Source: Xanthomonas sp. Leaf148 (GTDB lineage Bacteria; Pseudomonadota; Gammaproteobacteria; Xanthomonadales; Xanthomonadaceae). Taken from it: DNA of 64,000 nucleotides. The notes beneath the pieces are model-generated. The model was given only the letters and a program-made list of their open reading frames with translations, was not told the origin of the DNA and made no database searches. A program made the position numbers and the translations under genes. Of the stretch, positions 1 to 64,000 are shown in pieces. The number at the start of each line of letters is the position of its first letter. The stretch's first letter is position 1. The DNA is taken from contig NZ_LMOP01000008.1 in assembly GCF_001423585.1 (NCBI RefSeq), positions 794,982-858,981 of the forward strand, given 5' to 3'.

Positions 1-495
1 CCAATCGTCCGGCGCCTGGTCCATGCGCAGCCCATTGCCGAACGGCGGGTCGCCAGCTGGGCGGCCGGACGCCCATTCCGGCGACATCCGTCGGATACCG
101 TCGCTGTCCGCGGCACTGGCCGCGTGCTGCCGTCGCGGTCGGTCCGCGGCAAGCTGCGGGCTTTCGCGGTCGTCGGCACTGCGATAGAACCGCACGCGTT
201 GCGCGTCGACATCCAGCCAGTGGGCCAGCAGCATTTCTGCGAAGGCGTCGCGCACCTGGCCAGGCGGCGCCGTTGGCACCTGCACGCTGTCGTGCACCTT
301 GAGGGTCTGGGTGCCGGCGGGCATGCGCGTGGACAGCAGCGCCACCACTTCCGGCGGGTGCACCGGCGGCTCGTAGACGGGGGTGCGCATCACCAGCAGG
401 GCGATGCCGATGGCCTGGGCGGTGAGCAGCGCCACCGCCAGCAGGACGAACGTGCGGGCAAAGATCGACAGCCCGCGACGTGCCGGTTTACTCAC
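1..495 (-). CDS. Sensor histidine kinase, N-terminal part (runs off window)
   Basis: GTG start at 495-493 overlaps the TGA stop of the upstream OmpR-type regulator (GTGA), so the two are translationally coupled. The 165 codons present read without a stop to the window edge. One membrane segment is visible at about residues 11-33 (FVLLAVALLTAQAIGIALLV), followed by a periplasmic stretch rich in Pro and Ala. This is the normal start of an EnvZ-like kinase: first membrane helix, then sensor region. The HAMP and catalytic parts lie outside the window. The kinase assignment therefore rests on the partner regulator and the topology, not on kinase motifs. Confidence 0.75.
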   Translation of the reverse strand, partial: MSKPARRGLSIFARTFVLLAVALLTAQAIGIALLVMRTPVYEPPVHPPEVVALLSTRMPAGTQTLKVHDSVQVPTAPPGQVRDAFAEMLLAHWLDVDAQRVRFYRSADDRESPQLAADRPRRQHAASAADSDGIRRMSPEWASGRPAGDPPFGNGLRMDQAPDDW

Positions 496-1211
496 AGACG
501 CGAGACGCCCGGCAGCAGCATGTAGCCTTCATTGCGTACGGTACGAATCAGTTCGGTATGGACGCGCTCGTTGATCTTGCGGCGCAGGCGGCTGATCTGG
601 CTGTCGATGGCACGGTCGTAGACGTCGGTATCGCGGCCGCGCGCATAGTCCAGCAACTGGTCGCGGCTGAGCACGCGCTGCGGGTGCTCGACGAAGGTGC
701 GCAACAGCGCGAATTCGCCGTCGGAGAGATTGATGAAGATGCCGGTGGGGTCGCGCAAGTCGCGGCGCACCACGTCCAGGCGCCAGCCGGCGAATTCGTA
801 GACATTTCCGCGCTGGTCGGCCTGCTCGTTGCTGGCTTGGCTGCGGCGCAGCAAGGCGCGCACCCGCGCCAGCAGTTCGCGCGGGTTGCAGGGTTTGGCC
901 AGATAGTCGTCGGCGCCCACTTCCAGGCCGATGATGCGGTCGGTGTCGTTGCCCAGCGCACTGAGCATGATGACCGCCGGCGAACCGCGTTCGCTGGCCA
1001 GGGCTCGGGCTGCGCTCAGCCCATCTTCTCCCGGCATCATCACGTCGAGTACGATGAGGTCCGGGCGGCGTTGCGCCATGCGCGTGCGCATGTCCGCCAC
1101 GTTTTCGGCAACGTCCACCTGGTAGCCATGCGCGCCGAGGAACTCGCCGATCAGCTTGCGCAGGTCCGGGTCGTCGTCGACCACAAGAACGCGGGGTTGT
1201 TGCATGTCCAT
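492..1211 (-). CDS. OmpR-family response regulator
   Basis: DNA-binding partner of the kinase encoded immediately downstream. The 239-residue product starts MDMQQPRVLVVDDD. The receiver domain (about 5-120) has the acidic pair D12/D13, phospho-acceptor D56 in LDVMMPGEDG and conserved K106 in YLAKPCNPREL. The C-terminal winged helix (about 140-235) has the recognition-helix pattern IDSQISRLRRKI. Length and motifs resemble E. coli OmpR closely. The frame is open further upstream to 1334, but those residues are low-quality and not conserved in the family, so I chose the ATG at 1211. It is divergent from the glycosyltransferase at 1349, with about 137 bp between them as a shared promoter region. 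Confidence 0.9.
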   Translation of the reverse strand: MDMQQPRVLVVDDDPDLRKLIGEFLGAHGYQVDVAENVADMRTRMAQRRPDLIVLDVMMPGEDGLSAARALASERGSPAVIMLSALGNDTDRIIGLEVGADDYLAKPCNPRELLARVRALLRRSQASNEQADQRGNVYEFAGWRLDVVRRDLRDPTGIFINLSDGEFALLRTFVEHPQRVLSRDQLLDYARGRDTDVYDRAIDSQISRLRRKINERVHTELIRTVRNEGYMLLPGVSRL

Positions 1212-1348
1212 GGGAATCATCGTCGGTGGCGCGGAGGTCGGCCCGCGCAGGGTGGTGGCTACCGGATACATGGTGCTCGCAGGTGCAAGGCTGGAACTCA
1301 CATCATAAACATCAAATTTGTCAACTATTGGCACACGTGCAAGGCAAC

Positions 1349-2449
1349 ATGACGGGACGGGACATCACGCAGGACACCATCGCTTCGACACTGCGCCATC
1401 CCGATGGCGGGTGCGTGCATGACAAGGCGTTTCCGATGATGCGGGTGATCAGCCGCGACAACGGCGTGGGCCTGACCCGCGACATGGTACTGATGGCGCA
1501 GACCTTGCGCGCCGGCGGCGTGCCCGTGCAGGAGCTGGGGTTCACCAGCCAGCGGTTGCAGGACACCGGGCGCGAAGTGCGGCTATGGGCCAGTCGCGCG
1601 CTGTTCGGGCGGGTGCCGCTGCAGATCTTTTCCGAGCGTGTGTATGCGCGCTGCCTGCCGCTGGGGCAGATCAACCTGCTGGTGCCCAATCCGGAATGGC
1701 TGCTGCCCAAGTGGCTGCCGTTGCTGCCGAAATTCGACGCGGTGCTGTGCAAGACCCACCATGCCGAGCGGATTTTCCAGAGCCTGGGCTGCACCACGCG
1801 TTTCATCGGCTTTACCAGCCCGGATCGCCACGATGCGCAGGTGCCGCGCCAGCGTGCGTTTTTCCATCTGGCCGGGCGCAGCACCGCCAAGGGCACCCGC
1901 GTGCTGCTGGAGACCTGGAAGCAGCATCCGGAGTGGCCGCTGCTGACAGTGGTGCAAAACCCGCGGACCGCCGGTAAACCAGTGGTGGCGCCGAACATCG
2001 ATCACAGGGTCGGTTATCTCGACGATGCCGAGTTACGTCGGCTGCAGAACGCGCATCTCTTCCACATCTGTCCCTCCGAGGCCGAAGGCTTCGGCCACTA
2101 CCTGATGGAAGCGCTGAGCGTGGGGGCGGTGACCTTGGCCACCGATGGCGAGCCGATGAACGAGCTGGTCAAACCGGAACATGGCGTATTGATTCCGGTG
2201 GGCGACGTGCGCCAGCGACGCCTGGCGTCGTATTACTACGTGGACGCAGCGGGCATCGCGCAGGCGGTGGAAACCGCGCTCGCCATGCCGCAGGCCGCGC
2301 TGGACACGCTGTCGGCCAATGCGCGTGCGTTTTATCAGGCCAACGATGCCGCCTTTGCAGCGCGCTTCCGCAGCGCGGTACTGGCGTCGCTGCCGGAGCA
2401 TGCGCCGCAACATGCTGTCGGCATTGCGCCGGTAGTGGTCGATCGTTGA
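1349..2449 (+). CDS. Glycosyltransferase (GT4-like, family 1)
   Basis: The 366-residue protein should transfer a sugar from an activated donor; the acceptor cannot be read from the sequence. The C-terminal half has the GT-B donor-site pattern PSEAEGFGHYLMEALSVG, with the two Glu of an E-x7-E motif, followed by TDGEPMNELV. The N-terminal half carries NPEW and KTHHAERIF, as seen in family 1 glycosyltransferases. ATG at 1349 follows AAGG with 4 nt spacing. A later start at 1436 (MMRVISRDNGVG) is possible and would remove a non-conserved leader. No sugar-locus genes adjoin it, so the pathway is unknown. Confidence 0.75.
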   Translation: MTGRDITQDTIASTLRHPDGGCVHDKAFPMMRVISRDNGVGLTRDMVLMAQTLRAGGVPVQELGFTSQRLQDTGREVRLWASRALFGRVPLQIFSERVYARCLPLGQINLLVPNPEWLLPKWLPLLPKFDAVLCKTHHAERIFQSLGCTTRFIGFTSPDRHDAQVPRQRAFFHLAGRSTAKGTRVLLETWKQHPEWPLLTVVQNPRTAGKPVVAPNIDHRVGYLDDAELRRLQNAHLFHICPSEAEGFGHYLMEALSVGAVTLATDGEPMNELVKPEHGVLIPVGDVRQRRLASYYYVDAAGIAQAVETALAMPQAALDTLSANARAFYQANDAAFAARFRSAVLASLPEHAPQHAVGIAPVVVDR

Positions 2450-2489
2450 GGGATTGGCGCGCTTGTCAGCGCTTGTGGTCGTTACGACT

Positions 2490-2516
2490 GCATGCCGTTG
2501 CTCATCAACGGCATGC
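2490..2516 (+). terminator. Perfect 11-bp hairpin after the glycosyltransferase
   Basis: GCATGCCGTTG, loop CTCAT, CAACGGCATGC: a perfect 11-bp stem 40 bp past the stop codon. There is no run of T after it, so it may be a transcript-end hairpin or a REP-like palindrome rather than a classical terminator. It lies in the 305-bp gap 2450-2754 between convergent genes, where I see no gene. Confidence 0.45.
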
Positions 2517-2754
2517 GCATCTTCCTCGTGCGTGGGTTCAAGCGGACGCTGCCATCGGAAGGTTGCAGCGTTACTGATGCTGCGCAGTTGACCCCGCTAT
2601 TCGATCGCGCCTGCACGCTGCCAGGCTTGCTTGGTACTCACAGTCACGATGTCGAATGGATGCAATGTACGACCGATTAGTCGCTGGCTAAATACAGCGC
2701 AGCGATGCCGAAATCCAATGGCAACGAATCGATCAATCACTCCTATTGCACCAC

Positions 2755-3927
2755 TCACGGCGCGGTCGTTTCGCTGTGCAGCTCCGCAATGCAGGGCGAC
2801 ACAAATAGATTGCCGCGATATGCGCCTGCCAGCGTCCTGGCCGCGACGACTGCCCAGACCACACCAAGCACGGCCACCAGGGCGACGCCGAGCAGATTGA
2901 AGAACATCAGCTGCACTAGCGCGCCAAGTTTCAAGGTGGCCACGGCGTAGACGCCAAGTGGAAAGGTGAAACCCCACCAGCCCAGATTGAACGGCACCTC
3001 GGCACGGAAATAGCGTGCGGTGATCAGCACCGACAGCAGCAGCCACCAGGCGCCGAGGCCCCAGAACAGCACGCCGCCGATCACGCCGATGCCCGCCGCG
3101 ATCTGCCCGAGCTCGGCCAGCCCGTGTGCAGCGAAGATCGCCGGGGCGTCGGCGCCCATCACCAGCATGCCCAGCGCACCGGTCGCGATTGGGCCAAGCG
3201 ACAACCAGCTCGATGCCGCCATGCTGGCCGGCGGCAGCTGATGCAAGGCCATGCGCAGCAGCAGGATGACCAGGATGCTCATCGCCACCGGCACCGAATA
3301 CGCCCACAACGCATAGCTGGCAATCAACACCGCGAACCGGCTGCCTGCATCGGCAAGGTGCGGAGCCAGCAGCCCGCCGCTGGCCGCCGCCACTTCGGCC
3401 GCCACCACCGGCAATAGCCACACCGCGGTCATCTGCTCGATGCGGTGCTGCTGCCGGGTGAACATCAGATACGGCACGCCCACTCCGCAAGCCACGGCCA
3501 TCGCCACATCCGCCCACCACAGGGCCTCGGCTAGCGGCAGCACGGCGCTGCCCCAACGTGGCATGCCGTATAGCAACAGGCCGTTGACGATGGTCGCCAG
3601 GCCCATCGGGATGGTGCCCAGGAACATCGACGCGCTGGCGTGCCCGAAGATCCGTCTGGCTTCATCGAAGAACAGCACCCAACGCGCGGCATACAGCAGT
3701 GCGAAGACGACAAACAGCGCAACGTTGCACATCCACAGGCGCGCGCCGATCGCCGCCAAGCCTGGAACAGGCCATGGCAGTTGCCCGAGCGCCAGGGCAA
3801 AAATGCCGGTGCCCATGGTGACCGCGAACCAGCTCGGGGTGAATTGACGGATGACCTCACGCGGGCCGGACAGTGCCTTGAAGGGGCGCAGCCACTGGGT
3901 GACTGGGAGTGCAGTGACGGTAGACAT
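2755..3927 (-). CDS. TDT-family (TehA/Ssu1/SLAC1-like) exporter
   Basis: The 390-residue inner-membrane protein has about ten hydrophobic segments and the family signature near the N terminus (FTPSWFAVTMGTGIFALAL), then FLGTIPMGLATIVNG and NLGWWGFTFPLGVYAVAT towards the C terminus. Known members of this family export tellurite-related anions, C4-dicarboxylates, sulfite (yeast Ssu1) or chloride. The divergent neighbour is a YeiE-like LysR regulator, and YeiE proteins are linked to sulfite sensing. I therefore infer that sulfite or another small anion is the likely substrate. The 107-bp divergent spacer probably holds both promoters. Confidence 0.85.
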   Translation of the reverse strand: MSTVTALPVTQWLRPFKALSGPREVIRQFTPSWFAVTMGTGIFALALGQLPWPVPGLAAIGARLWMCNVALFVVFALLYAARWVLFFDEARRIFGHASASMFLGTIPMGLATIVNGLLLYGMPRWGSAVLPLAEALWWADVAMAVACGVGVPYLMFTRQQHRIEQMTAVWLLPVVAAEVAAASGGLLAPHLADAGSRFAVLIASYALWAYSVPVAMSILVILLLRMALHQLPPASMAASSWLSLGPIATGALGMLVMGADAPAIFAAHGLAELGQIAAGIGVIGGVLFWGLGAWWLLLSVLITARYFRAEVPFNLGWWGFTFPLGVYAVATLKLGALVQLMFFNLLGVALVAVLGVVWAVVAARTLAGAYRGNLFVSPCIAELHSETTAP

Positions 3928-4034
3928 GGCGGCATGTGACGCAATGGGGAAGGCAGTGGCGACAGTGTCGAGCGCCAGTCTATAGCTGTAAAACGGGTAA
4001 TATCGCTAATCAATACTTGTAAGGCAGGTAGATT

Positions 4035-4949
4035 GTGCGTCTGACGCTGCGGCAACTTCAGATCTTTTGCGCCATTGCCCAGCATGGCAGCACCACCAGT
4101 GCCGGACTGGTGGTGGCGTTGTCGCAGTCGGCCACCAGCGCGGCGCTCAATGAGCTGGAGCATGCATTGGGCACGCAGTTATTCGATCGCGTCGGCAAAC
4201 GCCTGGTGCTCAACGATGTCGGCACCGCGCTGCTGCCGCAGGCGCGCAAGCTGCTCGATGGCGCACACGAGATCGAAGCGGGCTTCGAACCAGGCACCGC
4301 TGCCGCTACAGGTCGCTTGAAAATCGGTTGCAGTACGACGATCGGCAATCATGTGTTGCCGCTGGTGCTGCATGCGCTAGGCAAGCAGGCGCCAGCGCTG
4401 CGCGTGGATATGGAAAGTGCCAATAGCAGCGCGATCGCGCGCAAGGTGGCCAACTTCGAGTTGGACATGGGGTTGATCGAAGGGCCCTGTCATTTGCCGG
4501 AGCTGCGTGCGGAGCCCTGGTTGCTGGACGAACTGCTGGTCGTGGTCGGTCGCCGACATGCGTTGGCCAAGCAGCCCAAGGTCGCGCTGGCCGACCTGCG
4601 CGACGCCGACTGGCTGTTGCGCGAGCCAGGCTCGGGCACGCGTGAAGAGGTCGAGCAGTTGCTACTGCGGCATCTGCATGCGTTGTCCGATACCCGCCAG
4701 ATCGGCAGCTCCGAAGCGATCAAGAACATGGTGGTGCAGGGCTTGGGCGTCAGTTGCCTGTCGCGCTGGGTGGTGGATGAGCTGATCGCAACGAAGAAGT
4801 TGAAGCCGCTGAGTGGCGGGCTGCCGCGACTGACCCGGCGGTTCTTTCTGATCGCGCATCGCGACAAGTTTTTTTCGCCGAATCTGCAGCGCTTTCACGA
4901 CGCCTGCCTGCAGTTCAAGCTGGAGCGGGGCGAGCCTGCGCACCGTTAG
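4035..4949 (+). CDS. LysR-family regulator, YeiE-like
   Basis: The 304-residue protein has an N-terminal winged helix-turn-helix (about 1-60, LRQLQIFCAIAQHGSTTSAG, LFDRVGKRLVLND) and a periplasmic-binding-protein-like effector domain. Several stretches match what I remember of E. coli YeiE: LSQSA-x-SAAL, STTIGN-x-VLP, GLIEGPCH, EPWL-x-DEL, REPGSGTRE and GLGVSCLSR. The GTG start at 4035 is preceded by AAGGCAGG. It is divergent from the TDT exporter, the usual arrangement when a LysR protein controls its neighbour. The operator was not identified. Confidence 0.9.
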   Translation: MRLTLRQLQIFCAIAQHGSTTSAGLVVALSQSATSAALNELEHALGTQLFDRVGKRLVLNDVGTALLPQARKLLDGAHEIEAGFEPGTAAATGRLKIGCSTTIGNHVLPLVLHALGKQAPALRVDMESANSSAIARKVANFELDMGLIEGPCHLPELRAEPWLLDELLVVVGRRHALAKQPKVALADLRDADWLLREPGSGTREEVEQLLLRHLHALSDTRQIGSSEAIKNMVVQGLGVSCLSRWVVDELIATKKLKPLSGGLPRLTRRFFLIAHRDKFFSPNLQRFHDACLQFKLERGEPAHR

Positions 4950-5133
4950 GCATCGGCCATGCGCTGCTGCGCAATCGCGTGCGGCAATGCAGCAGGGTGA
5001 TGCGCGCAGCAACGCCTGGATGTGACGCGAAGGCAGCGCGGCGATGATGTGAGCGCGGTCACCTTCTGTTGCGTGCAGTGTGTGTGTCGACTGCTCAACA
5101 GCCCTCGGCATCGCTTTTTCCATACAGATGCCT

Positions 5134-5150
5134 ATACTGCCCCCCAGTAT
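5134..5150 (+). promoter_or_regulatory. FrmR-type operator upstream of frmR
   Basis: ATACTG-CCCCC-CAGTAT is a perfect inverted repeat with 6-bp arms around a C tract, 18 bp before the frmR start codon. AT-rich arms around a G/C run are the operator form of the CsoR/RcnR/FrmR family. Binding here would repress frmR-adhC until formaldehyde is present. Confidence 0.8.
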
Positions 5151-5168
5151 CTTGGGTCGAGGGCCGGC

Positions 5169-6618
<1,450 letters not shown>

Positions 6619-6682
6619 CCGTACGGCCAGGATCGGCGCGCGGCCGCTTCCGCGCACGCAGTACCCGATACCCGGGAGGGGC

Positions 6683-7261
6683 ATGATGACTACCGTGTCG
6701 ATTCATCCTTCGGTGGACAGTGGAGTAGCGCGTGGGGCGGCCGGCGGCTTTGCAGGCGGAACCCTGCAATGCCATTGCGCCAGCGACAAGGTAACCGTGG
6801 ACGTGGCGGCGCAGACCGCGCACAACCACGCTTGCGGCTGCAGTAAATGCTGGAAGCCGGAAGGGGCGACCTTTTCCGTGATCGCGGTGGCGCCGCGCGA
6901 CAAGATCACGGTGACCGCACATGCGGAGAAGCTCAAGATCGTCGATGAAAGTGCAACGATCCAGCGGCATGCGTGCACCGGCTGCGGTGTGCACATGATC
7001 GGCCGCATCGAGAAAAAGGATCACGCGTTCTACGGTCTGGATTTCATCCACACCGAACTGTCGCAGCAGTCGGGCTGGTCGCCGCCGGGCTTTGCGGCGT
7101 TCGTGTCGTCCATCATCGAAACCGGTACGCCGCCGGAGCAGATGGAAGGCGTGCGCGCGCGGCTGACCGAGCTGGGCTTGCAGCCGTACGATTGCCTGTC
7201 GCCGGGGTTGATGGACGCGTTGTCGGCCCAGGTGGCGCGTCAGAAGGGTCTGCTGCACTGA
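6683..7261 (+). CDS. gfa: S-(hydroxymethyl)glutathione synthase (Gfa)
   Basis: Speeds or channels condensation of formaldehyde with glutathione, the step before AdhC. The 192-residue GFA-family protein shows the zinc cysteines of the fold: CHC near residue 30, CGCSKC near residue 51 and CTGCGVH near residue 98. GGGAGGGG lies just before two adjacent ATG codons (6683 and 6686), either of which may be used. It lies 64 bp after adhC in the same direction. Confidence 0.93.
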
Positions 7262-7269
7262 CCCACCCG

Positions 7270-7298
7270 CCGCGCAGCCGGTGATGCCGGCTGCGCGG
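7270..7298 (+). terminator. Hairpin between gfa and fghA
   Basis: CCGCGCAGCCGG, loop TGATG, CCGGCTGCGCGG: a perfect 12-bp stem followed by TCTTCTTT. It starts 8 bp after the gfa stop and ends 21 bp before the fghA start. It could end some transcripts before fghA, lowering hydrolase output relative to the first genes, or protect the upstream mRNA end. Confidence 0.65.
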
Positions 7299-7319
7299 TC
7301 TTCTTTACGAAGGAATTCC

Positions 7320-8150
7320 ATGGAACGTATCGAACATCGCGCCTGCTTTGGCGGTTGGCAGGACGTGTACCGGCATCAATCGCAGGCCTTGGATTGCAGC
7401 ATGACGGTAGGGGTGTATCTGCCGCCGCAGGCCGCCGAGGGTCCGTTGCCGGTGCTGTACTGGCTCAGTGGCCTGACCTGCACCGAACAGAACTTCATCG
7501 GCAAGGCCGGCGCGCAGCGCTATGCGGCCGAATACGGCGTGATCGTCGTGGCACCGGACACCAGCCCGCGTGGCGACGATGTGGCCGACGCGGAGGGCTA
7601 CGACATCGGCAAGGGCGCCGGTTTCTATGTCGATGCCACGCAGCAGCCGTGGGCAGCGCATTACCGCATGTACGACTATGTGGTGAACGAATTGCTGGCG
7701 TTGATCGAAGCGACATTCGCCACCACCGGTGCGCGTGCGATCAGCGGCCACTCGATGGGCGGCCATGGCGCATTGACCATCGCGTTGAAGAATCCGGGCC
7801 GCTATCGCAGCGTGTCGGCGTTTTCGCCGATCGTGGCACCCAGCCAGGTGCCGTGGGGCGAGAAGGCGTTTGGGCACTATCTGGGCGACGATCGCGACAG
7901 CTGGAAGGCGTATGACGCCACCGCGCTGATCGCACAGGCGCAGGAGCGTTTGCCGCTGTTGATCGATCAGGGCGGGGCGGACGAGTTCCTGGAAAACCAG
8001 CTGAAAACCGGGTTATTCGAAGACGCTGCCAAGGCTGCGGCGTATCCGGTGACCGTGCGGATGCAGCCGGGGTACGACCATAGCTATTACTTCATCGCCA
8101 GCTTTATCGGCGAGCATATTGCGCATCATGCTGCGGCATTGCGTGGGTGA
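7320..8150 (+). CDS. fghA: S-formylglutathione hydrolase
   Basis: Hydrolyses S-formylglutathione to formate and glutathione, the last step of formaldehyde detoxification. The 276-residue alpha/beta hydrolase (esterase D family) has nucleophile S145 in GHSMGGHGA, acid D221 and H254 in GYDHSYYF, plus the family stretch YWLSGLTCTEQNF. The start at 7320 has GAAGGA 6 nt upstream. It is the last gene of the frmR-adhC-gfa-fghA run. Confidence 0.96.
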   Translation: MERIEHRACFGGWQDVYRHQSQALDCSMTVGVYLPPQAAEGPLPVLYWLSGLTCTEQNFIGKAGAQRYAAEYGVIVVAPDTSPRGDDVADAEGYDIGKGAGFYVDATQQPWAAHYRMYDYVVNELLALIEATFATTGARAISGHSMGGHGALTIALKNPGRYRSVSAFSPIVAPSQVPWGEKAFGHYLGDDRDSWKAYDATALIAQAQERLPLLIDQGGADEFLENQLKTGLFEDAAKAAAYPVTVRMQPGYDHSYYFIASFIGEHIAHHAAALRG

Positions 8151-8288
8151 GTGTTTCGTTGCGTAAGTAGTAGTTGGCTGAGTGAGTAGTGGTGCGTGTG
8201 CGATAGGGCGACGCACGGTGGTGCGCGTGGCGTGGCGTTGCTGTGTTGTGCGTTCTGGTGCCACGCATCAAGCGGCGACCCGATGTCC

Positions 8289-8422
8289 ATTCTCCCGCTG
8301 GGAGAAGGTGCCCCGCAGGGGCGGATGAGGGTACGGGCCGCAGCTTGGTGCAGAGAGTGATTGCATGCGTGGCTTCGCGCCGTACCCTCACCCCAACCCC
8401 TCTCCTTGTGGGAGAGGGGCTT
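8289..8422 (+). repeat. Inverted pair of REP-like palindromes
   Basis: Unit 1 (8289-8335) runs from TTCTCCCGCTGGGAGAA to GAGGGTACG. Unit 2 (8381-8422) runs CGTACCCTCACCCCAACCCC to the palindrome CTCTCC...GGAGAGG. They face each other, so the pair can fold into one long hairpin. A third unit, on the opposite strand relative to unit 2, lies at 47731-47772. No gene is visible in the 348-bp gap 8151-8498. Confidence 0.75.
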
Positions 8423-8498
8423 TAAGCGGCACGATGCCTCTGACTGTACCTAGTAGCGCAGTTGCTGCGCAGCGTGTCTGCCTATCCGATGTACGCCG

Positions 8499-8837
8499 TC
8501 AACGCACGTCGCGCATTTCCCAGTGATGGCCGGCCAGGGCCTGCATGCGCTGCTTGAACAGATCGCCGGGGATGCTGGTGGTGGCGACCAGGTCGATGCG
8601 CAAATCGTCCTGCTTGCCGGTGACGGTGGCCGACGGATCGGTGATGCCCAGGCTGGGGTCCACCTCGTCCGGGTCGGCCTGCAGCTGGCGCCAGCGATCG
8701 AACCAGGCCGGGTCGCGCAGTGCGGCCTGCAACTGTTCGGCGAAGGCCTCGGCGCCGTTGGCGGTGAAGCTCACCGACGGCGCGCTGCCGCGGGCGAGCT
8801 TGGGGTCGGGCAGGCTGATCGAGTAGCTGACAGGCAT
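8499..8837 (-). CDS. Conserved hypothetical protein, 112 aa
   Basis: I do not recognise this protein. It starts MPVSYSISLPDPK, has no signal peptide or membrane segment, and is mixed helix and strand with a Trp-rich middle (PAWFDRWRQLQ). A GTG 6 nt earlier is also open, but GGAG lies 7 nt before this ATG and only 1 nt before the GTG, which decides the start. It is downstream of and in the same direction as the DegV gene, with 86 bp between them, so they may be co-transcribed. Confidence 0.7.
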   Translation of the reverse strand: MPVSYSISLPDPKLARGSAPSVSFTANGAEAFAEQLQAALRDPAWFDRWRQLQADPDEVDPSLGITDPSATVTGKQDDLRIDLVATTSIPGDLFKQRMQALAGHHWEMRDVR

Positions 8838-8923
8838 GGACACACTCCGTTGAATGACGGCGGCACACTAGCCGAGGGCGGGTGAGAACGCCGTCGAAGG
8901 CCATGCGTCGTGACGCGCTTGCC

Positions 8924-9868
8924 TCAGGCAGAAAAACTGTGCGGTTCGGCTGCGAAGGCCACCGCTAGCGCGCCCTTGCCCACGTTGACCATGCCGGTCA
9001 GGCTCATCACGCTTTCGAACAATTCCACGCCATGGCTCTGGCAGGCGGCTTGCAACGCGGCATAGCCGGGCAGGGCATGCAGCTCGGCCAGCTCGCCGCC
9101 ATAGCCCACGCACACGGTGGGTGTCATCAGGCCCTCGCGGAGCTTGCGCACGGTGAAGCCGAACAGCTTCTCGGCCGACGGCTCGAAGCCCTTAAGCTTG
9201 GCCACCGGTTCGGTGACGCCGCGATACGCGCGCAGCACCGGCTTGATATCCAGTGCGCTGCCCAGCGCCGCACCGATCAGGCCCACGCTGCGATCGCCCT
9301 TGGTGCGTGCACGCGCGCGCAGGTAATACAGATCGCGCGGAATCATGTAGCCGTAGGTGTGCTCGGCCAACTGTTCCAGGCGCGTGCGGATCGCTGCAAC
9401 ACCCTGGCCTTGCTCGCGCAGGCGTACCGCTTCCACCGCGGTGATGCCCTGGCCGGCAAACAGGTTCAAGGTATCGATCACGCGCAATGCGAATGGCGAG
9501 CTGTGACCTGCGGCCTGGCGAATCGGCTTGTAGTCGTTGAGGATCGCGAAGCTGGCCTGCATGGCGTTGTCGTAGATCTGGCTGCGCAGCTTGGAGATGG
9601 TCAGGCAGAACACGTGGTCGTAATCGATGACCAGACGCTGCAGAAACAGATCGCGGATCTGATTGACCGAAAACGGTGTGGTTTCTGCCTCGTGGCCGCG
9701 CTCGGCCACATGCGCCTGCAAAAAGCTCAGCGTGGCTTCTTCATCGCGATGATCGGCCAGCACGGCCTCGCCGATACGGACGCTGATCGGCAGCACGATC
9801 ACGTTGTTGCGTTGGATGAAGTCCTGCGGCAAATCGCACGCACTGTCCACCACGATTCCGATGCGCAT
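8924..9868 (-). CDS. DegV-family fatty-acid-binding protein
   Basis: The 314-residue cytoplasmic protein has the DegV signature at its start (MRIGIVVDSACDLPQDFI), the central HVFCLTISKLRSQIYDNA stretch and the C-terminal GYGGELAEL and GMVNVGKGALAVAF. In Gram-positive bacteria this family (FakB) presents fatty acids to the kinase FakA. No FakA-like kinase is in the window, so a lipid-binding role is inferred from the family alone. Confidence 0.88.
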   Translation of the reverse strand: MRIGIVVDSACDLPQDFIQRNNVIVLPISVRIGEAVLADHRDEEATLSFLQAHVAERGHEAETTPFSVNQIRDLFLQRLVIDYDHVFCLTISKLRSQIYDNAMQASFAILNDYKPIRQAAGHSSPFALRVIDTLNLFAGQGITAVEAVRLREQGQGVAAIRTRLEQLAEHTYGYMIPRDLYYLRARARTKGDRSVGLIGAALGSALDIKPVLRAYRGVTEPVAKLKGFEPSAEKLFGFTVRKLREGLMTPTVCVGYGGELAELHALPGYAALQAACQSHGVELFESVMSLTGMVNVGKGALAVAFAAEPHSFSA

Positions 9869-10448
9869 CGTCGCCCCCTCCGGCTATTGCGTCGTTTCCA
9901 ACTACGAACGCTATCGCAAAACCGCCGCCGCGCGTAGACCAGCGGTCGGACCGGCCATGCCGGGAGGCGGCCAGCGGCACCAAACCTGTCTATCGAAGGG
10001 CGGTTCTTTACGGTGCCCGCGGTGATCTGCGCGCTGGGCGTGTAGTGGTTGGGCAGGTTGGAGACGGCATGGTCGGCCCAGGTGGATTGGCAGGGACAGC
10101 GCCTCGCACGCAGGAACAAAGAGACGGCAGCGTCCGTCCAGCGCAGTCTCCGGCCACCGGCATCGACACGACCACACGGGCATGTGGCTCTGCACCATTT
10201 GCGTGCGGCGCCAGGCCACGCACCTGAGCGGTACATGCCGGACCGACAGGAAGTTGGGTGCGAACTGAGGACCAGGGCACGCTCGGGGTGCAAGGTAGCG
10301 CCCGCTATCGCGCTTGGCACGGCTGTCCTGCCGGAATCGCTATAGCTCCTGCCGCAGTGCCGCTGCTAGGGTCGGCCGCAACCGCTGCAGGGCGGGTCCC
10401 GGGAGCGCCGCACTGGCGCCGCCGCGCTGAACACCATGGAGAGTCCAC
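9869..10448. other. 580-bp intergenic region upstream of the first GH12 gene
   Basis: I see no gene with plausible codon pattern and no recognised repeat here. It must hold the promoter and 5' leader of the GH12 gene; GGAGAG lies 6 nt before its ATG. It also holds the upstream region of the divergent DegV gene. Confidence 0.5.
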
Positions 10449-11264
10449 ATGCACACCACCCCATCCAACACCCTCACACAGACCGGTGCGCAGGCGCCCC
10501 CCACACGGCGGCGCGCATCGCGCTGGTGGAAGGCCGCGCTGGCGATCGGCCTGGTGGCGCTGGCACCGGCAGCACTGGCCGGGCCGTACAAGATCTTTGG
10601 CAATCACTATGCGTGGGTCAATAATTTCAACGATCCCAACAACATCATCCAGGGCACCTTCGGCACCGGTAGCACGCCGGAGCTCACCGTCACCTTCAAC
10701 TTCGCCGACTACAACCTGTATGGATATCCGGCGATCGTGCGCGGCTGGCACTACGACTGGAATCCGACCAGCGACAAGCTGTTCCCCAAGCAGATTTCCT
10801 CGATCAACTCGTTGCCTTTCAAGTTCAACTACAGCGCCGGCGGCACCAATCTGGCAGGCGATTTTGCCTACGACATCTTCTTCCGCTGGGATACCGCCAA
10901 GGGCAATCCGCAGCTGGAAGTGATGATCTGGGGCGACCATAACTCCTGGCCGATCGGCACGGTGACCGCCACCAAGGTGATCACTGCAGGCGGGCGCACG
11001 TTCGATCTGTGGGAAGGTTTCAACTCCGGTGCCGGCTACTACGTCTACACCTTCATCCCGACCGGCACCGCCGGCCAGCCGACGCTCAAGACCAGCGGCA
11101 ATCTCAACATCGATGCCAAGCCGTTCTTGACCTGGCTGCAGAACAATCGCTCCAAGGATGGCCGCTACAACAACAGCATGTATCTGCATGCGGCCGAAGC
11201 TGGCTTTGAAGTGGTGCGCGGCAATGGTTGGGCCAAGGTCAGCGCCACGATGGATGCCAAGTAA
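10449..11264 (+). CDS. Secreted GH12 endoglucanase/xyloglucanase, copy 1
   Basis: Expected to cut beta-1,4-glucan or xyloglucan in plant cell walls. The 271-residue precursor begins with a long basic n-region and a Sec signal peptide (about 27-44, WKAALAIGLVALAPAALA). GH12 features follow: YGYPAIVRGWHY, the nucleophile Glu in NPQLEVMIWG, and a second catalytic Glu probably in AEAGFEVVRG near the end. It is one of two tandem paralogues next to a rhamnogalacturonan lyase, which suggests a wall-degradation set exported by type II secretion. Substrate preference cannot be read from sequence. Confidence 0.9.
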   Translation: MHTTPSNTLTQTGAQAPPTRRRASRWWKAALAIGLVALAPAALAGPYKIFGNHYAWVNNFNDPNNIIQGTFGTGSTPELTVTFNFADYNLYGYPAIVRGWHYDWNPTSDKLFPKQISSINSLPFKFNYSAGGTNLAGDFAYDIFFRWDTAKGNPQLEVMIWGDHNSWPIGTVTATKVITAGGRTFDLWEGFNSGAGYYVYTFIPTGTAGQPTLKTSGNLNIDAKPFLTWLQNNRSKDGRYNNSMYLHAAEAGFEVVRGNGWAKVSATMDAK

Positions 11265-11621
11265 CAGCCCCTGATGAGCGGCGCATGGACCGTCAGCGAT
11301 GCGGTCGGTCCATGCAGCGGTGTGTCGTTCACGGTATGCACCGCCGCCCGCGCGCTGCTACCTGCACTGCTACTGGATTCAGTCGCATCGCAACAATGAC
11401 GTGGTCGTCTGTGCGGCGCATGCAACGCATGTGTCGCGCATCGGATGAGGCCACGGTGATCGGTCTGCAGGGATGTCCATGTCCGCGCCCCGTCAGTGCG
11501 CGGGCATCCGGTGCGGCGCGAAGGCGTCGTTGTGCCGGATGCATCCACGGTCATCGCCCACCCGCTGGCGTGTTGCCAGCGGGCGAGCGTGGCCCGCCTA
11601 TCCATCATCGGAGTTCACCTC
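11265..11621. other. Intergenic region between the two GH12 genes
   Basis: 357 bp without a credible gene. It contains short GC-rich inverted segments but no clear terminator. CGGAG at 11609-11613 is the ribosome-binding site of the second GH12 gene. Confidence 0.4.
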
Positions 11622-12413
11622 ATGCACGTGCACGAACGTTTCCGTTTGCCCTTGCGTCGCGGCTTACTTCTGCACGCCACCACGCTGGCCTTGGTGCTGG
11701 TTGCCTCCAGCGCCAGCGCCGCGACCGGCGAGACCAAGGTCTACGGCACGCAATACGCTTACAACAATAATTTCAACGACAGCAACAACAACATCAAGGC
11801 GACATTCGGGTCTGGCAGCACGCCCAGCCTGACGGTCTCCTACAACTTGCCCAGTGGGCAGTTGTACGGTTATCCGGCCATCTGCCGCGGTTGGCATTAC
11901 ACGATGAACCCGGCCACCGACAGCTATTTCCCGCATCAGGTCTCGAAGGTCGGCAGCCTGAGCGGCACGCTGGCCTTCACCACCAAGGGCAGCGGGCAGA
12001 CCGGCGACTTTGCCTACGATCTGTTTTTCCGCAAGGACACCAGCAAGGGCAATCCGCAGCTGGAAGTGATGATCTGGGGCGCCAACAATTCGTACCCGCT
12101 GGGCACGTTGACCGCGTCCAATGCATTCACCTCTGGCGGCGTGACCTACGATCTGTGGGAAGGCAATAACTCGGCCGCCGGCTACTACGTCTACACCTTC
12201 ATCCCACATGGCAGCGCCGGCAACAGCAACGCGCTTCCGGCCAAGGGCAACCTCAATGTGGACGTCAAGGCGTTTTTGACCAGGTTGCAAACGCTACGCG
12301 GTGGCGATGGTCGCTACAGCAGCGAGCTGTATCTGCAGGTGGTGGAAGGCCGTTTCGAGGTGACCGGCGGGATGGGGACAGTCTCGCTGACCGGCTCGAT
12401 TGCGGCCAAGTAA
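11622..12413 (+). CDS. Secreted GH12 endoglucanase/xyloglucanase, copy 2
   Basis: The 263-residue paralogue of the preceding gene has the same block order: signal peptide (about 12-33, LLLHATTLALVLVASSASA), YGYPAICRGWHY, NPQLEVMIWG, DLWEGNNSAAGYYVYTFIP and the C-terminal VEGRFEVTGG carrying the likely acid/base Glu. The start at 11622 has CGGAG 8 nt upstream; the open frame extends upstream but without signal-like sequence. The copies have diverged most in loops and at the C terminus, as expected of an old tandem duplication. Confidence 0.9.
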   Translation: MHVHERFRLPLRRGLLLHATTLALVLVASSASAATGETKVYGTQYAYNNNFNDSNNNIKATFGSGSTPSLTVSYNLPSGQLYGYPAICRGWHYTMNPATDSYFPHQVSKVGSLSGTLAFTTKGSGQTGDFAYDLFFRKDTSKGNPQLEVMIWGANNSYPLGTLTASNAFTSGGVTYDLWEGNNSAAGYYVYTFIPHGSAGNSNALPAKGNLNVDVKAFLTRLQTLRGGDGRYSSELYLQVVEGRFEVTGGMGTVSLTGSIAAK

Positions 12414-12604
12414 CTGCGACCACTCTCCATCGACGCGATGTGGCGATGACGTAGTCGATGCATGCGTCGCGCAACGTGGCGTATGTGTGTGCGCCACCTG
12501 ATGCGGCGCCTCAAAAGATGACACAAACAGCTTGAGTCATGGTCACCACTGCACGTGCGTGTGTGCAGTGGTGGTCATGTAGGTGCTTCCAGGCCGCAAG
12601 CGAT

Positions 12605-12755
12605 TTAGAGCCGCTAACAAACCGACAATGCTCACCGCCAGGCAGGCGCGGCCGGTGCTCGGTGCGGCATGTGCCATGCGTGCACTCCGGTTATGAGCGC
12701 GCCGTCCACATCCACCTGACGACTGCTCTCTGCATTTTGTAGCCAGTCTTAGAGC
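12605..12755 (+). repeat. ~145-bp element with inverted ends, copy A
   Basis: Begins TTAGAGCCGCTAACAAACC and ends TTTTGTAGCCAGTCTTAGAGC; the two ends are imperfect inverted repeats. The inside shares GCGCGGCCGGTGCTCGG and CCACCTGACGACTGCTC with copies B and C. Its right end is shared with the left end of copy B. Confidence 0.75.
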
Positions 12756-12894
12756 AACTAAAAACGACTGTGATCAGCGCCAGACATGCGCGGCCGGTGC
12801 TCGGAGCGGCATGTACTCAGCGTCCACTCCTGTTCTGGGCGTGCCTTACCCACCTGACGACTGCTCGCTACGTTTTGTTGGCCGCTCCTAGAGC
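12748..12894 (+). repeat. ~145-bp element with inverted ends, copy B
   Basis: Begins CTTAGAGCAACTAAAAACG and ends TTTTGTTGGCCGCTCCTAGAGC. Its right inverted end contains the stop codon of the rhamnogalacturonan lyase gene (12888-12890), so the element abuts and overlaps the gene end. Same orientation as copies A and C. Confidence 0.75.
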
Positions 12895-14489
12895 GCCACT
12901 AACTGGATGCTGTCGAACACCACCGCGGGGCTGAGGAAGCCGTTGTCCGGCGATCCCGATGCAAGCCCGATCTCGATGCGGTTGCTGCCGGCCTGCAGCG
13001 CCGAGGCGGGGATATCCACCTCATACAGCGTGTTGTTGCCGCGCGTGGTGCCACGGGTGATGCCGCGCGTCTTGGGTTGGTTGGGTGCGGCAGGAAGCGG
13101 GCCATTCCAGCGCGCGTTGACGGCGATCTGCGGGCGCGCGCTGACCTGCGCCAGCGGCACGAAAATACGCAGGCGATAGCTGCGGAGTTCATTGGAGGCC
13201 AAGGTGAAGTCGATGCGGCTGGGCGTGTTGATGCTGCGCCACTGCACAGCCGGAAAGCTTCCCACGCTGCTCGACCCGACGGTGTAGGTGACCGGTGTCC
13301 AGCGCATGCGCGTGTCGGAAGGGTGGGCACGCGGCAACAACTCGGCATGTCGAAATCCGGCCGGCGTGCCGTCGAGCACACCGATCTGCCATTTCACCGT
13401 GCCCGGCAGAGTCACTGCCTGCAAGGCCGCTTGCGCGGTGGCATTGGCGAATACTTCGACATCGCGTTGCGCCACTTCCAATTCGCCTTGATACAGCGTC
13501 ATGCGATAGCGGCCCGGCCGCACGCCGGCAATCTGGTAATCGCCGCTGCCGTTTGCAGTGGCCCAGTATTGCGCCTGCTCGTTGCGCAGGCCGATCACGG
13601 CCGGCTGGCCGGACAGCACGCCGCTTACCCGCCCGTTCACCGCACCACGCCCACTGCCGGCCAGATAGCCGCTCAATCCCAGCGTGGCGTCGACAAAGTC
13701 GGTGCTCAGCTGCGCACTGCTCGGTGCGCCGCCATCGGTAAACAACAGGCCGTACACACCCTGCAGGCCGCCGCGAAACGCTTCGGTCTGGGTATGGTCG
13801 GAATACATGTAGTTGTAGAGCTCATGCGTTACGCGGGTTTTCTGCGTGGCGATGTCCTTGAAGAACGGGCCACCAGCACTGCGCTCGCGATTGCCCATCA
13901 GCATGAACACTGCAACGCCCGAGCCGCTGACGCCATGCACCTGGTCGTCGATCATGCGGCGCGCCGAATAGAACTTGGAGCTGGTGCGTCCGTCCGGCAG
14001 CAAAAACACGTCTTCGCCTTCGATCACGGTGCCGACATTGGAGTCGGGCTCCTGCTGCGCCGTGGGCAACTTGGCGACGTTCAAGCGCGCGATGAAGCGC
14101 AGCTCGCCCACTGGCAGCAACGTCGGCGCATAGGTGGCCATATAGATCGCATTACGGCCCTTGCGTGCGATGTAGTAATGGGTCAAATCGCCGGCCTTGG
14201 CCGACACCACGATCGCCCCGCCCACGACGCGTGCCTCCACGTTGGCGCTGCCCAGTCCCGAGGCGATATGCGAGCCCTTCGATTCGGTGGTCTGCAGCTC
14301 GTTGTCGCGGTAGCGCATCGACACGATGTCGCCGTTGTTGGCGTTGACCGAAAACACCAGCTCGGCGCCGGTGTCCACCACCACGCGGTCGCCGCTGCGG
14401 GTGAATCCGAAGGCGGCCATGGCAGGCGCGCTGACGCTGCCGTACAGACACAGCGCGCATGCCAGCGTGCGCAGGATGGAGTGGCGCAT
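12888..14489 (-). CDS. rhgB: Rhamnogalacturonan lyase, PL4 family (secreted)
   Basis: Cleaves the rhamnose-galacturonate backbone of pectin by beta-elimination. The 533-residue precursor has a signal peptide (MRHSILRTLACALCLYGSVSAPAMA) and an N-terminal beta-sandwich lyase domain with SKFYSARRMIDD and the family pattern AGGPFFKD. A fibronectin-III-like middle domain follows (about 310-400, VSGVLSGQPAVIGLRN, PGRYRMTLYQGE), then a C-terminal carbohydrate-binding jelly roll. ATG at 14489 is preceded by AAGGA. The gene is bounded on both sides by copies of the 145-bp element. The symbol follows the Aspergillus PL4 name. Confidence 0.88.
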   Translation of the reverse strand: MRHSILRTLACALCLYGSVSAPAMAAFGFTRSGDRVVVDTGAELVFSVNANNGDIVSMRYRDNELQTTESKGSHIASGLGSANVEARVVGGAIVVSAKAGDLTHYYIARKGRNAIYMATYAPTLLPVGELRFIARLNVAKLPTAQQEPDSNVGTVIEGEDVFLLPDGRTSSKFYSARRMIDDQVHGVSGSGVAVFMLMGNRERSAGGPFFKDIATQKTRVTHELYNYMYSDHTQTEAFRGGLQGVYGLLFTDGGAPSSAQLSTDFVDATLGLSGYLAGSGRGAVNGRVSGVLSGQPAVIGLRNEQAQYWATANGSGDYQIAGVRPGRYRMTLYQGELEVAQRDVEVFANATAQAALQAVTLPGTVKWQIGVLDGTPAGFRHAELLPRAHPSDTRMRWTPVTYTVGSSSVGSFPAVQWRSINTPSRIDFTLASNELRSYRLRIFVPLAQVSARPQIAVNARWNGPLPAAPNQPKTRGITRGTTRGNNTLYEVDIPASALQAGSNRIEIGLASGSPDNGFLSPAVVFDSIQLVAL

Positions 14490-14498
14490 GTTCAGTTC

Positions 14499-14648
14499 CT
14501 TAGAGCAGCTAATAAACCTACGGTGCAATCGCCAGGCAGGTGCGGCCGGCGCTCGGAGCGGCATGTCCCACTCGTACGCTCCGGTTCTGAGTGCGCTGTG
14601 CACACCCACCTGACGATTGCTCGCTACGTTGTGTTAGCCGCGTTTAGT
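14499..14648 (+). repeat. ~145-bp element with inverted ends, copy C
   Basis: Begins CTTAGAGCAGCTAATAAACC and ends GTTGTGTTAGCCGCGTTTAG, with the same internal blocks as copies A and B. It starts at the ribosome-binding site of the lyase gene, so the gene's promoter must lie in or beyond this element. The rest of the gap to 14843 shows no gene. Confidence 0.75.
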
Positions 14649-14843
14649 TGAGGGGAGGACGTGGCCGTGATGCCGATGCGCGATGCTAGGCGGGCTGGAC
14701 CTTGGCTGCGACCGTCGAAGATGCAGAGCGTGCGCCCGGTTCAAACTTCAGCAATGAATCCAAGTGCGGGTCACGCTTGTACTGCGACCTGGAGACGGCG
14801 CCTTGCTGCATGACCGCGATGGCTGCGTTTGGTCGCAGCTGTT

Positions 14844-15206
14844 TCAGGGCTGCTCGGCTTGGCTCAACGCGTCACGTGCGCTGGCGATGGCGTCAATCCA
14901 TTGGTCGCGTTTGCCGATCACAAACCGGTGCTCGTCGCCGTTATCCACCTGCACCGCCAGCGACGTCGGTGCCACCGGCAGCAGCCCGAACAGCCGTGTC
15001 CAGCGCGGTTGCAGCGACACGATCTGATTCAGCGGAACGGTGAGCGAACGCGTTTGCACATTGAGCGCGTGCGGCTGGAACAACAGCGCGTTGGCGGTGA
15101 GGATCAGGCGTCCGCCCACCGCCTCGATCCCGCGCTGCAGATTGGCCGGTGCCTGGCGCAATACCACGCGCTGGATCGAGCGCAAGCCGCCGCCTTCAAA
15201 CATCAT
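14844..15206 (-). CDS. Small PH/GRAM-like domain protein, 120 aa
   Basis: Unrecognised by name. Pattern: FEGGGLRSIQRVVLR, then GGRLILTANALLFQPH, LTVPLNQIVSLQP, RFVIGKRDQWIDAIASA. Alternating strands ending in one helix are the layout of PH- or GRAM-type domains, which is an inference from the strand pattern. Adjacent ATG codons at 15206 and 15203 start 2-5 nt after the stop of the upstream lipoprotein gene, so translation is probably coupled. An earlier ATG at 15230 would overlap that gene by 23 bp. Confidence 0.65.
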   Translation of the reverse strand: MMFEGGGLRSIQRVVLRQAPANLQRGIEAVGGRLILTANALLFQPHALNVQTRSLTVPLNQIVSLQPRWTRLFGLLPVAPTSLAVQVDNGDEHRFVIGKRDQWIDAIASARDALSQAEQP

Positions 15207-15207
15207 G

Positions 15208-15963
15208 TCACTGGGAGGGGTCGGCGGCATCGCAAGCACGGTGCGGCTGCCAATCCCATGCACCTTGCGCGTTGGCCAGGCGGACCTGCCAGTGCTGGGT
15301 GTCGTCGCTGAGGCAGGTTGCCGTGGCCTGCAGTTGCGTGCCGAACCACTGCGGTGCGCTCAGTTCGGCGATACCGGTGGTGGCATCCTGGCTGAGCAGC
15401 ATGCTGGTGGTGGAGATCAGCGTGCGCTTGTTGAAATCCAGGACACGCCACTGCTCGCCGTCCATGCCGTCGACTTGTACAACGGCCAGATAGCGGCTGC
15501 GGTCCGGCGAAATCACCACCTGGGTGCCGCCGGGGAGCTGCTTACCGCTGCGGGTGTCGATCAACACGCCGCCAAAATTGTCGCCATCACGGTGATGCAG
15601 CAACACGTAGGCATCGTGGCGATCGCAATAGCGGTACTCGGCGCCATCCAGCGGCTCATCGTAGGGTGGGCTGTCGTCGAACACCTGCGTGCCCGCATCG
15701 GTTTTCACTTCCAACCGATGCGCCCCCACGCGCCGCACGCGATCGCCGGCGCCTGCGGCAATGGCGGCGGTTTCCTGCGCTGCATCGTCCAGATCTTCGC
15801 AGTGCAGCGTCAGTGCTGTGCGGGCAGGCGTCGTGGCGGCAGCAGCGATCGCCCCGGCACTCGAGGGCGGTGCAGGCGTTGTATCGCGTCCACATGCGCC
15901 CAGCGCAAGTACGGTGGCAAGGGCGGCGCAGCGGGTGATGGTCGAAACCAGAGGGGTAGGCAT
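15208..15963 (-). CDS. Putative lipoprotein, 251 aa
   Basis: I do not recognise the family. The N terminus is a lipoprotein signal peptide with the lipobox LALGAC (Cys24), so the mature protein is probably membrane-anchored and periplasmic. After an Ala/Thr/Pro linker come repeated strands with Asp-rich turns (YRYCDRHDAYVLLHHRDGDNFGG) and four further Cys that could form disulphides. It is followed directly by the PH-like gene and preceded, 49 bp upstream, by the DUF2809 gene. Confidence 0.75.
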   Translation of the reverse strand: MPTPLVSTITRCAALATVLALGACGRDTTPAPPSSAGAIAAAATTPARTALTLHCEDLDDAAQETAAIAAGAGDRVRRVGAHRLEVKTDAGTQVFDDSPPYDEPLDGAEYRYCDRHDAYVLLHHRDGDNFGGVLIDTRSGKQLPGGTQVVISPDRSRYLAVVQVDGMDGEQWRVLDFNKRTLISTTSMLLSQDATTGIAELSAPQWFGTQLQATATCLSDDTQHWQVRLANAQGAWDWQPHRACDAADPSQ

Positions 15964-15983
15964 GGCAGTCCAGGGCGAACGGG

Positions 15984-16019
15984 ATCAATCAACCAGCATC
16001 AATCAACCAGCATCAATCA
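15984..16019 (+). repeat. 14-bp tandem repeat across the end of the DUF2809 gene
   Basis: ATCAATCAACCAGC occurs twice in tandem (15984-15997, 15998-16011) and is followed by a partial third unit ATCAATCA. The array crosses the stop codon of the DUF2809 gene (16013-16015). Confidence 0.8.
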
Positions 16020-16432
16020 ATGAGGGGCGCTGCAGGCATTGCGCGGCGTCGAGGTCGCAACAGCGCATCGCAGCCAAAGGACATCGCGCCGCCGATGGCA
16101 TACATCAGCACATCGTGCAGCGTTGCGGTGTTGCCGAGCGCGATGTAGGCCGCACTGCCTGGGCGCAGGCCGAGCCGGTCGGCCAGATGGATGGCCTGCA
16201 AGCCTTCGATCGCGCAACCGATGCCCACGGCCAGGAGGCAGGCCCATCCGGGCGGGCAGCCAAACACGCCACGCAGGCCGCAGTAGACCAGTGCCACGGC
16301 GAGTACATCGCCCAGGCTGCCGCGCACCCACGCACCGCCGATCCATCCCGCAGCGATCGCCACTTCGATCAGGAATAGCGCCACGGCCACCAACACGTAG
16401 CCCGCACGCGCGCGGAATGACAGGTCGCTCAT
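16013..16432 (-). CDS. DUF2809 small membrane protein
   Basis: The 139-residue protein has four predicted membrane helices (about 11-32, 40-58, 60-78, 107-124) and family landmarks GDVLAVALVYCGLRG and IEGLQAIHLADRLGL. The function of DUF2809 is not established. Its ATG overlaps the stop of the preceding secreted-protein gene (ATGA), so the two are coupled. The 14-bp tandem repeat covers its last codons. Confidence 0.85.
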   Translation of the reverse strand: MSDLSFRARAGYVLVAVALFLIEVAIAAGWIGGAWVRGSLGDVLAVALVYCGLRGVFGCPPGWACLLAVGIGCAIEGLQAIHLADRLGLRPGSAAYIALGNTATLHDVLMYAIGGAMSFGCDALLRPRRRAMPAAPLID

Positions 16433-17010
16433 GGCGTTTTTGCGGCCGGCCGCTGACGGCCCATGGTGAAGGAACTGACGAGCGGAATGCGGATGCCGCG
16501 CTGGCGGTCGTTGACGGTGACCTGCACCTGCCAGCGGCCGGGCGGGTCGCTGGCCTCCGCACGCACGCCCAGGCTGACCTGCGCCAGATAAACATGGCGC
16601 GGGTCGCCCTCGATCTGCGTCTGCAGACACGGCGCATCGACGGTGTTTTGCTCGGCATGCCCGGTAGGGTCGATGACGCGGATGCTGCACACCACATCGG
16701 CGCGCCGTTGCGCATCCAGCCCCGGGTTGGACAGGAAGATCAGCACAAACAGCGTGTCGCCGGTGGCGACGTGGTCGACCTCGTTGAAGTGCGGAGCGGT
16801 GTCGCTGGGCGTGTTCCATTTCTGTTGCCAGTCCGCATCCGAGGTCAGTAGCAGGCTGGCGCCCATGTCCTGCACGGTCTTGCGGCTGGGCGATTCTGCA
16901 ACCGCTTCGCCCTGCGCGTTGATCCATCCCGATTGCGCCATGCCCGAGAGCGGCATCAAGCCCAGGGAGGCAGCGATGATGGATGGCATCAGGCGGCGCG
17001 GCAGGCGCAT
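16429..17010 (-). CDS. Secreted hypothetical protein, 193 aa
   Basis: Unrecognised family. A signal peptide (MRLPRRLMPSIIAASLGLMPLSGMA) precedes a beta-rich domain with WINAQGEAVAESPSRKTVQDMGA and TGDTLFVLIFLSNPGLD, which looks like a periplasmic Ig-like fold (inference). ATG at 17010 has AAGGA 6 nt upstream. Its stop overlaps the start of the DUF2809 membrane protein, suggesting the two act together in the envelope. Confidence 0.75.
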   Translation of the reverse strand: MRLPRRLMPSIIAASLGLMPLSGMAQSGWINAQGEAVAESPSRKTVQDMGASLLLTSDADWQQKWNTPSDTAPHFNEVDHVATGDTLFVLIFLSNPGLDAQRRADVVCSIRVIDPTGHAEQNTVDAPCLQTQIEGDPRHVYLAQVSLGVRAEASDPPGRWQVQVTVNDRQRGIRIPLVSSFTMGRQRPAAKTP

Positions 17011-17279
17011 CGGCAGTCCTTGCAAATGGTGCCGGCACGCTGCCGGCGAGGGTGGATGCGCGGGCCGACGCATGCGCGGGCCTGCGCTGGCGAAACCATT
17101 GCGATACACGACACGCATCCACACAGGCGGCACGCACGTGGGGCAGTGAAATGTGCAGCAAGCGATCCCCAGCTGAGCGTGGCCGGCGCAGAAGAATCGC
17201 AGTGTACGAGGCGTCCATGTCGATTCCGAGCACCGGCCGCGCGCACCTAGCGGCCGCCCAGTTGGTGTGTTCGCTGGTC

Positions 17280-18560
17280 TTATTTCAAATACGCACGCGG
17301 TAGCGGTCCAGCCTGCTGCATGTAGCGGTCGCGCAGTTCGGTCTGACGCGAGCGCATCGGCATCTCGCGCCCGCCCAGCCACACCTGCTCGGCGTAATGC
17401 GCCACATCCAGCGGGTCGCCGTCCCACAGCACCAGATCGGCCTGCTTGCCCACTGCGATACTGCCGATACGATCGGCCACGCCGAAGATCTCCGCGGGCA
17501 CGCGGGTCAGCCCGGCCAGGCCGGATTCCCACGGCAGGCCATTGGCCACCGCATTGCCGGCCAGCTGGCGCAGCTTGCGCGCGTTGTGCGAGGCATCGCC
17601 GCTCTGGGTGAAGCTGACCTCCACACCGGCGGCGCGCAGACGCGCGGCGTTTTCCAGCGTGGCGCCGATCTGATCGAAGGTCGATGGCAGATCCGCCAAG
17701 GCGTTCACCAACACCGGCACCTTGGCCTGCGCCAGTTGCGGCGCCAGCTTCCAGGCTTCGGCGCCACCGGCGATGGCGATGCGGACCTTCTCGCGCTGCG
17801 CCCAGCGCAACAACTGCCGGATGTCGGCGGCGCGTTCCACTTGCACCACAATGCGGCCTTGCCCGGCCAGATACTTGGCCAGCACGCTGCGGCCCATCGG
17901 GGTCAGCAAGGCATGCGGCGAATCCGCCGGCACGCGGCCGCGCGCTTCGGCCACCAGCTGATCGAGCAGCATCCATTGCGCCGCACGCGAGCTGCCGGTG
18001 AGATCGGATGCTGCCGCGCCAATACGGATGAACAACGCATGCGGGCCGACCGGGTCCGGGCTGCCGTCCAGTCGCACGATGCCGCCCTGGCCGGCGATGA
18101 AGGCGCCGCTGGTGGTGGCGCCGAGCGCGGTGAAGCCGATGCCTTCCACACGCGCCACCGGCACCAGCACCGAGTCGGGGTTGTAGGCCAGGGTGACGTC
18201 GAACTCGGGGCGCATCGGTTGCTCGGTCAGCTTGAGGCCGCTGTCCACGGTGCTGTCTTCGCCGGACACTTCTTCGATACCGATCTCGGTGATGCCGCCG
18301 AACAAGGCCGGCGTCAGCGGACGTCCCTTGGCATCGACCACGCGGCCATCGGCAGGCGCGGCGAGGTTGCTGCCGATCGCGCGGATCACGCCGTTTTGCA
18401 CCAGTACGTCGGTGTGTTGCAGCGTGCCCTGTGCGGTGGCGGTGTGCACGGTGGCATCGCGGATCAGCACCTGCTGTGCGACGGCGGGCAGTGCCAGCGC
18501 GGCCATGACCAGCACTGTCAACGCGCGCAGACGCGGGCGGGCGAACCAGGCGCGGCTCAT
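17280..18560 (-). CDS. Amidohydrolase-family protein lacking the HxH metal motif
   Basis: The 426-residue exported protein (signal peptide to about residue 28, ALALPAVAQQ) keeps the flanking composite domain of the amidohydrolase superfamily (VLIRDATVHTATAQG, VLVQNGVIRAIG, and at the end IGSIAVGKQADLVLWDGDPLD). Where active members read PGLID-x-H-x-H it reads LTPALFGGITEIGIEEV, so the first metal-binding pair is absent. Its start overlaps the stop of the intact paralogue upstream (ATGA). It is probably a non-catalytic partner or a divergent enzyme. Confidence 0.88.
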   Translation of the reverse strand: MSRAWFARPRLRALTVLVMAALALPAVAQQVLIRDATVHTATAQGTLQHTDVLVQNGVIRAIGSNLAAPADGRVVDAKGRPLTPALFGGITEIGIEEVSGEDSTVDSGLKLTEQPMRPEFDVTLAYNPDSVLVPVARVEGIGFTALGATTSGAFIAGQGGIVRLDGSPDPVGPHALFIRIGAAASDLTGSSRAAQWMLLDQLVAEARGRVPADSPHALLTPMGRSVLAKYLAGQGRIVVQVERAADIRQLLRWAQREKVRIAIAGGAEAWKLAPQLAQAKVPVLVNALADLPSTFDQIGATLENAARLRAAGVEVSFTQSGDASHNARKLRQLAGNAVANGLPWESGLAGLTRVPAEIFGVADRIGSIAVGKQADLVLWDGDPLDVAHYAEQVWLGGREMPMRSRQTELRDRYMQQAGPLPRAYLK

Positions 18561-19954
18561 CGTGCCACCTCCTGGCCCAGCATGAAGTCCGACACCGGCT
18601 GCAGGGCGCGGTTATGCCGGTCGTAGACCTGCGCGCCGTCGATATACACCTGTTCGGCCAACGCATAGGAGCTGAAGGGATTGCCGTTCCACACCACCAC
18701 ATCGCCCATCTTGCCCGGCTCCAGCGCGCCGGTCTGTTGCTCGATGCCGAGCGCCTTGGCGGCGTTGCTGGTGAGCCAGCGGATGGCGCGCTCGGGCGCA
18801 ATCTCGGTGCCGCTGCGGCGTGCGTTGGCGATCACCTTGGCGGCCTCCTGGTTCAAGCGCTGGATGCCTTCTTCCGAATCCGAATGCACGATGGCGCAGC
18901 TATTGGCCGGGCGGTCGACCATGGCGATGTTTTCCTGGATGCCGTCGAAGGCTTCCATCTTGAAGCCCCACCAATCGGCCCACAGCGCGCCGCAGACGTT
19001 TTCCTGCGCCAGCCGGTCGGCCAGCTTGTAGGCCTCCACGCCGTGGTGGAAGGCGGCGATGTGGAAGCCGAATTCCTTGGACAGGTCGAGCATGGTCGCC
19101 ATTTCGTCGGCGCGGTAGCAATGGATGTGCACGCGGATATCGCCGTTGATGGCGCCGGCCAGCGTGTCGAGTTTGAGGTCGCGCTTGCCGCCGGCATCGC
19201 CGCTGCTGTCGTTGTCGCCGCCGCTGCTCCACCAGTGGCGCTTCTTGGTAGTCTTTTCAGGCGCGTTCTTCTGCAGATACTCGGCCGCATCGATGAACGC
19301 GGCGCGGTAGCCGGCCACATTGCCCATGCGCGTGGCGGGGCCGCCCTTTTCGCCGTAGACGCGCTTGGGGTTTTCGCCGCAGGCCATCTTCAGGCCCCAC
19401 GGCGCGCCGGGAAACTTCATGCCCTGGTAGGTGGTGGAAGCCACGTTCTTGAGCGTGACGCCGCGCCCGCCGATCAGATTGGCCGAGCCCGGCAGGATCT
19501 GCAGCGAGGTGATGCCGCCAGCCAGCGCGGTGCCGAAGCCCGGGTCCTGCGGCCAGATCGAATGCTCGGCCCACACGTTCGGGGTGACCGGTGCGGTCAT
19601 CTCGTTGCCATCGCTATGCGCGCTGACGCCGGGGCTGGGATACACGCCCAGATGCGAGTGCACGTCGATGATGCCGGGGGTGACCCACTTGCCAGTGCCA
19701 TCGATGCGGCGCGCGTCGGCGGGCGCTTCGAGTGCGCGGCCCACCGCGGCCACCTTGCCGTCGCGCAGCAGCACGTCGGCATCGTCCAGCCGCTGCCCGG
19801 TGCCGGTCAGCACCGTGGCGTGCTGGATCAGCACCGGACCGGACGCGAGCGCGTGGTAGGTGCTGGGGTAGGGGTCTTGCACAAACCGCGATGCCGCAGA
19901 CGCAGGCCCGCACAGCAGCGCCGCGCCAAGGGCGGCGAACAGAATGGAACGCAT
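18557..19954 (-). CDS. Exported amidohydrolase (imidazolonepropionase-like), metal site intact
   Basis: The 465-residue precursor has a signal peptide (MRSILFAALGAALLCGPASA). It shows the N-terminal composite domain (VLIQHATVLTGTG, VLLRDGKVAAVG), metal ligands in VTPGIIDVHSHLG, further His in RVHIHCY and AFHHGVEAYK, and Asp in HSDSEEG. The C terminus reads TGALEPGKMGDVVVWNGNPF. Exported members of this branch are usually predicted to hydrolyse cyclic amides or peptides; the substrate here is unknown. A charged insert near residues 230-260 (KTTKKRHWWSSGGDNDSSG) is unusual. Confidence 0.9.
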   Translation of the reverse strand: MRSILFAALGAALLCGPASAASRFVQDPYPSTYHALASGPVLIQHATVLTGTGQRLDDADVLLRDGKVAAVGRALEAPADARRIDGTGKWVTPGIIDVHSHLGVYPSPGVSAHSDGNEMTAPVTPNVWAEHSIWPQDPGFGTALAGGITSLQILPGSANLIGGRGVTLKNVASTTYQGMKFPGAPWGLKMACGENPKRVYGEKGGPATRMGNVAGYRAAFIDAAEYLQKNAPEKTTKKRHWWSSGGDNDSSGDAGGKRDLKLDTLAGAINGDIRVHIHCYRADEMATMLDLSKEFGFHIAAFHHGVEAYKLADRLAQENVCGALWADWWGFKMEAFDGIQENIAMVDRPANSCAIVHSDSEEGIQRLNQEAAKVIANARRSGTEIAPERAIRWLTSNAAKALGIEQQTGALEPGKMGDVVVWNGNPFSSYALAEQVYIDGAQVYDRHNRALQPVSDFMLGQEVAR

Positions 19955-20094
19955 GGATTTCCCCGGTGAAACGAAAGCGTAGGCCGCAAACCTAGCCGCC
20001 AGCGCCGTACTTGCCAAGTGCTGGACGTCGGGGAGCGGTGGCCTCATCACATGCGCACGTGCATGCTGTGCCGTATTCGTCAGGGGGAACGTCG

Positions 20095-20655
20095 ATGATT
20101 GCCAAAACAGAGCGCAACAAACAGGCCGATGTGGTGCTGGCCTTCTGGGAACTGGCCGGCTCCGCGCGCTGGTTCACGCATAACGATGCGTTCGATGCCA
20201 ACTTTCGCCAGCACTTCAGCGAGCAGCATTTTGCCGCCGCCCGCGGCGACTACGCGGACTGGATGGCGCGTGCCGAAGACGCACTGGCGCTGTTGATTCT
20301 GCTGGATCAATTCCCGCGCAATGCGTTCCGGGGCAGTGCGCACGCCTACGCTACCGACGGGCTGGCGTTGCGTTACGCCAAGCAGGCGCTCGAGCAGGGG
20401 TTCGATCAACAGGTCTCGGCGCAATTACGGCTGTTTTTCTATCTGCCGTTCGGGCACGCAGAGGATCTGCAGGAGCAGGCGCGCGCCATGCAACTGACCG
20501 CTGCACTGGACGATGCGGAAGCCACGCGCTGGGCGGCGGAGCATCAGCAGATCATCCAGCGCTTTGGGCGGTTTCCGCACCGCAATACGGTGCTGGGGCG
20601 CGAGACCACGGCCGAAGAACAGCAATTTCTCGATGACGGTGGATTTGCCGGTTGA
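20095..20655 (+). CDS. DUF924 family protein
   Basis: The 186-residue cytoplasmic helical protein has the DUF924 landmarks VVLAFW near the start, ALLILLDQFPRNAFRG, FFYLPFGHAEDLQ and the end pattern FGRFPHRNTVLGRETTAEE. The fold is TPR-like; no function is established. ATG at 20095 has CAGGGGGA 6 nt upstream. Confidence 0.88.
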   Translation: MIAKTERNKQADVVLAFWELAGSARWFTHNDAFDANFRQHFSEQHFAAARGDYADWMARAEDALALLILLDQFPRNAFRGSAHAYATDGLALRYAKQALEQGFDQQVSAQLRLFFYLPFGHAEDLQEQARAMQLTAALDDAEATRWAAEHQQIIQRFGRFPHRNTVLGRETTAEEQQFLDDGGFAG

Positions 20656-20703
20656 GCACCGGCGTGGCCTGTCCACGCCAAGTACGTTGAGACCGAATCT
20701 GCG

Positions 20704-20741
20704 CCCCCTGCGCGATGCCGCAACCGGCATCGCGCAGGGGG
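20704..20741. terminator. Bidirectional hairpin between convergent genes
   Basis: CCCCCTGCGCGATGCCG, loop CAAC, CGGCATCGCGCAGGGGG: a perfect 17-bp stem between the DUF924 gene (+) and the gene at 20755 (-). T runs are weak on both sides, but the position fits shared termination. Confidence 0.7.
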
Positions 20742-20754
20742 GCAGCAAAACCGA

Positions 20755-21624
20755 TCAGCAGCCGCCCGGCAATCCTTCCGAGCGCCAGCCGGTGCCTTCG
20801 CCGAGCAGCAGATAGAAGCCGTAGCTTTCGTAGCCGCTTTCCGACAGTACGAAGTCGAGCGTGCCATTGCCGTCGATATCGCCGAACTGCAGCAGGTGCG
20901 TGCGCAGTGGCAGGTCCTCGCAATCGTCGCAGCCACTGGCCGCGCTGCCGCGGCGGAACTGCCAGCGGTTGCCGTCGTGTTCGAAGATCGCCAGCACGAC
21001 GAGCACGCCGGTCGGGTTGTCCGGGTTGCCGGTCTTGGTCGGGTGGTTGGAGGTGAGCACCGCCACGCGCCGCTGCGGCTGCTGTGCATCGGTCACGATC
21101 TGCAATGACGCCGTGTCCTGCGCACGGTCCGCAGCGAAGGCCGCCAGCGCTTTGGACAATTCCGCCGGCTTGACGGTCTTGCGCAACTGCGCGGTGTCGC
21201 CGGCCTGACGCAGCAACTCGGTCTGTTCGGCAGCGGTGGCGGCGCGGCCGGCAAAACGCTTGCCCGGATTCAGATCCACCGTCGACAACAGCGGCGAGTG
21301 CGACAGGGCGGGGTTGCCCTTCAAGCGCAGTTTCGAGGTGCCGCCGCACATGCTGTTGTCGTCCACGGTCAGTGCAGCAAGCCGCACGTTGGCAGTGGAG
21401 ACACCGTTATCGAAGGCCTGCAGCGGCTGACTCAGCAGCGACTTGGGCATGGTGGAGTCTTTGGCCACGGTCTTGCCCAGCCACACCGGAATGTATTCCA
21501 GCGGATCCTCGGACGGCTGGCTGTCGTAGGTCTGTACCAGCAGCACAGCGCGCGCGGGTTCGGCGGCCTGCGCGGCCAGCGGCAACAGGGCGGCCAGGGC
21601 GAGCGTTATCAGAGAGGTTTGCAT
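20755..21624 (-). CDS. Periplasmic hypothetical protein, 289 aa
   Basis: Family not recognised. It has a signal peptide (MQTSLITLALAALLPLAAQA). The C-terminal third carries an FG-GAP-like calcium loop (FGDIDGNGTLDFVL) and a Cys cluster (SGCDDCEDLP and a terminal GGC). The middle is helical. AAGGA lies upstream of the ATG at 21624. It follows the glutaredoxin gene in the same direction, but a strong hairpin between them suggests separate transcripts. Confidence 0.75.
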   Translation of the reverse strand: MQTSLITLALAALLPLAAQAAEPARAVLLVQTYDSQPSEDPLEYIPVWLGKTVAKDSTMPKSLLSQPLQAFDNGVSTANVRLAALTVDDNSMCGGTSKLRLKGNPALSHSPLLSTVDLNPGKRFAGRAATAAEQTELLRQAGDTAQLRKTVKPAELSKALAAFAADRAQDTASLQIVTDAQQPQRRVAVLTSNHPTKTGNPDNPTGVLVVLAIFEHDGNRWQFRRGSAASGCDDCEDLPLRTHLLQFGDIDGNGTLDFVLSESGYESYGFYLLLGEGTGWRSEGLPGGC

Positions 21625-21655
21625 TGCGGCGGGGTCCTTGTGGGTGTTGATCCAT

Positions 21656-21688
21656 GAAAAAACGGACGCTCCAAGGAGCGCCCGTTTC
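21656..21688 (-). terminator. Rho-independent terminator of the glutaredoxin gene
   Basis: On the minus strand, AAACGGGCGCTCC, loop TT, GGAGCGTCCGTTT, then TTTC: a long GC stem with a U run, 35 bp after the glutaredoxin stop codon. Confidence 0.85.
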
Positions 21689-21722
21689 GGTATGCAGTGG
21701 TGCGTGGCGTGCCTGGCCGCGC

Positions 21723-22649
21723 TCAGTATTTCGCCACGCCGTTGTCCACCTCGTCCGACCAGGCGTCGATGCCGCCGGTGACGTTGTAGACGTTGCTGAA
21801 GCCCAGGCCGCGGAAATGCTCGGCCGCCTGCAGGCTGCGCCCGCCGCGATGGCACAGGAACGCCAGCGGGGTGTCCTTGGGCAGTTGCTCGATCGCCAGG
21901 CGCTCGTGCGCATCCAGGGTGCGGAACGGTGCATTGACCGTCGCCAGTGCACGTTCGTCGGCCGGACGGACATCCACCAGGGTCAGGCTGCCGGCCTTGA
22001 GGCGGTCGTCGGCATCGCGCACCGACAGCTCCTGCACCGGCTTGGGCGCGTTGGGATTGTCGATGGCCAGGCCACGGCCCCGGATGTCGTCCACCCAGTC
22101 GATGGTGATGCCGTCGGCGCGGCGCGCGCTGGCCAGGTCGAACTGCACGCGCAGGCCGTTGGATTCGGCCGCGATGGCGTTCGGGTTGGTCGGCGCCAGC
22201 TGGAAGTTCGGCTGGAAATTCGCATCGATGGCCAGCGTCAGCGACGCATCCGGGGCATCGGCCAGCGCGCCCTTGAGCATGTCCACCGCGGCCGGGGTGA
22301 TGGTGATCTTCGGCGGGCTGCGATCCGGCGCCTGCAGGCCGAGCATCGTGCTCAGCTCTCCGCTGTCGGCCATCTGCAAAATGATGTCGCTGCCGCCGAT
22401 CAACTCGCCATCCACGTACAGCTGCGGAATGGTGGGCCAGTCGCCGTACGCCTTGATGCCCTCGCGGATCTCCTGGTCGGCCAGCACGTTGACGTGGGCA
22501 TAGTCGATGCCCAGTCCGTCCAGCACGCCGATTGCCTTGGCCGAAAAACCGCACTGCGGCATGCTGGGCTGGCCTTTCATGAAGAGCACCACGCGGCTGG
22601 ATTGCAGCAGCGTATCGATACGGGAACGCAGGGCGGGGTCGAGGGACAT
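21723..22649 (-). CDS. Monothiol glutaredoxin fused to a rhodanese domain
   Basis: The 308-residue protein has three parts. Residues 1-107 are a Grx4/GrxD-type glutaredoxin with the CGFS site (QCGFSAKAIG) that binds glutathione-ligated [2Fe-2S]. Residues about 112-205 (ITITPAAVDMLKGAL, WVDDIRGRGLAIDNP) resemble the HesB/IscA fold but lack its cysteines. Residues about 208-308 form a rhodanese with active Cys in FLCHRGGRS. It is much longer than the usual 110-residue Grx4 and is likely involved in iron-sulfur or sulfur transfer. It is divergent from the deacetylase with 60 bp between starts. Confidence 0.92.
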   Translation of the reverse strand: MSLDPALRSRIDTLLQSSRVVLFMKGQPSMPQCGFSAKAIGVLDGLGIDYAHVNVLADQEIREGIKAYGDWPTIPQLYVDGELIGGSDIILQMADSGELSTMLGLQAPDRSPPKITITPAAVDMLKGALADAPDASLTLAIDANFQPNFQLAPTNPNAIAAESNGLRVQFDLASARRADGITIDWVDDIRGRGLAIDNPNAPKPVQELSVRDADDRLKAGSLTLVDVRPADERALATVNAPFRTLDAHERLAIEQLPKDTPLAFLCHRGGRSLQAAEHFRGLGFSNVYNVTGGIDAWSDEVDNGVAKY

Positions 22650-22709
22650 GGCAGCACTTCGGTGAGAGCGTGGAGACTGGGCATTCTACGCCGCGTGGCA
22701 TCATGCGGC

Positions 22710-23525
22710 ATGACCACGCCGGAAACGCTGTATCGCATCCCCTCCCACCCCTACCGCTGGGTGGGCTTGTTTGCCCTCTCGCAGGTGGCGGTGGCGGTGC
22801 TGTGGTGGCATCTGGGCTGGGCCTGGGGCCTGCCTGCGCTGCTGCTGTCGCATGCGGTATTCGTGGTGCCGGTATTCCTGCCGCGCGCACGCTTGTACGC
22901 GCCGGTGGTGGCGCGGCTGCCCGGTCACGCGCCGCAGGTCTGGTTGACCATCGACGATGGCCCGTCCGACGACACCCCGGCCATTCTCGAATTGCTCGAT
23001 GCCTACGATGCCAAGGCCACCTTCTTTGTGGTCGGTGCGCGTGCCGAGCAGCGACCGGAGCTGGTGCGCGAGATCGTGCGCCGCGGGCACGGCATCGGCA
23101 ACCACAGCCATACCCATCCGCAGGCCTGGTTCTGGGCGTTGGGGCCGCGCCGTATGGCGCAGGAAATCGGCCTGGCGCAGCGCACCCTGGCCAGTATTAC
23201 CGGGCAGGCGCCGCGGCTGTACCGCTCGGTGGTCGGCATGACCAACCCCTTCGTCGCCTCGCCGCTGCGTGCGCACGGGCTGACCCGCGTGGCCTGGAGC
23301 GCGCGCGGCTTCGACGGCGTGCGCTGCGAACCGGACGCCACTGTGGCGCGGATCGTGCGCGACCTGCGCCCCGGCGCGATCGTGCTGCTGCACGAAGGCG
23401 CCGCGCACGGCCATAACCTGACCATCCTGCGTGGCGTGCTGGACGCGATGCGGCTACGTGGGCTGGTGGGAATCGTGCCGATGGCCAGGGCGTCGAGCAG
23501 TTCCAACGACTCTCACAGTTCCTAG
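22710..23525 (+). CDS. Membrane-anchored polysaccharide deacetylase (NodB domain)
   Basis: The 271-residue protein has two hydrophobic helices (about 17-58) that anchor it, then a NodB domain. Motif 1 is TIDDGPSDDTP (D82, D83) and motif 2 is NHSHTHP (H132, H136); the third motif region reads RSVVGMTNP instead of the usual R-x-P-x-G; LLHEGAAHGHN supplies the late His. It probably removes acetyl or formyl groups from a surface glycan or glycolipid sugar. No Shine-Dalgarno is evident before the ATG at 22710. Confidence 0.88.
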   Translation: MTTPETLYRIPSHPYRWVGLFALSQVAVAVLWWHLGWAWGLPALLLSHAVFVVPVFLPRARLYAPVVARLPGHAPQVWLTIDDGPSDDTPAILELLDAYDAKATFFVVGARAEQRPELVREIVRRGHGIGNHSHTHPQAWFWALGPRRMAQEIGLAQRTLASITGQAPRLYRSVVGMTNPFVASPLRAHGLTRVAWSARGFDGVRCEPDATVARIVRDLRPGAIVLLHEGAAHGHNLTILRGVLDAMRLRGLVGIVPMARASSSSNDSHSS

Positions 23526-23679
23526 CTGAGCGACATCCTCAGATTCAGCGGTGGCGGTGGCGGTGACGATGGCCCGCCTTCGCGCAAGCTGTGTGCGGGT
23601 GTGCTGCGGGGCGCTGCTGTTGATGCGATGGCGTTGAACCGGATCAAGCATGGCGTAGCCTCATCTGCATGGCGCTGGA

Positions 23680-25188
23680 TCAGGCGCTGGGTGCCGCTGC
23701 TGCTGGAGCCGGGCGCGTCGCCGCTGCGGGAGGCGTGGTTGTGCTGGACGCGGGTGTGGGCGACTGGCGACCGGCCGGCATGCTGCTCGCTGCGCTTGCT
23801 CCGGTGGGTGCACGACTGCCGCCTGCCGTGGTGGCGGCTGCACTCGGCGCAGCCGCGGCAGGGCTGCGTGCGGCGGCCGCAGACGGAGCTGTCGGTGCGG
23901 TAGGTGGCGGGCGTGCCGCCGCAGGCGCGGGTGTGGCATTGGTCGGCGACGGGTTTGCCGGGCGTGGCGCGGTGCTGCCGGCGATCGCGGTGTCCATGCC
24001 GCTGCGCCGTTCGCGCTCGCCGGTGAGTTGCGCCTGCAGGCGCGCCGTACGCGCCGCGCTGGGGTCGGGGATGTCCGCAGAGGGATTCAAGGTGGTGCTG
24101 CGAATGCGATCCGCCTGGGCTTGCGCGGCCATCTGGTTGAGCGGCAGATAATCGCTGTGGAAGTTCAGTTCCACCGAAGAGCTCAGATCCAGATCGGTAT
24201 TCATTTCTTCGGTGCGCTGCGAGCGCTGGGTGGAGACATAGCCGATGTTGTTCTCGATCTCCGCACTCGCGCCCCACGCCCCCATCCCGAATTTCCCCGA
24301 GGCCTTGACGCGGTTCTGCATGCTGAACTGGCTGCCGCGGTCTTCATTGGCGGCACTGCGCGTATCGATATGAAAACGCATCGCGGCATTGATGCGGCCG
24401 CTGTCCACCACGATGCGCTGCATGCCCATCGCCACCATCGTGGCCAGCATCTGCTGGCGCTGGCGGGCCAGGTAACGGCGTGCCAGTGGAACCAGCTGCT
24501 CCGGGTTGGAGGCGTCCACCGATTCGTCGTCGGCCAGACCCAGCGTTGCGCGGATGTCGTCGGCCACCGGCATGCTGGCGCCGGAACGCAGGCGGAGCCG
24601 CTGTTGGTCCTGTTCGTCCGGGTCGGGCATGTCGGCTGGATCCGGTGCGTCGTACTCGATCGCTTCGGGAAAATGCTCTGCCACCCACTGGCGAACCTGC
24701 GCAAGACCGAATTGGGTGCGCTCGAAACCGCTGGCCGAGGCCGAAACGGCGCCCAGCAGTTCGACGTATTGCTGCATTTGCTGGGCGTTGGAGTCGAGCA
24801 TCGCGCGAAACACGCCGTTGATCAGATCGGTGACAAAGCGTGGAAACGACACCGCGTTGAGCACGCCGCGCGTGGTGTCGGCAATCCGCTGCGCAGCGTC
24901 GCCGAATGCGGGTTGCTGCTCTTGCGCGCGCGCCAATACCGTAGGCGCGGTCCGAGCGATCTGTTGATCGGCGGCGTGTTCCTCGGCAAGCAGATCGGCT
25001 GCCAACGCCGACACGGTCACCATGGAGCGTGCCAGCGCCTGACGGTCGTGCGGTGTCAGTGCCTGGTAGTGAGGCGCGCGTTCGAGCACCTCGCGCACGG
25101 CTGCGCGAACCCAGGGCTGCGGCGCATGCCCTGGCGGCATGCTCGATGCGGTGAGCGAGATCGGCGGCAGGATGTGGGCGGCAGGCAT
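23680..25188 (-). CDS. Unrecognised protein family, paralogue 1 of 4
   Basis: Last gene of the twelve-gene run. The 502-residue protein has no signal peptide or membrane segment. It shares four blocks with the genes at 26062, 27310 and 34117. Block N is at about 31-70 (VREVLERAPHYQALTPHDR). Block A is at about 114-180 (FPRFVTDLINGVFRAMLDS, then QARQW-like). Block B is at about 237-283 (RQRQQMLATMVAMGMQRIVV). Block C is at about 336-365 (VELNFHSDYLPLNQMA). The last 110 residues are almost only Ala, Pro, Ser and Thr, a tail not seen in the paralogues. GGAGG lies 7 nt before the ATG. Confidence 0.8.
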   Translation of the reverse strand: MPAAHILPPISLTASSMPPGHAPQPWVRAAVREVLERAPHYQALTPHDRQALARSMVTVSALAADLLAEEHAADQQIARTAPTVLARAQEQQPAFGDAAQRIADTTRGVLNAVSFPRFVTDLINGVFRAMLDSNAQQMQQYVELLGAVSASASGFERTQFGLAQVRQWVAEHFPEAIEYDAPDPADMPDPDEQDQQRLRLRSGASMPVADDIRATLGLADDESVDASNPEQLVPLARRYLARQRQQMLATMVAMGMQRIVVDSGRINAAMRFHIDTRSAANEDRGSQFSMQNRVKASGKFGMGAWGASAEIENNIGYVSTQRSQRTEEMNTDLDLSSSVELNFHSDYLPLNQMAAQAQADRIRSTTLNPSADIPDPSAARTARLQAQLTGERERRSGMDTAIAGSTAPRPANPSPTNATPAPAAARPPPTAPTAPSAAAARSPAAAAPSAAATTAGGSRAPTGASAASSMPAGRQSPTPASSTTTPPAAATRPAPAAAAPSA

Positions 25189-25204
25189 GACGGGGCCTCC
25201 AGGC

Positions 25205-26050
25205 CTAGGCCGCCGGCTGCGGAAGCGACAGCAACCAGCGCTGCGCCGCCGCCATCACTGCGCCATCTTCGGCGCGTGCGGCCTCCAGACCGAGCGGCAT
25301 GGCAAGGTCCTGTGCGGCCAGCCATGCCAGCACCTGCTGGCCGTTGCGCCCCTGCTCGGCGAAGGCCTGTGAGTGCGCAGTGCCGGGATTGGCCACGCCG
25401 ATCAACATCCACAGCGACTGCACGCCGAAGGCCAGTTGCAGTTGGCGGTCGCGCAGCATGCCCAACGCAGCGTTGAGATTGTCCACGATCTCGCGCGCGG
25501 CCATCGCCGCCATCGCATCGGCACGCTGCGACAGAAACTCGCCCACCGCCTGCGCGGTGGCGGCCAGGGCGACGTCTTCGCGCATGTCGCGGCCATCTGC
25601 CTCGGCGACGATCGCAGTGCATAACGCCTGCATCAGACGATCGAAATGCGGTTGTTCGAAAACGCGCTGGAAGATCGCATTGCGCTCGGCCGCGCTGAGT
25701 CGTTCGCGGCGGCTGCGCCAGAATGTGGCCAGCGATTGCGTGCCAGGCCCGAGCGGTTGGGTGATCGCGCCGCTGGCAAACAGCGCGGCGATTTGCTCGG
25801 CGGCGGGCAAAACGCCAGCCTGTTCCAGCGCAGCGGCAAAATACAGTGGTGCAACTGCCAGCAGGCGCGGCCGATCCTGCGCATTCGGTGCGCCGGGCGG
25901 CAGGTCGATCTCGCCCAGTTCGGCCAATGTGCGGGCCAGCGCCGCGTCGTGCACCGCCACGTTTGCCTGTGCCAAGGCCAGCGCCTGCAGCAAGGTCGCG
26001 TAGGGATGCGGCCAGGCTGCAGCGATGCGGGGTGCAGAAGGCGGGCGCAT
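25205..26050 (-). CDS. Unrecognised helical protein, 281 aa
   Basis: Lies between paralogues 1 and 2 of the run but shows none of their conserved blocks. It is Ala-rich and almost entirely helical, without signal peptide or membrane segment. Visible stretches include LAVAPLYFAAALEQAGVLPAAEQI, ATFWRSRRERLSAAERNAIFQRVF and LQLAFGVQSLWMLIGVANPG. GAGGA lies 9 nt before the ATG. It sits 11 bp from its upstream and 16 bp from its downstream neighbour, so it belongs to the same transcript. No function is proposed. Confidence 0.75.
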   Translation of the reverse strand: MRPPSAPRIAAAWPHPYATLLQALALAQANVAVHDAALARTLAELGEIDLPPGAPNAQDRPRLLAVAPLYFAAALEQAGVLPAAEQIAALFASGAITQPLGPGTQSLATFWRSRRERLSAAERNAIFQRVFEQPHFDRLMQALCTAIVAEADGRDMREDVALAATAQAVGEFLSQRADAMAAMAAREIVDNLNAALGMLRDRQLQLAFGVQSLWMLIGVANPGTAHSQAFAEQGRNGQQVLAWLAAQDLAMPLGLEAARAEDGAVMAAAQRWLLSLPQPAA

Positions 26051-26061
26051 GCGGCGATTCC

Positions 26062-27291
26062 TCAGACGGCCGGTGCAGCGGCAGGACGACCAGCGGCCGG
26101 CGGCGGATTCGGGTTGAACGGTGTGGCATTGCCCTGGATGCTGGCGATCATGCCGGGCGAGGCCAGTTTTTCCATCGGGAAGTAATCGGATTTGAAGTTC
26201 ACCCGCACCTCGCCGGTCAGTTTTGCCTTCATCTCCTGATCCGAGGACGACTCTTCGTTGACCGAGGATTGCACCGTGGTCATGTGCCGCTGCACATTAG
26301 TGTTGACGGTGCCTGCAGCCCCCCAGCCGAGGTTGATGCCGGCGCCGGATTTGCGGCGGTTGTAGCTGGATTGCGTGTCGTACAACGAAGCGCCCGCGGT
26401 GCGCTGCGCAGAGTCGGAGGCACGGAAGTCGAACACCACCTTGGCATTGATCGCGCCATCGGTCACCACGATGCGGTTGATGCCCAGGATCACCATCGAC
26501 GAGAGCAGCTGTTGGCGGCTGCGTGCCATCTGCAACCGCGCGCCTTGCACCAGGCGTGTTTCCTGCTCCGGGTCGGACAGGTCGGTGATGGGCTGGGCCA
26601 GCTGCATGTCGTCTTTCATCTGCGTCAGCACCGCGCCGGCCTGATCTTCGTCGCGCACGCCCACGCGCGGGCCGGCATCGCCATCGGTCTCGATGGTCAG
26701 CGCCTCCGGAAAGCGTTCCACCAGCCAGTCGCGCGCATTGTTCATGCTGATGTTGTCGGTAGCGAATTGATCCACCGTCTGCGCCACCGATTTGAGCAAT
26801 TCGCCGTAGGCATTCATCTGCTGGATGGAGGCATCGACGATGGCCTGGAACACGTTCTGGATCAACCCGCCGACGAATGCAGGAAAATCCACCGAGCCGA
26901 TGTACTTCTTGAAGTTGTCGCCGCCTTGTTCCACCGAGGCGGCAGTGAAGTCGCTACCGGCAAACGTACCGATCTTGTCGGATGCCTTGTTCTTGGCCTG
27001 GCCGACGGGGTCGGCGAGTGCGCGCGCGCTTGGCGGCGTGTCGCGCGCAAGGATGCCGCCATCGGTGGATAGCTCCTGTTTTGCCAGTCCGTCGGGGTTG
27101 GACATGTAGGACGCAACGCGCACCATATTGCGTGCCATTTCCTGCTGCTCGGCCACTGGCAACTGGCGGAAGCCAGGCGAGGATTCCAGCAGGCGTCGCA
27201 CCTGCGGCCGCACGGCCGCCAGGGTGTCGTCGTCGAGCCAGGCGGGATGACCGGAGGTCGCACTGAAACTGTCTGTGGCAAGTGCATGCAT
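26062..27291 (-). CDS. Unrecognised protein family, paralogue 2 of 4
   Basis: The 409-residue protein has block N at 31-68 (VRRLLESSPGFRQLPVAEQ), block A at 135-200 (DFPAFVGGLIQNVFQAIVDA, NNARDWLVERFPEAL), block B at 250-295 (SRQQLLSSMVILGINRIVV, then DGAINAKVVFDFRASD) and block C at 358-388 (GEVRVNFKSDYFPMEKLA). Between B and C is a Gly/Asn/Ser-rich strand region with TTVQSSVNEESSS. There is no export signal. It is 18 bp downstream of paralogue 3. Confidence 0.8.
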   Translation of the reverse strand: MHALATDSFSATSGHPAWLDDDTLAAVRPQVRRLLESSPGFRQLPVAEQQEMARNMVRVASYMSNPDGLAKQELSTDGGILARDTPPSARALADPVGQAKNKASDKIGTFAGSDFTAASVEQGGDNFKKYIGSVDFPAFVGGLIQNVFQAIVDASIQQMNAYGELLKSVAQTVDQFATDNISMNNARDWLVERFPEALTIETDGDAGPRVGVRDEDQAGAVLTQMKDDMQLAQPITDLSDPEQETRLVQGARLQMARSRQQLLSSMVILGINRIVVTDGAINAKVVFDFRASDSAQRTAGASLYDTQSSYNRRKSGAGINLGWGAAGTVNTNVQRHMTTVQSSVNEESSSDQEMKAKLTGEVRVNFKSDYFPMEKLASPGMIASIQGNATPFNPNPPPAAGRPAAAPAV

Positions 27292-27309
27292 GGCAGTGGT
27301 GATCCCAGG

Positions 27310-28617
27310 TCATGCCGCAGGTGGAGCGGAGGGCGCAGCAGCGGTGTTACTGCCAGGGCGGTTGGTGGCCAACGATTTCACCATGCCCGGTTGCGCATTC
27401 ATCTGGATCGCCGCAATCGACTCGGGATTGGCCAGTTTTTCCAGCGGCAGATAATCGCTCTTGAAGTTCACCTCGACTTGTCCTGCCAGGCTTGCCTTGG
27501 CTTGCAGCGAAGAATCGCTCTGTAATTGCGAGGTGCTCATCATCTTGATGATGGGCTGTTCGTTGTACTTGTAGCTGCCCTTGGCGTAGTAGCTGCCATC
27601 GCGCTTGTCGCTGGAGCCGTCGGCACTCTGGCTAGAGGTGCCGCCATCGCTCTTGTAGTCGTAATCGCCTTCGTAACCGCGCGTTTTCTGCACGTTGCCG
27701 AACATATCCTTCTGGTTATCCATCTTGCTGGCACTGTAGCGATAGCGGCTGTCGTCGCGTGCCTGGAAGTCGTACAGCACCTTGGCCGAGATGCGCCCAT
27801 CGGTGACCACGATGCGGTTGATGCCCAGCATCACCAGCGTGGCCAGCAACTGCTGGCGACCGGTGGCGATCTGGGTACGTGCAGCGGGCACCAATACCGC
27901 TTCGACCAGATCGTCGTTGAGCGTGGTGACCGGTTTGTCCAGCGGCAGCGATTGATTGACGCGTGCGATGGCGGCGCGTTCGTCGACATCCTGACGCATC
28001 ACCACGCGCGGTTGCGGTGGCGCACCGGTGTCGCTGCTGCCACCGAAATCGCCGAATGCATCGTCTCCCATCTGCAGCTGAAAGATGTCCGGAAACTGTT
28101 CCACCAGATGATCGCGGCCCTGATTCTGGGTGGTGTTGTCGTCGCGAAATTGATTCAGGCTTTTGGACACGTCGGCGACCAACTTGGCATATGCCTCCAT
28201 CTGTTCGATCGACGAGGTGACGATGGAGTGGAACACGCCATTGATCAGTCCCGAGACGAAAGTGGGGAAATTGACCGCTGCCATCAATGCGCCGGCCTGT
28301 TGTACGCCGGTCTTCAGAGCCTGTCCGAACTCTGGCTGGTCTTCCTGTTTCAATGGCGTGGAATCTTCGCCAGCCATCGCACGCACGGGCGCGCTCTGCT
28401 GTTTCAGGCGCACGCCATCAGGTTCGGCGAGATAGGCGCCGATCTGCACCAGCCCCTTCGCCAACACTGCGCGCTTGTCGGCAGGCAGCTCATGAAACGC
28501 GTCGCTGCGTTCCAGCAACTGACGTACGGCCAGGCGTGCGGCGTCGTGTGTTTCGCGGTTGCCAGGCGGTGTGGCCGTGCGCGCGCTGGATCCGGCTGCG
28601 GGAAAAATGGCACTCAT
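27310..28617 (-). CDS. Unrecognised protein family, paralogue 3 of 4
   Basis: The 435-residue protein has block N (VRQLLERSDAFHELPADKR, about 30-70), block A (NFPTFVSGLINGVFHSIVTS, about 115-180), block B (GRQQLLATLVMLGINRIVV and DGRISAKVLYDFQARDDS, about 248-295) and block C (GQVEVNFKSDYLPLEKLA, about 385-410). Between B and C it carries an extra Tyr/Lys/Asp-rich insert (about 300-360) not present in the other copies. AGGAG lies 5 nt before the ATG. Confidence 0.8.
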   Translation of the reverse strand: MSAIFPAAGSSARTATPPGNRETHDAARLAVRQLLERSDAFHELPADKRAVLAKGLVQIGAYLAEPDGVRLKQQSAPVRAMAGEDSTPLKQEDQPEFGQALKTGVQQAGALMAAVNFPTFVSGLINGVFHSIVTSSIEQMEAYAKLVADVSKSLNQFRDDNTTQNQGRDHLVEQFPDIFQLQMGDDAFGDFGGSSDTGAPPQPRVVMRQDVDERAAIARVNQSLPLDKPVTTLNDDLVEAVLVPAARTQIATGRQQLLATLVMLGINRIVVTDGRISAKVLYDFQARDDSRYRYSASKMDNQKDMFGNVQKTRGYEGDYDYKSDGGTSSQSADGSSDKRDGSYYAKGSYKYNEQPIIKMMSTSQLQSDSSLQAKASLAGQVEVNFKSDYLPLEKLANPESIAAIQMNAQPGMVKSLATNRPGSNTAAAPSAPPAA

Positions 28618-28668
28618 GGCAACTCCTGCACGACAGGGGGGCGATGGAAAGGCGATAGGTGATGCGAC

Positions 28669-29721
28669 TCACTGCAGGGCGCGCGCGTCTTCGATGGCTT
28701 CGCGCATTTCAAACTCGATCGGTCGTACGTACAGGCTGATGCGTGCCGGCGAATTCGGCGTCACCCGGATACTGAGCACAGAGAAATGCCCTTGTTGCTC
28801 GGCATCGTCCATGCCGAAGGCATCCAGCCAGCGCGCTAGCGCAGCCAGTTGCCGGGGGCGCTCGGCAAGGCCGAGTTTGAGCAGATCCAGAAAACGCGCC
28901 GGCAGGTCCGGAATGGCAGCGAGCAGGACTTCCAGTTTCAACTCCGCACCATCGGGCGCATCGCGTAGGCCGATCAGCACGCCACCGGCCGGCAGTTCGA
29001 AGCGCCCGCCCAGGGCGACACCAACCACGCGCATCAACCCCGGCAATTGATGGCCGATGCCAAGCCGGTTCATCAACGGGCCTAGTCCATTCACCGCCAA
29101 TGCGCCGCGATGCAAGAACGTCACCCGCTGACTACCGGTATCGCGCTTGCAGCCGATCGAGGTGAAGATCGGCACCAGTCCGGGCAGTTCGTCGCAGGCC
29201 AGCTTGGTCAAGCGCGACAACGCGGGCGCCAAGGCATCGATCTGATTGGGCAGCAGCTCGTAGTAGATCTTGGTGGCGTAGAGCCCATCCTGATCGAACG
29301 CGCTACCGAACCAGGCGCCGTAGTTCATCCAGCTCAAGCCGCCGAAGCCGCGCCATGCTTCGCTGCGCCTGTCGAACCAGCGCAAGGCATCCTGGCCGAA
29401 GATCGGCGCGATCAACCTGCGTGCTTCGCGGGTGGCTTCATCGCGCCGTGCCACCGGCGAGGCCTCCGGGCCCAACGGTTCGATGGTGAAGCGCAACAGG
29501 TTGGGTTCGGATTCGGAAAACGAGGGTTCGTAGGGCACCGCACCGGGTGTGAGCGAGTTGCGTGCGTACGACACATCGTCGTCGGGCAGGTAGAAGGTGC
29601 GGTCGATCAAGCCATCGACGTAGGGCAGCGGGTCGCGGGTGCCCAGCGCCTTGGCCGCCGAACGCAGCGATTGACGGACCAGATGTTTGACCGCCTGCGG
29701 GCGATCGTCATGAGTGCGCAT
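28669..29721 (-). CDS. Unrecognised protein, 350 aa
   Basis: No signal peptide or membrane segment. The protein has repeating alpha-beta units ending in strand pairs such as ATKIYYELLPNQ, GGRFELPAGGVLIGL, AELKLEVLLAAIP and ARISLYVRPIEF. Strand motifs of the type K-x-Y-x-E and S-L-Y-V-R-P, spaced by helical stretches, recall aromatic prenyltransferases of the ABBA fold, but I have no decisive motif and treat that as speculation. AAGGAG lies 8 nt before the ATG at 29721. It is 11 bp after the 634-aa gene. Confidence 0.7.
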   Translation of the reverse strand: MRTHDDRPQAVKHLVRQSLRSAAKALGTRDPLPYVDGLIDRTFYLPDDDVSYARNSLTPGAVPYEPSFSESEPNLLRFTIEPLGPEASPVARRDEATREARRLIAPIFGQDALRWFDRRSEAWRGFGGLSWMNYGAWFGSAFDQDGLYATKIYYELLPNQIDALAPALSRLTKLACDELPGLVPIFTSIGCKRDTGSQRVTFLHRGALAVNGLGPLMNRLGIGHQLPGLMRVVGVALGGRFELPAGGVLIGLRDAPDGAELKLEVLLAAIPDLPARFLDLLKLGLAERPRQLAALARWLDAFGMDDAEQQGHFSVLSIRVTPNSPARISLYVRPIEFEMREAIEDARALQ

Positions 29722-29732
29722 GCGCGTGCTCC

Positions 29733-31637
29733 TTATAGACCGGGCAGGCTGATGCCCGCCTGGTTGAGCAGATCGCGCGCGGCCTGCGGCATCTCGATCG
29801 GACGGCTGGTGATCACCGGCGATTCGGCTGGTTGTGCGTACTGCTCCACGCTGTTGTCCTGTACGCCGCCCACCGCAAGCCATTGTTCGCACGCCTGCAG
29901 CAGATCCCAATCGGTGGGATCGACAGTGGGTTGGTCGCTGCCGCGCAGCTGCGGGTTGGTGAGTGCGCTGATCGAAATGACTTCGCCATAGCGGCCTTCC
30001 AGGCGTTGTCGCGTATTGGCGATCCAGCGAATGATCACCGCACCGGCGCGGGCCTGGGTCCGGAAGCGGCTGGTATTGCGCGGGCCACCCAGGTAATTGG
30101 CGTTGACCTGGTCGATCACCTGCCACATGTCGCGTGCGCCGAACGCGCCACGCACTTCCGGGTCGCTGAGCAGGTCGCGGTATTCCAGGATCATCTGCTG
30201 CAACTCGGTGGCAGCGAAGTAGGCGATGCCGTAGCCGCTGCGCGACAGGCTGGCGCCCAGATCGCGTGCGGCCTTGCGCACCTGCTCCTGCGAGACCGCC
30301 ACCGGTACGTTGGTGCGCAGCATGCGGTCCACACTCAGTTGGCGTCCGAACGAAGACACCGCCGACAGGAAGCGCAACCACAGCTCGTTGAACTCGCGAT
30401 TGGGTTCGTTTCCGTTCGGGTCGCCACCAGGTGCGCCGAAGCAGCGCATGTACAGGTCGCGGCGCTCGCCTTCGGTGATGCGTTCGGCGGCCGTCTTGTA
30501 GTAACGGAACAGATAATCGCCGGCTTTGCCGCGTCCCAGCGGCAACATGCCGCTGCGGAACAATTCGACGATGCGTTCCACCACCTGCGGCATCCGCGTC
30601 TCTTCCAGCATGTAGGCGAAGTAGATCGCCTGCACGGCGTTGAGATTCTCACGCACGATTTCCACATCGGTGGAATCTTCCAGATCGGGCAGGATGATTT
30701 CCATAGCCGACGGGGGCGCGCCGGCCACCACGCCGGTCTGCATCTCGTACCCGTTCTGAAGGTGACTGGCCAGCCAGGCGTTATCGGCACCGATGCCGTT
30801 GCTGGCAAGCCGGCGCACGGTGGCGGCAAGATTGCGCGAACTCAACGCGCAGACGGTGTCTTTTGCGGAAGGTCGGAAATCGGTGTCGGTGCTGTAGCGG
30901 TCGCGTCGGTCTTCGGGATTGTCGTCGGGCCACTCGCAACCGACGATATCCGCATCGATCAGCCCGGAGGCGATCTGCGACTGGATGGTGACCTGGTAAC
31001 GCGGCACCAGCAGCTCGAAGGCGGCGTCGAACAAGGCGCGGTTTTCGCGGTACTCGCCTTGTGCGGCGCTGACGCGTTGCACGAATCCGCGCAGGCTGGC
31101 GTCGGTGTAACCATCGAGCTGCAGCAGCCCGCAGATGCCGATGATTTCGCGCTCGTCGCAGCCAAGCGGGCCGCGTAATTCCTTGGGCGAGCGTTGCGAG
31201 CCGATCAGGCCGTATTTGTGGACGTTTTCCGTCGCACAGGCAAGTTTGTTCCAGTCCTTCTGTTGCTGGGTCGCAGTCACCAGCTGGTAGAACGGATCGA
31301 CCACCACGTCGCTGGACAGCTTGGTCTTGATCTGCGCCAGTTCGTCGAGTTGCCGCGGACTGAGCCCGCCGCTGGTGTCGGCAGTCTTGTCGATGGTCTG
31401 CAGCACCTGGCGGCGTGCACGCAGTTCCTGGCGCTTCTTGGTTTCGCGCTCGCCGAGATCGACCAGCAGGATGCGATTCATGGTGTTCACTCCGGGATCG
31501 GACGGTTTGGGTGAAGGAGCTTTGCTGGAGGCGGTGCTGCTGGCCGCGGCCGCCTTGCTGCGACCGTTGGAGCGTGGTTTGGCTGCCGGGGCGACCGTCT
31601 TAGGGGTGGACTTCTTGGTAGTGCGCTGGGTCGCCAT
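29733..31637 (-). CDS. Unrecognised large protein, 634 aa
   Basis: The first 50 residues are Lys/Ala/Pro/Ser-rich and probably disordered; the rest is helical, with stretches such as LVDLGERETKKRQELRARRQ, LGCDEREIIGICGLLQLDGY and PQVVERIVELFRSGMLP. The ATG at 31637 has GAGGAA 7 nt upstream. A second candidate at 31481 (MNRILLVDLGE) has GGAG 8 nt upstream and would remove the disordered leader, giving 582 residues; I cannot decide between them. It follows the subtilisin gene by 28 bp. It contains none of the paralogue blocks. Confidence 0.72.
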   Translation of the reverse strand: MATQRTTKKSTPKTVAPAAKPRSNGRSKAAAASSTASSKAPSPKPSDPGVNTMNRILLVDLGERETKKRQELRARRQVLQTIDKTADTSGGLSPRQLDELAQIKTKLSSDVVVDPFYQLVTATQQQKDWNKLACATENVHKYGLIGSQRSPKELRGPLGCDEREIIGICGLLQLDGYTDASLRGFVQRVSAAQGEYRENRALFDAAFELLVPRYQVTIQSQIASGLIDADIVGCEWPDDNPEDRRDRYSTDTDFRPSAKDTVCALSSRNLAATVRRLASNGIGADNAWLASHLQNGYEMQTGVVAGAPPSAMEIILPDLEDSTDVEIVRENLNAVQAIYFAYMLEETRMPQVVERIVELFRSGMLPLGRGKAGDYLFRYYKTAAERITEGERRDLYMRCFGAPGGDPNGNEPNREFNELWLRFLSAVSSFGRQLSVDRMLRTNVPVAVSQEQVRKAARDLGASLSRSGYGIAYFAATELQQMILEYRDLLSDPEVRGAFGARDMWQVIDQVNANYLGGPRNTSRFRTQARAGAVIIRWIANTRQRLEGRYGEVISISALTNPQLRGSDQPTVDPTDWDLLQACEQWLAVGGVQDNSVEQYAQPAESPVITSRPIEMPQAARDLLNQAGISLPGL

Positions 31638-31665
31638 CGAACGTTCCTCGGCAGCGGGTGGGAGG

Positions 31666-33105
31666 TCAGGCCGCCACCGGCGTGGACGACGCCGGGACGG
31701 TGGGGGAATCGGCTGCGCTGTCTTCGTCGCGCAGTTGCAGGTCCAGATAGGCATCGAGCGCGCGGAGCGCCGCATGCGCATCGAGCACGCCGGCACCACA
31801 GTCGGCGACGCCGGCACCGCCAAACGGGCGCGCGCTATCGCACAGCAACTGACGGGCGGTTGCGCCATCCAGTGGCCAGGCGCGGCGTTGCGCGCGCGCT
31901 GCGAGCAAGCCGCACGCCGCCGCAACGAAGGGGGCGGCAAAGCTGGTACCCGAGGCGCTCTGGTAGCCGTCCAGGGCACAGGTGCGGATGTCGCGTCCCG
32001 GCGCGCACAGGGCAACGTGCGCGCCGCGCGTGCTGAAGCTGGCGGGCACCAGGTGCGCATCGATACCGCCCACGGCGATCACGCCGTCGTGTGCAGCGGG
32101 ATAAAACCGCTCATGCAGCCCGGAGTTGCCGCTGGCGGCCACCAGCACCACGCCACGTGCCAGCGCGTAGCGCACGGTCTCTTCGTGCGGTGCGGGCGCA
32201 TCCGGCAGCAATGCCGATTCCGGCGTGCCGAAGCTCATGTTGATGACTTTCACGCCCAGATCGATCAGACGCTTCATGCCGGCATCGATGTTGTCCAGCG
32301 CACCGACGCCGACGCGGCGATCGCCAGCCTCCAGCGCGGCGCCCAGCACGCGCGCCGGGGTGAGTCCGCATGCGCCTGCGCCACCGGGGGCGATCTGGCG
32401 GCCGCTGGCCACCAGGATGCCGGCACAGCCGGTGCCATGGCCTACTTCGTCCTGCGGACGTTCGCCGGCACGGCGATAGTCGCCGACCAGCGACAACCCG
32501 CCGACCGTTGCCGGGTCCAGATCCACGCTGTCGAATCCTGCGCGCAAGTGTCCGGCCAGTTCGGGGTGCTGCAGCGCCACGCCGGTGTCGGCAAGGCCGA
32601 TCAGCACCGCCGGATCGCCCGGTTCCAGTTGCAAGGCCTGCGGCAAACGAATGGCCTGTTGCGCCCAGCTCTCGTGTGCGGCCAGGTGCGCTGTCGGGCC
32701 CGCAAGCGTGCGTGGGGTGCTGCTCAGATAATCGGCACCGACCCGCTCCACGACCGGGATTTCGGCCAACGCCCGCAACAGCGCAGGTAGCCGGGCGCCA
32801 TCGCGTAATTCCACCCGCAAGACCCGCGCGACACCACTCAGTTGCTCGATAGCATCGAAGCGCTGTGCGCCACTGCGGCGGCTTTGCTGGCGGCCCAGGC
32901 GCGCGCTATGCAGACGCACCGCGCGGAAGGCATCGCCGTGGTGACGCAACAGCCGGTCGATCGGCCCGTGGTCCACCGCGTCGCTCATCGGTGTGCCGTA
33001 GCCTTGCACCGCACGCAGCCCCGGCAGATGCTCGGGCACTTCGCCTAGTCGCAGCGTCAGCAGCAGGCGGCGTGGCAGCAAGGCGGCGTGATGTGAGGCG
33101 GTCAT
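31666..33105 (-). CDS. Subtilisin-like serine protease (S8)
   Basis: The 479-residue protein has catalytic D173 in LADTGVALQHPE, H223 in GHGTGCAG, oxyanion N327 in AASGNSG and S388 in GTSFAAP. Residues 1-135 look like an inhibitor-type propeptide (VARVLRVELRDGARL, EIPVVERVGADY). There is no Sec signal peptide, unusual for subtilases, so it may act inside the cell or leave by another route. Its start overlaps the stop of the preceding gene (ATGA), tying its production to the rest of the run. Likely roles are processing of the neighbours or killing/defence proteolysis; neither is shown. Confidence 0.92.
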   Translation of the reverse strand: MTASHHAALLPRRLLLTLRLGEVPEHLPGLRAVQGYGTPMSDAVDHGPIDRLLRHHGDAFRAVRLHSARLGRQQSRRSGAQRFDAIEQLSGVARVLRVELRDGARLPALLRALAEIPVVERVGADYLSSTPRTLAGPTAHLAAHESWAQQAIRLPQALQLEPGDPAVLIGLADTGVALQHPELAGHLRAGFDSVDLDPATVGGLSLVGDYRRAGERPQDEVGHGTGCAGILVASGRQIAPGGAGACGLTPARVLGAALEAGDRRVGVGALDNIDAGMKRLIDLGVKVINMSFGTPESALLPDAPAPHEETVRYALARGVVLVAASGNSGLHERFYPAAHDGVIAVGGIDAHLVPASFSTRGAHVALCAPGRDIRTCALDGYQSASGTSFAAPFVAAACGLLAARAQRRAWPLDGATARQLLCDSARPFGGAGVADCGAGVLDAHAALRALDAYLDLQLRDEDSAADSPTVPASSTPVAA

Positions 33106-33881
33106 GTCTGCGCACTCCATTGACCAAGACTGCCTGCGCGCAATGGCACGCAGGCGCTGCGCCCATCCTCGAAGTCCAGCTGCGCATCGCAGCCGAGTTG
33201 GCTGGCCAACGGTGCCAGCACCAGCTGTCCGTCGTCGGCCGAGACGATGGGAATGTCGATTCCCGCCGCACGCACCAGCGGCAGCCTGCTGCTGCGCAGT
33301 CCCGGTGCGCTCAGGTGCACACGCGTGCCGCTGTTGCCATCGCCATCGCTCGCCTGCACACGCGTCACACGCGGTGCTGCGGCACGTAGCAGCGCCTGTT
33401 GCAGGCGATTGACCGGCATTCGCGACAGCCGTGCGATGACATCGGCGCCCGCGGTTTCCTTGAGCTCGTTGAGCTGGGTAACGGTGCGCACGCCGATCCG
33501 TTCGAGCTGGCGTTGTTCCTCATCGGAGAACTGGTCGCCAAGCGCGGTCTTGAGACTGAATTCGGATTCGTCGGCGCGGAAATCTGCCGCGTTTTCTTCG
33601 ATCATCGGTTTGGTGATCGTGGTCAACGCCAGCCGCACGGTACTGGCTTCGCTTTCGCCGGGACCGGCCGGGCGCAGATAGACATCGTCGTCGAGCATCT
33701 GCACGAACACGCGCAAATCCAGCGTCACGTCTTTCACCGCAAAGGTCAGCGGCAATTTGCCAACACGTGCCTTGATCGTCATCGCCGCCTGCGCCTTGTC
33801 CAATTGCTCGGTCAATGCCTGGATGAACAGGTCCAGTGGAACGCCGAGGGTTTGCAGCAACGGGGGCAGTTGCGCGCTCAT
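33102..33881 (-). CDS. Unrecognised protein, 259 aa, with helix-hairpin-helix-like segment
   Basis: Three parts are visible. Residues 1-110 contain strands (IKARVGKLPLTFAVKDVTLDLRVFV). Residues 125-168 resemble a helix-hairpin-helix repeat (ERIGVRTVTQLNELKETAGADVIARLSRM). Residues 170-259 form a beta-rich tail (PRVTRVQASDGD, AQLDFEDGRSACVPL). No export signal. Both ends overlap neighbours: its ATG overlaps the 79-aa gene's stop and its own stop overlaps the subtilisin start. Confidence 0.75.
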   Translation of the reverse strand: MSAQLPPLLQTLGVPLDLFIQALTEQLDKAQAAMTIKARVGKLPLTFAVKDVTLDLRVFVQMLDDDVYLRPAGPGESEASTVRLALTTITKPMIEENAADFRADESEFSLKTALGDQFSDEEQRQLERIGVRTVTQLNELKETAGADVIARLSRMPVNRLQQALLRAAAPRVTRVQASDGDGNSGTRVHLSAPGLRSSRLPLVRAAGIDIPIVSADDGQLVLAPLASQLGCDAQLDFEDGRSACVPLRAGSLGQWSAQT

Positions 33882-34117
33882 GACTGATCTCCCAGCTGCC
33901 AGACCACATGCAGCAGCGACGGCGCAGCGTTCCAGTGATTGACGGCGAGGCTGCGTGGCACATCGGCCAGCAGGCGGCAACCACCGTCGCGCAGGATCGG
34001 GCGCAGCTCCAGCGGCAGCCGCATTTCCACATGCGTTAACTGCATGCCGGCGCGGTCTTCGATCGCCACCAGGCCAGCGTGCAGTTCTTCCAGCAATCCG
34101 GACAGTTCGCGCAACAT
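33878..34117 (-). CDS. Unrecognised small protein, 79 aa
   Basis: Starts MLRELSGLLEELHAGLVAIEDRAGMQL: an amphipathic helix then strands (VEMRLPLELRPIL, SLLHVVWQLG). A GTG directly before the ATG is open too, but GGAG is 7 nt from the ATG and only 4 from the GTG. The ATG overlaps the stop of paralogue 4 (TGATG) and its stop overlaps the next start (ATGA), a sign of stoichiometric production. Possibly an adaptor between its neighbours (inference). Confidence 0.7.
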   Translation of the reverse strand: MLRELSGLLEELHAGLVAIEDRAGMQLTHVEMRLPLELRPILRDGGCRLLADVPRSLAVNHWNAAPSLLHVVWQLGDQS

Positions 34118-35097
34118 CACGCCGCTCCTTCAGCGGGCGATGATGCAGCCGGTGCCGCCGCGGCGGGCACGAGGTTGCCGGCGGCTGCACGCATGGCGGG
34201 TGCGTTGCGTTGCACCAGCGCCACCTTGGCGGCATCTGCCAGGCGCTCCAGCGGCAATGTCTCGCTGACGAAATTGAGCTTGACCTCGCCGAACAGATCG
34301 GCGCGCACGTTCGATTCGTTCTGTGCATTGACCTGCAATGTCGACACCATGGTCGAGGTCTGCCCGGCATAACTGGAGGAGCCGCGCTCGCCCCAATTGT
34401 CTGCCTGTGCGGGATCGCTGCCGGTGGCATAGCCGACCTTGGCCACATCTTGTGCAGCGGCGCGAAACATCACCTTGCTGCTGATGCTGCCATCGCGCAC
34501 CACCACCCGGTTCATGCCCAGCAGCACCATCGTTGCCAGCAGTTGCTGACGTTCGCTGCCGACCTTCAACCGCACCTGCGGCAGCACGCGCTGTTCGAGC
34601 AATTCGGCGGTGAGTTCCTCGTCGGCCAGCCCATAGTCGGCCAGCCATAAGGGTTGGCTGCCAGTCGTGCGTGGCACCAGCTCCGGCACGGTGCGCGCGC
34701 CGCCATCGGGGAGCAGCAAGACGATATCGCCGGGATAGTGCGTGGCCAGCCAATCGCGCGCCTGATTGAGCGAGACGTTGTCCTCGGTGAACTGATCCAC
34801 CGTCTTGGACACCGCTGCCACCATGCTGGAATAACTTTCCATCTGGCGGATCGAGGCATCCACGATGGCGTCGAACGTGCCGTGCACCAGTTGCGCGACG
34901 AAGCCCGGAAAATCCACCTCATTGACCATCGCACCGGTACGTCGCGCGATGGTCTCGGTCGCCTGAGGCTTGACCGTGGCCGTTGCCGTTGCTTCGCCAG
35001 CCGACGGCGTTGCCGCGGTCGGTCCGGCCAGCGCACGCGCTGCCGCCGCAGTGGGGCGCTGCGGAAAGATCAGGTTGCGGTGGCCTGGAGCGCTCAT
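34117..35097 (-). CDS. Unrecognised protein family, paralogue 4 of 4 (short form)
   Basis: The 326-residue protein has block A (DFPGFVAQLVHGTFDAIVDA, NQARDWLATHYPGD, about 72-135), block B (SERQQLLATMVLLGMNRVVV with DGSISSKVMF, about 190-235) and a weaker block C (GEVKLNFVSETLPLERLA, about 275-300). It lacks block N, having an Ala/Thr-rich leader instead. The frame is open further upstream into the next gene; ATG at 35097, 8 bp after that gene's stop, gives a sensible start. No export signal. Confidence 0.8.
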   Translation of the reverse strand: MSAPGHRNLIFPQRPTAAAARALAGPTAATPSAGEATATATVKPQATETIARRTGAMVNEVDFPGFVAQLVHGTFDAIVDASIRQMESYSSMVAAVSKTVDQFTEDNVSLNQARDWLATHYPGDIVLLLPDGGARTVPELVPRTTGSQPLWLADYGLADEELTAELLEQRVLPQVRLKVGSERQQLLATMVLLGMNRVVVRDGSISSKVMFRAAAQDVAKVGYATGSDPAQADNWGERGSSSYAGQTSTMVSTLQVNAQNESNVRADLFGEVKLNFVSETLPLERLADAAKVALVQRNAPAMRAAAGNLVPAAAAPAASSPAEGAA

Positions 35098-35104
35098 GAC
35101 CCGC

Positions 35105-38100
35105 TCAGCCCGCGACCACGGCGTCGGCCGGTTGCGCCACCCAGGTATTGCTGCGCTCATGCCGCCCATCGCCGAGCAGACGCAAGGCGATCCGCGCCTG
35201 CGGGTTGCCCTGTGCGAGCCCGCTGAAGCGGTAGTCCACGATGACGGCCAGCGCCGCAACACCGCTCACCGCATCTGCATCTTCGATACGCGCCGTCACC
35301 TCGACGCCATGGCTCAGCAGGGGCGGGGTGCCGGCAGTGATGCGAACCTCGCCGACGCTGCCGTGATCGGCAACAAACTCCAGCGTGATCGGCAGCGGAG
35401 TCGCTGCACCCTCCAGCGCCGGCCAGTCGTCGAGCACAAGACGGACATCGATGGCGGCGTTGCCGGAATCGATCAGCGTGGACACGGCAGACTTGCGGCC
35501 TTCCAGCTGGTCGAGGGTCCAGCGACAAGCGCCCGCACTGCCGCGCACCACACTCATGCGGGTACCGGCCACCCGGCTGGGCGTCACTGGCTCGCGCTGT
35601 TCGCCGGTGGCAGACGTTGTCTCCAATGCCTGCGCGTGCACCGCTGCTGGCGGCCTGGCCAGGCGCAACTGAGCACCGCCAAGCGATGCGGCGTGCGTGC
35701 TCGCTGCCGGTAGGTACAGCACACGCCAGTCGCCATAGTCGTCGGCAGCCATTTCACCGAATGCGCTTGCAAATTCCTGGAACGGCAACCAGTCGGCATA
35801 GCCTTGGTTGGTTGGATTGAAAACGACCGGATCGTTGTCGAAGGTCTGCCGCGTATCCCAGGGATTGAGGATGTTGACGATTGCGCTCGACGGATCGGCT
35901 AGATCGCCAGAGATACCGCTGAGCACCACCGCATGCGGCGCACCCACGATGACCACCCATAGCGGGCCATGCCGGTTCAACCAGTCCGCCCACTGTTGCG
36001 GCGTGTGGTACAGGCTGGTGTTGGAAGGTTGTTCGATGGCGTTAAAGCCGTAGCGCTGTCTGACAGCGTCCAGTAACTCGAAGCTATAGGACGTCGACAG
36101 GGTGGTGCCGACCTCGTTGGCCAGCGTTTCCGGGTCGATCGACGCGTGGCGCCGATACGACAACAGCATCGCCATCGCCGCCGCCCAGCAGGTGCGCTTG
36201 TCCGGTTGCGCGATCAAGGGCACGTCGTATTCGTGGACGGGCGCATCGCTCAGCGAACGCGTGGACAACGACTGCGCAGTGGTCGGGTAGAGGATGCGCA
36301 CCACCTCCGGATGGAAGCGTTCGCTGAAGGGAGCAGGTGCGCTGGCGCTGCCGCCGCCATCGCCGGCCATCAGCCAGCTAACGAGCTTGTCCTGGAAACT
36401 TTTCCAGAGCCGGTCGGCAGCAAAAAAGCCGATAAACGCGCCCGGCCCACCGGTCCACCGGTCGGCACCACGGGTGTAGAACACGGTGGTGCCGTTGTCA
36501 TCGCGGATTCCGAATTCGCGGTGACCGCTTACTGGATGATCACCGGACCATTCGGTATGCACAGTGGTGAAGCGCCAACGTGTCGGCTCTACCAGGCTTA
36601 CGACAACCGACGCATTGTCGGGACCACCGATATTGACTTTGAAGACGGTGCCGACGGGAGTGGACGACTCCCATTGAATGTCGTCCACACCGCTGTCGTA
36701 CGGGATGAATTCGCTGTAGGCGGTATCGACAAAATCGTTGAGATGCAGTCGCAGGTGTTCAAGAACCTCAGGACCGGTCCAACCATCGGGTAGACGCTCG
36801 CAACGCACTTCATAACGGTCCAGGCTGAGTTCGCCCTGTGCATCTGCGATGCGCTGAACCGACATCCCGCGTGCGCTGACGGCCTGTTCCACCGCGGCCG
36901 GTGCGCGCCAATTGAACAGATCGGCCCACTGCGGCGCGTAGCGCTGGGCGCGTTCCACATCGTCCGGCCCGATGATCAGTGCGCGGGCGTTGGTTGTGCT
37001 GCGTGGTGGTGCGGGTCGCGCATGCGGTGGGGACATTGCCTGCCCGGTCTGCATGGCGGAGGCCGACCGACGCGGCGTGGCGCCGTTCTGCGAGTCCTGT
37101 ACGCCCAGCGAGAAGCTGACCGCCTGGCTCCAGTCCAGTGCTTGCTGGCGGATCCAGGCCAGCTTTGCGTCAGTCATGCGGCAACCCAGGTTGGTCGTGG
37201 CGTCATGTTGGGCCACATGCACGCCGACCACGTGGGCACGCGGTGCCTCGGTGGTGTCGATGTAGTACACCGGCGAGCCGCTGGTGCCGCCCAACGACTG
37301 CACATCGTAGGCAAACGTGTCGTCTGTCGGGAGCTGGCGGATGCGCCCACCATGCATATGCTGGCGATCCGGGTCGATGACGGCATTGACCACGGTGCCT
37401 GCAGTGCTGCTATCGAGCGAACGCGCTGCATAGCCGCTCACGACGATCTGTTCTTCGCGCGATTGGGTCAGCTGTTCCAGAATGTCGAAGTACTGCGGGT
37501 AGGCAACCGCGTTGGCCTCCGGCACGCGAATCAGCGCCATATCGAAATCGCGTTGGGATGCGTTGTATGCGGGATGGATGACCCATGCATCCGAAGTGAC
37601 CTGAAAGCGCCCGAACGGCTCGCTTTCGCTGGTTGTTCCTGCATCGTGTTTGCCGGGCACGATGATCAGCGCACGCTTGCCATCTACTACGTGGGCGGCG
37701 GTCAATAGCAGACGCGGCGCGATGAAGAATGCGGTGCCCGCCGGTTCTCCTTCATCGCTGTCATTAAGGCGTCGCACCTGGCAGATCGCGCTGTAGGGCG
37801 CAACGGTGGTATTGACGACGCCAAACACCCAGCGCGCACTGCTGGCAAAGAACGCCAGCTGCGCCAGCAGCGCTTCGCCCAACGTTGTGGGGCTGTCGTA
37901 TTGATCGATCACGCGCAGTGCGTTGACTGGGGCCGAGCCATGACGCGGCGTCTGCGTCGAGGAAGGTGCGCGCACAACTGGCGCCGAGCGCAGCGTCGGC
38001 ACCGCCTGCGATGCGGGGCGCCAGCTCTGCGCGGCTGCGGTTGCTGCTGCGGCATCGGGCGATGAGGACGCGGCAGGCGTTGATGCCTCTGGTGACACGG

Positions 38101-38683
38101 TGGCGGCCGGAGTAGTTTGCGCGGGCGGCGTTGCGGAGGCAGGGGTTTGCCACAGCTCATCCGAGTACCCATCGCTGTAGCCGCCGCGGCCCGGATCGGT
38201 GGCCGGCGCAACCGCCGCGGCGGGCGCCGCGCCGACCACCGCATCGGCGCCCCATGCCAGCGACGCGCTGTCGCCGCCGTAGCCGTTGTTGCCATCGCTA
38301 CGCGCGGTACGTCGCAGGCTGCGTTCGGTCAGCCCGGACAGCGAGACGTACATATTGCCGCGATCGGGCATCTGCACCTCGATTGGCCGCGCGCGGTCGC
38401 GTTCGCTGTAGGTCGCCAAGCCGAAGTACAACCGCGGCTGCCCGACAAAGCGCGCAACCACACTCGGCGGTACCAGATACATCGCATCGCGCCCCTTGGT
38501 GCCGGGCTGCACAAGACTGGAAAAGAACGTGCGCGACGTGCGGCGGGCGCGGTTTTCCGGCTTGAGCAACTCCGGGTCGGTGGCCAGCCCGATCTCGAAC
38601 AGCGGGGTGTCGCTGCGCACGCTGAAGCTCAGCACATTGAAGCGGTCGTTGACGCTGTCGCGGGTGGCGCGGATGCGGGCCAT
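35105..38683 (-). CDS. Giant dual-protease fusion: trypsin-like plus papain-like domains, 1192 aa
   Basis: Order of parts: residues 1-125 an N-terminal domain of mixed strands (YLVPPSVVARFVGQPRLYFGLATYSE); 140-250 a Pro/Ala/Thr/Ser linker; 295-515 a trypsin-like serine protease with H331 (LLTAAHVVDG), D381 (RDFDMALI) and S468 (GGTSGSP); 560-775 an unrecognised domain; 815-980 a papain-like cysteine peptidase (C39/C70 type) with C832 (TCWAAAMAMLLSY), H917 (APHAVVLSGI) and N940 (NILNPWD); 1000-1192 a beta-rich tail. No Sec signal. AGGAG is 7 nt before the ATG. All catalytic residues of both proteases appear intact. Confidence 0.9.
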   Translation of the reverse strand: MARIRATRDSVNDRFNVLSFSVRSDTPLFEIGLATDPELLKPENRARRTSRTFFSSLVQPGTKGRDAMYLVPPSVVARFVGQPRLYFGLATYSERDRARPIEVQMPDRGNMYVSLSGLTERSLRRTARSDGNNGYGGDSASLAWGADAVVGAAPAAAVAPATDPGRGGYSDGYSDELWQTPASATPPAQTTPAATVSPEASTPAASSSPDAAAATAAAQSWRPASQAVPTLRSAPVVRAPSSTQTPRHGSAPVNALRVIDQYDSPTTLGEALLAQLAFFASSARWVFGVVNTTVAPYSAICQVRRLNDSDEGEPAGTAFFIAPRLLLTAAHVVDGKRALIIVPGKHDAGTTSESEPFGRFQVTSDAWVIHPAYNASQRDFDMALIRVPEANAVAYPQYFDILEQLTQSREEQIVVSGYAARSLDSSTAGTVVNAVIDPDRQHMHGGRIRQLPTDDTFAYDVQSLGGTSGSPVYYIDTTEAPRAHVVGVHVAQHDATTNLGCRMTDAKLAWIRQQALDWSQAVSFSLGVQDSQNGATPRRSASAMQTGQAMSPPHARPAPPRSTTNARALIIGPDDVERAQRYAPQWADLFNWRAPAAVEQAVSARGMSVQRIADAQGELSLDRYEVRCERLPDGWTGPEVLEHLRLHLNDFVDTAYSEFIPYDSGVDDIQWESSTPVGTVFKVNIGGPDNASVVVSLVEPTRWRFTTVHTEWSGDHPVSGHREFGIRDDNGTTVFYTRGADRWTGGPGAFIGFFAADRLWKSFQDKLVSWLMAGDGGGSASAPAPFSERFHPEVVRILYPTTAQSLSTRSLSDAPVHEYDVPLIAQPDKRTCWAAAMAMLLSYRRHASIDPETLANEVGTTLSTSYSFELLDAVRQRYGFNAIEQPSNTSLYHTPQQWADWLNRHGPLWVVIVGAPHAVVLSGISGDLADPSSAIVNILNPWDTRQTFDNDPVVFNPTNQGYADWLPFQEFASAFGEMAADDYGDWRVLYLPAASTHAASLGGAQLRLARPPAAVHAQALETTSATGEQREPVTPSRVAGTRMSVVRGSAGACRWTLDQLEGRKSAVSTLIDSGNAAIDVRLVLDDWPALEGAATPLPITLEFVADHGSVGEVRITAGTPPLLSHGVEVTARIEDADAVSGVAALAVIVDYRFSGLAQGNPQARIALRLLGDGRHERSNTWVAQPADAVVAG

Positions 38684-38692
38684 ACGGAACTC

Positions 38693-39016
38693 CTAGCGGC
38701 GCTTGCGGGGTGGAAGAGCGGCGTGCGGCGGTGGCGTGGAGACGGGAGAAGCGGGCAGAGCTGCAGCGGTGTTCGGAGCGCTGTCGATGTCGGTCGCGAT
38801 GTGTTCCCAGAAGCGTTGCTGGGTGTCGATGCCGATACTCTCCAGATGGGGTTGCATGAAACTCATGGCCTGCTCGAGATGACGGAAGAACGTGCGTTCA
38901 CCGGATTGCACGTGCTCGATCGAGCCGCGCCACTCCCGTACCGTGTCGTCGCCGTCGCCACGCTCTCCCCAAACCCGGACGATGAAGGCGGCGGTTCGGT
39001 CCTCCAGCAGTGCCAT
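38693..39016 (-). CDS. Small conserved protein, first gene of the run, 107 aa
   Basis: Pattern TAAFIVRVWGERGDGDD, EWRGSIEHVQSGERTFFRHLEQAMSFMQPHL, then a Pro/Ala-rich basic tail. I have a recollection of small proteins of this pattern occurring beside regulators and large multidomain proteins in other bacteria, but no function is known to me. GGAG lies 8 nt before the ATG. Four heptamer repeats begin 42 bp upstream of its start, making this the leader gene of the operon. Confidence 0.75.
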   Translation of the reverse strand: MALLEDRTAAFIVRVWGERGDGDDTVREWRGSIEHVQSGERTFFRHLEQAMSFMQPHLESIGIDTQQRFWEHIATDIDSAPNTAAALPASPVSTPPPHAALPPRKRR

Positions 39017-39058
39017 GCCCGCGCTCCGGGTGAGGTGGATTCACGCTAGGCCGCCTGC

Positions 39059-39098
39059 ATCACCGATGCATCACCGCCAGATCACCGGTGAATCACCG
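39059..39098 (-). promoter_or_regulatory. SARP-type operator: four heptamers at 11-bp spacing
   Basis: ATCACCG occurs at 39059-39065, 39070-39076, 39081-39087 and 39092-39098, that is CGGTGAT-N4 four times on the strand of the operon. SARP/BTAD activators such as AfsR and ActII-ORF4 bind direct heptamers with 11-bp period just upstream of the -10 box. Ten bases after the last repeat is TAGCGT, a plausible -10. The regulator encoded directly upstream is of this class. Confidence 0.8.
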
Positions 39099-39530
39099 CG
39101 CCGTCTTCCCGTGTGATGCAGCAGTGATGCATTGCGACGTGCAGCGCAGGCAGCGCCGGTCCACACGCCTGGTTGCCGGGGCGCGTACGGGTTGGAAAAG
39201 GGACAGCGTGCGGAAGTGGTGGCGCGTCACCAGCTAGTCGCCACGGTGGCTCCAGCCGGTGTCCCAGTCGGGCAACGCCGGTTACAGAGAGGGCCGGCCG
39301 CGCGCATCGCGCAGCAGCGGCACCTCGGCCGGGTCGCACGCCGGGACGGCGGCATTCGCCTTATGCGGCAGGCCGCACTTCGTACGCCATGCGCCGGGCT
39401 CGCCGGTGGTGCAGCAAGGCCGCTACGCGCGATGGACCTAGCTGGTTGCAGCAGCGCGGCGCCGCAACGAACACGCAGATACCTACGCGCTCGGCATCGG
39501 GCAGCGCGGCGTGCGCCAGTGTTGGAGAAC
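39099..39530. other. Gap between SARP-type regulator and its operator
   Basis: 432 bp without a convincing gene. Short frames exist on both strands, but none has a ribosome-binding site or recognisable motif. It may hold the regulator's 3' end signals. Confidence 0.4.
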
Positions 39531-40445
39531 TCAGGGTTCCAGAAACTGCAGGCTCAATTGCAGTTGCGCATCTGCCGCGGCCAGGCCACGACGTGCGTTT
39601 TCGATCAGCATCTGTGCGTGCTGGCCGGCGCTGTCGGCAAACGCGAAGGGGCGTGCAGCAGGTGCAGGCACCGTGTCTTCTACGCTCGTCCCGATGGCAC
39701 CGTCGGCAATGCGGTGATAGAGCGTCATCGTCTCGCGCATCGGTTGGATCGCCAGCTCGCGCCGCAACAGCTCGCGGCAGCGCTCGAACTGGCATAAGGC
39801 ATGTGCGCGCTGTCCGTTGAGCACGAACAATTGCATCAGTGCGCGGTGCACATCTTCGCGCAGCGCGTCGCTGTCCAGAATCGCTTGTGCATGCCGGATT
39901 CCTTCGCCGTAGTCGCGCCGGATCGTGGCGATCTGAACCAGGCGCCAGAGCGCGTTGAGATAACTGCGGCGATGTTTTTCGCGTTCGCGCAGCGCCCAAT
40001 CGTCGGAGACATCCATCAGGATGTCGGAGCGGTACAGCGCGACGCCGCGTTGCAGTCCGGCGATTTCTGCCTCGGTCATCTGCTCGGGTGGCTTGCTCAG
40101 GCCTGGCGCGATGTCCTTGCTGAATTCGGCGACATCGAGCCAGACGTCCATCGGGCCATCCAGGCCGATCGCGCCGCGCCGGTCGCACACGATCAGATCG
40201 CCGTGATCCAGTGGCGGGGATTCGACGATGCGGCGTAGGCGCCACAGGGCGGTATTGAACGATCCCGCCGTCGCGCCGGCATCGCGTTCGGGCCACAGGC
40301 TGGCAATGAGCTCGCTACGACTGAAATACCGATGCTGGCCGATGGCCAGATAGGCCAGCAGACTGCCGCAACGTCCGGAGACCGCAACTGCGCGTCCTTC
40401 GTCCTGGGCAACGGAAACCGAACCGAACAACCAGATCCTGAACAT
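39531..40445 (-). CDS. SARP/BTAD-type transcriptional activator
   Basis: The 304-residue protein begins MFRIWLFGSVSVAQDEG. An OmpR-like winged helix covers about 1-95 (LLAYLAIGQHRYFSRSELIASLWPERD, GSFNTALWRLRRIVE). The bacterial transcriptional activator (BTAD) helical repeat domain covers about 100-250 (ALYRSDILMDVSDDWALRER, VHRALMQLFVLNGQRAHALCQFERCRELLRREL). No NTPase domain follows, so it is a short SARP. An ATG at 40454 is also possible. It lies upstream of, and points towards, the twelve-gene run whose promoter carries SARP-like heptamers. SARP regulators are typical of actinobacteria and less common here. Confidence 0.88.
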   Translation of the reverse strand: MFRIWLFGSVSVAQDEGRAVAVSGRCGSLLAYLAIGQHRYFSRSELIASLWPERDAGATAGSFNTALWRLRRIVESPPLDHGDLIVCDRRGAIGLDGPMDVWLDVAEFSKDIAPGLSKPPEQMTEAEIAGLQRGVALYRSDILMDVSDDWALREREKHRRSYLNALWRLVQIATIRRDYGEGIRHAQAILDSDALREDVHRALMQLFVLNGQRAHALCQFERCRELLRRELAIQPMRETMTLYHRIADGAIGTSVEDTVPAPAARPFAFADSAGQHAQMLIENARRGLAAADAQLQLSLQFLEP

Positions 40446-40884
40446 CCTCGCCATCCTCGCTCGAATGCAGCCAATGTCCATTCGGCACACCTACGCCTGC
40501 GGCCCCTTCCGCGAGCGCCCCATGGTGGGCAAAAAGTCCGATCCACACCGATACGAGACATCCCCTTGTTGTCCCGGCATCCCGTGCCGTAGGACGGCCG
40601 GCGTGTGAGGGCGCGATCATGCCACGGCTGTTCGCGCAGGCGTAGCGATGGCGGACAGACGGCAGTCGCGTGTCAACCGCGCAGCGGATGCGCTGCGTCA
40701 GCATCGCTGACCATGCAGTCGACATCCTGCAATCGACATCCTGCGACGATCGTCCTCCAAGGCCGTTTCCGCCGCTGCACGCGACGGCTATCCCGGTCGA
40801 ATGCGCTGCATCGCGCGCGGCTTACCAGGCACGGCCTGCGCGGCCGTTTTCGACGGGGTGGCTGCGCGCGAAGGCGGGTAGGCG

Positions 40885-41150
40885 ATGCGCCTGCGTATTG
40901 ACAGCGATACCGACGGGAAAAACACCCATCAGCTTGTGTCGGCAAATTCGTCCGAGTGCCGCGGCCGCACCACGCCTTACGCCGGTCTGATGTTCGATCT
41001 GCACGATCGCCATGCGCTGTAGGTCAGCTACACCCGCATCTTCAAACCACGGAACAACCGCGACCGTGGTGGCTGCTATCTCGCCCTGCTGGAAGGCAAC
41101 CGCTACGAAGTCGGAGCCAAGGGAGTTCCAGGCACCACGTTGCGTGTGTC
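40885..41150 (+). pseudogene. Remnant of a TonB-dependent siderophore receptor
   Basis: The reading frame gives RGRTTPYAGLMFDLHDRHAL, then TAG at 41020-41022, then VSYTRIFKPRNNRDRGG and LLEGNRYEVGAKG. TPYAGLVYDL...YASYTDIFKPQN-x-RD...LEGKSYEVGLKG is the middle beta-barrel signature of FpvA/FoxA-type receptors. Only about 85 residues of a ~700-residue protein remain, with an internal stop where Tyr is usual. The flanks (40446-40884 and 41151-41226) show no other recognisable coding. Confidence 0.75.
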
Positions 41151-41226
41151 GCGTGCGCACGTCAGCGATAGACGGTGCATGCAGAGGGCGCATCTGCTTG
41201 CACCATTGTCGCCAAGACGGCAGTGC

Positions 41227-41922
41227 TCAGCGCGGCTCGGCCACGATCAACCAGTTGTTGAAGGGCGTGTTGCCGTACAGCGGCGCGAAGGTCGCGCGCA
41301 GGCCGGCCGCATCCAGGTGGGCCTGCAGGCTGTCGCGGGTGGGGTAGCTGCGCGGCATGCGCTGCATCCAGCCGCTCAGATGCGCCAGCACGTCGGTCAC
41401 GCGGCTGGTGCGTCCACGGCCGCTGGCATCGCCCAATGCACTGCGAATCACCAGCTTTGCACCGGGCGTGAGCATCTGCGCCACGCTGCGCAGCAGGCTG
41501 GCCTGCATGTCCGATTGCAGATATTGCAGCACGTCCAGAATGGTGACGCTGCCCTGATGCTGCGGCCACGCGATGCTCAGATCGACCACTTCGAACTTGG
41601 TATTGCCCAGATGCGAGCGTTGCGCGATGTGCTGCGCGCGGCGGATCTTGGAAGCATCCACATCCACGCCGTGATACGCCAGCGCTTGGCCATCGGCACG
41701 CAATGCATGCGCCAGCAAGCCCAGCCCGCAGCCCAGATCCAGCACCGGCGCAGTGGTGCTGCGCAGCTCGGCCAGCACGCCGGGATACAACGGGTCAGTG
41801 CGCAGCTTGGCTTGCGTGTAGTAGTAATCGTAGCGGTTGCCGAGCGGATGCTTGGGCAAAAAAGCGCGTGCGATCGCCAGCGCTTGGGCGCGGCTCATCG
41901 GTTGGGTGGCGGTGCTGTGCAA
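41227..41922 (-). CDS. Class I SAM-dependent methyltransferase
   Basis: The 231-residue protein has motif I VLDLGCGLGLLA (about residues 61-72), the acidic residue after strand 2 in YHGVDVDASK, and SVTILDVLQYL at motif IV. The substrate cannot be read. It is downstream of the SGNH hydrolase gene on the same strand, with 111 bp between them. Confidence 0.88.
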   Translation of the reverse strand: MHSTATQPMSRAQALAIARAFLPKHPLGNRYDYYYTQAKLRTDPLYPGVLAELRSTTAPVLDLGCGLGLLAHALRADGQALAYHGVDVDASKIRRAQHIAQRSHLGNTKFEVVDLSIAWPQHQGSVTILDVLQYLQSDMQASLLRSVAQMLTPGAKLVIRSALGDASGRGRTSRVTDVLAHLSGWMQRMPRSYPTRDSLQAHLDAAGLRATFAPLYGNTPFNNWLIVAEPR

Positions 41923-42033
41923 TGTCGTTCCTTGGCAATCAGGCGTGCTGCACAGCTAGCTTAGAGCCAGTCGCCCCGATTGCGGTAGGCCCGGTTGGCG
42001 GTTTCGCGATGCGCGGCTGCGCGTCGTGGCGCT

Positions 42034-42684
42034 TTAGGCAGGCGTGTCCACAGATCCGACAGCGCCCAGCGCATCGCGCGCTGCAGGCAGCGCCATCGCT
42101 GCCCAACGCGCATACATCGCACCAGAGGGATGCAGACCATCGTCGACCAGCATGTCGACAGCATCGCCGCCGTCGCGACTGATGGCAGTGATGTCGACAA
42201 ACCGCACGGCGCGCGCTGCGCAACGCTCTGCCGCCACGCTGTTGAAAGCGTCGATCTGCGCCGCGATCAGCCCCGCATCGCCGCCTTGCGCATGCGCGAA
42301 TGGTGTCAGCCCCCAATCCGGAATCGACAGCACTACCACGCGCGCGGCATGACCACCGGCAAACCCGATCGCATGCTGCAACAACGTATCGAACTGGCTG
42401 CGGTATTCGTCCAGCGAGCGCCCGCGGTACTGGTTGTTGACGCCGATCAGCAGACTGACCAGATCGAACGTACCCTGCGGTGCGGCCGCGTCGATACCGG
42501 CCTGCAATTCGTCGGTGGTCCAGCCGGTGGTGGCGATGATCTGCGGTGGCTCCACGTTCCAACCGTGGGCACGCAGACCATCGACCAACTGCATCGGCCA
42601 GCGCTGCGCAGGCTCGACGCCTTCGCCGATGGTGTACGAATCGCCCAGCGCCAGATAGCGCAGCGGCGTACCAGGCGCCGCCAT
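42034..42684 (-). CDS. SGNH/GDSL-family esterase
   Basis: The 216-residue cytoplasmic hydrolase has block I with nucleophile Ser in LALGDSYTIGEG (S16), block III Asn in LLIGVNNQYRG, and catalytic Asp and His in DDGLHPSGAMY. No signal peptide. Its ATG overlaps the stop of the aminotransferase (ATGA), so the two are coupled. It probably hydrolyses a small ester or acyl group; substrate unknown. Confidence 0.9.
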   Translation of the reverse strand: MAAPGTPLRYLALGDSYTIGEGVEPAQRWPMQLVDGLRAHGWNVEPPQIIATTGWTTDELQAGIDAAAPQGTFDLVSLLIGVNNQYRGRSLDEYRSQFDTLLQHAIGFAGGHAARVVVLSIPDWGLTPFAHAQGGDAGLIAAQIDAFNSVAAERCAARAVRFVDITAISRDGGDAVDMLVDDGLHPSGAMYARWAAMALPAARDALGAVGSVDTPA

Positions 42685-43955
42685 CAAGCGACGCTGCGCG
42701 ACTTGAGTGGCACCACTTTGGTCACGGCCTCGGCACGGCGTGCCAGTGCGCGGTCGATGCGCGCAAATACATCGCGCATGACGCTGGCTTCCGGCATCAA
42801 GGTCACGCGGAAGTGATGGCGGTACGGCACGTTGAAGCTGGAGCCGGGCACGACCAGCACGCCTTCTTCGTTCATCAGGTCCAGCGCGAACTCGTGATCG
42901 TCGAAATTGCGTGCGGCCGCACCGACCACCGCCGGAAATGCGTACAGCGCCCCGGCCGGTGCCACCAGCTGCAAATGCTCGCTGGCCGCGCAAGCCTCGA
43001 TCACCGCACGACGAGTTTCGTACAGACGGCCACCGGGTGCGCACAACGCGGAAATGGTGTCTGGCCCGTTGACTGCGGCATCGATGGCGTACTGGCCCGG
43101 CACGTTGGCGCACAGGCGCAAGGCGCCGAGCAGGTCCATCGCGTTACGCAGATCGTTGATGCGCGATTGCTCGCCCGACAGCAGCGCCCAGCCCACCCGC
43201 CAGCCGCAGGCGCGGTGCACCTTGCTCAGTCCGCCGAAGGTGATGCACGGGTGCGCACCGGCCAGCGGCGCCACCGGCACGAAAGCCGCGCCGTCGTACA
43301 GCACTTGGTCGTAGATTTCGTCGACCATCAGCAGCAGGTTGTGCTTGGTCGCAATCGCCACGATGCGCTCCAGCAACTCGCGCGAATAACTCGCGCCGCT
43401 GGGATTGTTGGGGTTGATCAGCACGATGGCGCGGGTGCGTGAGGACACCAGCGTCTCGATCTCCACCGGGTCCGGCTGGAAGCCGTTCTCCGGCGCGCAG
43501 CGGTAATACACCGGGCGGCCATCGTTGAGGATGGTGGCAGCCGACCACAGCGGGTAGTCAGGCGAAGGCACCAGTACTTCGTCGCCGGGGTTGAGCAGGG
43601 CGCGCAATGACAGGTCGATCAGCTCGCTGACCCCGTTACCGACAAAAATACGGTCAGGGTGGGCATCGGGGTGCTGACGACGCGAATACGCTTTGGCGAT
43701 CGCCTCACGCGCTTCCGGCAGGCCCTGCTGATGGGTATAGGGATCGGTGCGACCCATGTCGTCGGCAATCGCGCGCTGCAGATGCTCCGGCGCGCGGAAC
43801 CCGAATGCACCTGGGTTGCCGATGTTGAGCTTGATCAGCTTGCGGCCCTGCGCCTCCAACTCCCGCGCTCGTCGCGCCAGCTCGCCCCGGATCTCGTAGC
43901 GGACTTCGGACAGACGCTCGCGGATGGCGAGCGGCTTTTGCGGGGTAGTGGACAT
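42684..43955 (-). CDS. alaA: AlaA-type alanine aminotransferase (class I)
   Basis: The 423-residue PLP-dependent aminotransferase probably makes alanine from pyruvate and glutamate. Motifs shared with E. coli AlaA: VRYEIRGELARRARELEAQG, LIKLNIGNP, FVGNGVSELI, VPSPDYPLW, INPNNPSGA, VDEIYDQVLYD, and the PLP lysine in FGGLSKVHRACGWRVGW. ATG at 43955 matches the family start; the open frame extends upstream without homology. It is divergent from rsgA and coupled to the SGNH gene. Confidence 0.9.
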   Translation of the reverse strand: MSTTPQKPLAIRERLSEVRYEIRGELARRARELEAQGRKLIKLNIGNPGAFGFRAPEHLQRAIADDMGRTDPYTHQQGLPEAREAIAKAYSRRQHPDAHPDRIFVGNGVSELIDLSLRALLNPGDEVLVPSPDYPLWSAATILNDGRPVYYRCAPENGFQPDPVEIETLVSSRTRAIVLINPNNPSGASYSRELLERIVAIATKHNLLLMVDEIYDQVLYDGAAFVPVAPLAGAHPCITFGGLSKVHRACGWRVGWALLSGEQSRINDLRNAMDLLGALRLCANVPGQYAIDAAVNGPDTISALCAPGGRLYETRRAVIEACAASEHLQLVAPAGALYAFPAVVGAAARNFDDHEFALDLMNEEGVLVVPGSSFNVPYRHHFRVTLMPEASVMRDVFARIDRALARRAEAVTKVVPLKSRSVA

Positions 43956-44107
43956 GCGACGGGCCGGTTGTAGGCGTGAGGCTTGGCATGGTAGCGGAAA
44001 TATGACAAGCGGACATGCTTGCATCGGCAACGATGTCAAGTGGGGCTTCAAGCCCGGCTGCAGGTCGATTGCACAAGCCCCTGCGTCCAGCCAGCTAGAA
44101 TCCCCCG

Positions 44108-45199
44108 ATGAGCGACACATCCCCCAACTACCCCACCCTCCAATCCATCGGCTGGCCATGGCCCGGTCCTCCTGAGGAGGCTGCCTGGCAGGCGGTGTTT
44201 GCCGCGCATCCGCAGGCGTTGCCGGCGCGGGTGGTGGAGCAGCACCGTACCGGCTATGTGGTGGCCGATACGCCGGAGGCCAGTCTCAAGGCCGAGTCGC
44301 TGCCGGAGTGGCAGCGGCCGCGCTTCCCTAGCCATGAGCGGGCGGCGGTGGGCGATTGGGTGCTGATGGAGGGCAAGCGCATCGTGGCGCTGCTGCCGCG
44401 GCGCACCTCGATCAAGCGCGGGGCGGCTGGTGAGCATTACCACCAGCAGGTGATCGCAGCCAATATCGATACGGTGTTCATCGTGTGCGGGCTCGATGCG
44501 GACTTCAATCCGCGCCGCATCGAACGCTATCTGCTGCTTGTGGGCGGCGGCGGCGCGCAGCCGGTGGTGGTGCTGACCAAGGCCGATCAGACCGAGTACG
44601 CCGAGGATGCGTTGGCGGTATTGGAAGAGCTGGAGGCGCAGAACATCCCGCTGCGTGCGGTCAATGCCAAGGATCCAGAGAGCGTGGCAGCGCTGCGGCC
44701 GTGGTTGGGCGACGGGCGCACGGCGGTGCTGGTGGGCTCGTCCGGTGCGGGCAAGTCGACGCTGACCAATACCTTGCTCGGCACGCAGAAGATGAAGACC
44801 AATACGGTGCGCGAAAACGATTCGCGTGGCCGGCATACCACCACGTACCGTGCGTTGATCCCGTTGCCAACCGGCGCCTGCCTGATCGATACGCCCGGCA
44901 TGCGCGAGCTCAAGCCAACCGGTGAAGAAGACCTGGCCGAAGGCGGTTTCTCTGATGTGGAAGCGTTGGCGGCGCAGTGCCGCTTCAACGATTGCGCGCA
45001 TATCGCCGAGCCCGGTTGCGCGGTGCGCGCGGCGATCGAGGCCGATACGCTGGATCCGGAGCGTGTGGCCAATTACATGAAGCTGCGCGAGGAAGTGGCC
45101 AGCGCGGCCGAAAAGCTCGCCACCCGCGTTGCGCAGAACAACCGCGGCAAGGGCTCGGGCAAGCGCCCGGCCAGCGTCGATCGTCCCGGACGGCGCTGA
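44108..45199 (+). CDS. rsgA: Ribosome small-subunit GTPase RsgA
   Basis: GTPase that checks 30S subunit maturation. The 363-residue protein has an N-terminal OB fold (RAAVGDWVLMEGKRIVALLPRRT), then a circularly permuted GTPase domain with G4 (VVLTKADQTEYA) before G1 (GSSGAGKSTLTN) and G3 (LIDTPGMREL), and a zinc-binding C-terminal part (CRFNDCAHIAEPGCAV). The order of G motifs is diagnostic. Its stop overlaps the next start (TGATG). Confidence 0.95.
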   Translation: MSDTSPNYPTLQSIGWPWPGPPEEAAWQAVFAAHPQALPARVVEQHRTGYVVADTPEASLKAESLPEWQRPRFPSHERAAVGDWVLMEGKRIVALLPRRTSIKRGAAGEHYHQQVIAANIDTVFIVCGLDADFNPRRIERYLLLVGGGGAQPVVVLTKADQTEYAEDALAVLEELEAQNIPLRAVNAKDPESVAALRPWLGDGRTAVLVGSSGAGKSTLTNTLLGTQKMKTNTVRENDSRGRHTTTYRALIPLPTGACLIDTPGMRELKPTGEEDLAEGGFSDVEALAAQCRFNDCAHIAEPGCAVRAAIEADTLDPERVANYMKLREEVASAAEKLATRVAQNNRGKGSGKRPASVDRPGRR

Positions 45200-46461
45200 T
45201 GCCATCGCGCAAGGGGCCGCCGGACATCGTCCATCACGCGGCGCTGGATGCGCGCCTGGTCAAGGCCGTGCGCGGGGTGCGCCTGCTCGCCCTGGCGAGC
45301 TGGCCGCGCTCGCTGCAGGAGCCGTTTCTGCAGAGTGTGGCGCGCGGGCAGCCGGAGCTGCCGCAGGTGGACTACCCGGCGCTGGATTTTGGCGACACCC
45401 GGCGCGAGCTGGCCGCGATTGCGAAAGCCGCCGACCCGCATCACCCGATCGGCGCGTATCTGATCGATTCGACGCATAGCTGGAGCCTGGCGGCCGGTCT
45501 GCTGGAATCGCTGGGCACCAGCGCGGTCAGCGACTATTCGGCGCAGTTGTTCGGCGTGCCCGACGACCCGATGCCGGGCAACGGCCCGACCACGCGCGAA
45601 GCGGCGCGGCATTTCATCCAGATCGCGCAGGAACTCGATCGTGAGCTGCTGGCACCGGAAGAGCAGGTGCCGGTGTCAGCCACCGCCTTGCGCATGCAGC
45701 TGCAGAACGACCTGGATGCGTTCTTCGAAGGACGCGTCATCACTGTCACGCTCGATCCGGATCTGCTCGCCAAGGCCGCGGCAGGCGCGCACCGGATCCG
45801 TTTGCGCACCGGCGCCACCTTCAGCGATTACGACCGTGCGCAGCTGTTTCATCACGAGGCGCTGGTGCATTCGCTCACTGCGCTCAATGGCCGCGCGCAG
45901 GTGCATCTGCCCAGCCTGGGCATTTCATCGCCACGCACCACCGCAACTCAGGAAGGCCTGGCGACGTTTGCGGAGCAGATCACCGGCAGCATCGATATCG
46001 AACGCATGAAGCGCATCAGCCTGCGCATCGAAGCGATTGCGATGGCGCGCTCGGGCGCCGACTTCATCGAGGTGTTCCGCTATTTCACCGAGAGCGGGCA
46101 GAGCGCAACCGAAAGTTTTTCCTCGGCGCAACGCGTGTTCCGCGGTGTGCCGACGGAAGGCGGCGGTGCGTTTACCAAGGACACCGTCTACCTGCGCGGC
46201 CTGGTCGCGGTGCACACCTTCTTCCGGCATGCCTTGCAGCGCGACCAACTGCAGCTATGCCGTTATCTATTCGCCGGCAAGATGGCGTTGGGCGATGTGG
46301 CGCGGTTTGCACCCTTGTTCGACAGCGGGGTGCTGGTCGCGCCGCGCTGGCTGCCGCCGTGGGTGAGCCGGATCAGCGGGCTGGCCGGCATGCTGGCGTT
46401 TTCGTTGTTCGCCAATCGCATCCGCATGGATCAGTTGCAACCGCCGGCGATGAATGTCTGA
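45199..46461 (+). CDS. DUF1704 (QEGLA motif) putative metallopeptidase
   Basis: The 420-residue protein of the DUF1704 family is often labelled a flavohemoglobin expression-modulating QEGLA protein. It has the metal pattern FHHEALVHSL (H-E-x3-H) and TQEGLATFAE, where Glu is likely the third ligand. The same layout is found in eukaryotic MATCAP tyrosine carboxypeptidases, so a peptidase function is plausible but untested. A hydrophobic segment lies near the C terminus (ISGLAGMLAFSLFANRI). It is coupled to rsgA through an overlapping stop and start. Confidence 0.88.
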   Translation: MPSRKGPPDIVHHAALDARLVKAVRGVRLLALASWPRSLQEPFLQSVARGQPELPQVDYPALDFGDTRRELAAIAKAADPHHPIGAYLIDSTHSWSLAAGLLESLGTSAVSDYSAQLFGVPDDPMPGNGPTTREAARHFIQIAQELDRELLAPEEQVPVSATALRMQLQNDLDAFFEGRVITVTLDPDLLAKAAAGAHRIRLRTGATFSDYDRAQLFHHEALVHSLTALNGRAQVHLPSLGISSPRTTATQEGLATFAEQITGSIDIERMKRISLRIEAIAMARSGADFIEVFRYFTESGQSATESFSSAQRVFRGVPTEGGGAFTKDTVYLRGLVAVHTFFRHALQRDQLQLCRYLFAGKMALGDVARFAPLFDSGVLVAPRWLPPWVSRISGLAGMLAFSLFANRIRMDQLQPPAMNV

Positions 46462-46621
46462 GATGGCACACAGCGTTCGATGAAATGCGCGTGCGCGATC
46501 ACATGTTGATCGCGTCGGTGAACCTGCGCATGCAAGGCCGCGCGTTCTACACGATGTTGCAACGAACCGGACTGCACACTGCACGCCTCGCCCGTTCTGG
46601 GCCATAACACGAGGCAATGCG

Positions 46622-47302
46622 ATGAAAATCTTGATGGTGCTCACGTCCCACGACCAGCTGGGCGATACCGGCAAGAAGACCGGCTTCTGGCTGGAAGAAT
46701 TCGCCGCGCCGTACTACGTTTTCAAGGACGCTGGCGCCGACATCACCGTGGTCTCGCCGAAAGGCGGACAGCCGCCGCTGGACCCGAAAAGCGACGAGCC
46801 CGATGCGCAGACCGAGGCCACCAAGCGCTTCAAGCAGGATAGTGATGCGCAGAAGGTGCTGGCCACAACGCACCGTCTTGCCGACGTCAAAGCCGACGAT
46901 TTCGATGCGCTGTTCTATCCGGGCGGCCACGGCCCGCTGTGGGATCTGGCCGAAGACAAGCAGTCGATCGCGCTGATCGAAGCCTTCGCCGCAGCCGACA
47001 AGCCGCACGGCCTGGTCTGCCATGCGCCGGGCGCACTGCGTCACGTCAAGGGCAGCGATGGCAAGCCGCTGGTCAACGGTCGCCGCGTCACCGGTTTCAC
47101 CAATGGCGAAGAAGAGGCCGTCGGTCTGACCAAGATCGTGCCGTTCCTGGTGGAAGACGTGCTGACCGAACTCGGTGGAAAGTACGAAAAGAAGGCCGAT
47201 TGGGCAGTACATGTAATTGCCGACGGCACTCTGGTGACCGGCCAGAACCCGGCGTCGTCGGAAAAGACTGCAGAAACCCTGCTGACGCTGTTGAAGGGTT
47301 GA
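46622..47302 (+). CDS. DJ-1/PfpI (Hsp31-like) protein
   Basis: The 226-residue cytoplasmic protein has the nucleophile Cys in LVCHAPGAL, a supporting Glu in GFWLEEFAAPYYVFKDAG, and the DALFYPGGHGPLWDL loop. It matches the Hsp31/HchA-like branch, whose members act as glutathione-independent glyoxalases or stress chaperones. The ATG at 46622 is preceded by GAGGCAATGC, with a weak ribosome-binding site. Confidence 0.9.
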   Translation: MKILMVLTSHDQLGDTGKKTGFWLEEFAAPYYVFKDAGADITVVSPKGGQPPLDPKSDEPDAQTEATKRFKQDSDAQKVLATTHRLADVKADDFDALFYPGGHGPLWDLAEDKQSIALIEAFAAADKPHGLVCHAPGALRHVKGSDGKPLVNGRRVTGFTNGEEEAVGLTKIVPFLVEDVLTELGGKYEKKADWAVHVIADGTLVTGQNPASSEKTAETLLTLLKG

Positions 47303-47304
47303 GT

Positions 47305-47448
47305 GAGAGTGGCCAAGAAGCGTAGCGACTAGTCGTCAAGCGTGGACGGCGCGTAGGAACCGACGTGTACGAGTGGTGCATGTTGATTCCGGGTACCGTC
47401 CGCGTTTGCCTGGCGGCTACACGCTAGCTTTGTTGTCTGCTCTTAGCC
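47305..47448 (-). repeat. ~145-bp element with inverted ends, copy D (opposite orientation)
   Basis: Read on the minus strand it matches copies A-C: terminal CTAAGAGCAGACAACAAAG, internal ACCACTCGTACACGTCGG, and GTCGCTACGCTTCTTGGCC at the other end. It lies 2 bp after the DJ-1 gene stop. It is the most degraded copy inside. Confidence 0.6.
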
Positions 47449-47730
47449 GTCGAAGCGTTGTCGAAGCGCTGTATTAGTGGTGTGTGTGGTTTGTGCAGCA
47501 GCGTTCGCGGACGCGTGTCGCTGCCGCAAACTCAGCCTCGGCTGAGCAAGTAACGCTATTGCATGCGTGATAGCGAATCGGCACCTCTGCATGGGTGCTG
47601 CCGAGTACTGGGAGGCCTAGCCATTCCCGCGCAAGACACTTCAGCGCAGCGGCTCAAACCATTCCAGCGCAGTGGCTTAAGACACACCCGCGCGATGACG
47701 TAAGCACACGTGGTACCAATGCAGTAACGC

Positions 47731-47772
47731 TAGCCCCTCTCCCGTCGGGAGAGGGGTTGGGGTGAGGGTACG
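47731..47772 (+). repeat. REP-like palindrome, single unit
   Basis: TAGCCCCTCTCCCGTCGGGAGAGGGG followed by TTGGGGTGAGGGTACG. Same unit as the one on the minus strand at 8381-8422. The remainder of 47449-47972 shows no gene; short similar phrases (GTCATCGACCAGCA) repeat near 47860 and 47940 just before the suxB end. Confidence 0.75.
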
Positions 47773-47972
47773 GTTGACGCATCGCCAAGACCCCGTATCC
47801 GCATCGCTCAAGCAAAACGTACCAACCAGCGCCCGCACTGCAGGCAGCGCAAGGCGCAGGTCATCGACCAAGAACCGCAAGTGCCTTACTCAAGCAACAT
47901 GTTTCAACTAGGCCCCGTATTGCAGGCAGTGCAGAGCGCAGGTCATCGACCAGCACCCCGCACCCGCATCGA

Positions 47973-49892
47973 TCAGTCGATACGTTGCAACCAGCGCACC
48001 GCATACCCAGGCAGCGCAAGACGCAGATCATCGCCTAGCGGTTCTGCAACTGCATCGTGCTTGTCGGCCAACACCTGCCAACGGCCACTCAACCTACCTG
48101 CAAGCGCCACGTCGAGCGGTTGATCGCTGAAGTTGTGGACGGCGACAAAGCTGTCGCCACGCGTCAGCGCAAACAGGTGGACGTTATCCAGCGCCACACT
48201 GCCCAACGGTTGATCCGCAGCAAGTGCCGGTAGTGCCGTGCGTTGCTGGATCAGTGCGTGCAACCGCTGATAGACCTGCCCGCTCACGCTGCTGTTGTCG
48301 TGGCGCTGCGCGGCGCGCTGCCAGTCCATTGCCGGGCGATGCAACCAGCGGCCTTCGTGCTTGCGCTGCGTATCCACGCGGTAGCTGATGTCGTTGGGCA
48401 ATGCGAGTTCGTCGCCCATGTAGATCAGCGGCACGCCCGGCATCGCCAGGGCAACCGCGTAGAGCAGCACCAGCCGGTCCACTGACATCGCCAATGCCGA
48501 CGCATCGCCCGTATCGTGCGCCGCCTGGATGCCGGCGAGTGCGGCCGCCATGCCGTTGGTGCCGTGCACACCATCGCCGCTGCTCTGGAAGCTTTCGCCA
48601 CGCGCGTAGCTGCCCGGTAGCGCATTGGCGTAGAAGCGCGCGACATCGCGCAGCGAAAACGCCGGTTGCATGGCATTGCCCGCGGCTTCGTGCTGCAGCA
48701 CATTCCAGCCGATGTCGTCGTGGCAACGCACGTAGCTCAGCCACGCGCAGTTGGTGGGCAACGGTGGGCTGTGCGCAATGACCTGATGCAGGATGTCGCC
48801 GCGTTGCAGCGCCAGTGCCGACCACCCGGCTGCCATCAGCGTGCTGTGGTAGGCCAGGTGGCATTCGTGGCCTTGATCGGCGCCGCTGCCGAAGTAGGGC
48901 GGCAGTTGACTCATCGGCACGATGGCTTCGGCCTTCATCGCCACCGACGGCGCAACGATGTCGGCAACCGCACGCAGCGCCACCAGCAAGGTATGCGCCT
49001 CGGGCTGGTTCATGCAGTCGGTGCCGGTGCGCTTCCACAGATAGGCGGTGGAATCCAGGCGGAACGCTTCCACTCCGAGGTTGGCCAGCTGCAGCATTGC
49101 CAGCGCCATGTCGCCGAACACGGCCGGGTTGCTCCAGTTCAAATCCCATTGATAGGGATAGAACGTGGTCCACATCCATTGTGCGGTGTCGTCCACCCAG
49201 GTGAAGTTACCCGGCGCGGTATGCGGAAACACCTGCGCCAGCGTTGTTTCGTATTGATCGGGCAGTCTGCGGTCGGCGAAGTGATGGTAGTAATCGAGAT
49301 AGCGTGCATCGCCAGCGCTTGCGGCTTGTGCCCAGGCGTGATCGTCGGCGGTATGGTTGAGCACGAAGTCCGCACACAGGCTGATGCCCGATGCGCGCAG
49401 CCGCGTGGTGAGCGCAATCAGGTCGTCGTTGCTGCCCAGGCTCGGCTCTACCTGGCCGTAGTCGCTGACCGCAAAGCCGCCGTCGTTGTCGCCGGCGCGT
49501 GCGCGCAGAAACGGCAGCAGATGCAGATAGCGCACGCCCAGTTCCTGCAGGTACGGCACGCGCTCGGCCACGCCCTGCAAGGTGCCGGCGAAGCGGTCCA
49601 CGTAGGCACTGTAGCCCAGCATGTGCTGTGCGCCGAACCAGCCCGGCTTGCGGGTGGTATCGAGCTGTTGCAATGCCTGCGGGCGGTGTTGCGCGCTGCT
49701 GCCGAGCGCGCCCAACCACTGCGTCAACCACGCTGCGTAATCGGGGCGTTGCCCATACAGCGACTGCAGTGCATCCAGCAGACGCGGTGCATGTTCGTCA
49801 AAACGCGCCAACAACGGCTCGGCGCGCCGTGCATCCAGCGGCGCGGCAAAGGCCGCGCGTGATGCGGTGGGATCGATGGGGGAGGTGCTCAT
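47973..49892 (-). CDS. suxB: Sucrose hydrolase / amylosucrase (GH13)
   Basis: Splits imported sucrose. The 639-residue GH13 enzyme has nucleophile Asp in VEAFRLDSTAYLWK, acid/base Glu in VAMKAEAIVP and transition-state Asp in VRCHDDIGW. The N-terminal helical domain and length are those of amylosucrases; Xanthomonas orthologues act mainly as sucrose hydrolases. No signal peptide, so it is cytoplasmic. It lies 35 bp after suxA on the same strand, within the sux locus (receptor, transporter, hydrolase, regulator). Confidence 0.94.
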   Translation of the reverse strand: MSTSPIDPTASRAAFAAPLDARRAEPLLARFDEHAPRLLDALQSLYGQRPDYAAWLTQWLGALGSSAQHRPQALQQLDTTRKPGWFGAQHMLGYSAYVDRFAGTLQGVAERVPYLQELGVRYLHLLPFLRARAGDNDGGFAVSDYGQVEPSLGSNDDLIALTTRLRASGISLCADFVLNHTADDHAWAQAASAGDARYLDYYHHFADRRLPDQYETTLAQVFPHTAPGNFTWVDDTAQWMWTTFYPYQWDLNWSNPAVFGDMALAMLQLANLGVEAFRLDSTAYLWKRTGTDCMNQPEAHTLLVALRAVADIVAPSVAMKAEAIVPMSQLPPYFGSGADQGHECHLAYHSTLMAAGWSALALQRGDILHQVIAHSPPLPTNCAWLSYVRCHDDIGWNVLQHEAAGNAMQPAFSLRDVARFYANALPGSYARGESFQSSGDGVHGTNGMAAALAGIQAAHDTGDASALAMSVDRLVLLYAVALAMPGVPLIYMGDELALPNDISYRVDTQRKHEGRWLHRPAMDWQRAAQRHDNSSVSGQVYQRLHALIQQRTALPALAADQPLGSVALDNVHLFALTRGDSFVAVHNFSDQPLDVALAGRLSGRWQVLADKHDAVAEPLGDDLRLALPGYAVRWLQRID

Positions 49893-49927
49893 TGGAAGCC
49901 GCCGGGCGTGGGCCCGGCGCGGGGTCC

Positions 49928-52381
49928 TTAGAAGTCGTAACGCAGGCTGATGCTGGTGGTGCGGCCGGCAATCGAGCGCGCGCGGATGATGCCGTTGGCC
50001 GGAATCGTGGCTTCTTCGGCTTCGGTCAGACCAAAGGTGTTGAACAGGTTGTTGACGTTGAGCGCGACGGTGAGCGAATCGGTCACGCGGTAGTCGCCGA
50101 ACAGGTTGACCTGCGTATAGCCGGGCATCTTCAGCTGGTTGGAATCCTGCGTATAGGCATCGGTGGTGCCGATCAGATTTACGCCGAACTGGTAGCCGTC
50201 GCCGCGATAGCTCGGGGTGAGCTGCCAGATCACGTCGGCTTGGCGACGCGGCACATTGCCGGTATTTTCCGGGGTGATCTGGTCGCGGGAAATTTCTGCA
50301 TCGGTCCAGGTCAGGCCGCCGTTGACGGTGAAGCCCTCGTAGCGGTAGCTGGCTTCCAGCTCCACGCCGTGCGCTTGGTAGCTGCGGTTGAAGAAGCGCT
50401 GGCTGGTGACTTCGAAGTTCTGTTCCTGGGTGCGCGCAGAGAAGGCGGTGGCGAACAGGCTCAGCCCGTCGCGGCGCCACTTCAGGCCGGCTTCGGCCTG
50501 GCGCACCACGTTAACGCCTTCATCGGACGACACCGAGCCGTCGTCGCGCACCACGCCGAACAACAGGCGATCGGCATTGGCGCGCGCACCGCGGCTGATG
50601 CGGGCGAACGCGCCTAGATCGTCGCTGATCAGATAGTTGCTGCCCAACGAATACGACAGGTAGTTCCAGTCGTAGTCCACCGGGCGTGCGTTGGCAGTGT
50701 CCACGGTGGCTACGCGCTGTTCCACTGGCTGGATCACGCCGTCGCCGTTGACGTCCAGGTTTTGCGCAATCGCAGTGCCGCTGTAGCTGCCGCGCGCATC
50801 GCCCATGTCGTAACGCAGGCTGCCGTCGATGCTGAACTTGCCGCTGTCGAAGGTGAGCGCGACATACGGCGCATTGACGTCGTAACGCACGTCGTAGCTG
50901 CGGGTGATGCAGCAATCGCCCCAGAACGGCGTGCCATAGGCATACAGGCCGTTCTGCGAGCGCGACACGCCTGCCGCGTCGACCACGTTGAGCAGGCGCG
51001 AGTCGCGACCCAGGCTCTGCACGTAGGAGTTCCAGGTCCAGTCCATGTCGATGGTCTGGCGCGAGCTGTAATAGCCCATGCGCAGATTCAGCGTGCGGCC
51101 GTCTCCATCGAACTCGCGCGAGAGGCTGAGGTCGTTGGTGACGTTGCCCAGATCGTTGATGGCGACGTTGAACAGATGCGTGCGGATGGCGTTGCCGGTG
51201 TAGGCCTGGCCGGCATTCGGGCCACCGGCCTCCACCAGCTGCGCGCCGGCGCCACCGATGGACGATGCCAGCGAGGTGGCATCGGTGACTTCGGCCGGGA
51301 ACGGGCTGACGAAGCGGCCACTGTTGTCGGCGATGCGGAACTTGTCGCTCAGGTTCCAGCCATTGCCCAGGTCGAACCAGGCTTCGGCGCCGATGGTGCG
51401 CGAGATCGGGTGCATGCCGTCGCCCAGGTCGGTGCGGCGCGGCTGATTATTGCCATCAAGGCCGACATCGGTGCGGAAATTACGGCTGTACAAGGTGTCG
51501 TTGCCTGGATCGAAACCGGGGAAGCCGCCGAGGTCCGGCGAGCCGTCGCGGCCACGCACCGAGGTAGGCACCGGCAGGTAGCCGGCGGCGCGGTCGTTGA
51601 GGTATTTGCCGTACACACGCACGTAGCCGTTCTCGAACAGACGGGTGAGGTTGGCCTTGAGTTGGCCGCCCTTGTCGGTGGTGTAGCCGGCATCGCGCAC
51701 GCCGTCGCCCTGGCGGAAGAAACCGCCGATGTTGAACTGCCAATGCTCGGCGAACGGCGCGCCGTAATTGAAGTCGATGCGGGTGTTGTCGTAGTCCAGA
51801 CCGCGACTGACGCCGACGCTGCCGCCTTCGGTGTCGCCGGTCTTGCTGATGAAGTTGATGATGCCGCCGGGCGCATTGCTGGTGAACGTCGACGCCGAGC
51901 CGCCGCGGATGGCTTCGATGCGATCCATCGTGAAATCCGAGCGCAGGAAGATATCGGCGTTGCCGAAAGCGATATCGCCGAACTCCATCACCGGCAAGCC
52001 GTCTTCCTGCAGCTGCAGGAACTTGGCGCCACCGGAGGCCACCGGCAGACCGCGCACGGCGATGTTGGCGTTGCCTTCGCCACCGCTGGATTCGGAGCGG
52101 ATGCCGGGGATGTTGCGGAAGATTTCGGCGGTGCTGCGCGGCGCCGATTGCTCGATCGCCTCGGCGCCGACGGTGCTGACCGACACGCTGGACTTCAACT
52201 TGGTGGTGGCGGTGGAGGTGCCGGTGACGAACACCGAATCCAGATTGACCGCGGCGCTGTCGGCAGCCGGCGGAGTGGCGGGCGCGGCGGCGGCGTCCTG
52301 GGCCAGCGCGGCGGGCGCGCACAGGCAGGAAACGACCGCGCAGGCCAGGGCATGCAGGCGCAGGGTGTGCAAGGTGGACAT
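49928..52381 (-). CDS. suxA: TonB-dependent sucrose receptor
   Basis: Outer-membrane active transporter. The 817-residue precursor has a signal peptide (to about residue 27, CLCAPAALAQD), a TonB box (NLDSVFVTG, about 48-56), a plug domain (RSTAEIFRNIPGIRSES, IMEF-like VMEFGDIAF) and a long beta barrel ending in RTTSISLRYDF with terminal Phe. Synteny with suxB, suxC and suxR identifies the substrate as sucrose by established work on the Xanthomonas sux locus. Start at 52381; two operators lie upstream in the spacer shared with suxC. Confidence 0.93.
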   Translation of the reverse strand: MSTLHTLRLHALACAVVSCLCAPAALAQDAAAAPATPPAADSAAVNLDSVFVTGTSTATTKLKSSVSVSTVGAEAIEQSAPRSTAEIFRNIPGIRSESSGGEGNANIAVRGLPVASGGAKFLQLQEDGLPVMEFGDIAFGNADIFLRSDFTMDRIEAIRGGSASTFTSNAPGGIINFISKTGDTEGGSVGVSRGLDYDNTRIDFNYGAPFAEHWQFNIGGFFRQGDGVRDAGYTTDKGGQLKANLTRLFENGYVRVYGKYLNDRAAGYLPVPTSVRGRDGSPDLGGFPGFDPGNDTLYSRNFRTDVGLDGNNQPRRTDLGDGMHPISRTIGAEAWFDLGNGWNLSDKFRIADNSGRFVSPFPAEVTDATSLASSIGGAGAQLVEAGGPNAGQAYTGNAIRTHLFNVAINDLGNVTNDLSLSREFDGDGRTLNLRMGYYSSRQTIDMDWTWNSYVQSLGRDSRLLNVVDAAGVSRSQNGLYAYGTPFWGDCCITRSYDVRYDVNAPYVALTFDSGKFSIDGSLRYDMGDARGSYSGTAIAQNLDVNGDGVIQPVEQRVATVDTANARPVDYDWNYLSYSLGSNYLISDDLGAFARISRGARANADRLLFGVVRDDGSVSSDEGVNVVRQAEAGLKWRRDGLSLFATAFSARTQEQNFEVTSQRFFNRSYQAHGVELEASYRYEGFTVNGGLTWTDAEISRDQITPENTGNVPRRQADVIWQLTPSYRGDGYQFGVNLIGTTDAYTQDSNQLKMPGYTQVNLFGDYRVTDSLTVALNVNNLFNTFGLTEAEEATIPANGIIRARSIAGRTTSISLRYDF

Positions 52382-52484
52382 CGCGATTCTCTCTCTCACA
52401 GGTGGTGGTATGCCGACGCCTGCATCGTCCCCTCCCAGGGAATGGCCGTGCGGCCTGCAGTGCGAGCGCAGTAATACGCTCGAA

Positions 52485-52498
52485 TACAATCGATTGCA
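52485..52498. promoter_or_regulatory. SuxR-like operator 1
   Basis: TACAATCGATTGCA, centred on the palindrome CAATCGATTG with a central CG as in LacI-family sites. It is 104 bp upstream of suxA and identical to the site at 52573. Confidence 0.8.
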
Positions 52499-52572
52499 AT
52501 CTTGCGTTGCAGCATTTGAATCTGATTCACGAGTCTCAATTTCCTTAAAGACTGCGTGTTGCGGCGCAGCGT

Positions 52573-52586
52573 TACAATCGATTGCA
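52573..52586. promoter_or_regulatory. SuxR-like operator 2
   Basis: A second exact TACAATCGATTGCA, 62 bp upstream of suxC and 88 bp from operator 1. Two identical sites in one divergent spacer allow a LacI-type repressor to control both genes, possibly by looping. Confidence 0.8.
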
Positions 52587-52647
52587 TAAGCCGCAGGGTA
52601 CAGTGCGCTGCGGCCACTGGGAGCCGCACCGATGCCCAGGGCCTTGC

Positions 52648-53970
52648 ATGTCGTCGACCGCTCCTCCGCTTTCTTTCGCGCGCATCCTGGCGCTCAACGC
52701 CGGTTTCTTCGGTGTGCAGTACAGCTTCGGGTTGCAGCAGAGCAACATGAGCCCGATCTACAACTACCTGGGCGCCGACCACGCCAGCCTGCCGTACCTG
52801 TGGCTGGCCGGGCCGATCACCGGGCTGGTGCTGCAGCCGTTCGTCGGCGCGTGGAGCGATCGCTCGGTGACGCGCTGGGGCCGCCGCATGCCTTACATGG
52901 TGCTGGGTGCGCTGGTGTGCAGCCTGTGTCTGCTGGCGATGCCGTTCAGTACCGCGTTGTGGATGGCGGTGTGCCTGCTGTGGGTGCTGGATGCGGCCAA
53001 CAACGTGGCGATGGAGCCCTACCGTGCGTTGGTCAGCGACGTACTCGCGCCACCGCAGCGGCCACTCGGGTATCTCACGCAGAGCGCGTTCACCGGCCTG
53101 GCGCAGACGCTGGCCTATCTCACTCCACCGTTGCTGGTGTGGTTCGGTATGAATCAGGATGCCGCCAACGCGCACCATATTCCGTACATCACCATTGCTG
53201 CGTTCGTGATCGGCGCGGGGTTTTCGGCCGCGTCCATCCTGATCACCGCGCGCAGCGTGCGCGAGCCTGCGATTGCGCCGGCCGAGATTGCGCGCATGCG
53301 TCAGACCGGTGCCGGCCGCCTGGGCGCGACCGTGCGCGAAATCGTCAGCGCCCTGCGCGCGATGCCGCCGACCATGCGCCAGCTGGCGCCGGTGATGTTG
53401 TTCCAGTGGTACGGGATTTTCTGCTACTGGCAGTACATCGTGCTGTCGCTGTCGACCACCTTGTTCGGCACCACCGACGCCACCTCGCACGGGTTTCGCG
53501 AGGCTGGTCTGGTCAATGGGCAGATCGGTGGGTTCTACAATTTCATCGCGTTTCTGGCGGCCTTTGCGATGGTGCCGGTGGTGCGCCGCTTCGGCCCCAA
53601 GTACACGCACGCAGCCTGTCTGCTGGCGGCCGGCGTCGGTATGTGGCTGTTGCCTGGCATCGAAAATCGCTGGTTGTTGTTGTTGCCGATGATCGGCATC
53701 GGGCTGGCCTGGGCCAGCATGATGGGGAATCCGTATCTGATGCTCGCCGACAGCATTCCGCCCGAGCGCACCGGCGTGTACATGGGCTTGTTCAATCTGT
53801 TTATCGTGCTGCCGATGCTGATTCAGATCGTCACCCTGCCGCTGTATTACGAGCGGTTGCTGCACGGCGACCCGCGCAACGTGATCCGTCTGGCCGGTGC
53901 GTTGATGCTTGCCGCAGCGGTAGCAATGCTATGCGTGCGTATTCGCAAGCCCAAGGCTGTAGCGGCGTAA
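52648..53970 (+). CDS. suxC: MFS sugar transporter of the sux locus
   Basis: The 440-residue inner-membrane protein with 12 predicted helices belongs to the GPH/sucrose-type branch of the MFS. Visible are GFFGVQYSFGLQQSNMSPIYNYLGA at the first helix, SDRSVTRWGRRMPYM in the loop between helices 2 and 3, and DAANNVAMEPYRALVSD. ATG at 52648 gives the first helix close to the N terminus. It moves sucrose from periplasm to cytoplasm in the sux system. Confidence 0.93.
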   Translation: MSSTAPPLSFARILALNAGFFGVQYSFGLQQSNMSPIYNYLGADHASLPYLWLAGPITGLVLQPFVGAWSDRSVTRWGRRMPYMVLGALVCSLCLLAMPFSTALWMAVCLLWVLDAANNVAMEPYRALVSDVLAPPQRPLGYLTQSAFTGLAQTLAYLTPPLLVWFGMNQDAANAHHIPYITIAAFVIGAGFSAASILITARSVREPAIAPAEIARMRQTGAGRLGATVREIVSALRAMPPTMRQLAPVMLFQWYGIFCYWQYIVLSLSTTLFGTTDATSHGFREAGLVNGQIGGFYNFIAFLAAFAMVPVVRRFGPKYTHAACLLAAGVGMWLLPGIENRWLLLLPMIGIGLAWASMMGNPYLMLADSIPPERTGVYMGLFNLFIVLPMLIQIVTLPLYYERLLHGDPRNVIRLAGALMLAAAVAMLCVRIRKPKAVAA

Positions 53971-54059
53971 CCGCTGCGTTTGCGTTGTTATGCCGGCACA
54001 GTAGCGAGTATGAGTGCGCGGCCGCCGCCGCACAGCGCGCTCAGGACGCACGCTCTTAC

Positions 54060-54087
54060 GATTCCCGATTCCCGATTCCCGATTCCC
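54060..54087 (+). repeat. Heptamer array GATTCCC x4
   Basis: Four perfect tandem GATTCCC units, ending 4 bp before the suxR stop codon. The lead-in CGCTCTTAC is the same as before the similar array at 56410. Confidence 0.9.
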
Positions 54088-54091
54088 AGCC

Positions 54092-55123
54092 TCACGCCGA
54101 CTCGCGCACCACCAGTTTCACCGGCATTTCAACCGATTGCACCGCCTCGCCCGCGATCAGCGCCAGCAGCCGGTCCACCAGCAAGCGCGCGGCCAGACCG
54201 AGATCCTGCCGCACGGTGGTCAGCGGTGGCTGGCTGTAGGCGGCCAGCGGAATATCGTCGAAGCCCACCAGCGAGATGTCCTGCGGCACGCGATGGCCGG
54301 CTTCGACCAGGGCGCGGATGGCGCCCACGGCGATCACGTCGGAGGCCGCAAATAGCCCATCCGGCGGGTCGGTCTTCTTGAGCATGGCGCGGGTGAGGCG
54401 GTAGGCGTCTTCGCTGACGAAATGGCTGCGCGCATGCAGGCGGGTGTCGAATTCCAGCCCGTGCTGCTCCAATGCATGACGGTAACCGGCAAAACGCGGC
54501 GCCACTTCGGGTAACTGGTCGTCGCCCAGAAACGCGATGCGCTTGCGGCCGCTGGCGATCAGGTGTTCGGTGGCGAGCGCGCCGCCCTGAAAATTGTCGC
54601 TGCCCACGCTGATGTAGGCCTGCCCATCGATGCGGCTGCCCCACACGGCCATCGGCAGACCATCGCGCGCGGCTTCGTCCAGCGCGGCATGTTCGGAACT
54701 CTGCCCGAGCACGATCACGCCATCGGAGCGGCTACCGCGCGCAAGCTGTTCCACCCAACCATCCTGGTGCCGGTCCAGCTTGGACAGCAGCATGCTGTAG
54801 CCGCGCCCGGTGAGTTCTTCGGCCAGCAACGCCAGCATGGTCATCAGAAACGGATCGGACAGCGGTTGATCCAGTGCGTGCATCATCGGCACCGCAACGC
54901 TCACCGTGTTGGAGCGTTTGGCGCGCAAGCTGCGTGCGACCGGGTCGACCTGATACCCGGCATCGGCGGCAATCTGCTTGATGTAGGCGCGGGTGCGCTC
55001 TGCCACCACCGGGCTACCGGCAAGGGCGCGTGACACGGTGGACTCGGACACGCCCGCCATGCGGGCGATGTCGGCCATCTGCGGGCGTGCATTCTGCGGG
55101 GTGCGTTCTGAGGGTTTGGCCAT
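54092..55123 (-). CDS. suxR: LacI-family repressor of the sux locus
   Basis: The 343-residue regulator has a helix-turn-helix at about 15-40 (QMADIARMAGVSESTVSRALAG), hinge helix (VDPVARSLRAKRSN) and periplasmic-binding-protein-like sugar domain with FAASDVIAVGAIRALVEAGHRVP and ISLVGFDDIPLA. ATG at 55123 places the helix-turn-helix at the usual distance. It is expected to bind the TACAATCGATTGCA sites and release them when sucrose or a product is present. Confidence 0.94.
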   Translation of the reverse strand: MAKPSERTPQNARPQMADIARMAGVSESTVSRALAGSPVVAERTRAYIKQIAADAGYQVDPVARSLRAKRSNTVSVAVPMMHALDQPLSDPFLMTMLALLAEELTGRGYSMLLSKLDRHQDGWVEQLARGSRSDGVIVLGQSSEHAALDEAARDGLPMAVWGSRIDGQAYISVGSDNFQGGALATEHLIASGRKRIAFLGDDQLPEVAPRFAGYRHALEQHGLEFDTRLHARSHFVSEDAYRLTRAMLKKTDPPDGLFAASDVIAVGAIRALVEAGHRVPQDISLVGFDDIPLAAYSQPPLTTVRQDLGLAARLLVDRLLALIAGEAVQSVEMPVKLVVRESA

Positions 55124-55530
55124 GGCAGCGCACTGCGGAAAAGCCAGAGTGTAATCAGTTCGCACTAGAGGCGGGTTGTTCGCGTAGTGGCGGCCGCTTG
55201 TGCGCAACGGCGCAACGCCATCGCGCACACGGGTCCTAGCTTTGTGATCGCGGTTGGGTGTCGCGTGCTCGCAGGGTGCTGCGGCTGGGCAGCGCGTCAT
55301 TGTGCATCCGCACGTGCGGGCCCAGGAACCGCCAACAACACGGAGCGAGCGGCTGCCAAACAGGTGTGGGCGGTGCACAGCAACTGGAGTGTGACGCCTC
55401 ATACCTCCCGATGCCGAGCATCGGCCGCTCCTTTTTGCTGGTCGCGAAGTCGTTTGGTTGGTCGCGTTGCGTGATCGCGGCTGGTGTGCCGGGGTGCACT
55501 CCGACAAGCGCTTGCGGCCCACGGTTTGTG
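55124..55530. other. Intergenic region upstream of suxR
   Basis: 407 bp without a recognisable gene, and no further copy of the 14-bp sux operator was seen. Short palindromes such as GATGCCGAGCATC (near 55412) are present. Confidence 0.4.
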
Positions 55531-56271
55531 TCAGCCCATGTAGAGGCCGCCGTTGACCGCGTAGTCGGCACCGGTCACATAAGCGGCATCGTCGGACGCC
55601 AGCCACGCGCACAGGCCAGCGACTTCAGCCGGCTTGCCCAGCCGACGCATCGGCACAGAGGTGGCCAGGCGATCGAGTACGTCCGGCGGAAAACTGCTGA
55701 TCGATGCACTGGCGATATAGCCAGGCGAAATGGTGTTGACGGTGACCCCGCGCGAGGCGACTTCCTGCGCCAGCGCACGGCTGAAGCCATGCATCGCGGC
55801 CTTGGCGGTGGCGAAGTTGATTTGCCCGATCTGCCCCTTGTGCGCACTGACCGAGCCGATGTTGACGATGCGGCCCCAACCACGCGACGTCATGCCATCC
55901 ACCACCTGCTTGGAGATGTTGAACAGCGAATGCAGATTGCTGGCGATCACTGCATTCCAGTCGTCGCGCGTCATCTGCCGGAACAAGGTGTCGCGGCTAC
56001 CGCCGGCGTTGTTGACCAGCACATCGATTTCGCCGACTTCGGCCTTGACCTTGGCGAAGGCGGCAACCGTGGAATCCCAATCGGCGGCATTACCTTCGGA
56101 AGCGACGAAGTCGAAGCCCTGCTCGCGCTGCTCGCGCAACCAGGCCGATTTACGCGGCGAATTGGGCCCGCAACCGGCAACCACGGTATGCCCGCTGCGC
56201 GCCAGCTTCTGGCAGATCGCGGTGCCGACACTGCCCATGCCGCTGGTGACGTATGCAATGCGAAGCGTCAT
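55531..56271 (-). CDS. phbB: Acetoacetyl-CoA reductase-like SDR with Phe in place of catalytic Tyr
   Basis: The 246-residue short-chain dehydrogenase of the PhaB/FabG type would reduce acetoacetyl-CoA to 3-hydroxybutyryl-CoA with NADPH. It has the cofactor loop VTSGMGSVGTAI, NNAGGSRD, Ser140 in NIGSVSAHKGQ and Lys157. The position of Tyr153 reads Phe (codon TTC) in QINFATAK, so the catalytic triad is incomplete. The spacing matches PhaB exactly. The ribosome-binding site (AAGGAG) lies inside a small palindrome AACTCC-TTT-GGAGTT at 56278-56292. Confidence 0.85.
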   Translation of the reverse strand: MTLRIAYVTSGMGSVGTAICQKLARSGHTVVAGCGPNSPRKSAWLREQREQGFDFVASEGNAADWDSTVAAFAKVKAEVGEIDVLVNNAGGSRDTLFRQMTRDDWNAVIASNLHSLFNISKQVVDGMTSRGWGRIVNIGSVSAHKGQIGQINFATAKAAMHGFSRALAQEVASRGVTVNTISPGYIASASISSFPPDVLDRLATSVPMRRLGKPAEVAGLCAWLASDDAAYVTGADYAVNGGLYMG

Positions 56272-56292
56272 TGGTGTAACTCCTTTGGAGTT

Positions 56293-56430
56293 GGGAATGG
56301 AGAATCGGGAATCGGGAGTGGGGAATCGGTAGAGCAGGAGCCGCCTTTGCGGCCTGCGTTCTCCATGTGGAAGTCAGGAACCGTCACGACGGCACAGCGC
56401 CGCTCTTACGATTCCCGATTTCCCATTCCC
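56293..56430. repeat. Inverted pair of GGGAATC / GATTCCC arrays
   Basis: Left arm 56293-56328 has imperfect GGGAATC/GGGAATG units; right arm 56410-56430 reads GATTCCCGATTTCCCATTCCC. The arms are complementary and enclose about 80 bp, so a long hairpin can form between phbB and the citrate transporter gene. Confidence 0.8.
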
Positions 56431-56439
56431 GGCGCGCGA

Positions 56440-57768
56440 TCAGCGCGCCAACGGAAACAGACCAAACAACAACCCGCCGCCAAGCATCAGCATCGAAATC
56501 AGCACCGCCCACTTGAGCGTGAAGCGTTGATGGTCGGCAAAGTCGACCTTGGCCAGGCCGACCAGCAGATAGGTCGATGGCACCAACGGGCTGAGCAGAT
56601 GCACCGGTTGGCCGGCGAGCGAGGCGCGGGCCATTTCCACCGGAGTGATGCCGTAGTGGCCGGCCGCTTCGGACAGGATCGGCAGCACGCCGAAGTAGAA
56701 CGCGTCGTTGGACATGAAGAACGTAAACGGCATGCTGACGATCGCCGTGATCACCGCCAGATACGGTCCCCAGCTATCCGGGATCACTGCCAGAAAACTG
56801 CGCGACATCGCCTCCACCATGCCGGTGTTGGACAGGATGCCGGTGAAGATGCCGGCGGCAAAAATCAGCGACACCACCGACAACACATTGCCGGCGTGAT
56901 TGACCAGCCGGCGGCGTTGCTCGGCCAGATTGGGGTAGTTGATCATCAGTGCCAGCGCGAAGCCGATCATGAACAGCACCGGCATCGGCAGGATGCCCAC
57001 CACCAGTGCGGCCATCAGCGCCAGGGTCAGGATCAGATTGACCCACAGCAGCTTGGGACGCTTCATGTCCTCGGTGTCTTCCACGCGCGGCAAGGCGTCG
57101 TTGTCTTCGGGAATGCTGGTGTCCAGCCAACTGCCATCGGCCGGCAGGCGCACCACGCCCAGGCGGCGGCGCTCACGCATGCCCAGATACCAGGCCAGCG
57201 CGATGATGCCGGCAATCGCCAGCAACATCGCCGGCACCAGCGGCACAAACACATCGGCCGCATCCACGTGCAGGGCAGTAGCGGCGCGTGCGGTCGGGCC
57301 GCCCCACGGAGTGAGATTCATCACACCGCTGGCCAAGATGGTCACGCAGGTGAGATTGAGCGCATTCATGCCCAGGCGCTGGTATAGCGGCAGCATCGCC
57401 GACACGGTGATCATGTAGGTGGTGGAGCCGTCGCCATCGAGCGAGATCAGCATCGCCAGGATCGCGGTGCCCATCACGATCTTCAGCGGGTCGCCCTTGA
57501 CCAGCCGCAGGATGCGCCCGACCAGTGGATCGAACAGCCCGGCATCGATCATCACCCCGAAGTAGAGGATGGCGAACATCAGCATCACGCCGGTGGGCGC
57601 GATCTTCTTGATGCCCTCGAGCATCATGTCGTTGATGCCGGTGCCGAAGCCGCCCAGCAGTGCGAACACAATCGGCACCGTGATCAGAGCCACCAGCGGC
57701 GACAGCCGCTTGCTCATGATCAGGTACATGAAGGTGATCACCATTCCGAAACCGAGCGCGGTCAGCAT
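56440..57768 (-). CDS. CitMHS-family citrate:metal symporter
   Basis: The 442-residue inner-membrane protein has 11-12 predicted helices. Family landmarks: LISLDGDGSTTYMITVSAML in the first half, GVMNLTPWGGPTARAATAL, and MSNDAFYFGVLPILSEAAGHYG and QPVHLLSPLVPSTYLLVGL in the second. Members take up citrate with Mg or Ca. The porin gene (57985) is upstream on the same strand, and a TctDE-like sensor pair is divergent from them, consistent with a citrate uptake module. Confidence 0.93.
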   Translation of the reverse strand: MLTALGFGMVITFMYLIMSKRLSPLVALITVPIVFALLGGFGTGINDMMLEGIKKIAPTGVMLMFAILYFGVMIDAGLFDPLVGRILRLVKGDPLKIVMGTAILAMLISLDGDGSTTYMITVSAMLPLYQRLGMNALNLTCVTILASGVMNLTPWGGPTARAATALHVDAADVFVPLVPAMLLAIAGIIALAWYLGMRERRRLGVVRLPADGSWLDTSIPEDNDALPRVEDTEDMKRPKLLWVNLILTLALMAALVVGILPMPVLFMIGFALALMINYPNLAEQRRRLVNHAGNVLSVVSLIFAAGIFTGILSNTGMVEAMSRSFLAVIPDSWGPYLAVITAIVSMPFTFFMSNDAFYFGVLPILSEAAGHYGITPVEMARASLAGQPVHLLSPLVPSTYLLVGLAKVDFADHQRFTLKWAVLISMLMLGGGLLFGLFPLAR

Positions 57769-57984
57769 GCGGGCAAATCCTTTGGGGCGTGCAGCAGGGA
57801 GAGGGTGGAGCGCACCGCTGCGCAGGGCGCGCTGCGGTGGTGATGCGAAAACCTAGAAACGCGAGTCATTGCGCGGCTGCCAGAACAGCAAAGGTGAACG
57901 CCTTTGCGCGTGTAAGGCGCTCGCGCTGCATCGCTGCGACGCACGCCAAAACACCTTGAAAACCTGGCGCGTCGCAGCAGCGCA

Positions 57985-59178
57985 TCAAAAGTCGTACTGA
58001 AACCGGCCGGTCACCGCCAGTGTGTGATCGACCACCGCATTCATCGTGCGGTCGCGGTTGCGGCTGTCGATCACGTTGAGCATCACGCGCAGGTTGGGCT
58101 TGAAATACCAGTTGCCGCCCAGCGTCCACGACTGCGTGCTGGCATCAATGAAGTTTGGCTGGCCATCCAGATTTTGGTCGCCGCGCATGTAGTCGTAGCG
58201 CAATGCCAGCTCGAACGCGCCGCTGGGGCGATTGGGCGTCTTGATGCGGCTGAAGCGGCCGGTCTTGCGATCGTAGCCACGCGATTCGCCGGTAACGAAC
58301 CAGCTGACCAGACCATAGCTTGCCAACACCTTGGCATGCTGGCTGCCATCGTCGAGCAGGCCGCCGCTGAATTCGCTCTGCCACGACCACGGGCCCAGCA
58401 CTTCGGCATATTCCAGCGACCACTTGTCGAAGTCGGTATCGCGGCCATCGGCAAACCGCGCCAAGGTGATGCGGCTATTGTTGGCCAGATCGTTTTCAGG
58501 GCGCGGGCGGATCAACAGGGATGCCGCTCCATCGCTACCCGGATGCGAATAGCGCTCATGCGCCAATGAAATACCGAGGTGACGCAGACGCGCTTCGCCC
58601 ATCTCCGGCGCAAAGGTCAGACGTGTCCCCAGCGCACCGCCCTTGGTGGACGAGTTGTCGATGCTTTCCAGGCTGTAGAGCGCCGTGGACCAAGTGGCAT
58701 CGGGGCGATTGGCTTGCCAGGAAATGGCCTTGCGATAGATCGGCGCCAGCGTGGTGGAGGCATAGCCGCGTTCCAGAAACGGGCCATAGTTGGACCCGGT
58801 GCGGTCGTCCAGCGAAAAGTACTGCTTGAACTGGCCCACGGTCAGCGTGCCGGCAGAAAACTTCTTGGCGATATAGACATCGCGCGCCAGGATGCCGCGG
58901 CTGCCGGATTCGTACTGCAGGCCAGCAAATTCTGCCTCGGCCTTGTAATTGAAGCCATAGAACTTGCCTGCCACATCCAGCCACACGCGGCGGAACTGGG
59001 TGTCGTTGCGCTCGGGCGTGCCGCGTTCGTCGTTGTCGAACACGGTGAAATCCCAGTGCACGCGCCCGCCTACCTCGGCAGTGACCGGGCCCGCGTCATC
59101 GGCCGCGTGCGCCGCCGGTGCCAGGCAGATCGCCGCGTAGGCGGTGAAGGCGCGCAGACGCAAAGTGTCGTTGATCAC
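57985..59178 (-). CDS. Phosphate-selective porin O/P family
   Basis: The 397-residue outer-membrane barrel protein has a signal peptide (INDTLRLRAFTAYAAICLAPAAHA) and ends in VTGRFQYDF with terminal Phe. Typical strands: AEVGGRVHWDFTVFDND, FRRVWLDVAGKFYGFNYKAEAEF and LGGNWYFKPNLRVMLNV. The GTG at 59178 is chosen because GGGAGGG lies 3 nt before it, whereas an in-frame ATG 18 bp earlier has no ribosome-binding site. By context it probably admits citrate or tricarboxylates. Confidence 0.9.
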   Translation of the reverse strand: MINDTLRLRAFTAYAAICLAPAAHAADDAGPVTAEVGGRVHWDFTVFDNDERGTPERNDTQFRRVWLDVAGKFYGFNYKAEAEFAGLQYESGSRGILARDVYIAKKFSAGTLTVGQFKQYFSLDDRTGSNYGPFLERGYASTTLAPIYRKAISWQANRPDATWSTALYSLESIDNSSTKGGALGTRLTFAPEMGEARLRHLGISLAHERYSHPGSDGAASLLIRPRPENDLANNSRITLARFADGRDTDFDKWSLEYAEVLGPWSWQSEFSGGLLDDGSQHAKVLASYGLVSWFVTGESRGYDRKTGRFSRIKTPNRPSGAFELALRYDYMRGDQNLDGQPNFIDASTQSWTLGGNWYFKPNLRVMLNVIDSRNRDRTMNAVVDHTLAVTGRFQYDF

Positions 59179-59290
59179 AGACCCTCCCAGGTACATGTGT
59201 GAATCACGTTCAGCGATGCACCACGACGACTGCCGTGGCGCGTTGGCTGCAGCCTAGTCCCGCAAAGCTGTCATGGACCTGTCAGGGCGT

Positions 59291-59433
59291 GGGAATGGGG
59301 AATCGGGAATGGGGAATCGCAACAGCGCAATCGCCAAAGCGGAAGAGCTTTTGTCTGCCTAGCCTGTTACCTTCCGGCCGCAACAACATGCTGTTCCGAT
59401 TCCCCATTCCCCATTCCCTATTCACGATTCCCC
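59291..59433. repeat. Inverted pair of GGGAATC / GATTCCC arrays before tctD
   Basis: Left arm 59291-59319 (GGGAATGGGGAATCGGGAATG and on); right arm 59398-59433 of GATTCCCC/CATTCCC units, ending 5 bp before the tctD ATG. The inner 15 bases of the arms pair perfectly. The right arm occupies the place where a ribosome-binding site would be expected. Confidence 0.85.
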
Positions 59434-59438
59434 GCCCA

Positions 59439-60140
59439 ATGCGCCTGCTGCTAGTCGAAGACAATGCCGATCTCGCCGATGCCATCGTGCGGCGCATGCG
59501 CCGTAGCGGGCATGCGGTGGATTGGCAGGCCGATGGGTTGGCGGCGGCCAGCGTGCTGCGCTATCAGAGCTTCGATCTGGTGGTGCTGGATATCGGGCTG
59601 CCCAAGCTCGATGGGCTGCGCGTGCTGGCCGGGATGCGCGAGCGTGGCGATACCACGCCGGTGCTGATGCTCACCGCGCGCGACGGCATCGAAGACCGCG
59701 TGCAGGCGCTGGACGTGGGCGCGGACGATTACCTGGGCAAGCCGTTCGATTTTCGCGAATTCGAAGCGCGCTGCCGTGTGTTGCTGCGCCGCAATCGCGG
59801 GCAGGCCAGCGAGGTGGTGCAGATCGGCGGATTCGTGTTCGACAACGCTGCGCACACCGTGATGCTCGACGGTGCACCGATCGAATTGCCCAATCGCGAA
59901 TACCGCCTGCTGGAAATCCTGATCGGGCGGCTGGGTCAGGTGGTCGGCAAGGACGAAATCGGCAACGGGCTATTCGGCTTCGACGACGATGCCGGGCCCA
60001 ATGCGATCGAACTGTATGTGGGCCGTCTGCGCCGCAAGCTGGCCAGTGCGCCGTTACACATCGTCACTTTGCGCGGTGCCGGTTACAAACTCGAAGAAGC
60101 CGACCCGCATGCGCCGGTGGAGCCGGGTAGCGATGGCTGA
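59439..60140 (+). CDS. tctD: TctD-like response regulator (OmpR family)
   Basis: The 233-residue regulator begins MRLLLVEDNADLADAIVRRM. The receiver has the phospho-acceptor Asp in LVVLDIGLPKLDG (D51) and Lys in YLGKPFDFREFE. The C-terminal winged helix has PNREYRLLEILI and IELYVGRLRRKL. The frame is open upstream through the repeat arm, but ATG at 59439 fits the family exactly. No Shine-Dalgarno is visible because the heptamer array fills that position. Overlaps the kinase start by 8 bp. Confidence 0.92.
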   Translation: MRLLLVEDNADLADAIVRRMRRSGHAVDWQADGLAAASVLRYQSFDLVVLDIGLPKLDGLRVLAGMRERGDTTPVLMLTARDGIEDRVQALDVGADDYLGKPFDFREFEARCRVLLRRNRGQASEVVQIGGFVFDNAAHTVMLDGAPIELPNREYRLLEILIGRLGQVVGKDEIGNGLFGFDDDAGPNAIELYVGRLRRKLASAPLHIVTLRGAGYKLEEADPHAPVEPGSDG

Positions 60141-61518
60141 GCCGCTGACGGTGGTGCCGTCGATCCGGCGCACCTTGCTGCTGTATCTGGGCAGCCTGTC
60201 GCTGCTGGGCGCGGTGGTGCTGTTTTTTGCGGCGCGCGATTACGGCGAGCGTGCGGCTAACCGGTCTTACGATCACCTGTTGGTGTCCTCGGCGCTGTCC
60301 ATCATCGATAGCGTGGCGCTGGTCGGTGGCGACTGGCAGGTGGATCTGCCTTACGCCTCGCTGGATCTACTTGGCATGGCGCCGGAAGATCGCGTGTTCT
60401 ACCGCGTATTCGATGCGCAGGGCCGCACCATCACCGGCGAAGACACGTTACCGTTGCCGGCGCGCGCCCCCAGCGATGAGCGCCCGTTGTTGTTCGATGC
60501 GCAGTACAGCGGCGAGCCGGTGCGTTTTGCGGTGGTCATGCATCGCGTTGCCTCGGCCTCGGGGCAGGGCGAGGTGCGCGTGCAGGTGGGACAGACCCGG
60601 CGCGCGCGCGATGCGGTGGCGCGCGATGTGGTGCTCAATGCCTTGGTCGCAATCGGCGTGTTGTCGCTGCTGGCGTTGGGATTGGTGTGGCTGGGCGTGT
60701 ACCGCGCCTTGCGGCCGTTGCAGCGCATCGAGCGCGACCTGTCGCGCCGTGAGCCATCGGATCTGAAGCCGCTCAACGTGCCGGCGCCGCAGGAAATGCA
60801 GTTGATGGTGACCGCACTCAATCGTTTCATGGCGCGGCTGTCGTCCAGCAACGAGACCTTGCGGGCGTTCATGGCCGAGGCCGCGCACCAGATGCGCACG
60901 CCCTTGGCCGCGTTGCGTGCGCAGGCGCAGCTGGCCATGGACGACGACGATCCGCGCGACATGCAACGCAGCCTGGCCGCGATCGAGCGCAACGCCAGCC
61001 ACATGAGCCGCCTGCTCAATCAATTGCTCAGCGATGCCAGCGTGATCCATCGCTCCAACCTGCAGCGCTTTGCCACGGTGGACTTGGCCGAGGTGCTGCA
61101 CCAGGCATTGCATGAAGCGCTGCCGCGCAGCGAAGGCGCGCCACGGGTGCAATTGGCTATCGACCCGCAACCGGCGCTGCTGCGCGGCGACGCGTTGCTG
61201 CTGCGCGAAGCGCTCAAGAACCTGATCGACAACGCCTGCAAATACGGCGCGGGCGCGCCGCTGCAGGTGGCGCTGACCAGCGATGGCAATCAGCACGTGC
61301 TGACCATCGCCGATCACGGGCCGGGCATTCCGGCCGCCGAAGCCGAGCGTGTGTTCGAGCGTTTCGTGCGCGGTCCGGATGCCCCTGCGGGCGGCGCGGG
61401 CCTGGGGCTTGCCATCGTCAAGCGCGTGGTCGAAGCGCATGGCGGGCGTATCGATCTGGCCAATCGCATCGGTGGCGGATTGATCGCCTCGTTGCATTTC
61501 CCCGGAGGAACCGCGTGA
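60133..61518 (+). CDS. tctE: TctE-like sensor histidine kinase
   Basis: The 461-residue kinase has membrane helices at about 15-37 and 168-192, a periplasmic domain between them, a HAMP-like linker, phospho-acceptor His in MAEAAHQMRTPLAALR, N box LIDNACKYG, and G boxes ADHGPGIP and GAGLGLAI. It overlaps tctD upstream and abuts the binding-protein gene downstream (GTGATG junction), the arrangement expected of a kinase that senses a substrate-loaded periplasmic protein. Confidence 0.93.
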   Translation: MAEPLTVVPSIRRTLLLYLGSLSLLGAVVLFFAARDYGERAANRSYDHLLVSSALSIIDSVALVGGDWQVDLPYASLDLLGMAPEDRVFYRVFDAQGRTITGEDTLPLPARAPSDERPLLFDAQYSGEPVRFAVVMHRVASASGQGEVRVQVGQTRRARDAVARDVVLNALVAIGVLSLLALGLVWLGVYRALRPLQRIERDLSRREPSDLKPLNVPAPQEMQLMVTALNRFMARLSSSNETLRAFMAEAAHQMRTPLAALRAQAQLAMDDDDPRDMQRSLAAIERNASHMSRLLNQLLSDASVIHRSNLQRFATVDLAEVLHQALHEALPRSEGAPRVQLAIDPQPALLRGDALLLREALKNLIDNACKYGAGAPLQVALTSDGNQHVLTIADHGPGIPAAEAERVFERFVRGPDAPAGGAGLGLAIVKRVVEAHGGRIDLANRIGGGLIASLHFPGGTA

Positions 61519-62567
61519 TGCGCAGGCTGTGGGCGATGGTGTTGCTGCTGGTGCACGGTTTGGCCTGGGCAGCGCCGGGCGATGTGCGGCGCTTCCCCGC
61601 ACAGGGGCCGATGCATGCGCAGCTACGCGTGCAAGGGTCCACCGATCTGGAAGTGTTCGGCGCGGTCATTCAGGACTACCAGCGCCTGCATCCGGGCACC
61701 GAGGTGATCTACGAAGATGTGATTGCCTGGGACATCTATGCGCGCTACCTGCATCCGGGTGCCGGTGCGCCGATGGCGGACATGCTGATCAGCGCCAGCA
61801 TGGATCTGCAGACCAAGCTGGTGAACGATGGGCACGCGCTGGCCCACCGCTCCGCGCAGACCGAAGCGCTGCCCGCCTGGGCGCAATGGCGGCACGAGGT
61901 ATTCGGCATCAGCTACGAGCCGGTGGCCATCGTCTACAACACGCGCAAACTCGACCCATCACGCGTCCCGCGCACGCGACGCCAGCTGTTGGCCTTGTTG
62001 CGTGCGCCGGATGCGCCGTTGCGCGGCAAGGTGGGCACCTACGATGTGGCGCGCAGCGGGGTGGGCTATCTGTTCGCCACCCAGGACGGGCAGGTGGGCA
62101 GCATTGCCGGCGCGCTGCTGGCCGCGTTGGGCGCAAATCAGGTCAAGCTGGAAGAGCGTACCGGCACCTTGCTCGACCGCGTCAGTCGTGGCGAGTTGCT
62201 GCTGGCCTACAACGTGCTCGGTTCCTACGCGCAGGCGCGCATCGATGCCGGTGCGCCGCTGGGCATCGTGCAGCCGCAGGACTACACGCTGGTGGCGCTG
62301 CGCACTGCGGTGATTCCCAAGACCGCACCGCACGCTCCGGAAGCGCGCAGGTTTCTCGACTATTTGCTGTCGCCACGCGGGCAGCAGGTGCTCTCGCGCG
62401 AAGCGCGGCTGATGCCGATCCTGCCGGCCGCCGGTGGTCGTGGCGGATCGGCGCAACCGCCGTTCCGGCCGATTCCGCTCGGCCCCGGCCTGCTGGTGTA
62501 TCTGGACAAGCTCAAACGCCGCCAGTTCCTGGAAGCGTGGCGTGCGAGTACGCAGCCGCCGCGGTAG
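61518..62567 (+). CDS. Periplasmic substrate-binding protein of the TctDE operon
   Basis: The 349-residue exported protein has a signal peptide (MRRLWAMVLLLVHGLAWAAPG) and an iron/organic-anion type binding fold (LRVQGSTDLEVFGAVIQDYQ, EVIYEDVIAWDIY, VFGISYEPVAIVYNTRKL, TAVIPKTAPHAPEARRFLDYLLS). No transporter membrane genes follow, so it probably presents ligand to TctE rather than to an ABC permease. GTG at 61515 and ATG at 61518 are both possible; GGAGG lies at 61504-61508. Confidence 0.85.
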   Translation: MRRLWAMVLLLVHGLAWAAPGDVRRFPAQGPMHAQLRVQGSTDLEVFGAVIQDYQRLHPGTEVIYEDVIAWDIYARYLHPGAGAPMADMLISASMDLQTKLVNDGHALAHRSAQTEALPAWAQWRHEVFGISYEPVAIVYNTRKLDPSRVPRTRRQLLALLRAPDAPLRGKVGTYDVARSGVGYLFATQDGQVGSIAGALLAALGANQVKLEERTGTLLDRVSRGELLLAYNVLGSYAQARIDAGAPLGIVQPQDYTLVALRTAVIPKTAPHAPEARRFLDYLLSPRGQQVLSREARLMPILPAAGGRGGSAQPPFRPIPLGPGLLVYLDKLKRRQFLEAWRASTQPPR

Positions 62568-62760
62568 GGCATGGCATTCGCGGTGACGCAGAGCGTCATG
62601 CTGGTGTGGTCGTTGCCGGCCAGCATCATCGGCGGTCGCGCAATGCCGATACAGTGGTCGCCTGCTCCGCACAGTGTCAGCGGGCCTCAGCCACCAGCCG
62701 TGGGCAGCCAGCCAGGCGCAGGTGCGGCACACCGACGCGCCCATGTGCCAGACTTGGCAG

Positions 62761-63399
62761 ATGGCCGATCTCACCATTCTCGTCGCCGACGACCACCCGC
62801 TGTTCCGTGCCGCCGTGATCCACGTGCTGCAGCAGACCCTGCCGCAGGCGCAGGTCGTGGAAGCCTCCAGCGCCGCCACGCTGAGCGCGATGCTGCGTTC
62901 GCACCCGCAGGCCGAGCTGGTACTGCTGGATCTAGCCATGCCGGGCGCGCGCGGCTTCTCGGCGCTGTTGCATGTGCGCGGCGAGCATCCGGATATCCCG
63001 GTGGTGGTGATCTCCTCCAACGATCATCCGCGGGTGATCCGGCGTGCGCAGCAGTTTGGCGCGGCCGGCTTCATTCCCAAATCCACGCCGGCCGAATCCA
63101 TCGGCACCGCCGTGGCCAGCGTGTTGGATGGCGGCACCTGGTTTCCGCCCATGACCGCCGAACGTTCGGAGGCCGACGCGCAGCTGGCCTCCAAACTCGC
63201 CCAGCTCACCCCGCAACAGTTCCGCGTGCTGCTGAGCCTGGCCGATGGCCTGCTCAACAAGCAGATCGCCCACGAACTCGGCCTGGCCGAAAATACCGTC
63301 AAGGTGCACGTCACCGCCATCCTGAAAAAGCTCGACTGCTACAGCCGTACGCAGGCCGCGGTACTGGTCAAGGCGCTGGAGCCGGAAGGCGAGGGCTGA
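62761..63399 (+). CDS. LuxR/NarL-type response regulator
   Basis: The 212-residue regulator has receiver domain 1-120 (ILVADDHPLFRAAV, phospho-acceptor in LVLLDLAMPG, VVVISSND, Lys in GFIPKST) and C-terminal LuxR helix-turn-helix (LTPQQFRVLLSLADGLLNKQIAHELGLAENTVKVH). ATG at 62761 begins the receiver directly. No kinase is adjacent, so it is an orphan in this window. The 193 bp before it (62568-62760) show no gene. Confidence 0.92.
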   Translation: MADLTILVADDHPLFRAAVIHVLQQTLPQAQVVEASSAATLSAMLRSHPQAELVLLDLAMPGARGFSALLHVRGEHPDIPVVVISSNDHPRVIRRAQQFGAAGFIPKSTPAESIGTAVASVLDGGTWFPPMTAERSEADAQLASKLAQLTPQQFRVLLSLADGLLNKQIAHELGLAENTVKVHVTAILKKLDCYSRTQAAVLVKALEPEGEG

Positions 63400-63420
63400 G
63401 GGCGCTGCATCGCTGACGGG

Positions 63421-63555
63421 CTTGGAGCGGCAAACAACGTCGCGAATAGTTGTCAGTCGGGTGTGGACGGCGTCCTCATCATCGAAGTGTGCGAGTGGTG
63501 CCTGCCGCAGAGAGCACCGGCCGCGCAGTCATTGTGTTGGCCGTTCTTGGTTGAG
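63421..63555 (-). repeat. ~145-bp element with inverted ends, copy E (opposite orientation)
   Basis: On the minus strand it resembles copies A-C: CCAAGAACGGCCAACACAAT at one end, the central GCGCGGCCGGTGCTC, and ACGTTGTTTGCCGCTCCAAG at the other. It lies 21 bp after the response regulator stop codon. Confidence 0.7.
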
Positions 63556-63635
63556 CAGGGCAGGCCGCGGACTGAAGATCGACGCGGCAGGGCGCACCGC
63601 GATCTCGAAATGCGAGGTGCCGTCCATGACGCATG

Positions 63636-64000
63636 TCAGTCCGCTCGCTGGCGATAGAACACCATGCCGCCGTGGTGTAACTCGTCTGTGCTGACAAAGC
63701 GGCCGTCGGCAGTGAATCCGCTGTCGTCCCAGTAATGGATGGTGTTGCCGGTCACTTCATAACGGCCCTGGTAGGCGCTTTGCCGTGTATGGCGTGCTTC
63801 GTCGTAACGGCCGTTGGCCAACAAGGCTTGGCGGATCTGCCCATCGCGGGTGACCCACATGCCGACGTAGGAATGCTGTTGCATGGGCGTATCCCTGTGG
63901 AGTGGGGACGGCGTCGCCGCCACATGGCGTGCAGTGGCAGCAAGCGGTGTGGCGTTGCAGAGCACGGCGGCACCTGCGCCGAGTGCAACGGCAATAGCGG
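63636..64000 (-). CDS. Atu4866-domain protein, exported, 5' end outside window
   Basis: The 90-residue domain at the C terminus reads YVGMWVTRDGQIRQALL, NGRYDEARHTRQSAYQGRYEVTGNTIHYWDDSGFTADGRF and ELHHGGMVFYR, the Atu4866 pattern found in small proteins often beside isomerases or SDRs. The frame upstream continues to the window edge as AIAVALGAGAAVLCNATPLAATA, which looks like a signal peptide, so the true start lies beyond 64000. An internal Met at about 63884 would give a cytoplasmic form. Confidence 0.75.
   Translation of the reverse strand, partial: AIAVALGAGAAVLCNATPLAATARHVAATPSPLHRDTPMQQHSYVGMWVTRDGQIRQALLANGRYDEARHTRQSAYQGRYEVTGNTIHYWDDSGFTADGRFVSTDELHHGGMVFYRQRAD

Follow-up and report, generated by a model that had tools for sequence, protein, structure and literature searches.

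A conserved twelve-gene operon of Xanthomonas with a modular multi-hydrolase protein: a possible antagonism system

Introduction

What is the function of twelve tightly packed genes that bring proteases together with proteins of unrecognised families? Such an operon lies behind a SARP-type regulator in the 64,000-nucleotide stretch of Xanthomonas sp. Leaf148 DNA that we analysed (the window). The original prediction described a cytoplasmic assembly deploying proteolysis. The protease content stood, and the description as a whole proved too narrow, since relatives of the largest protein carry wall amidases; the featureless-looking protein H, moreover, has a prenyltransferase fold.

Operon layout and regulator

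The twelve ORFs, A to L, span positions 39016 to 23680 of the minus strand, on which all features given below lie. The tight packing reported earlier was seen again, with gaps of 7–51 bp and 4-bp overlaps at C/D, D/E and E/F. The regulator S (39531..40445) was also SARP-type, as described before: the ORF at 39531–40490 matched BTAD (E 1.9e-19) and, below the cut-off, Trans_reg_C in Pfam, and no NTPase part was seen. Its start is probably at 40445, as most relatives align from residue 16 of that ORF. A SARP homologue lay upstream of the operon in 11 of the 24 fetched upstream loci (one of them weak, in L150, E 7e-6) and downstream, in convergent orientation, in five loci.

Protein A (38693..39016; 107 aa) is a small protein of the FIVRVW type, with no family; in other branches, its slot holds a different small protein of the YANYFE type. 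The B. pyrrocinia protein in this slot is DUF3467. It is not similar to window A, and an assignment of A to DUF3467 was rejected.

Nine of the twelve proteins (A, C, D, E, G and I–L) fell below every curated Pfam cut-off. A 19-residue hydropathy scan, the sole test used, gave neither signal peptides nor membrane segments in the operon proteins, in line with the original prediction; the highest mean (1.72) falls within the C70/C39 domain of B.

Conservation and spread

Genes B, C, E–J and L were each found in 49–52 of the 52 long-enough relatives, from several phyla and in conserved order. Other phyla show the same order, B-C-(D)-E-F-G-H-I-J-K-L, with about 25–60% identity per gene (best 80 of 170 relatives, a set in which distant members are under-represented), so it reflects more than chance. 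The twelve-gene cluster is a real, self-contained system whose genes travel together. Gene labels in the relatives are best BLAST matches of stop-to-stop ORFs, and the “G” label of L055 sits at the place of K. In L026 (Cupriavidus necator A5-1), H–L are present, and B–G are absent by BLAST in the 8.8 kb upstream.

The spread is patchy, with strong matches in 21 of 198 family genomes. Among genomes with both flanks on one contig, the distance between the operon flanks is 18.5 kb in the window, 21.6 kb in G453 and 0.9–5.4 kb in the other 26; in Xanthomonas, the operon occupies a site that holds 0.9–5.4 kb in most relatives. Moreover, classes interleave on the H tree. Plasmid matches comprised one Burkholderia record for H and four records for I, and phage records gave no match to H. 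A viral origin was rejected: no pattern match in viral contigs coded for a protein related to H or to the I family. In a divergent locus from a cyanobacterium, which has F, G, I-like and E genes, an EndoU protein (27.4 bits against a cut-off of 25.3) and an SLH protein are encoded nearby. A second (type-2) locus type has a D-like gene, its likeness judged by eye on an alignment.

Protein B: fixed ends around a changing hydrolase set

B (35105..38683) is a modular protein of 1192 aa. Its N-module, BN (residues 1–152; 38228..38683), was present in 27 of 27 B proteins, and its C-module, BC (residues 1045–1186; 35126..35551), in 24 of 27, counting the fragment in L115, whose B, possibly cut short by a change of frame close to the C-terminus, was read as it stands. 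Between the modules lie a trypsin-like domain (residues 296–481; 37241..37798; Pfam Trypsin 6e-11, Trypsin_2 1.2e-10) with visible His, Asp and Ser motifs, a 190-aa domain without an assigned family (residues 600–790; 36314..36886), and a papain-like C70/C39 domain (residues 816–961; 35801..36238; Pfam C70 1.9e-16) with Cys and His motifs. B is indeed the trypsin/papain fusion noticed earlier; the operon has three protease families of two catalytic types (two serine, one cysteine), not the three types first claimed. The 190-aa domain, present in 7 of 27 B proteins, had no Pfam match, and a PDB sequence search gave nothing better than E 0.072. By eye, it looks SRPBCC-like.

We counted 26 inner domain arrangements among the 27 B proteins (from widely spread taxa; Pfam run on 20 of 27), using HMMs built partly from the same proteins; overlooking a domain would falsely turn one arrangement into two. 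The inner domains include trypsin, Amidase_2, C92, C70/C39 and others, and are mostly peptide- or amide-bond hydrolases. The window B and its counterpart in the nearest relative (L110) are set apart by an entire amidase domain. Amidase_2 occurs in 12 of 27 B proteins and C92 in eight; PG_binding_1 matches were found in L122, L151 and L153, with the L151 match and a GH46-like match in the same protein both below the cut-off. The Amidase_2 and C92 domains and the L151 matches make cell walls a likely target. All three motifs were present in 16 of 20 trypsin domains, whereas simple patterns missed a motif in 11 of 30 C70 and 7 of 13 amidase domains, so some hydrolase domains may be inactive.

Every carrier genome examined had one BN protein (24 of 24 entries, equal to 23 genomes, as G312 and G493 share coordinates and are one genome). 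The B proteins of L080 and L089 gave no BLAST match; the BN profile matched with E 2e-20 and 4e-19 (L150, L151). There is thus one cargo gene per carrier, with a conserved N-module and, mostly, a conserved C-module around a species-variable set of domains, the majority of them hydrolases, and with the other genes in a fixed order. We infer that BN acts in delivery.

Four paralogues of an unrecognised family

The four related proteins that had been noticed earlier are C (34117..35097; 326 aa), I (27310..28617; 435 aa), J (26062..27291; 409 aa) and L (23680..25188; 502 aa). In sequence comparisons, J is 40%, C 37% and L 32% identical to I; C is without most of the N-terminal part, and L has a long Pro/Ala/Ser-rich tail. 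Residues 20–64 of J matched DUF6683 below the cut-off (E 8e-4). The four proteins contain 0.01–0.08 Cys per 100 aa versus 0.37–1.51 in F, G, H, D and K, with E also low (0.14), in a comparison made among operon proteins without a genome-wide control. The structure prediction suggested for the paralogues was carried out for I and gave a poor model (pTM 0.35); in consequence, the idea of an assembly rests on paralogy and composition.

Proteins F, D, E, G, K and H

F (31666..33105; 479 aa) is a subtilisin-like serine protease (Pfam S8 4.7e-33), which bears out the subtilisin and the multi-protease content of the original prediction. The triad and oxyanion Asn (D173, H223, S388, N327) are intact in 67 of 67 F proteins, and the alignment with Tk-subtilisin starts at F residue 112. 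Scored as a type VII mycosin, F reached 137.9 bits, below the NCBIfam cut-off of 278.75.

Six proteins had initially been left without a clear family. This held for A, D (33878..34120; 80 aa) and G (29733..31637; 634 aa), the latter two with no known family in Pfam, but not for K, E and H. K (25205..26050; 281 aa) and the C-terminal part of G are paralogues (27% identity, E 1e-13). E (33102..33881; 259 aa) has a weak N-terminal Trypco2 match: the window protein scored 15.3 bits, below the Pfam gathering score of 24.2, and matches at E up to 0.1 (best 1.7e-4) were obtained for 18 of 32 E members. The later parts of E look HhH-like by eye, and a TIG match was found in 2 of 32 E relatives.

We are confident that H (28669..29721; 350 aa) has the ABBA barrel of the DMATS/ABBA aromatic prenyltransferase fold. 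The window protein scored 16.6 bits, below the Pfam Trp_DMAT gathering score of 25, and 17 of 35 H relatives matched at E up to 0.1 (best 1.3e-4). Seven expected active-site positions, mapped to TleC and FgaPT2 (PMC4786772, PMC3668578) by order and spacing only, are all present in the window H and in 63 of 76 H proteins. Identity to the listed solved structures of DMATS/CymD-type enzymes was 10–18%. Unlike these enzymes, H sits in no recognised natural-product pathway, and some branches have lost the residues.

Comparison with known systems

We found no described system matching the operon in the family libraries or the literature searched. The literature search, with preprints and most subscription papers outside its scope, returned no report on the operon, so its absence from print is unproven. 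As originally predicted, known secretion and injection systems do not appear to explain the locus: Pfam matched no secretion ATPase in the twelve genes, nor any sheath, tube or baseplate component of a phage tail, eCIS or T6SS. Strong matches of most genes to a described system were likewise not found. PADLOC 2.0.0, run on ten proteins (not D, J), returned protease-domain and weak partial matches only, and PHROGs, run on ten proteins (not B, F), returned a single weak match (E 0.0086; function unknown).

According to Kaur et al. 2020 (PMC7159879), Trypco2 is named for its co-occurrence with trypsin in conflict systems, and System 3 combines trypsin, sometimes subtilisin, with predicted peptidoglycan-cutting effectors. 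Our operon resembles System 3/VMAP in having several peptidases and predicted peptidoglycan-cutting effectors per locus, as well as in the weak Trypco2 match of E. However, of the NucA-trypsin core of System 3, the twelve proteins matched trypsin and not NucA in Pfam, nor did they match STAND, MoxR, vWA, VMAP or EAD1. The operon also differs in its single cargo protein with two conserved end modules and in its twelve conserved genes, most without a known family.

Polymorphic toxin systems have one C-terminal toxin. The operon shares with them a conserved leading part with exchangeable effector domains and the EndoU of the cyanobacterial relative, but in B two conserved ends enclose several hydrolases together, and the operon has no recurrent immunity gene that we saw and no known secretion trunk.

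Antagonism as the best explanation

We put a probability of about 45% on the operon being an antagonism system, self-contained and spreading horizontally, which produces a single lytic cargo of several enzymes and releases it; it may be an antagonistic or predatory weapon against other cells. The horizontal movement contained in this explanation is suggested by the flank spacing and the interleaved classes on the H tree. The SARP regulator would turn the whole gene set on, and BN and BC would dock B onto an assembly of I, J, L and C with G, K, D and E. Subtilisin F would mature or trigger the complex, for example by cutting B linkers and freeing single hydrolases, and H would prenylate a component (or be a structural ABBA protein), tying the complex to a membrane. 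The cargo would exit across the envelope or through lysis of producers, and the freed proteases and cell-wall amidases would attack neighbouring bacteria or prey.

Several points count against antagonism. Some Amidase_2 enzymes, such as AmpD, work in the cytoplasm. Pfam picked out no secretion ATPase, sheath or pore among the twelve genes, and hydropathy showed no signal peptide or membrane segment. The B arrangements were compared over widely spread taxa, a range across which other long proteins may vary as well. A classical toxin would need an immunity gene, and no immunity-like family recurred downstream of L in at least four loci. A large type-2 carrier protein considered as a BN homologue was rejected, having no BN match. 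Moreover, one H branch has lost the diphosphate-binding set, with the operon retained.

More doubtful, taken jointly with its steps, is that the operon represents a new class of protein-delivery system or self-assembling lytic particle. In such a particle, four paralogous scaffolds with G, K, D and E would grip a multi-warhead polyprotein by both end modules, the DMATS-type enzyme would lipidate the particle on an aromatic residue, and the subtilisin would release individual hydrolases on arrival; lineages would diversify by reshuffling warheads between fixed clamps.

If antagonism is the true role, bacteria would have an undescribed, widespread means of packing several lytic enzymes into a single transferable weapon, with a naturally evolved rule for enzyme swapping (fixed end modules, free middle). 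The operon would also provide a new family of scaffolds, possibly an instance of aromatic protein prenylation in bacteria, and combinations of wall and protein hydrolases to draw on.

Alternative explanations

An unlikely alternative is intracellular immunity or programmed death, in which a sensed infection starts a cascade of F and the B trypsin, and B digests the cell's own proteins and wall until it dies. The weak Trypco2 match of E, a domain of the conflict systems in PMC7159879, would fit, as would the horizontal spread and the hydropathy result. Nevertheless, the NTPase, MoxR, vWA, VMAP, STAND, EAD1 and NucA were unmatched in the twelve genes, PADLOC gave no more than noted above, and no defence-gene family recurred downstream of the operon (in at least four loci). 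Self-killing would presumably need no change of the wall and protein hydrolase set from species to species; in our judgement, the changing cargo favours antagonism over defence or self-killing. Even if the role is immunity, a conserved twelve-gene set with so many proteins below the curated Pfam cut-offs marks a clear gap.

It is less probable still that the operon builds an envelope or surface structure, with the paralogues forming a surface layer or filament and B opening and trimming wall and proteins for its passage. The very low cysteine of C, I, J and L, the SLH protein near one type-2 locus and the PG_binding_1 matches are consistent with this. Such a builder would need stable tools, however, and the 26 arrangements counted among 27 B proteins point instead to an arms race; the patchy distribution also speaks against it.

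The least probable reading is a peptide natural-product cluster under a pathway-specific SARP, where H prenylates a peptide cut by F from an operon protein in a cyanobactin-like manner and B proteins serve as processing or export enzymes. Secondary metabolism typically involves SARP regulators and DMATS enzymes, H is a good match to the DMATS fold, and its residue set is kept in 63 of 76 H proteins. Cyanobactin clusters also contain subtilisins, and the pairing of subtilisin and ABBA protein recalls PatA/PatG with PatF, an ABBA member of these clusters that is reported as likely inactive (PMC3668578). Against this reading, neither a precursor peptide nor a heterocyclase was noticed, nor any short gene whose core varies, the paralogues are long and conserved, the most variable part is the B domain set, peptidoglycan amidases have no obvious role, the H branch that has lost the diphosphate-binding set keeps the operon, and F, at 69.5 bits, falls well short of the 421.05-bit cut-off of the PatA/PatG model.

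Besides the SARP, the downstream survey returned a six-locus group of low-complexity frames, which we attribute to chance. A further group covered four loci (two Sphingomonas, two Burkholderia), and two roseobacter groups, also of four loci each, overlap each other on opposite strands.

Conservation of the gene set

The twelve minus-strand genes of the operon (A–L, 39016 down to 23680) are as tightly packed as the original prediction had described, with spacings of 7–51 bp or 4-bp overlaps. The SARP-type activator that it placed ahead of them was found there as a regulator with a BTAD domain, and the claimed absence of signal peptides and membrane segments agrees with the hydropathy of the operon proteins, in which none were seen.

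When a profile of the four paralogues (C, I, J and L) was run against the genome collection, it gave 170 relatives, and the best 80 of the 170 yielded 79 loci. Among these, loci with the arrangement B-C-(D)-E-F-G-H-I-J-K-L come from Xanthomonadaceae, Burkholderiales, Bradyrhizobium, Sphingomonadales and Roseobacter kin. The same arrangement was seen in Cellulomonas, in one cyanobacterium, one acidobacterium and one Anaerolineae bin, and elsewhere. Gene presence was counted in the 52 of the 79 loci that were long enough to show the whole set. H and J were present in all 52, C, E, F, G, I and L in 51 each, and B in 49; a profile recovered B in two of the three loci where BLAST had not. K was labelled in 45, and a G-like match occupied its place in six of the remaining seven. 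The 80-aa protein D was labelled in only 25 loci because it is short and divergent. At the Cupriavidus necator A5-1 locus (L026), BLAST did not find B–G upstream, and H–L are present with several frames broken; this may be a decayed copy, a partial copy or a product of assembly errors.

Downstream of L, the SARP regulator was the sole real-looking gene family that recurred across distant loci, so the set appears to be self-contained. Two loci (L087 and L089) carry additional J-like paralogues in tandem, which suggests that the number of paralogues can grow. In Burkholderia pyrrocinia (L123), neighbours were seen at both operon ends (3896–4858 and 21409–26006): the gene before the operon is annotated as a sigma-54-dependent regulator, and the genes after it encode a cyclase-AAA-TPR protein and a patatin-like phospholipase. 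The annotation of this locus contains no SARP gene.

A second, cyanobacterial type

A Tolypothrix plasmid and the genome G888 carry F, G and E together with a D-like gene and a single I-like gene, arranged in an order differing from that of the operon; a PG_binding_1 or coiled-coil protein accompanies them. The Tolypothrix locus (L122, 6580–17798) adjoins an IS701 transposase, and its plasmid was typed as mobilizable (MOBV). In G888 (L138, G888:C125:51000-70900, and L139), an EndoU protein of 1280 aa and an SLH-domain protein lie nearby. The N-terminus of the EndoU protein repeats a short motif of the LFxLEQSLxG type, which, judged by eye, occurs near the N-termini of three neighbouring G888 proteins, the EndoU protein included. 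This neighbourhood, seen in one locus only, supports the recruitment of toxins. The genome G578, from the Cellulomonas phylum, has two I-like genes, both divergent, along with a short stretch resembling E (L131, 7679–10766); no recognisable F, G or H lies close to them.

Gene B, a variable protein and proposed cargo

Within the otherwise conserved gene set, B is a single multi-domain protein of varying make-up. We compared 27 B proteins: those of two sets of 12 upstream stretches, plus one each from a plasmid of B. pyrrocinia, a deltaproteobacterial locus (L153) and the window. Pfam was run on the window protein and 19 others; the remaining seven (L140–L145 and L148) were judged by HMMs built here. 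The N-terminal module, BN, was found in 27/27 proteins and the C-terminal module, BC, in 24/27. Between them lie C70 (22 proteins), trypsin (15), Amidase_2 (12), C92 (8), DUF3238-like (8) and, in 7 proteins, a 190-aa domain without assignment; across the 27 proteins, 26 different arrangements were counted. The sole matching pair was L151 and L153, with no inner domain recognised in the HMM scan of either; below the Pfam cut-off, GH46-like and PG_binding_1 matches were seen in L151 and PG_binding_1 in L153. Even compared with its nearest relative examined, from Xanthomonas sp. Leaf131 (L110), the window protein differs by a whole amidase domain. The 24 carrier handles, which stand for 23 distinct genomes, contain one BN protein apiece.

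Proposed mechanism and novelty

We propose that B would dock, that the subtilisin F would mature the cargo, that H would prenylate, and that release would be followed by attack on other cells. Since intact peptidoglycan is located outside the cytoplasm, wall-cutting amidases would need to exit the cell or act upon its lysis. Some Amidase_2 enzymes, such as AmpD, process wall fragments inside the cytoplasm, and the amidases in B are therefore no proof of action outside it. Enzymes harmless within the producer would fit the absence of a recurrent immunity gene.

Seven H proteins, mainly from Sphingomonas and Erythrobacter kin (L061, L064, L066, L069, L071, L074 and L079), have lost most diphosphate-binding residues; the operon is kept, and H may therefore be non-enzymatic in these loci, a role likewise suggested for PatF.

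The enzymes of the operon are members of known families. Apart from weak matches, no described counterpart of the gene set, of the clamp-and-cargo layout of B, or of the families C/I/J/L, G/K, D and BN/BC turned up in the libraries and literature searched, the latter without preprints and with few subscription papers.

Rarity and movement

Matches were found in 25 of 198 genomes of the window's family, 21 of them strong (best E under 1e-100). With J alone as the query, one of 299 genomes in the phylum sample matched, namely the window's own. The Cellulomonas phylum gave 2/198 and the cyanobacterial phylum 2/194, the centre genome included in each. The sequences flanking the operon (21600–23520 and 42034–44159) were used for site comparison. 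Both were found in 31 genomes of the genus, on the same contig in 28; the gap between the matched parts was 0.9–5.4 kb in 26 of these 28, 18.5 kb in the window and 21.6 kb in another carrier, G453. In the H tree, the Betaproteobacteria require nine label changes, at least eight of them by well-supported branches, which is compatible with transfer, short of proof. Near the insertion site, 44977–46461 of the window strongly matches MATCAP (PF08014, E 5.1e-123), in a bacterium; this family is named after microtubule-associated tyrosine carboxypeptidase.
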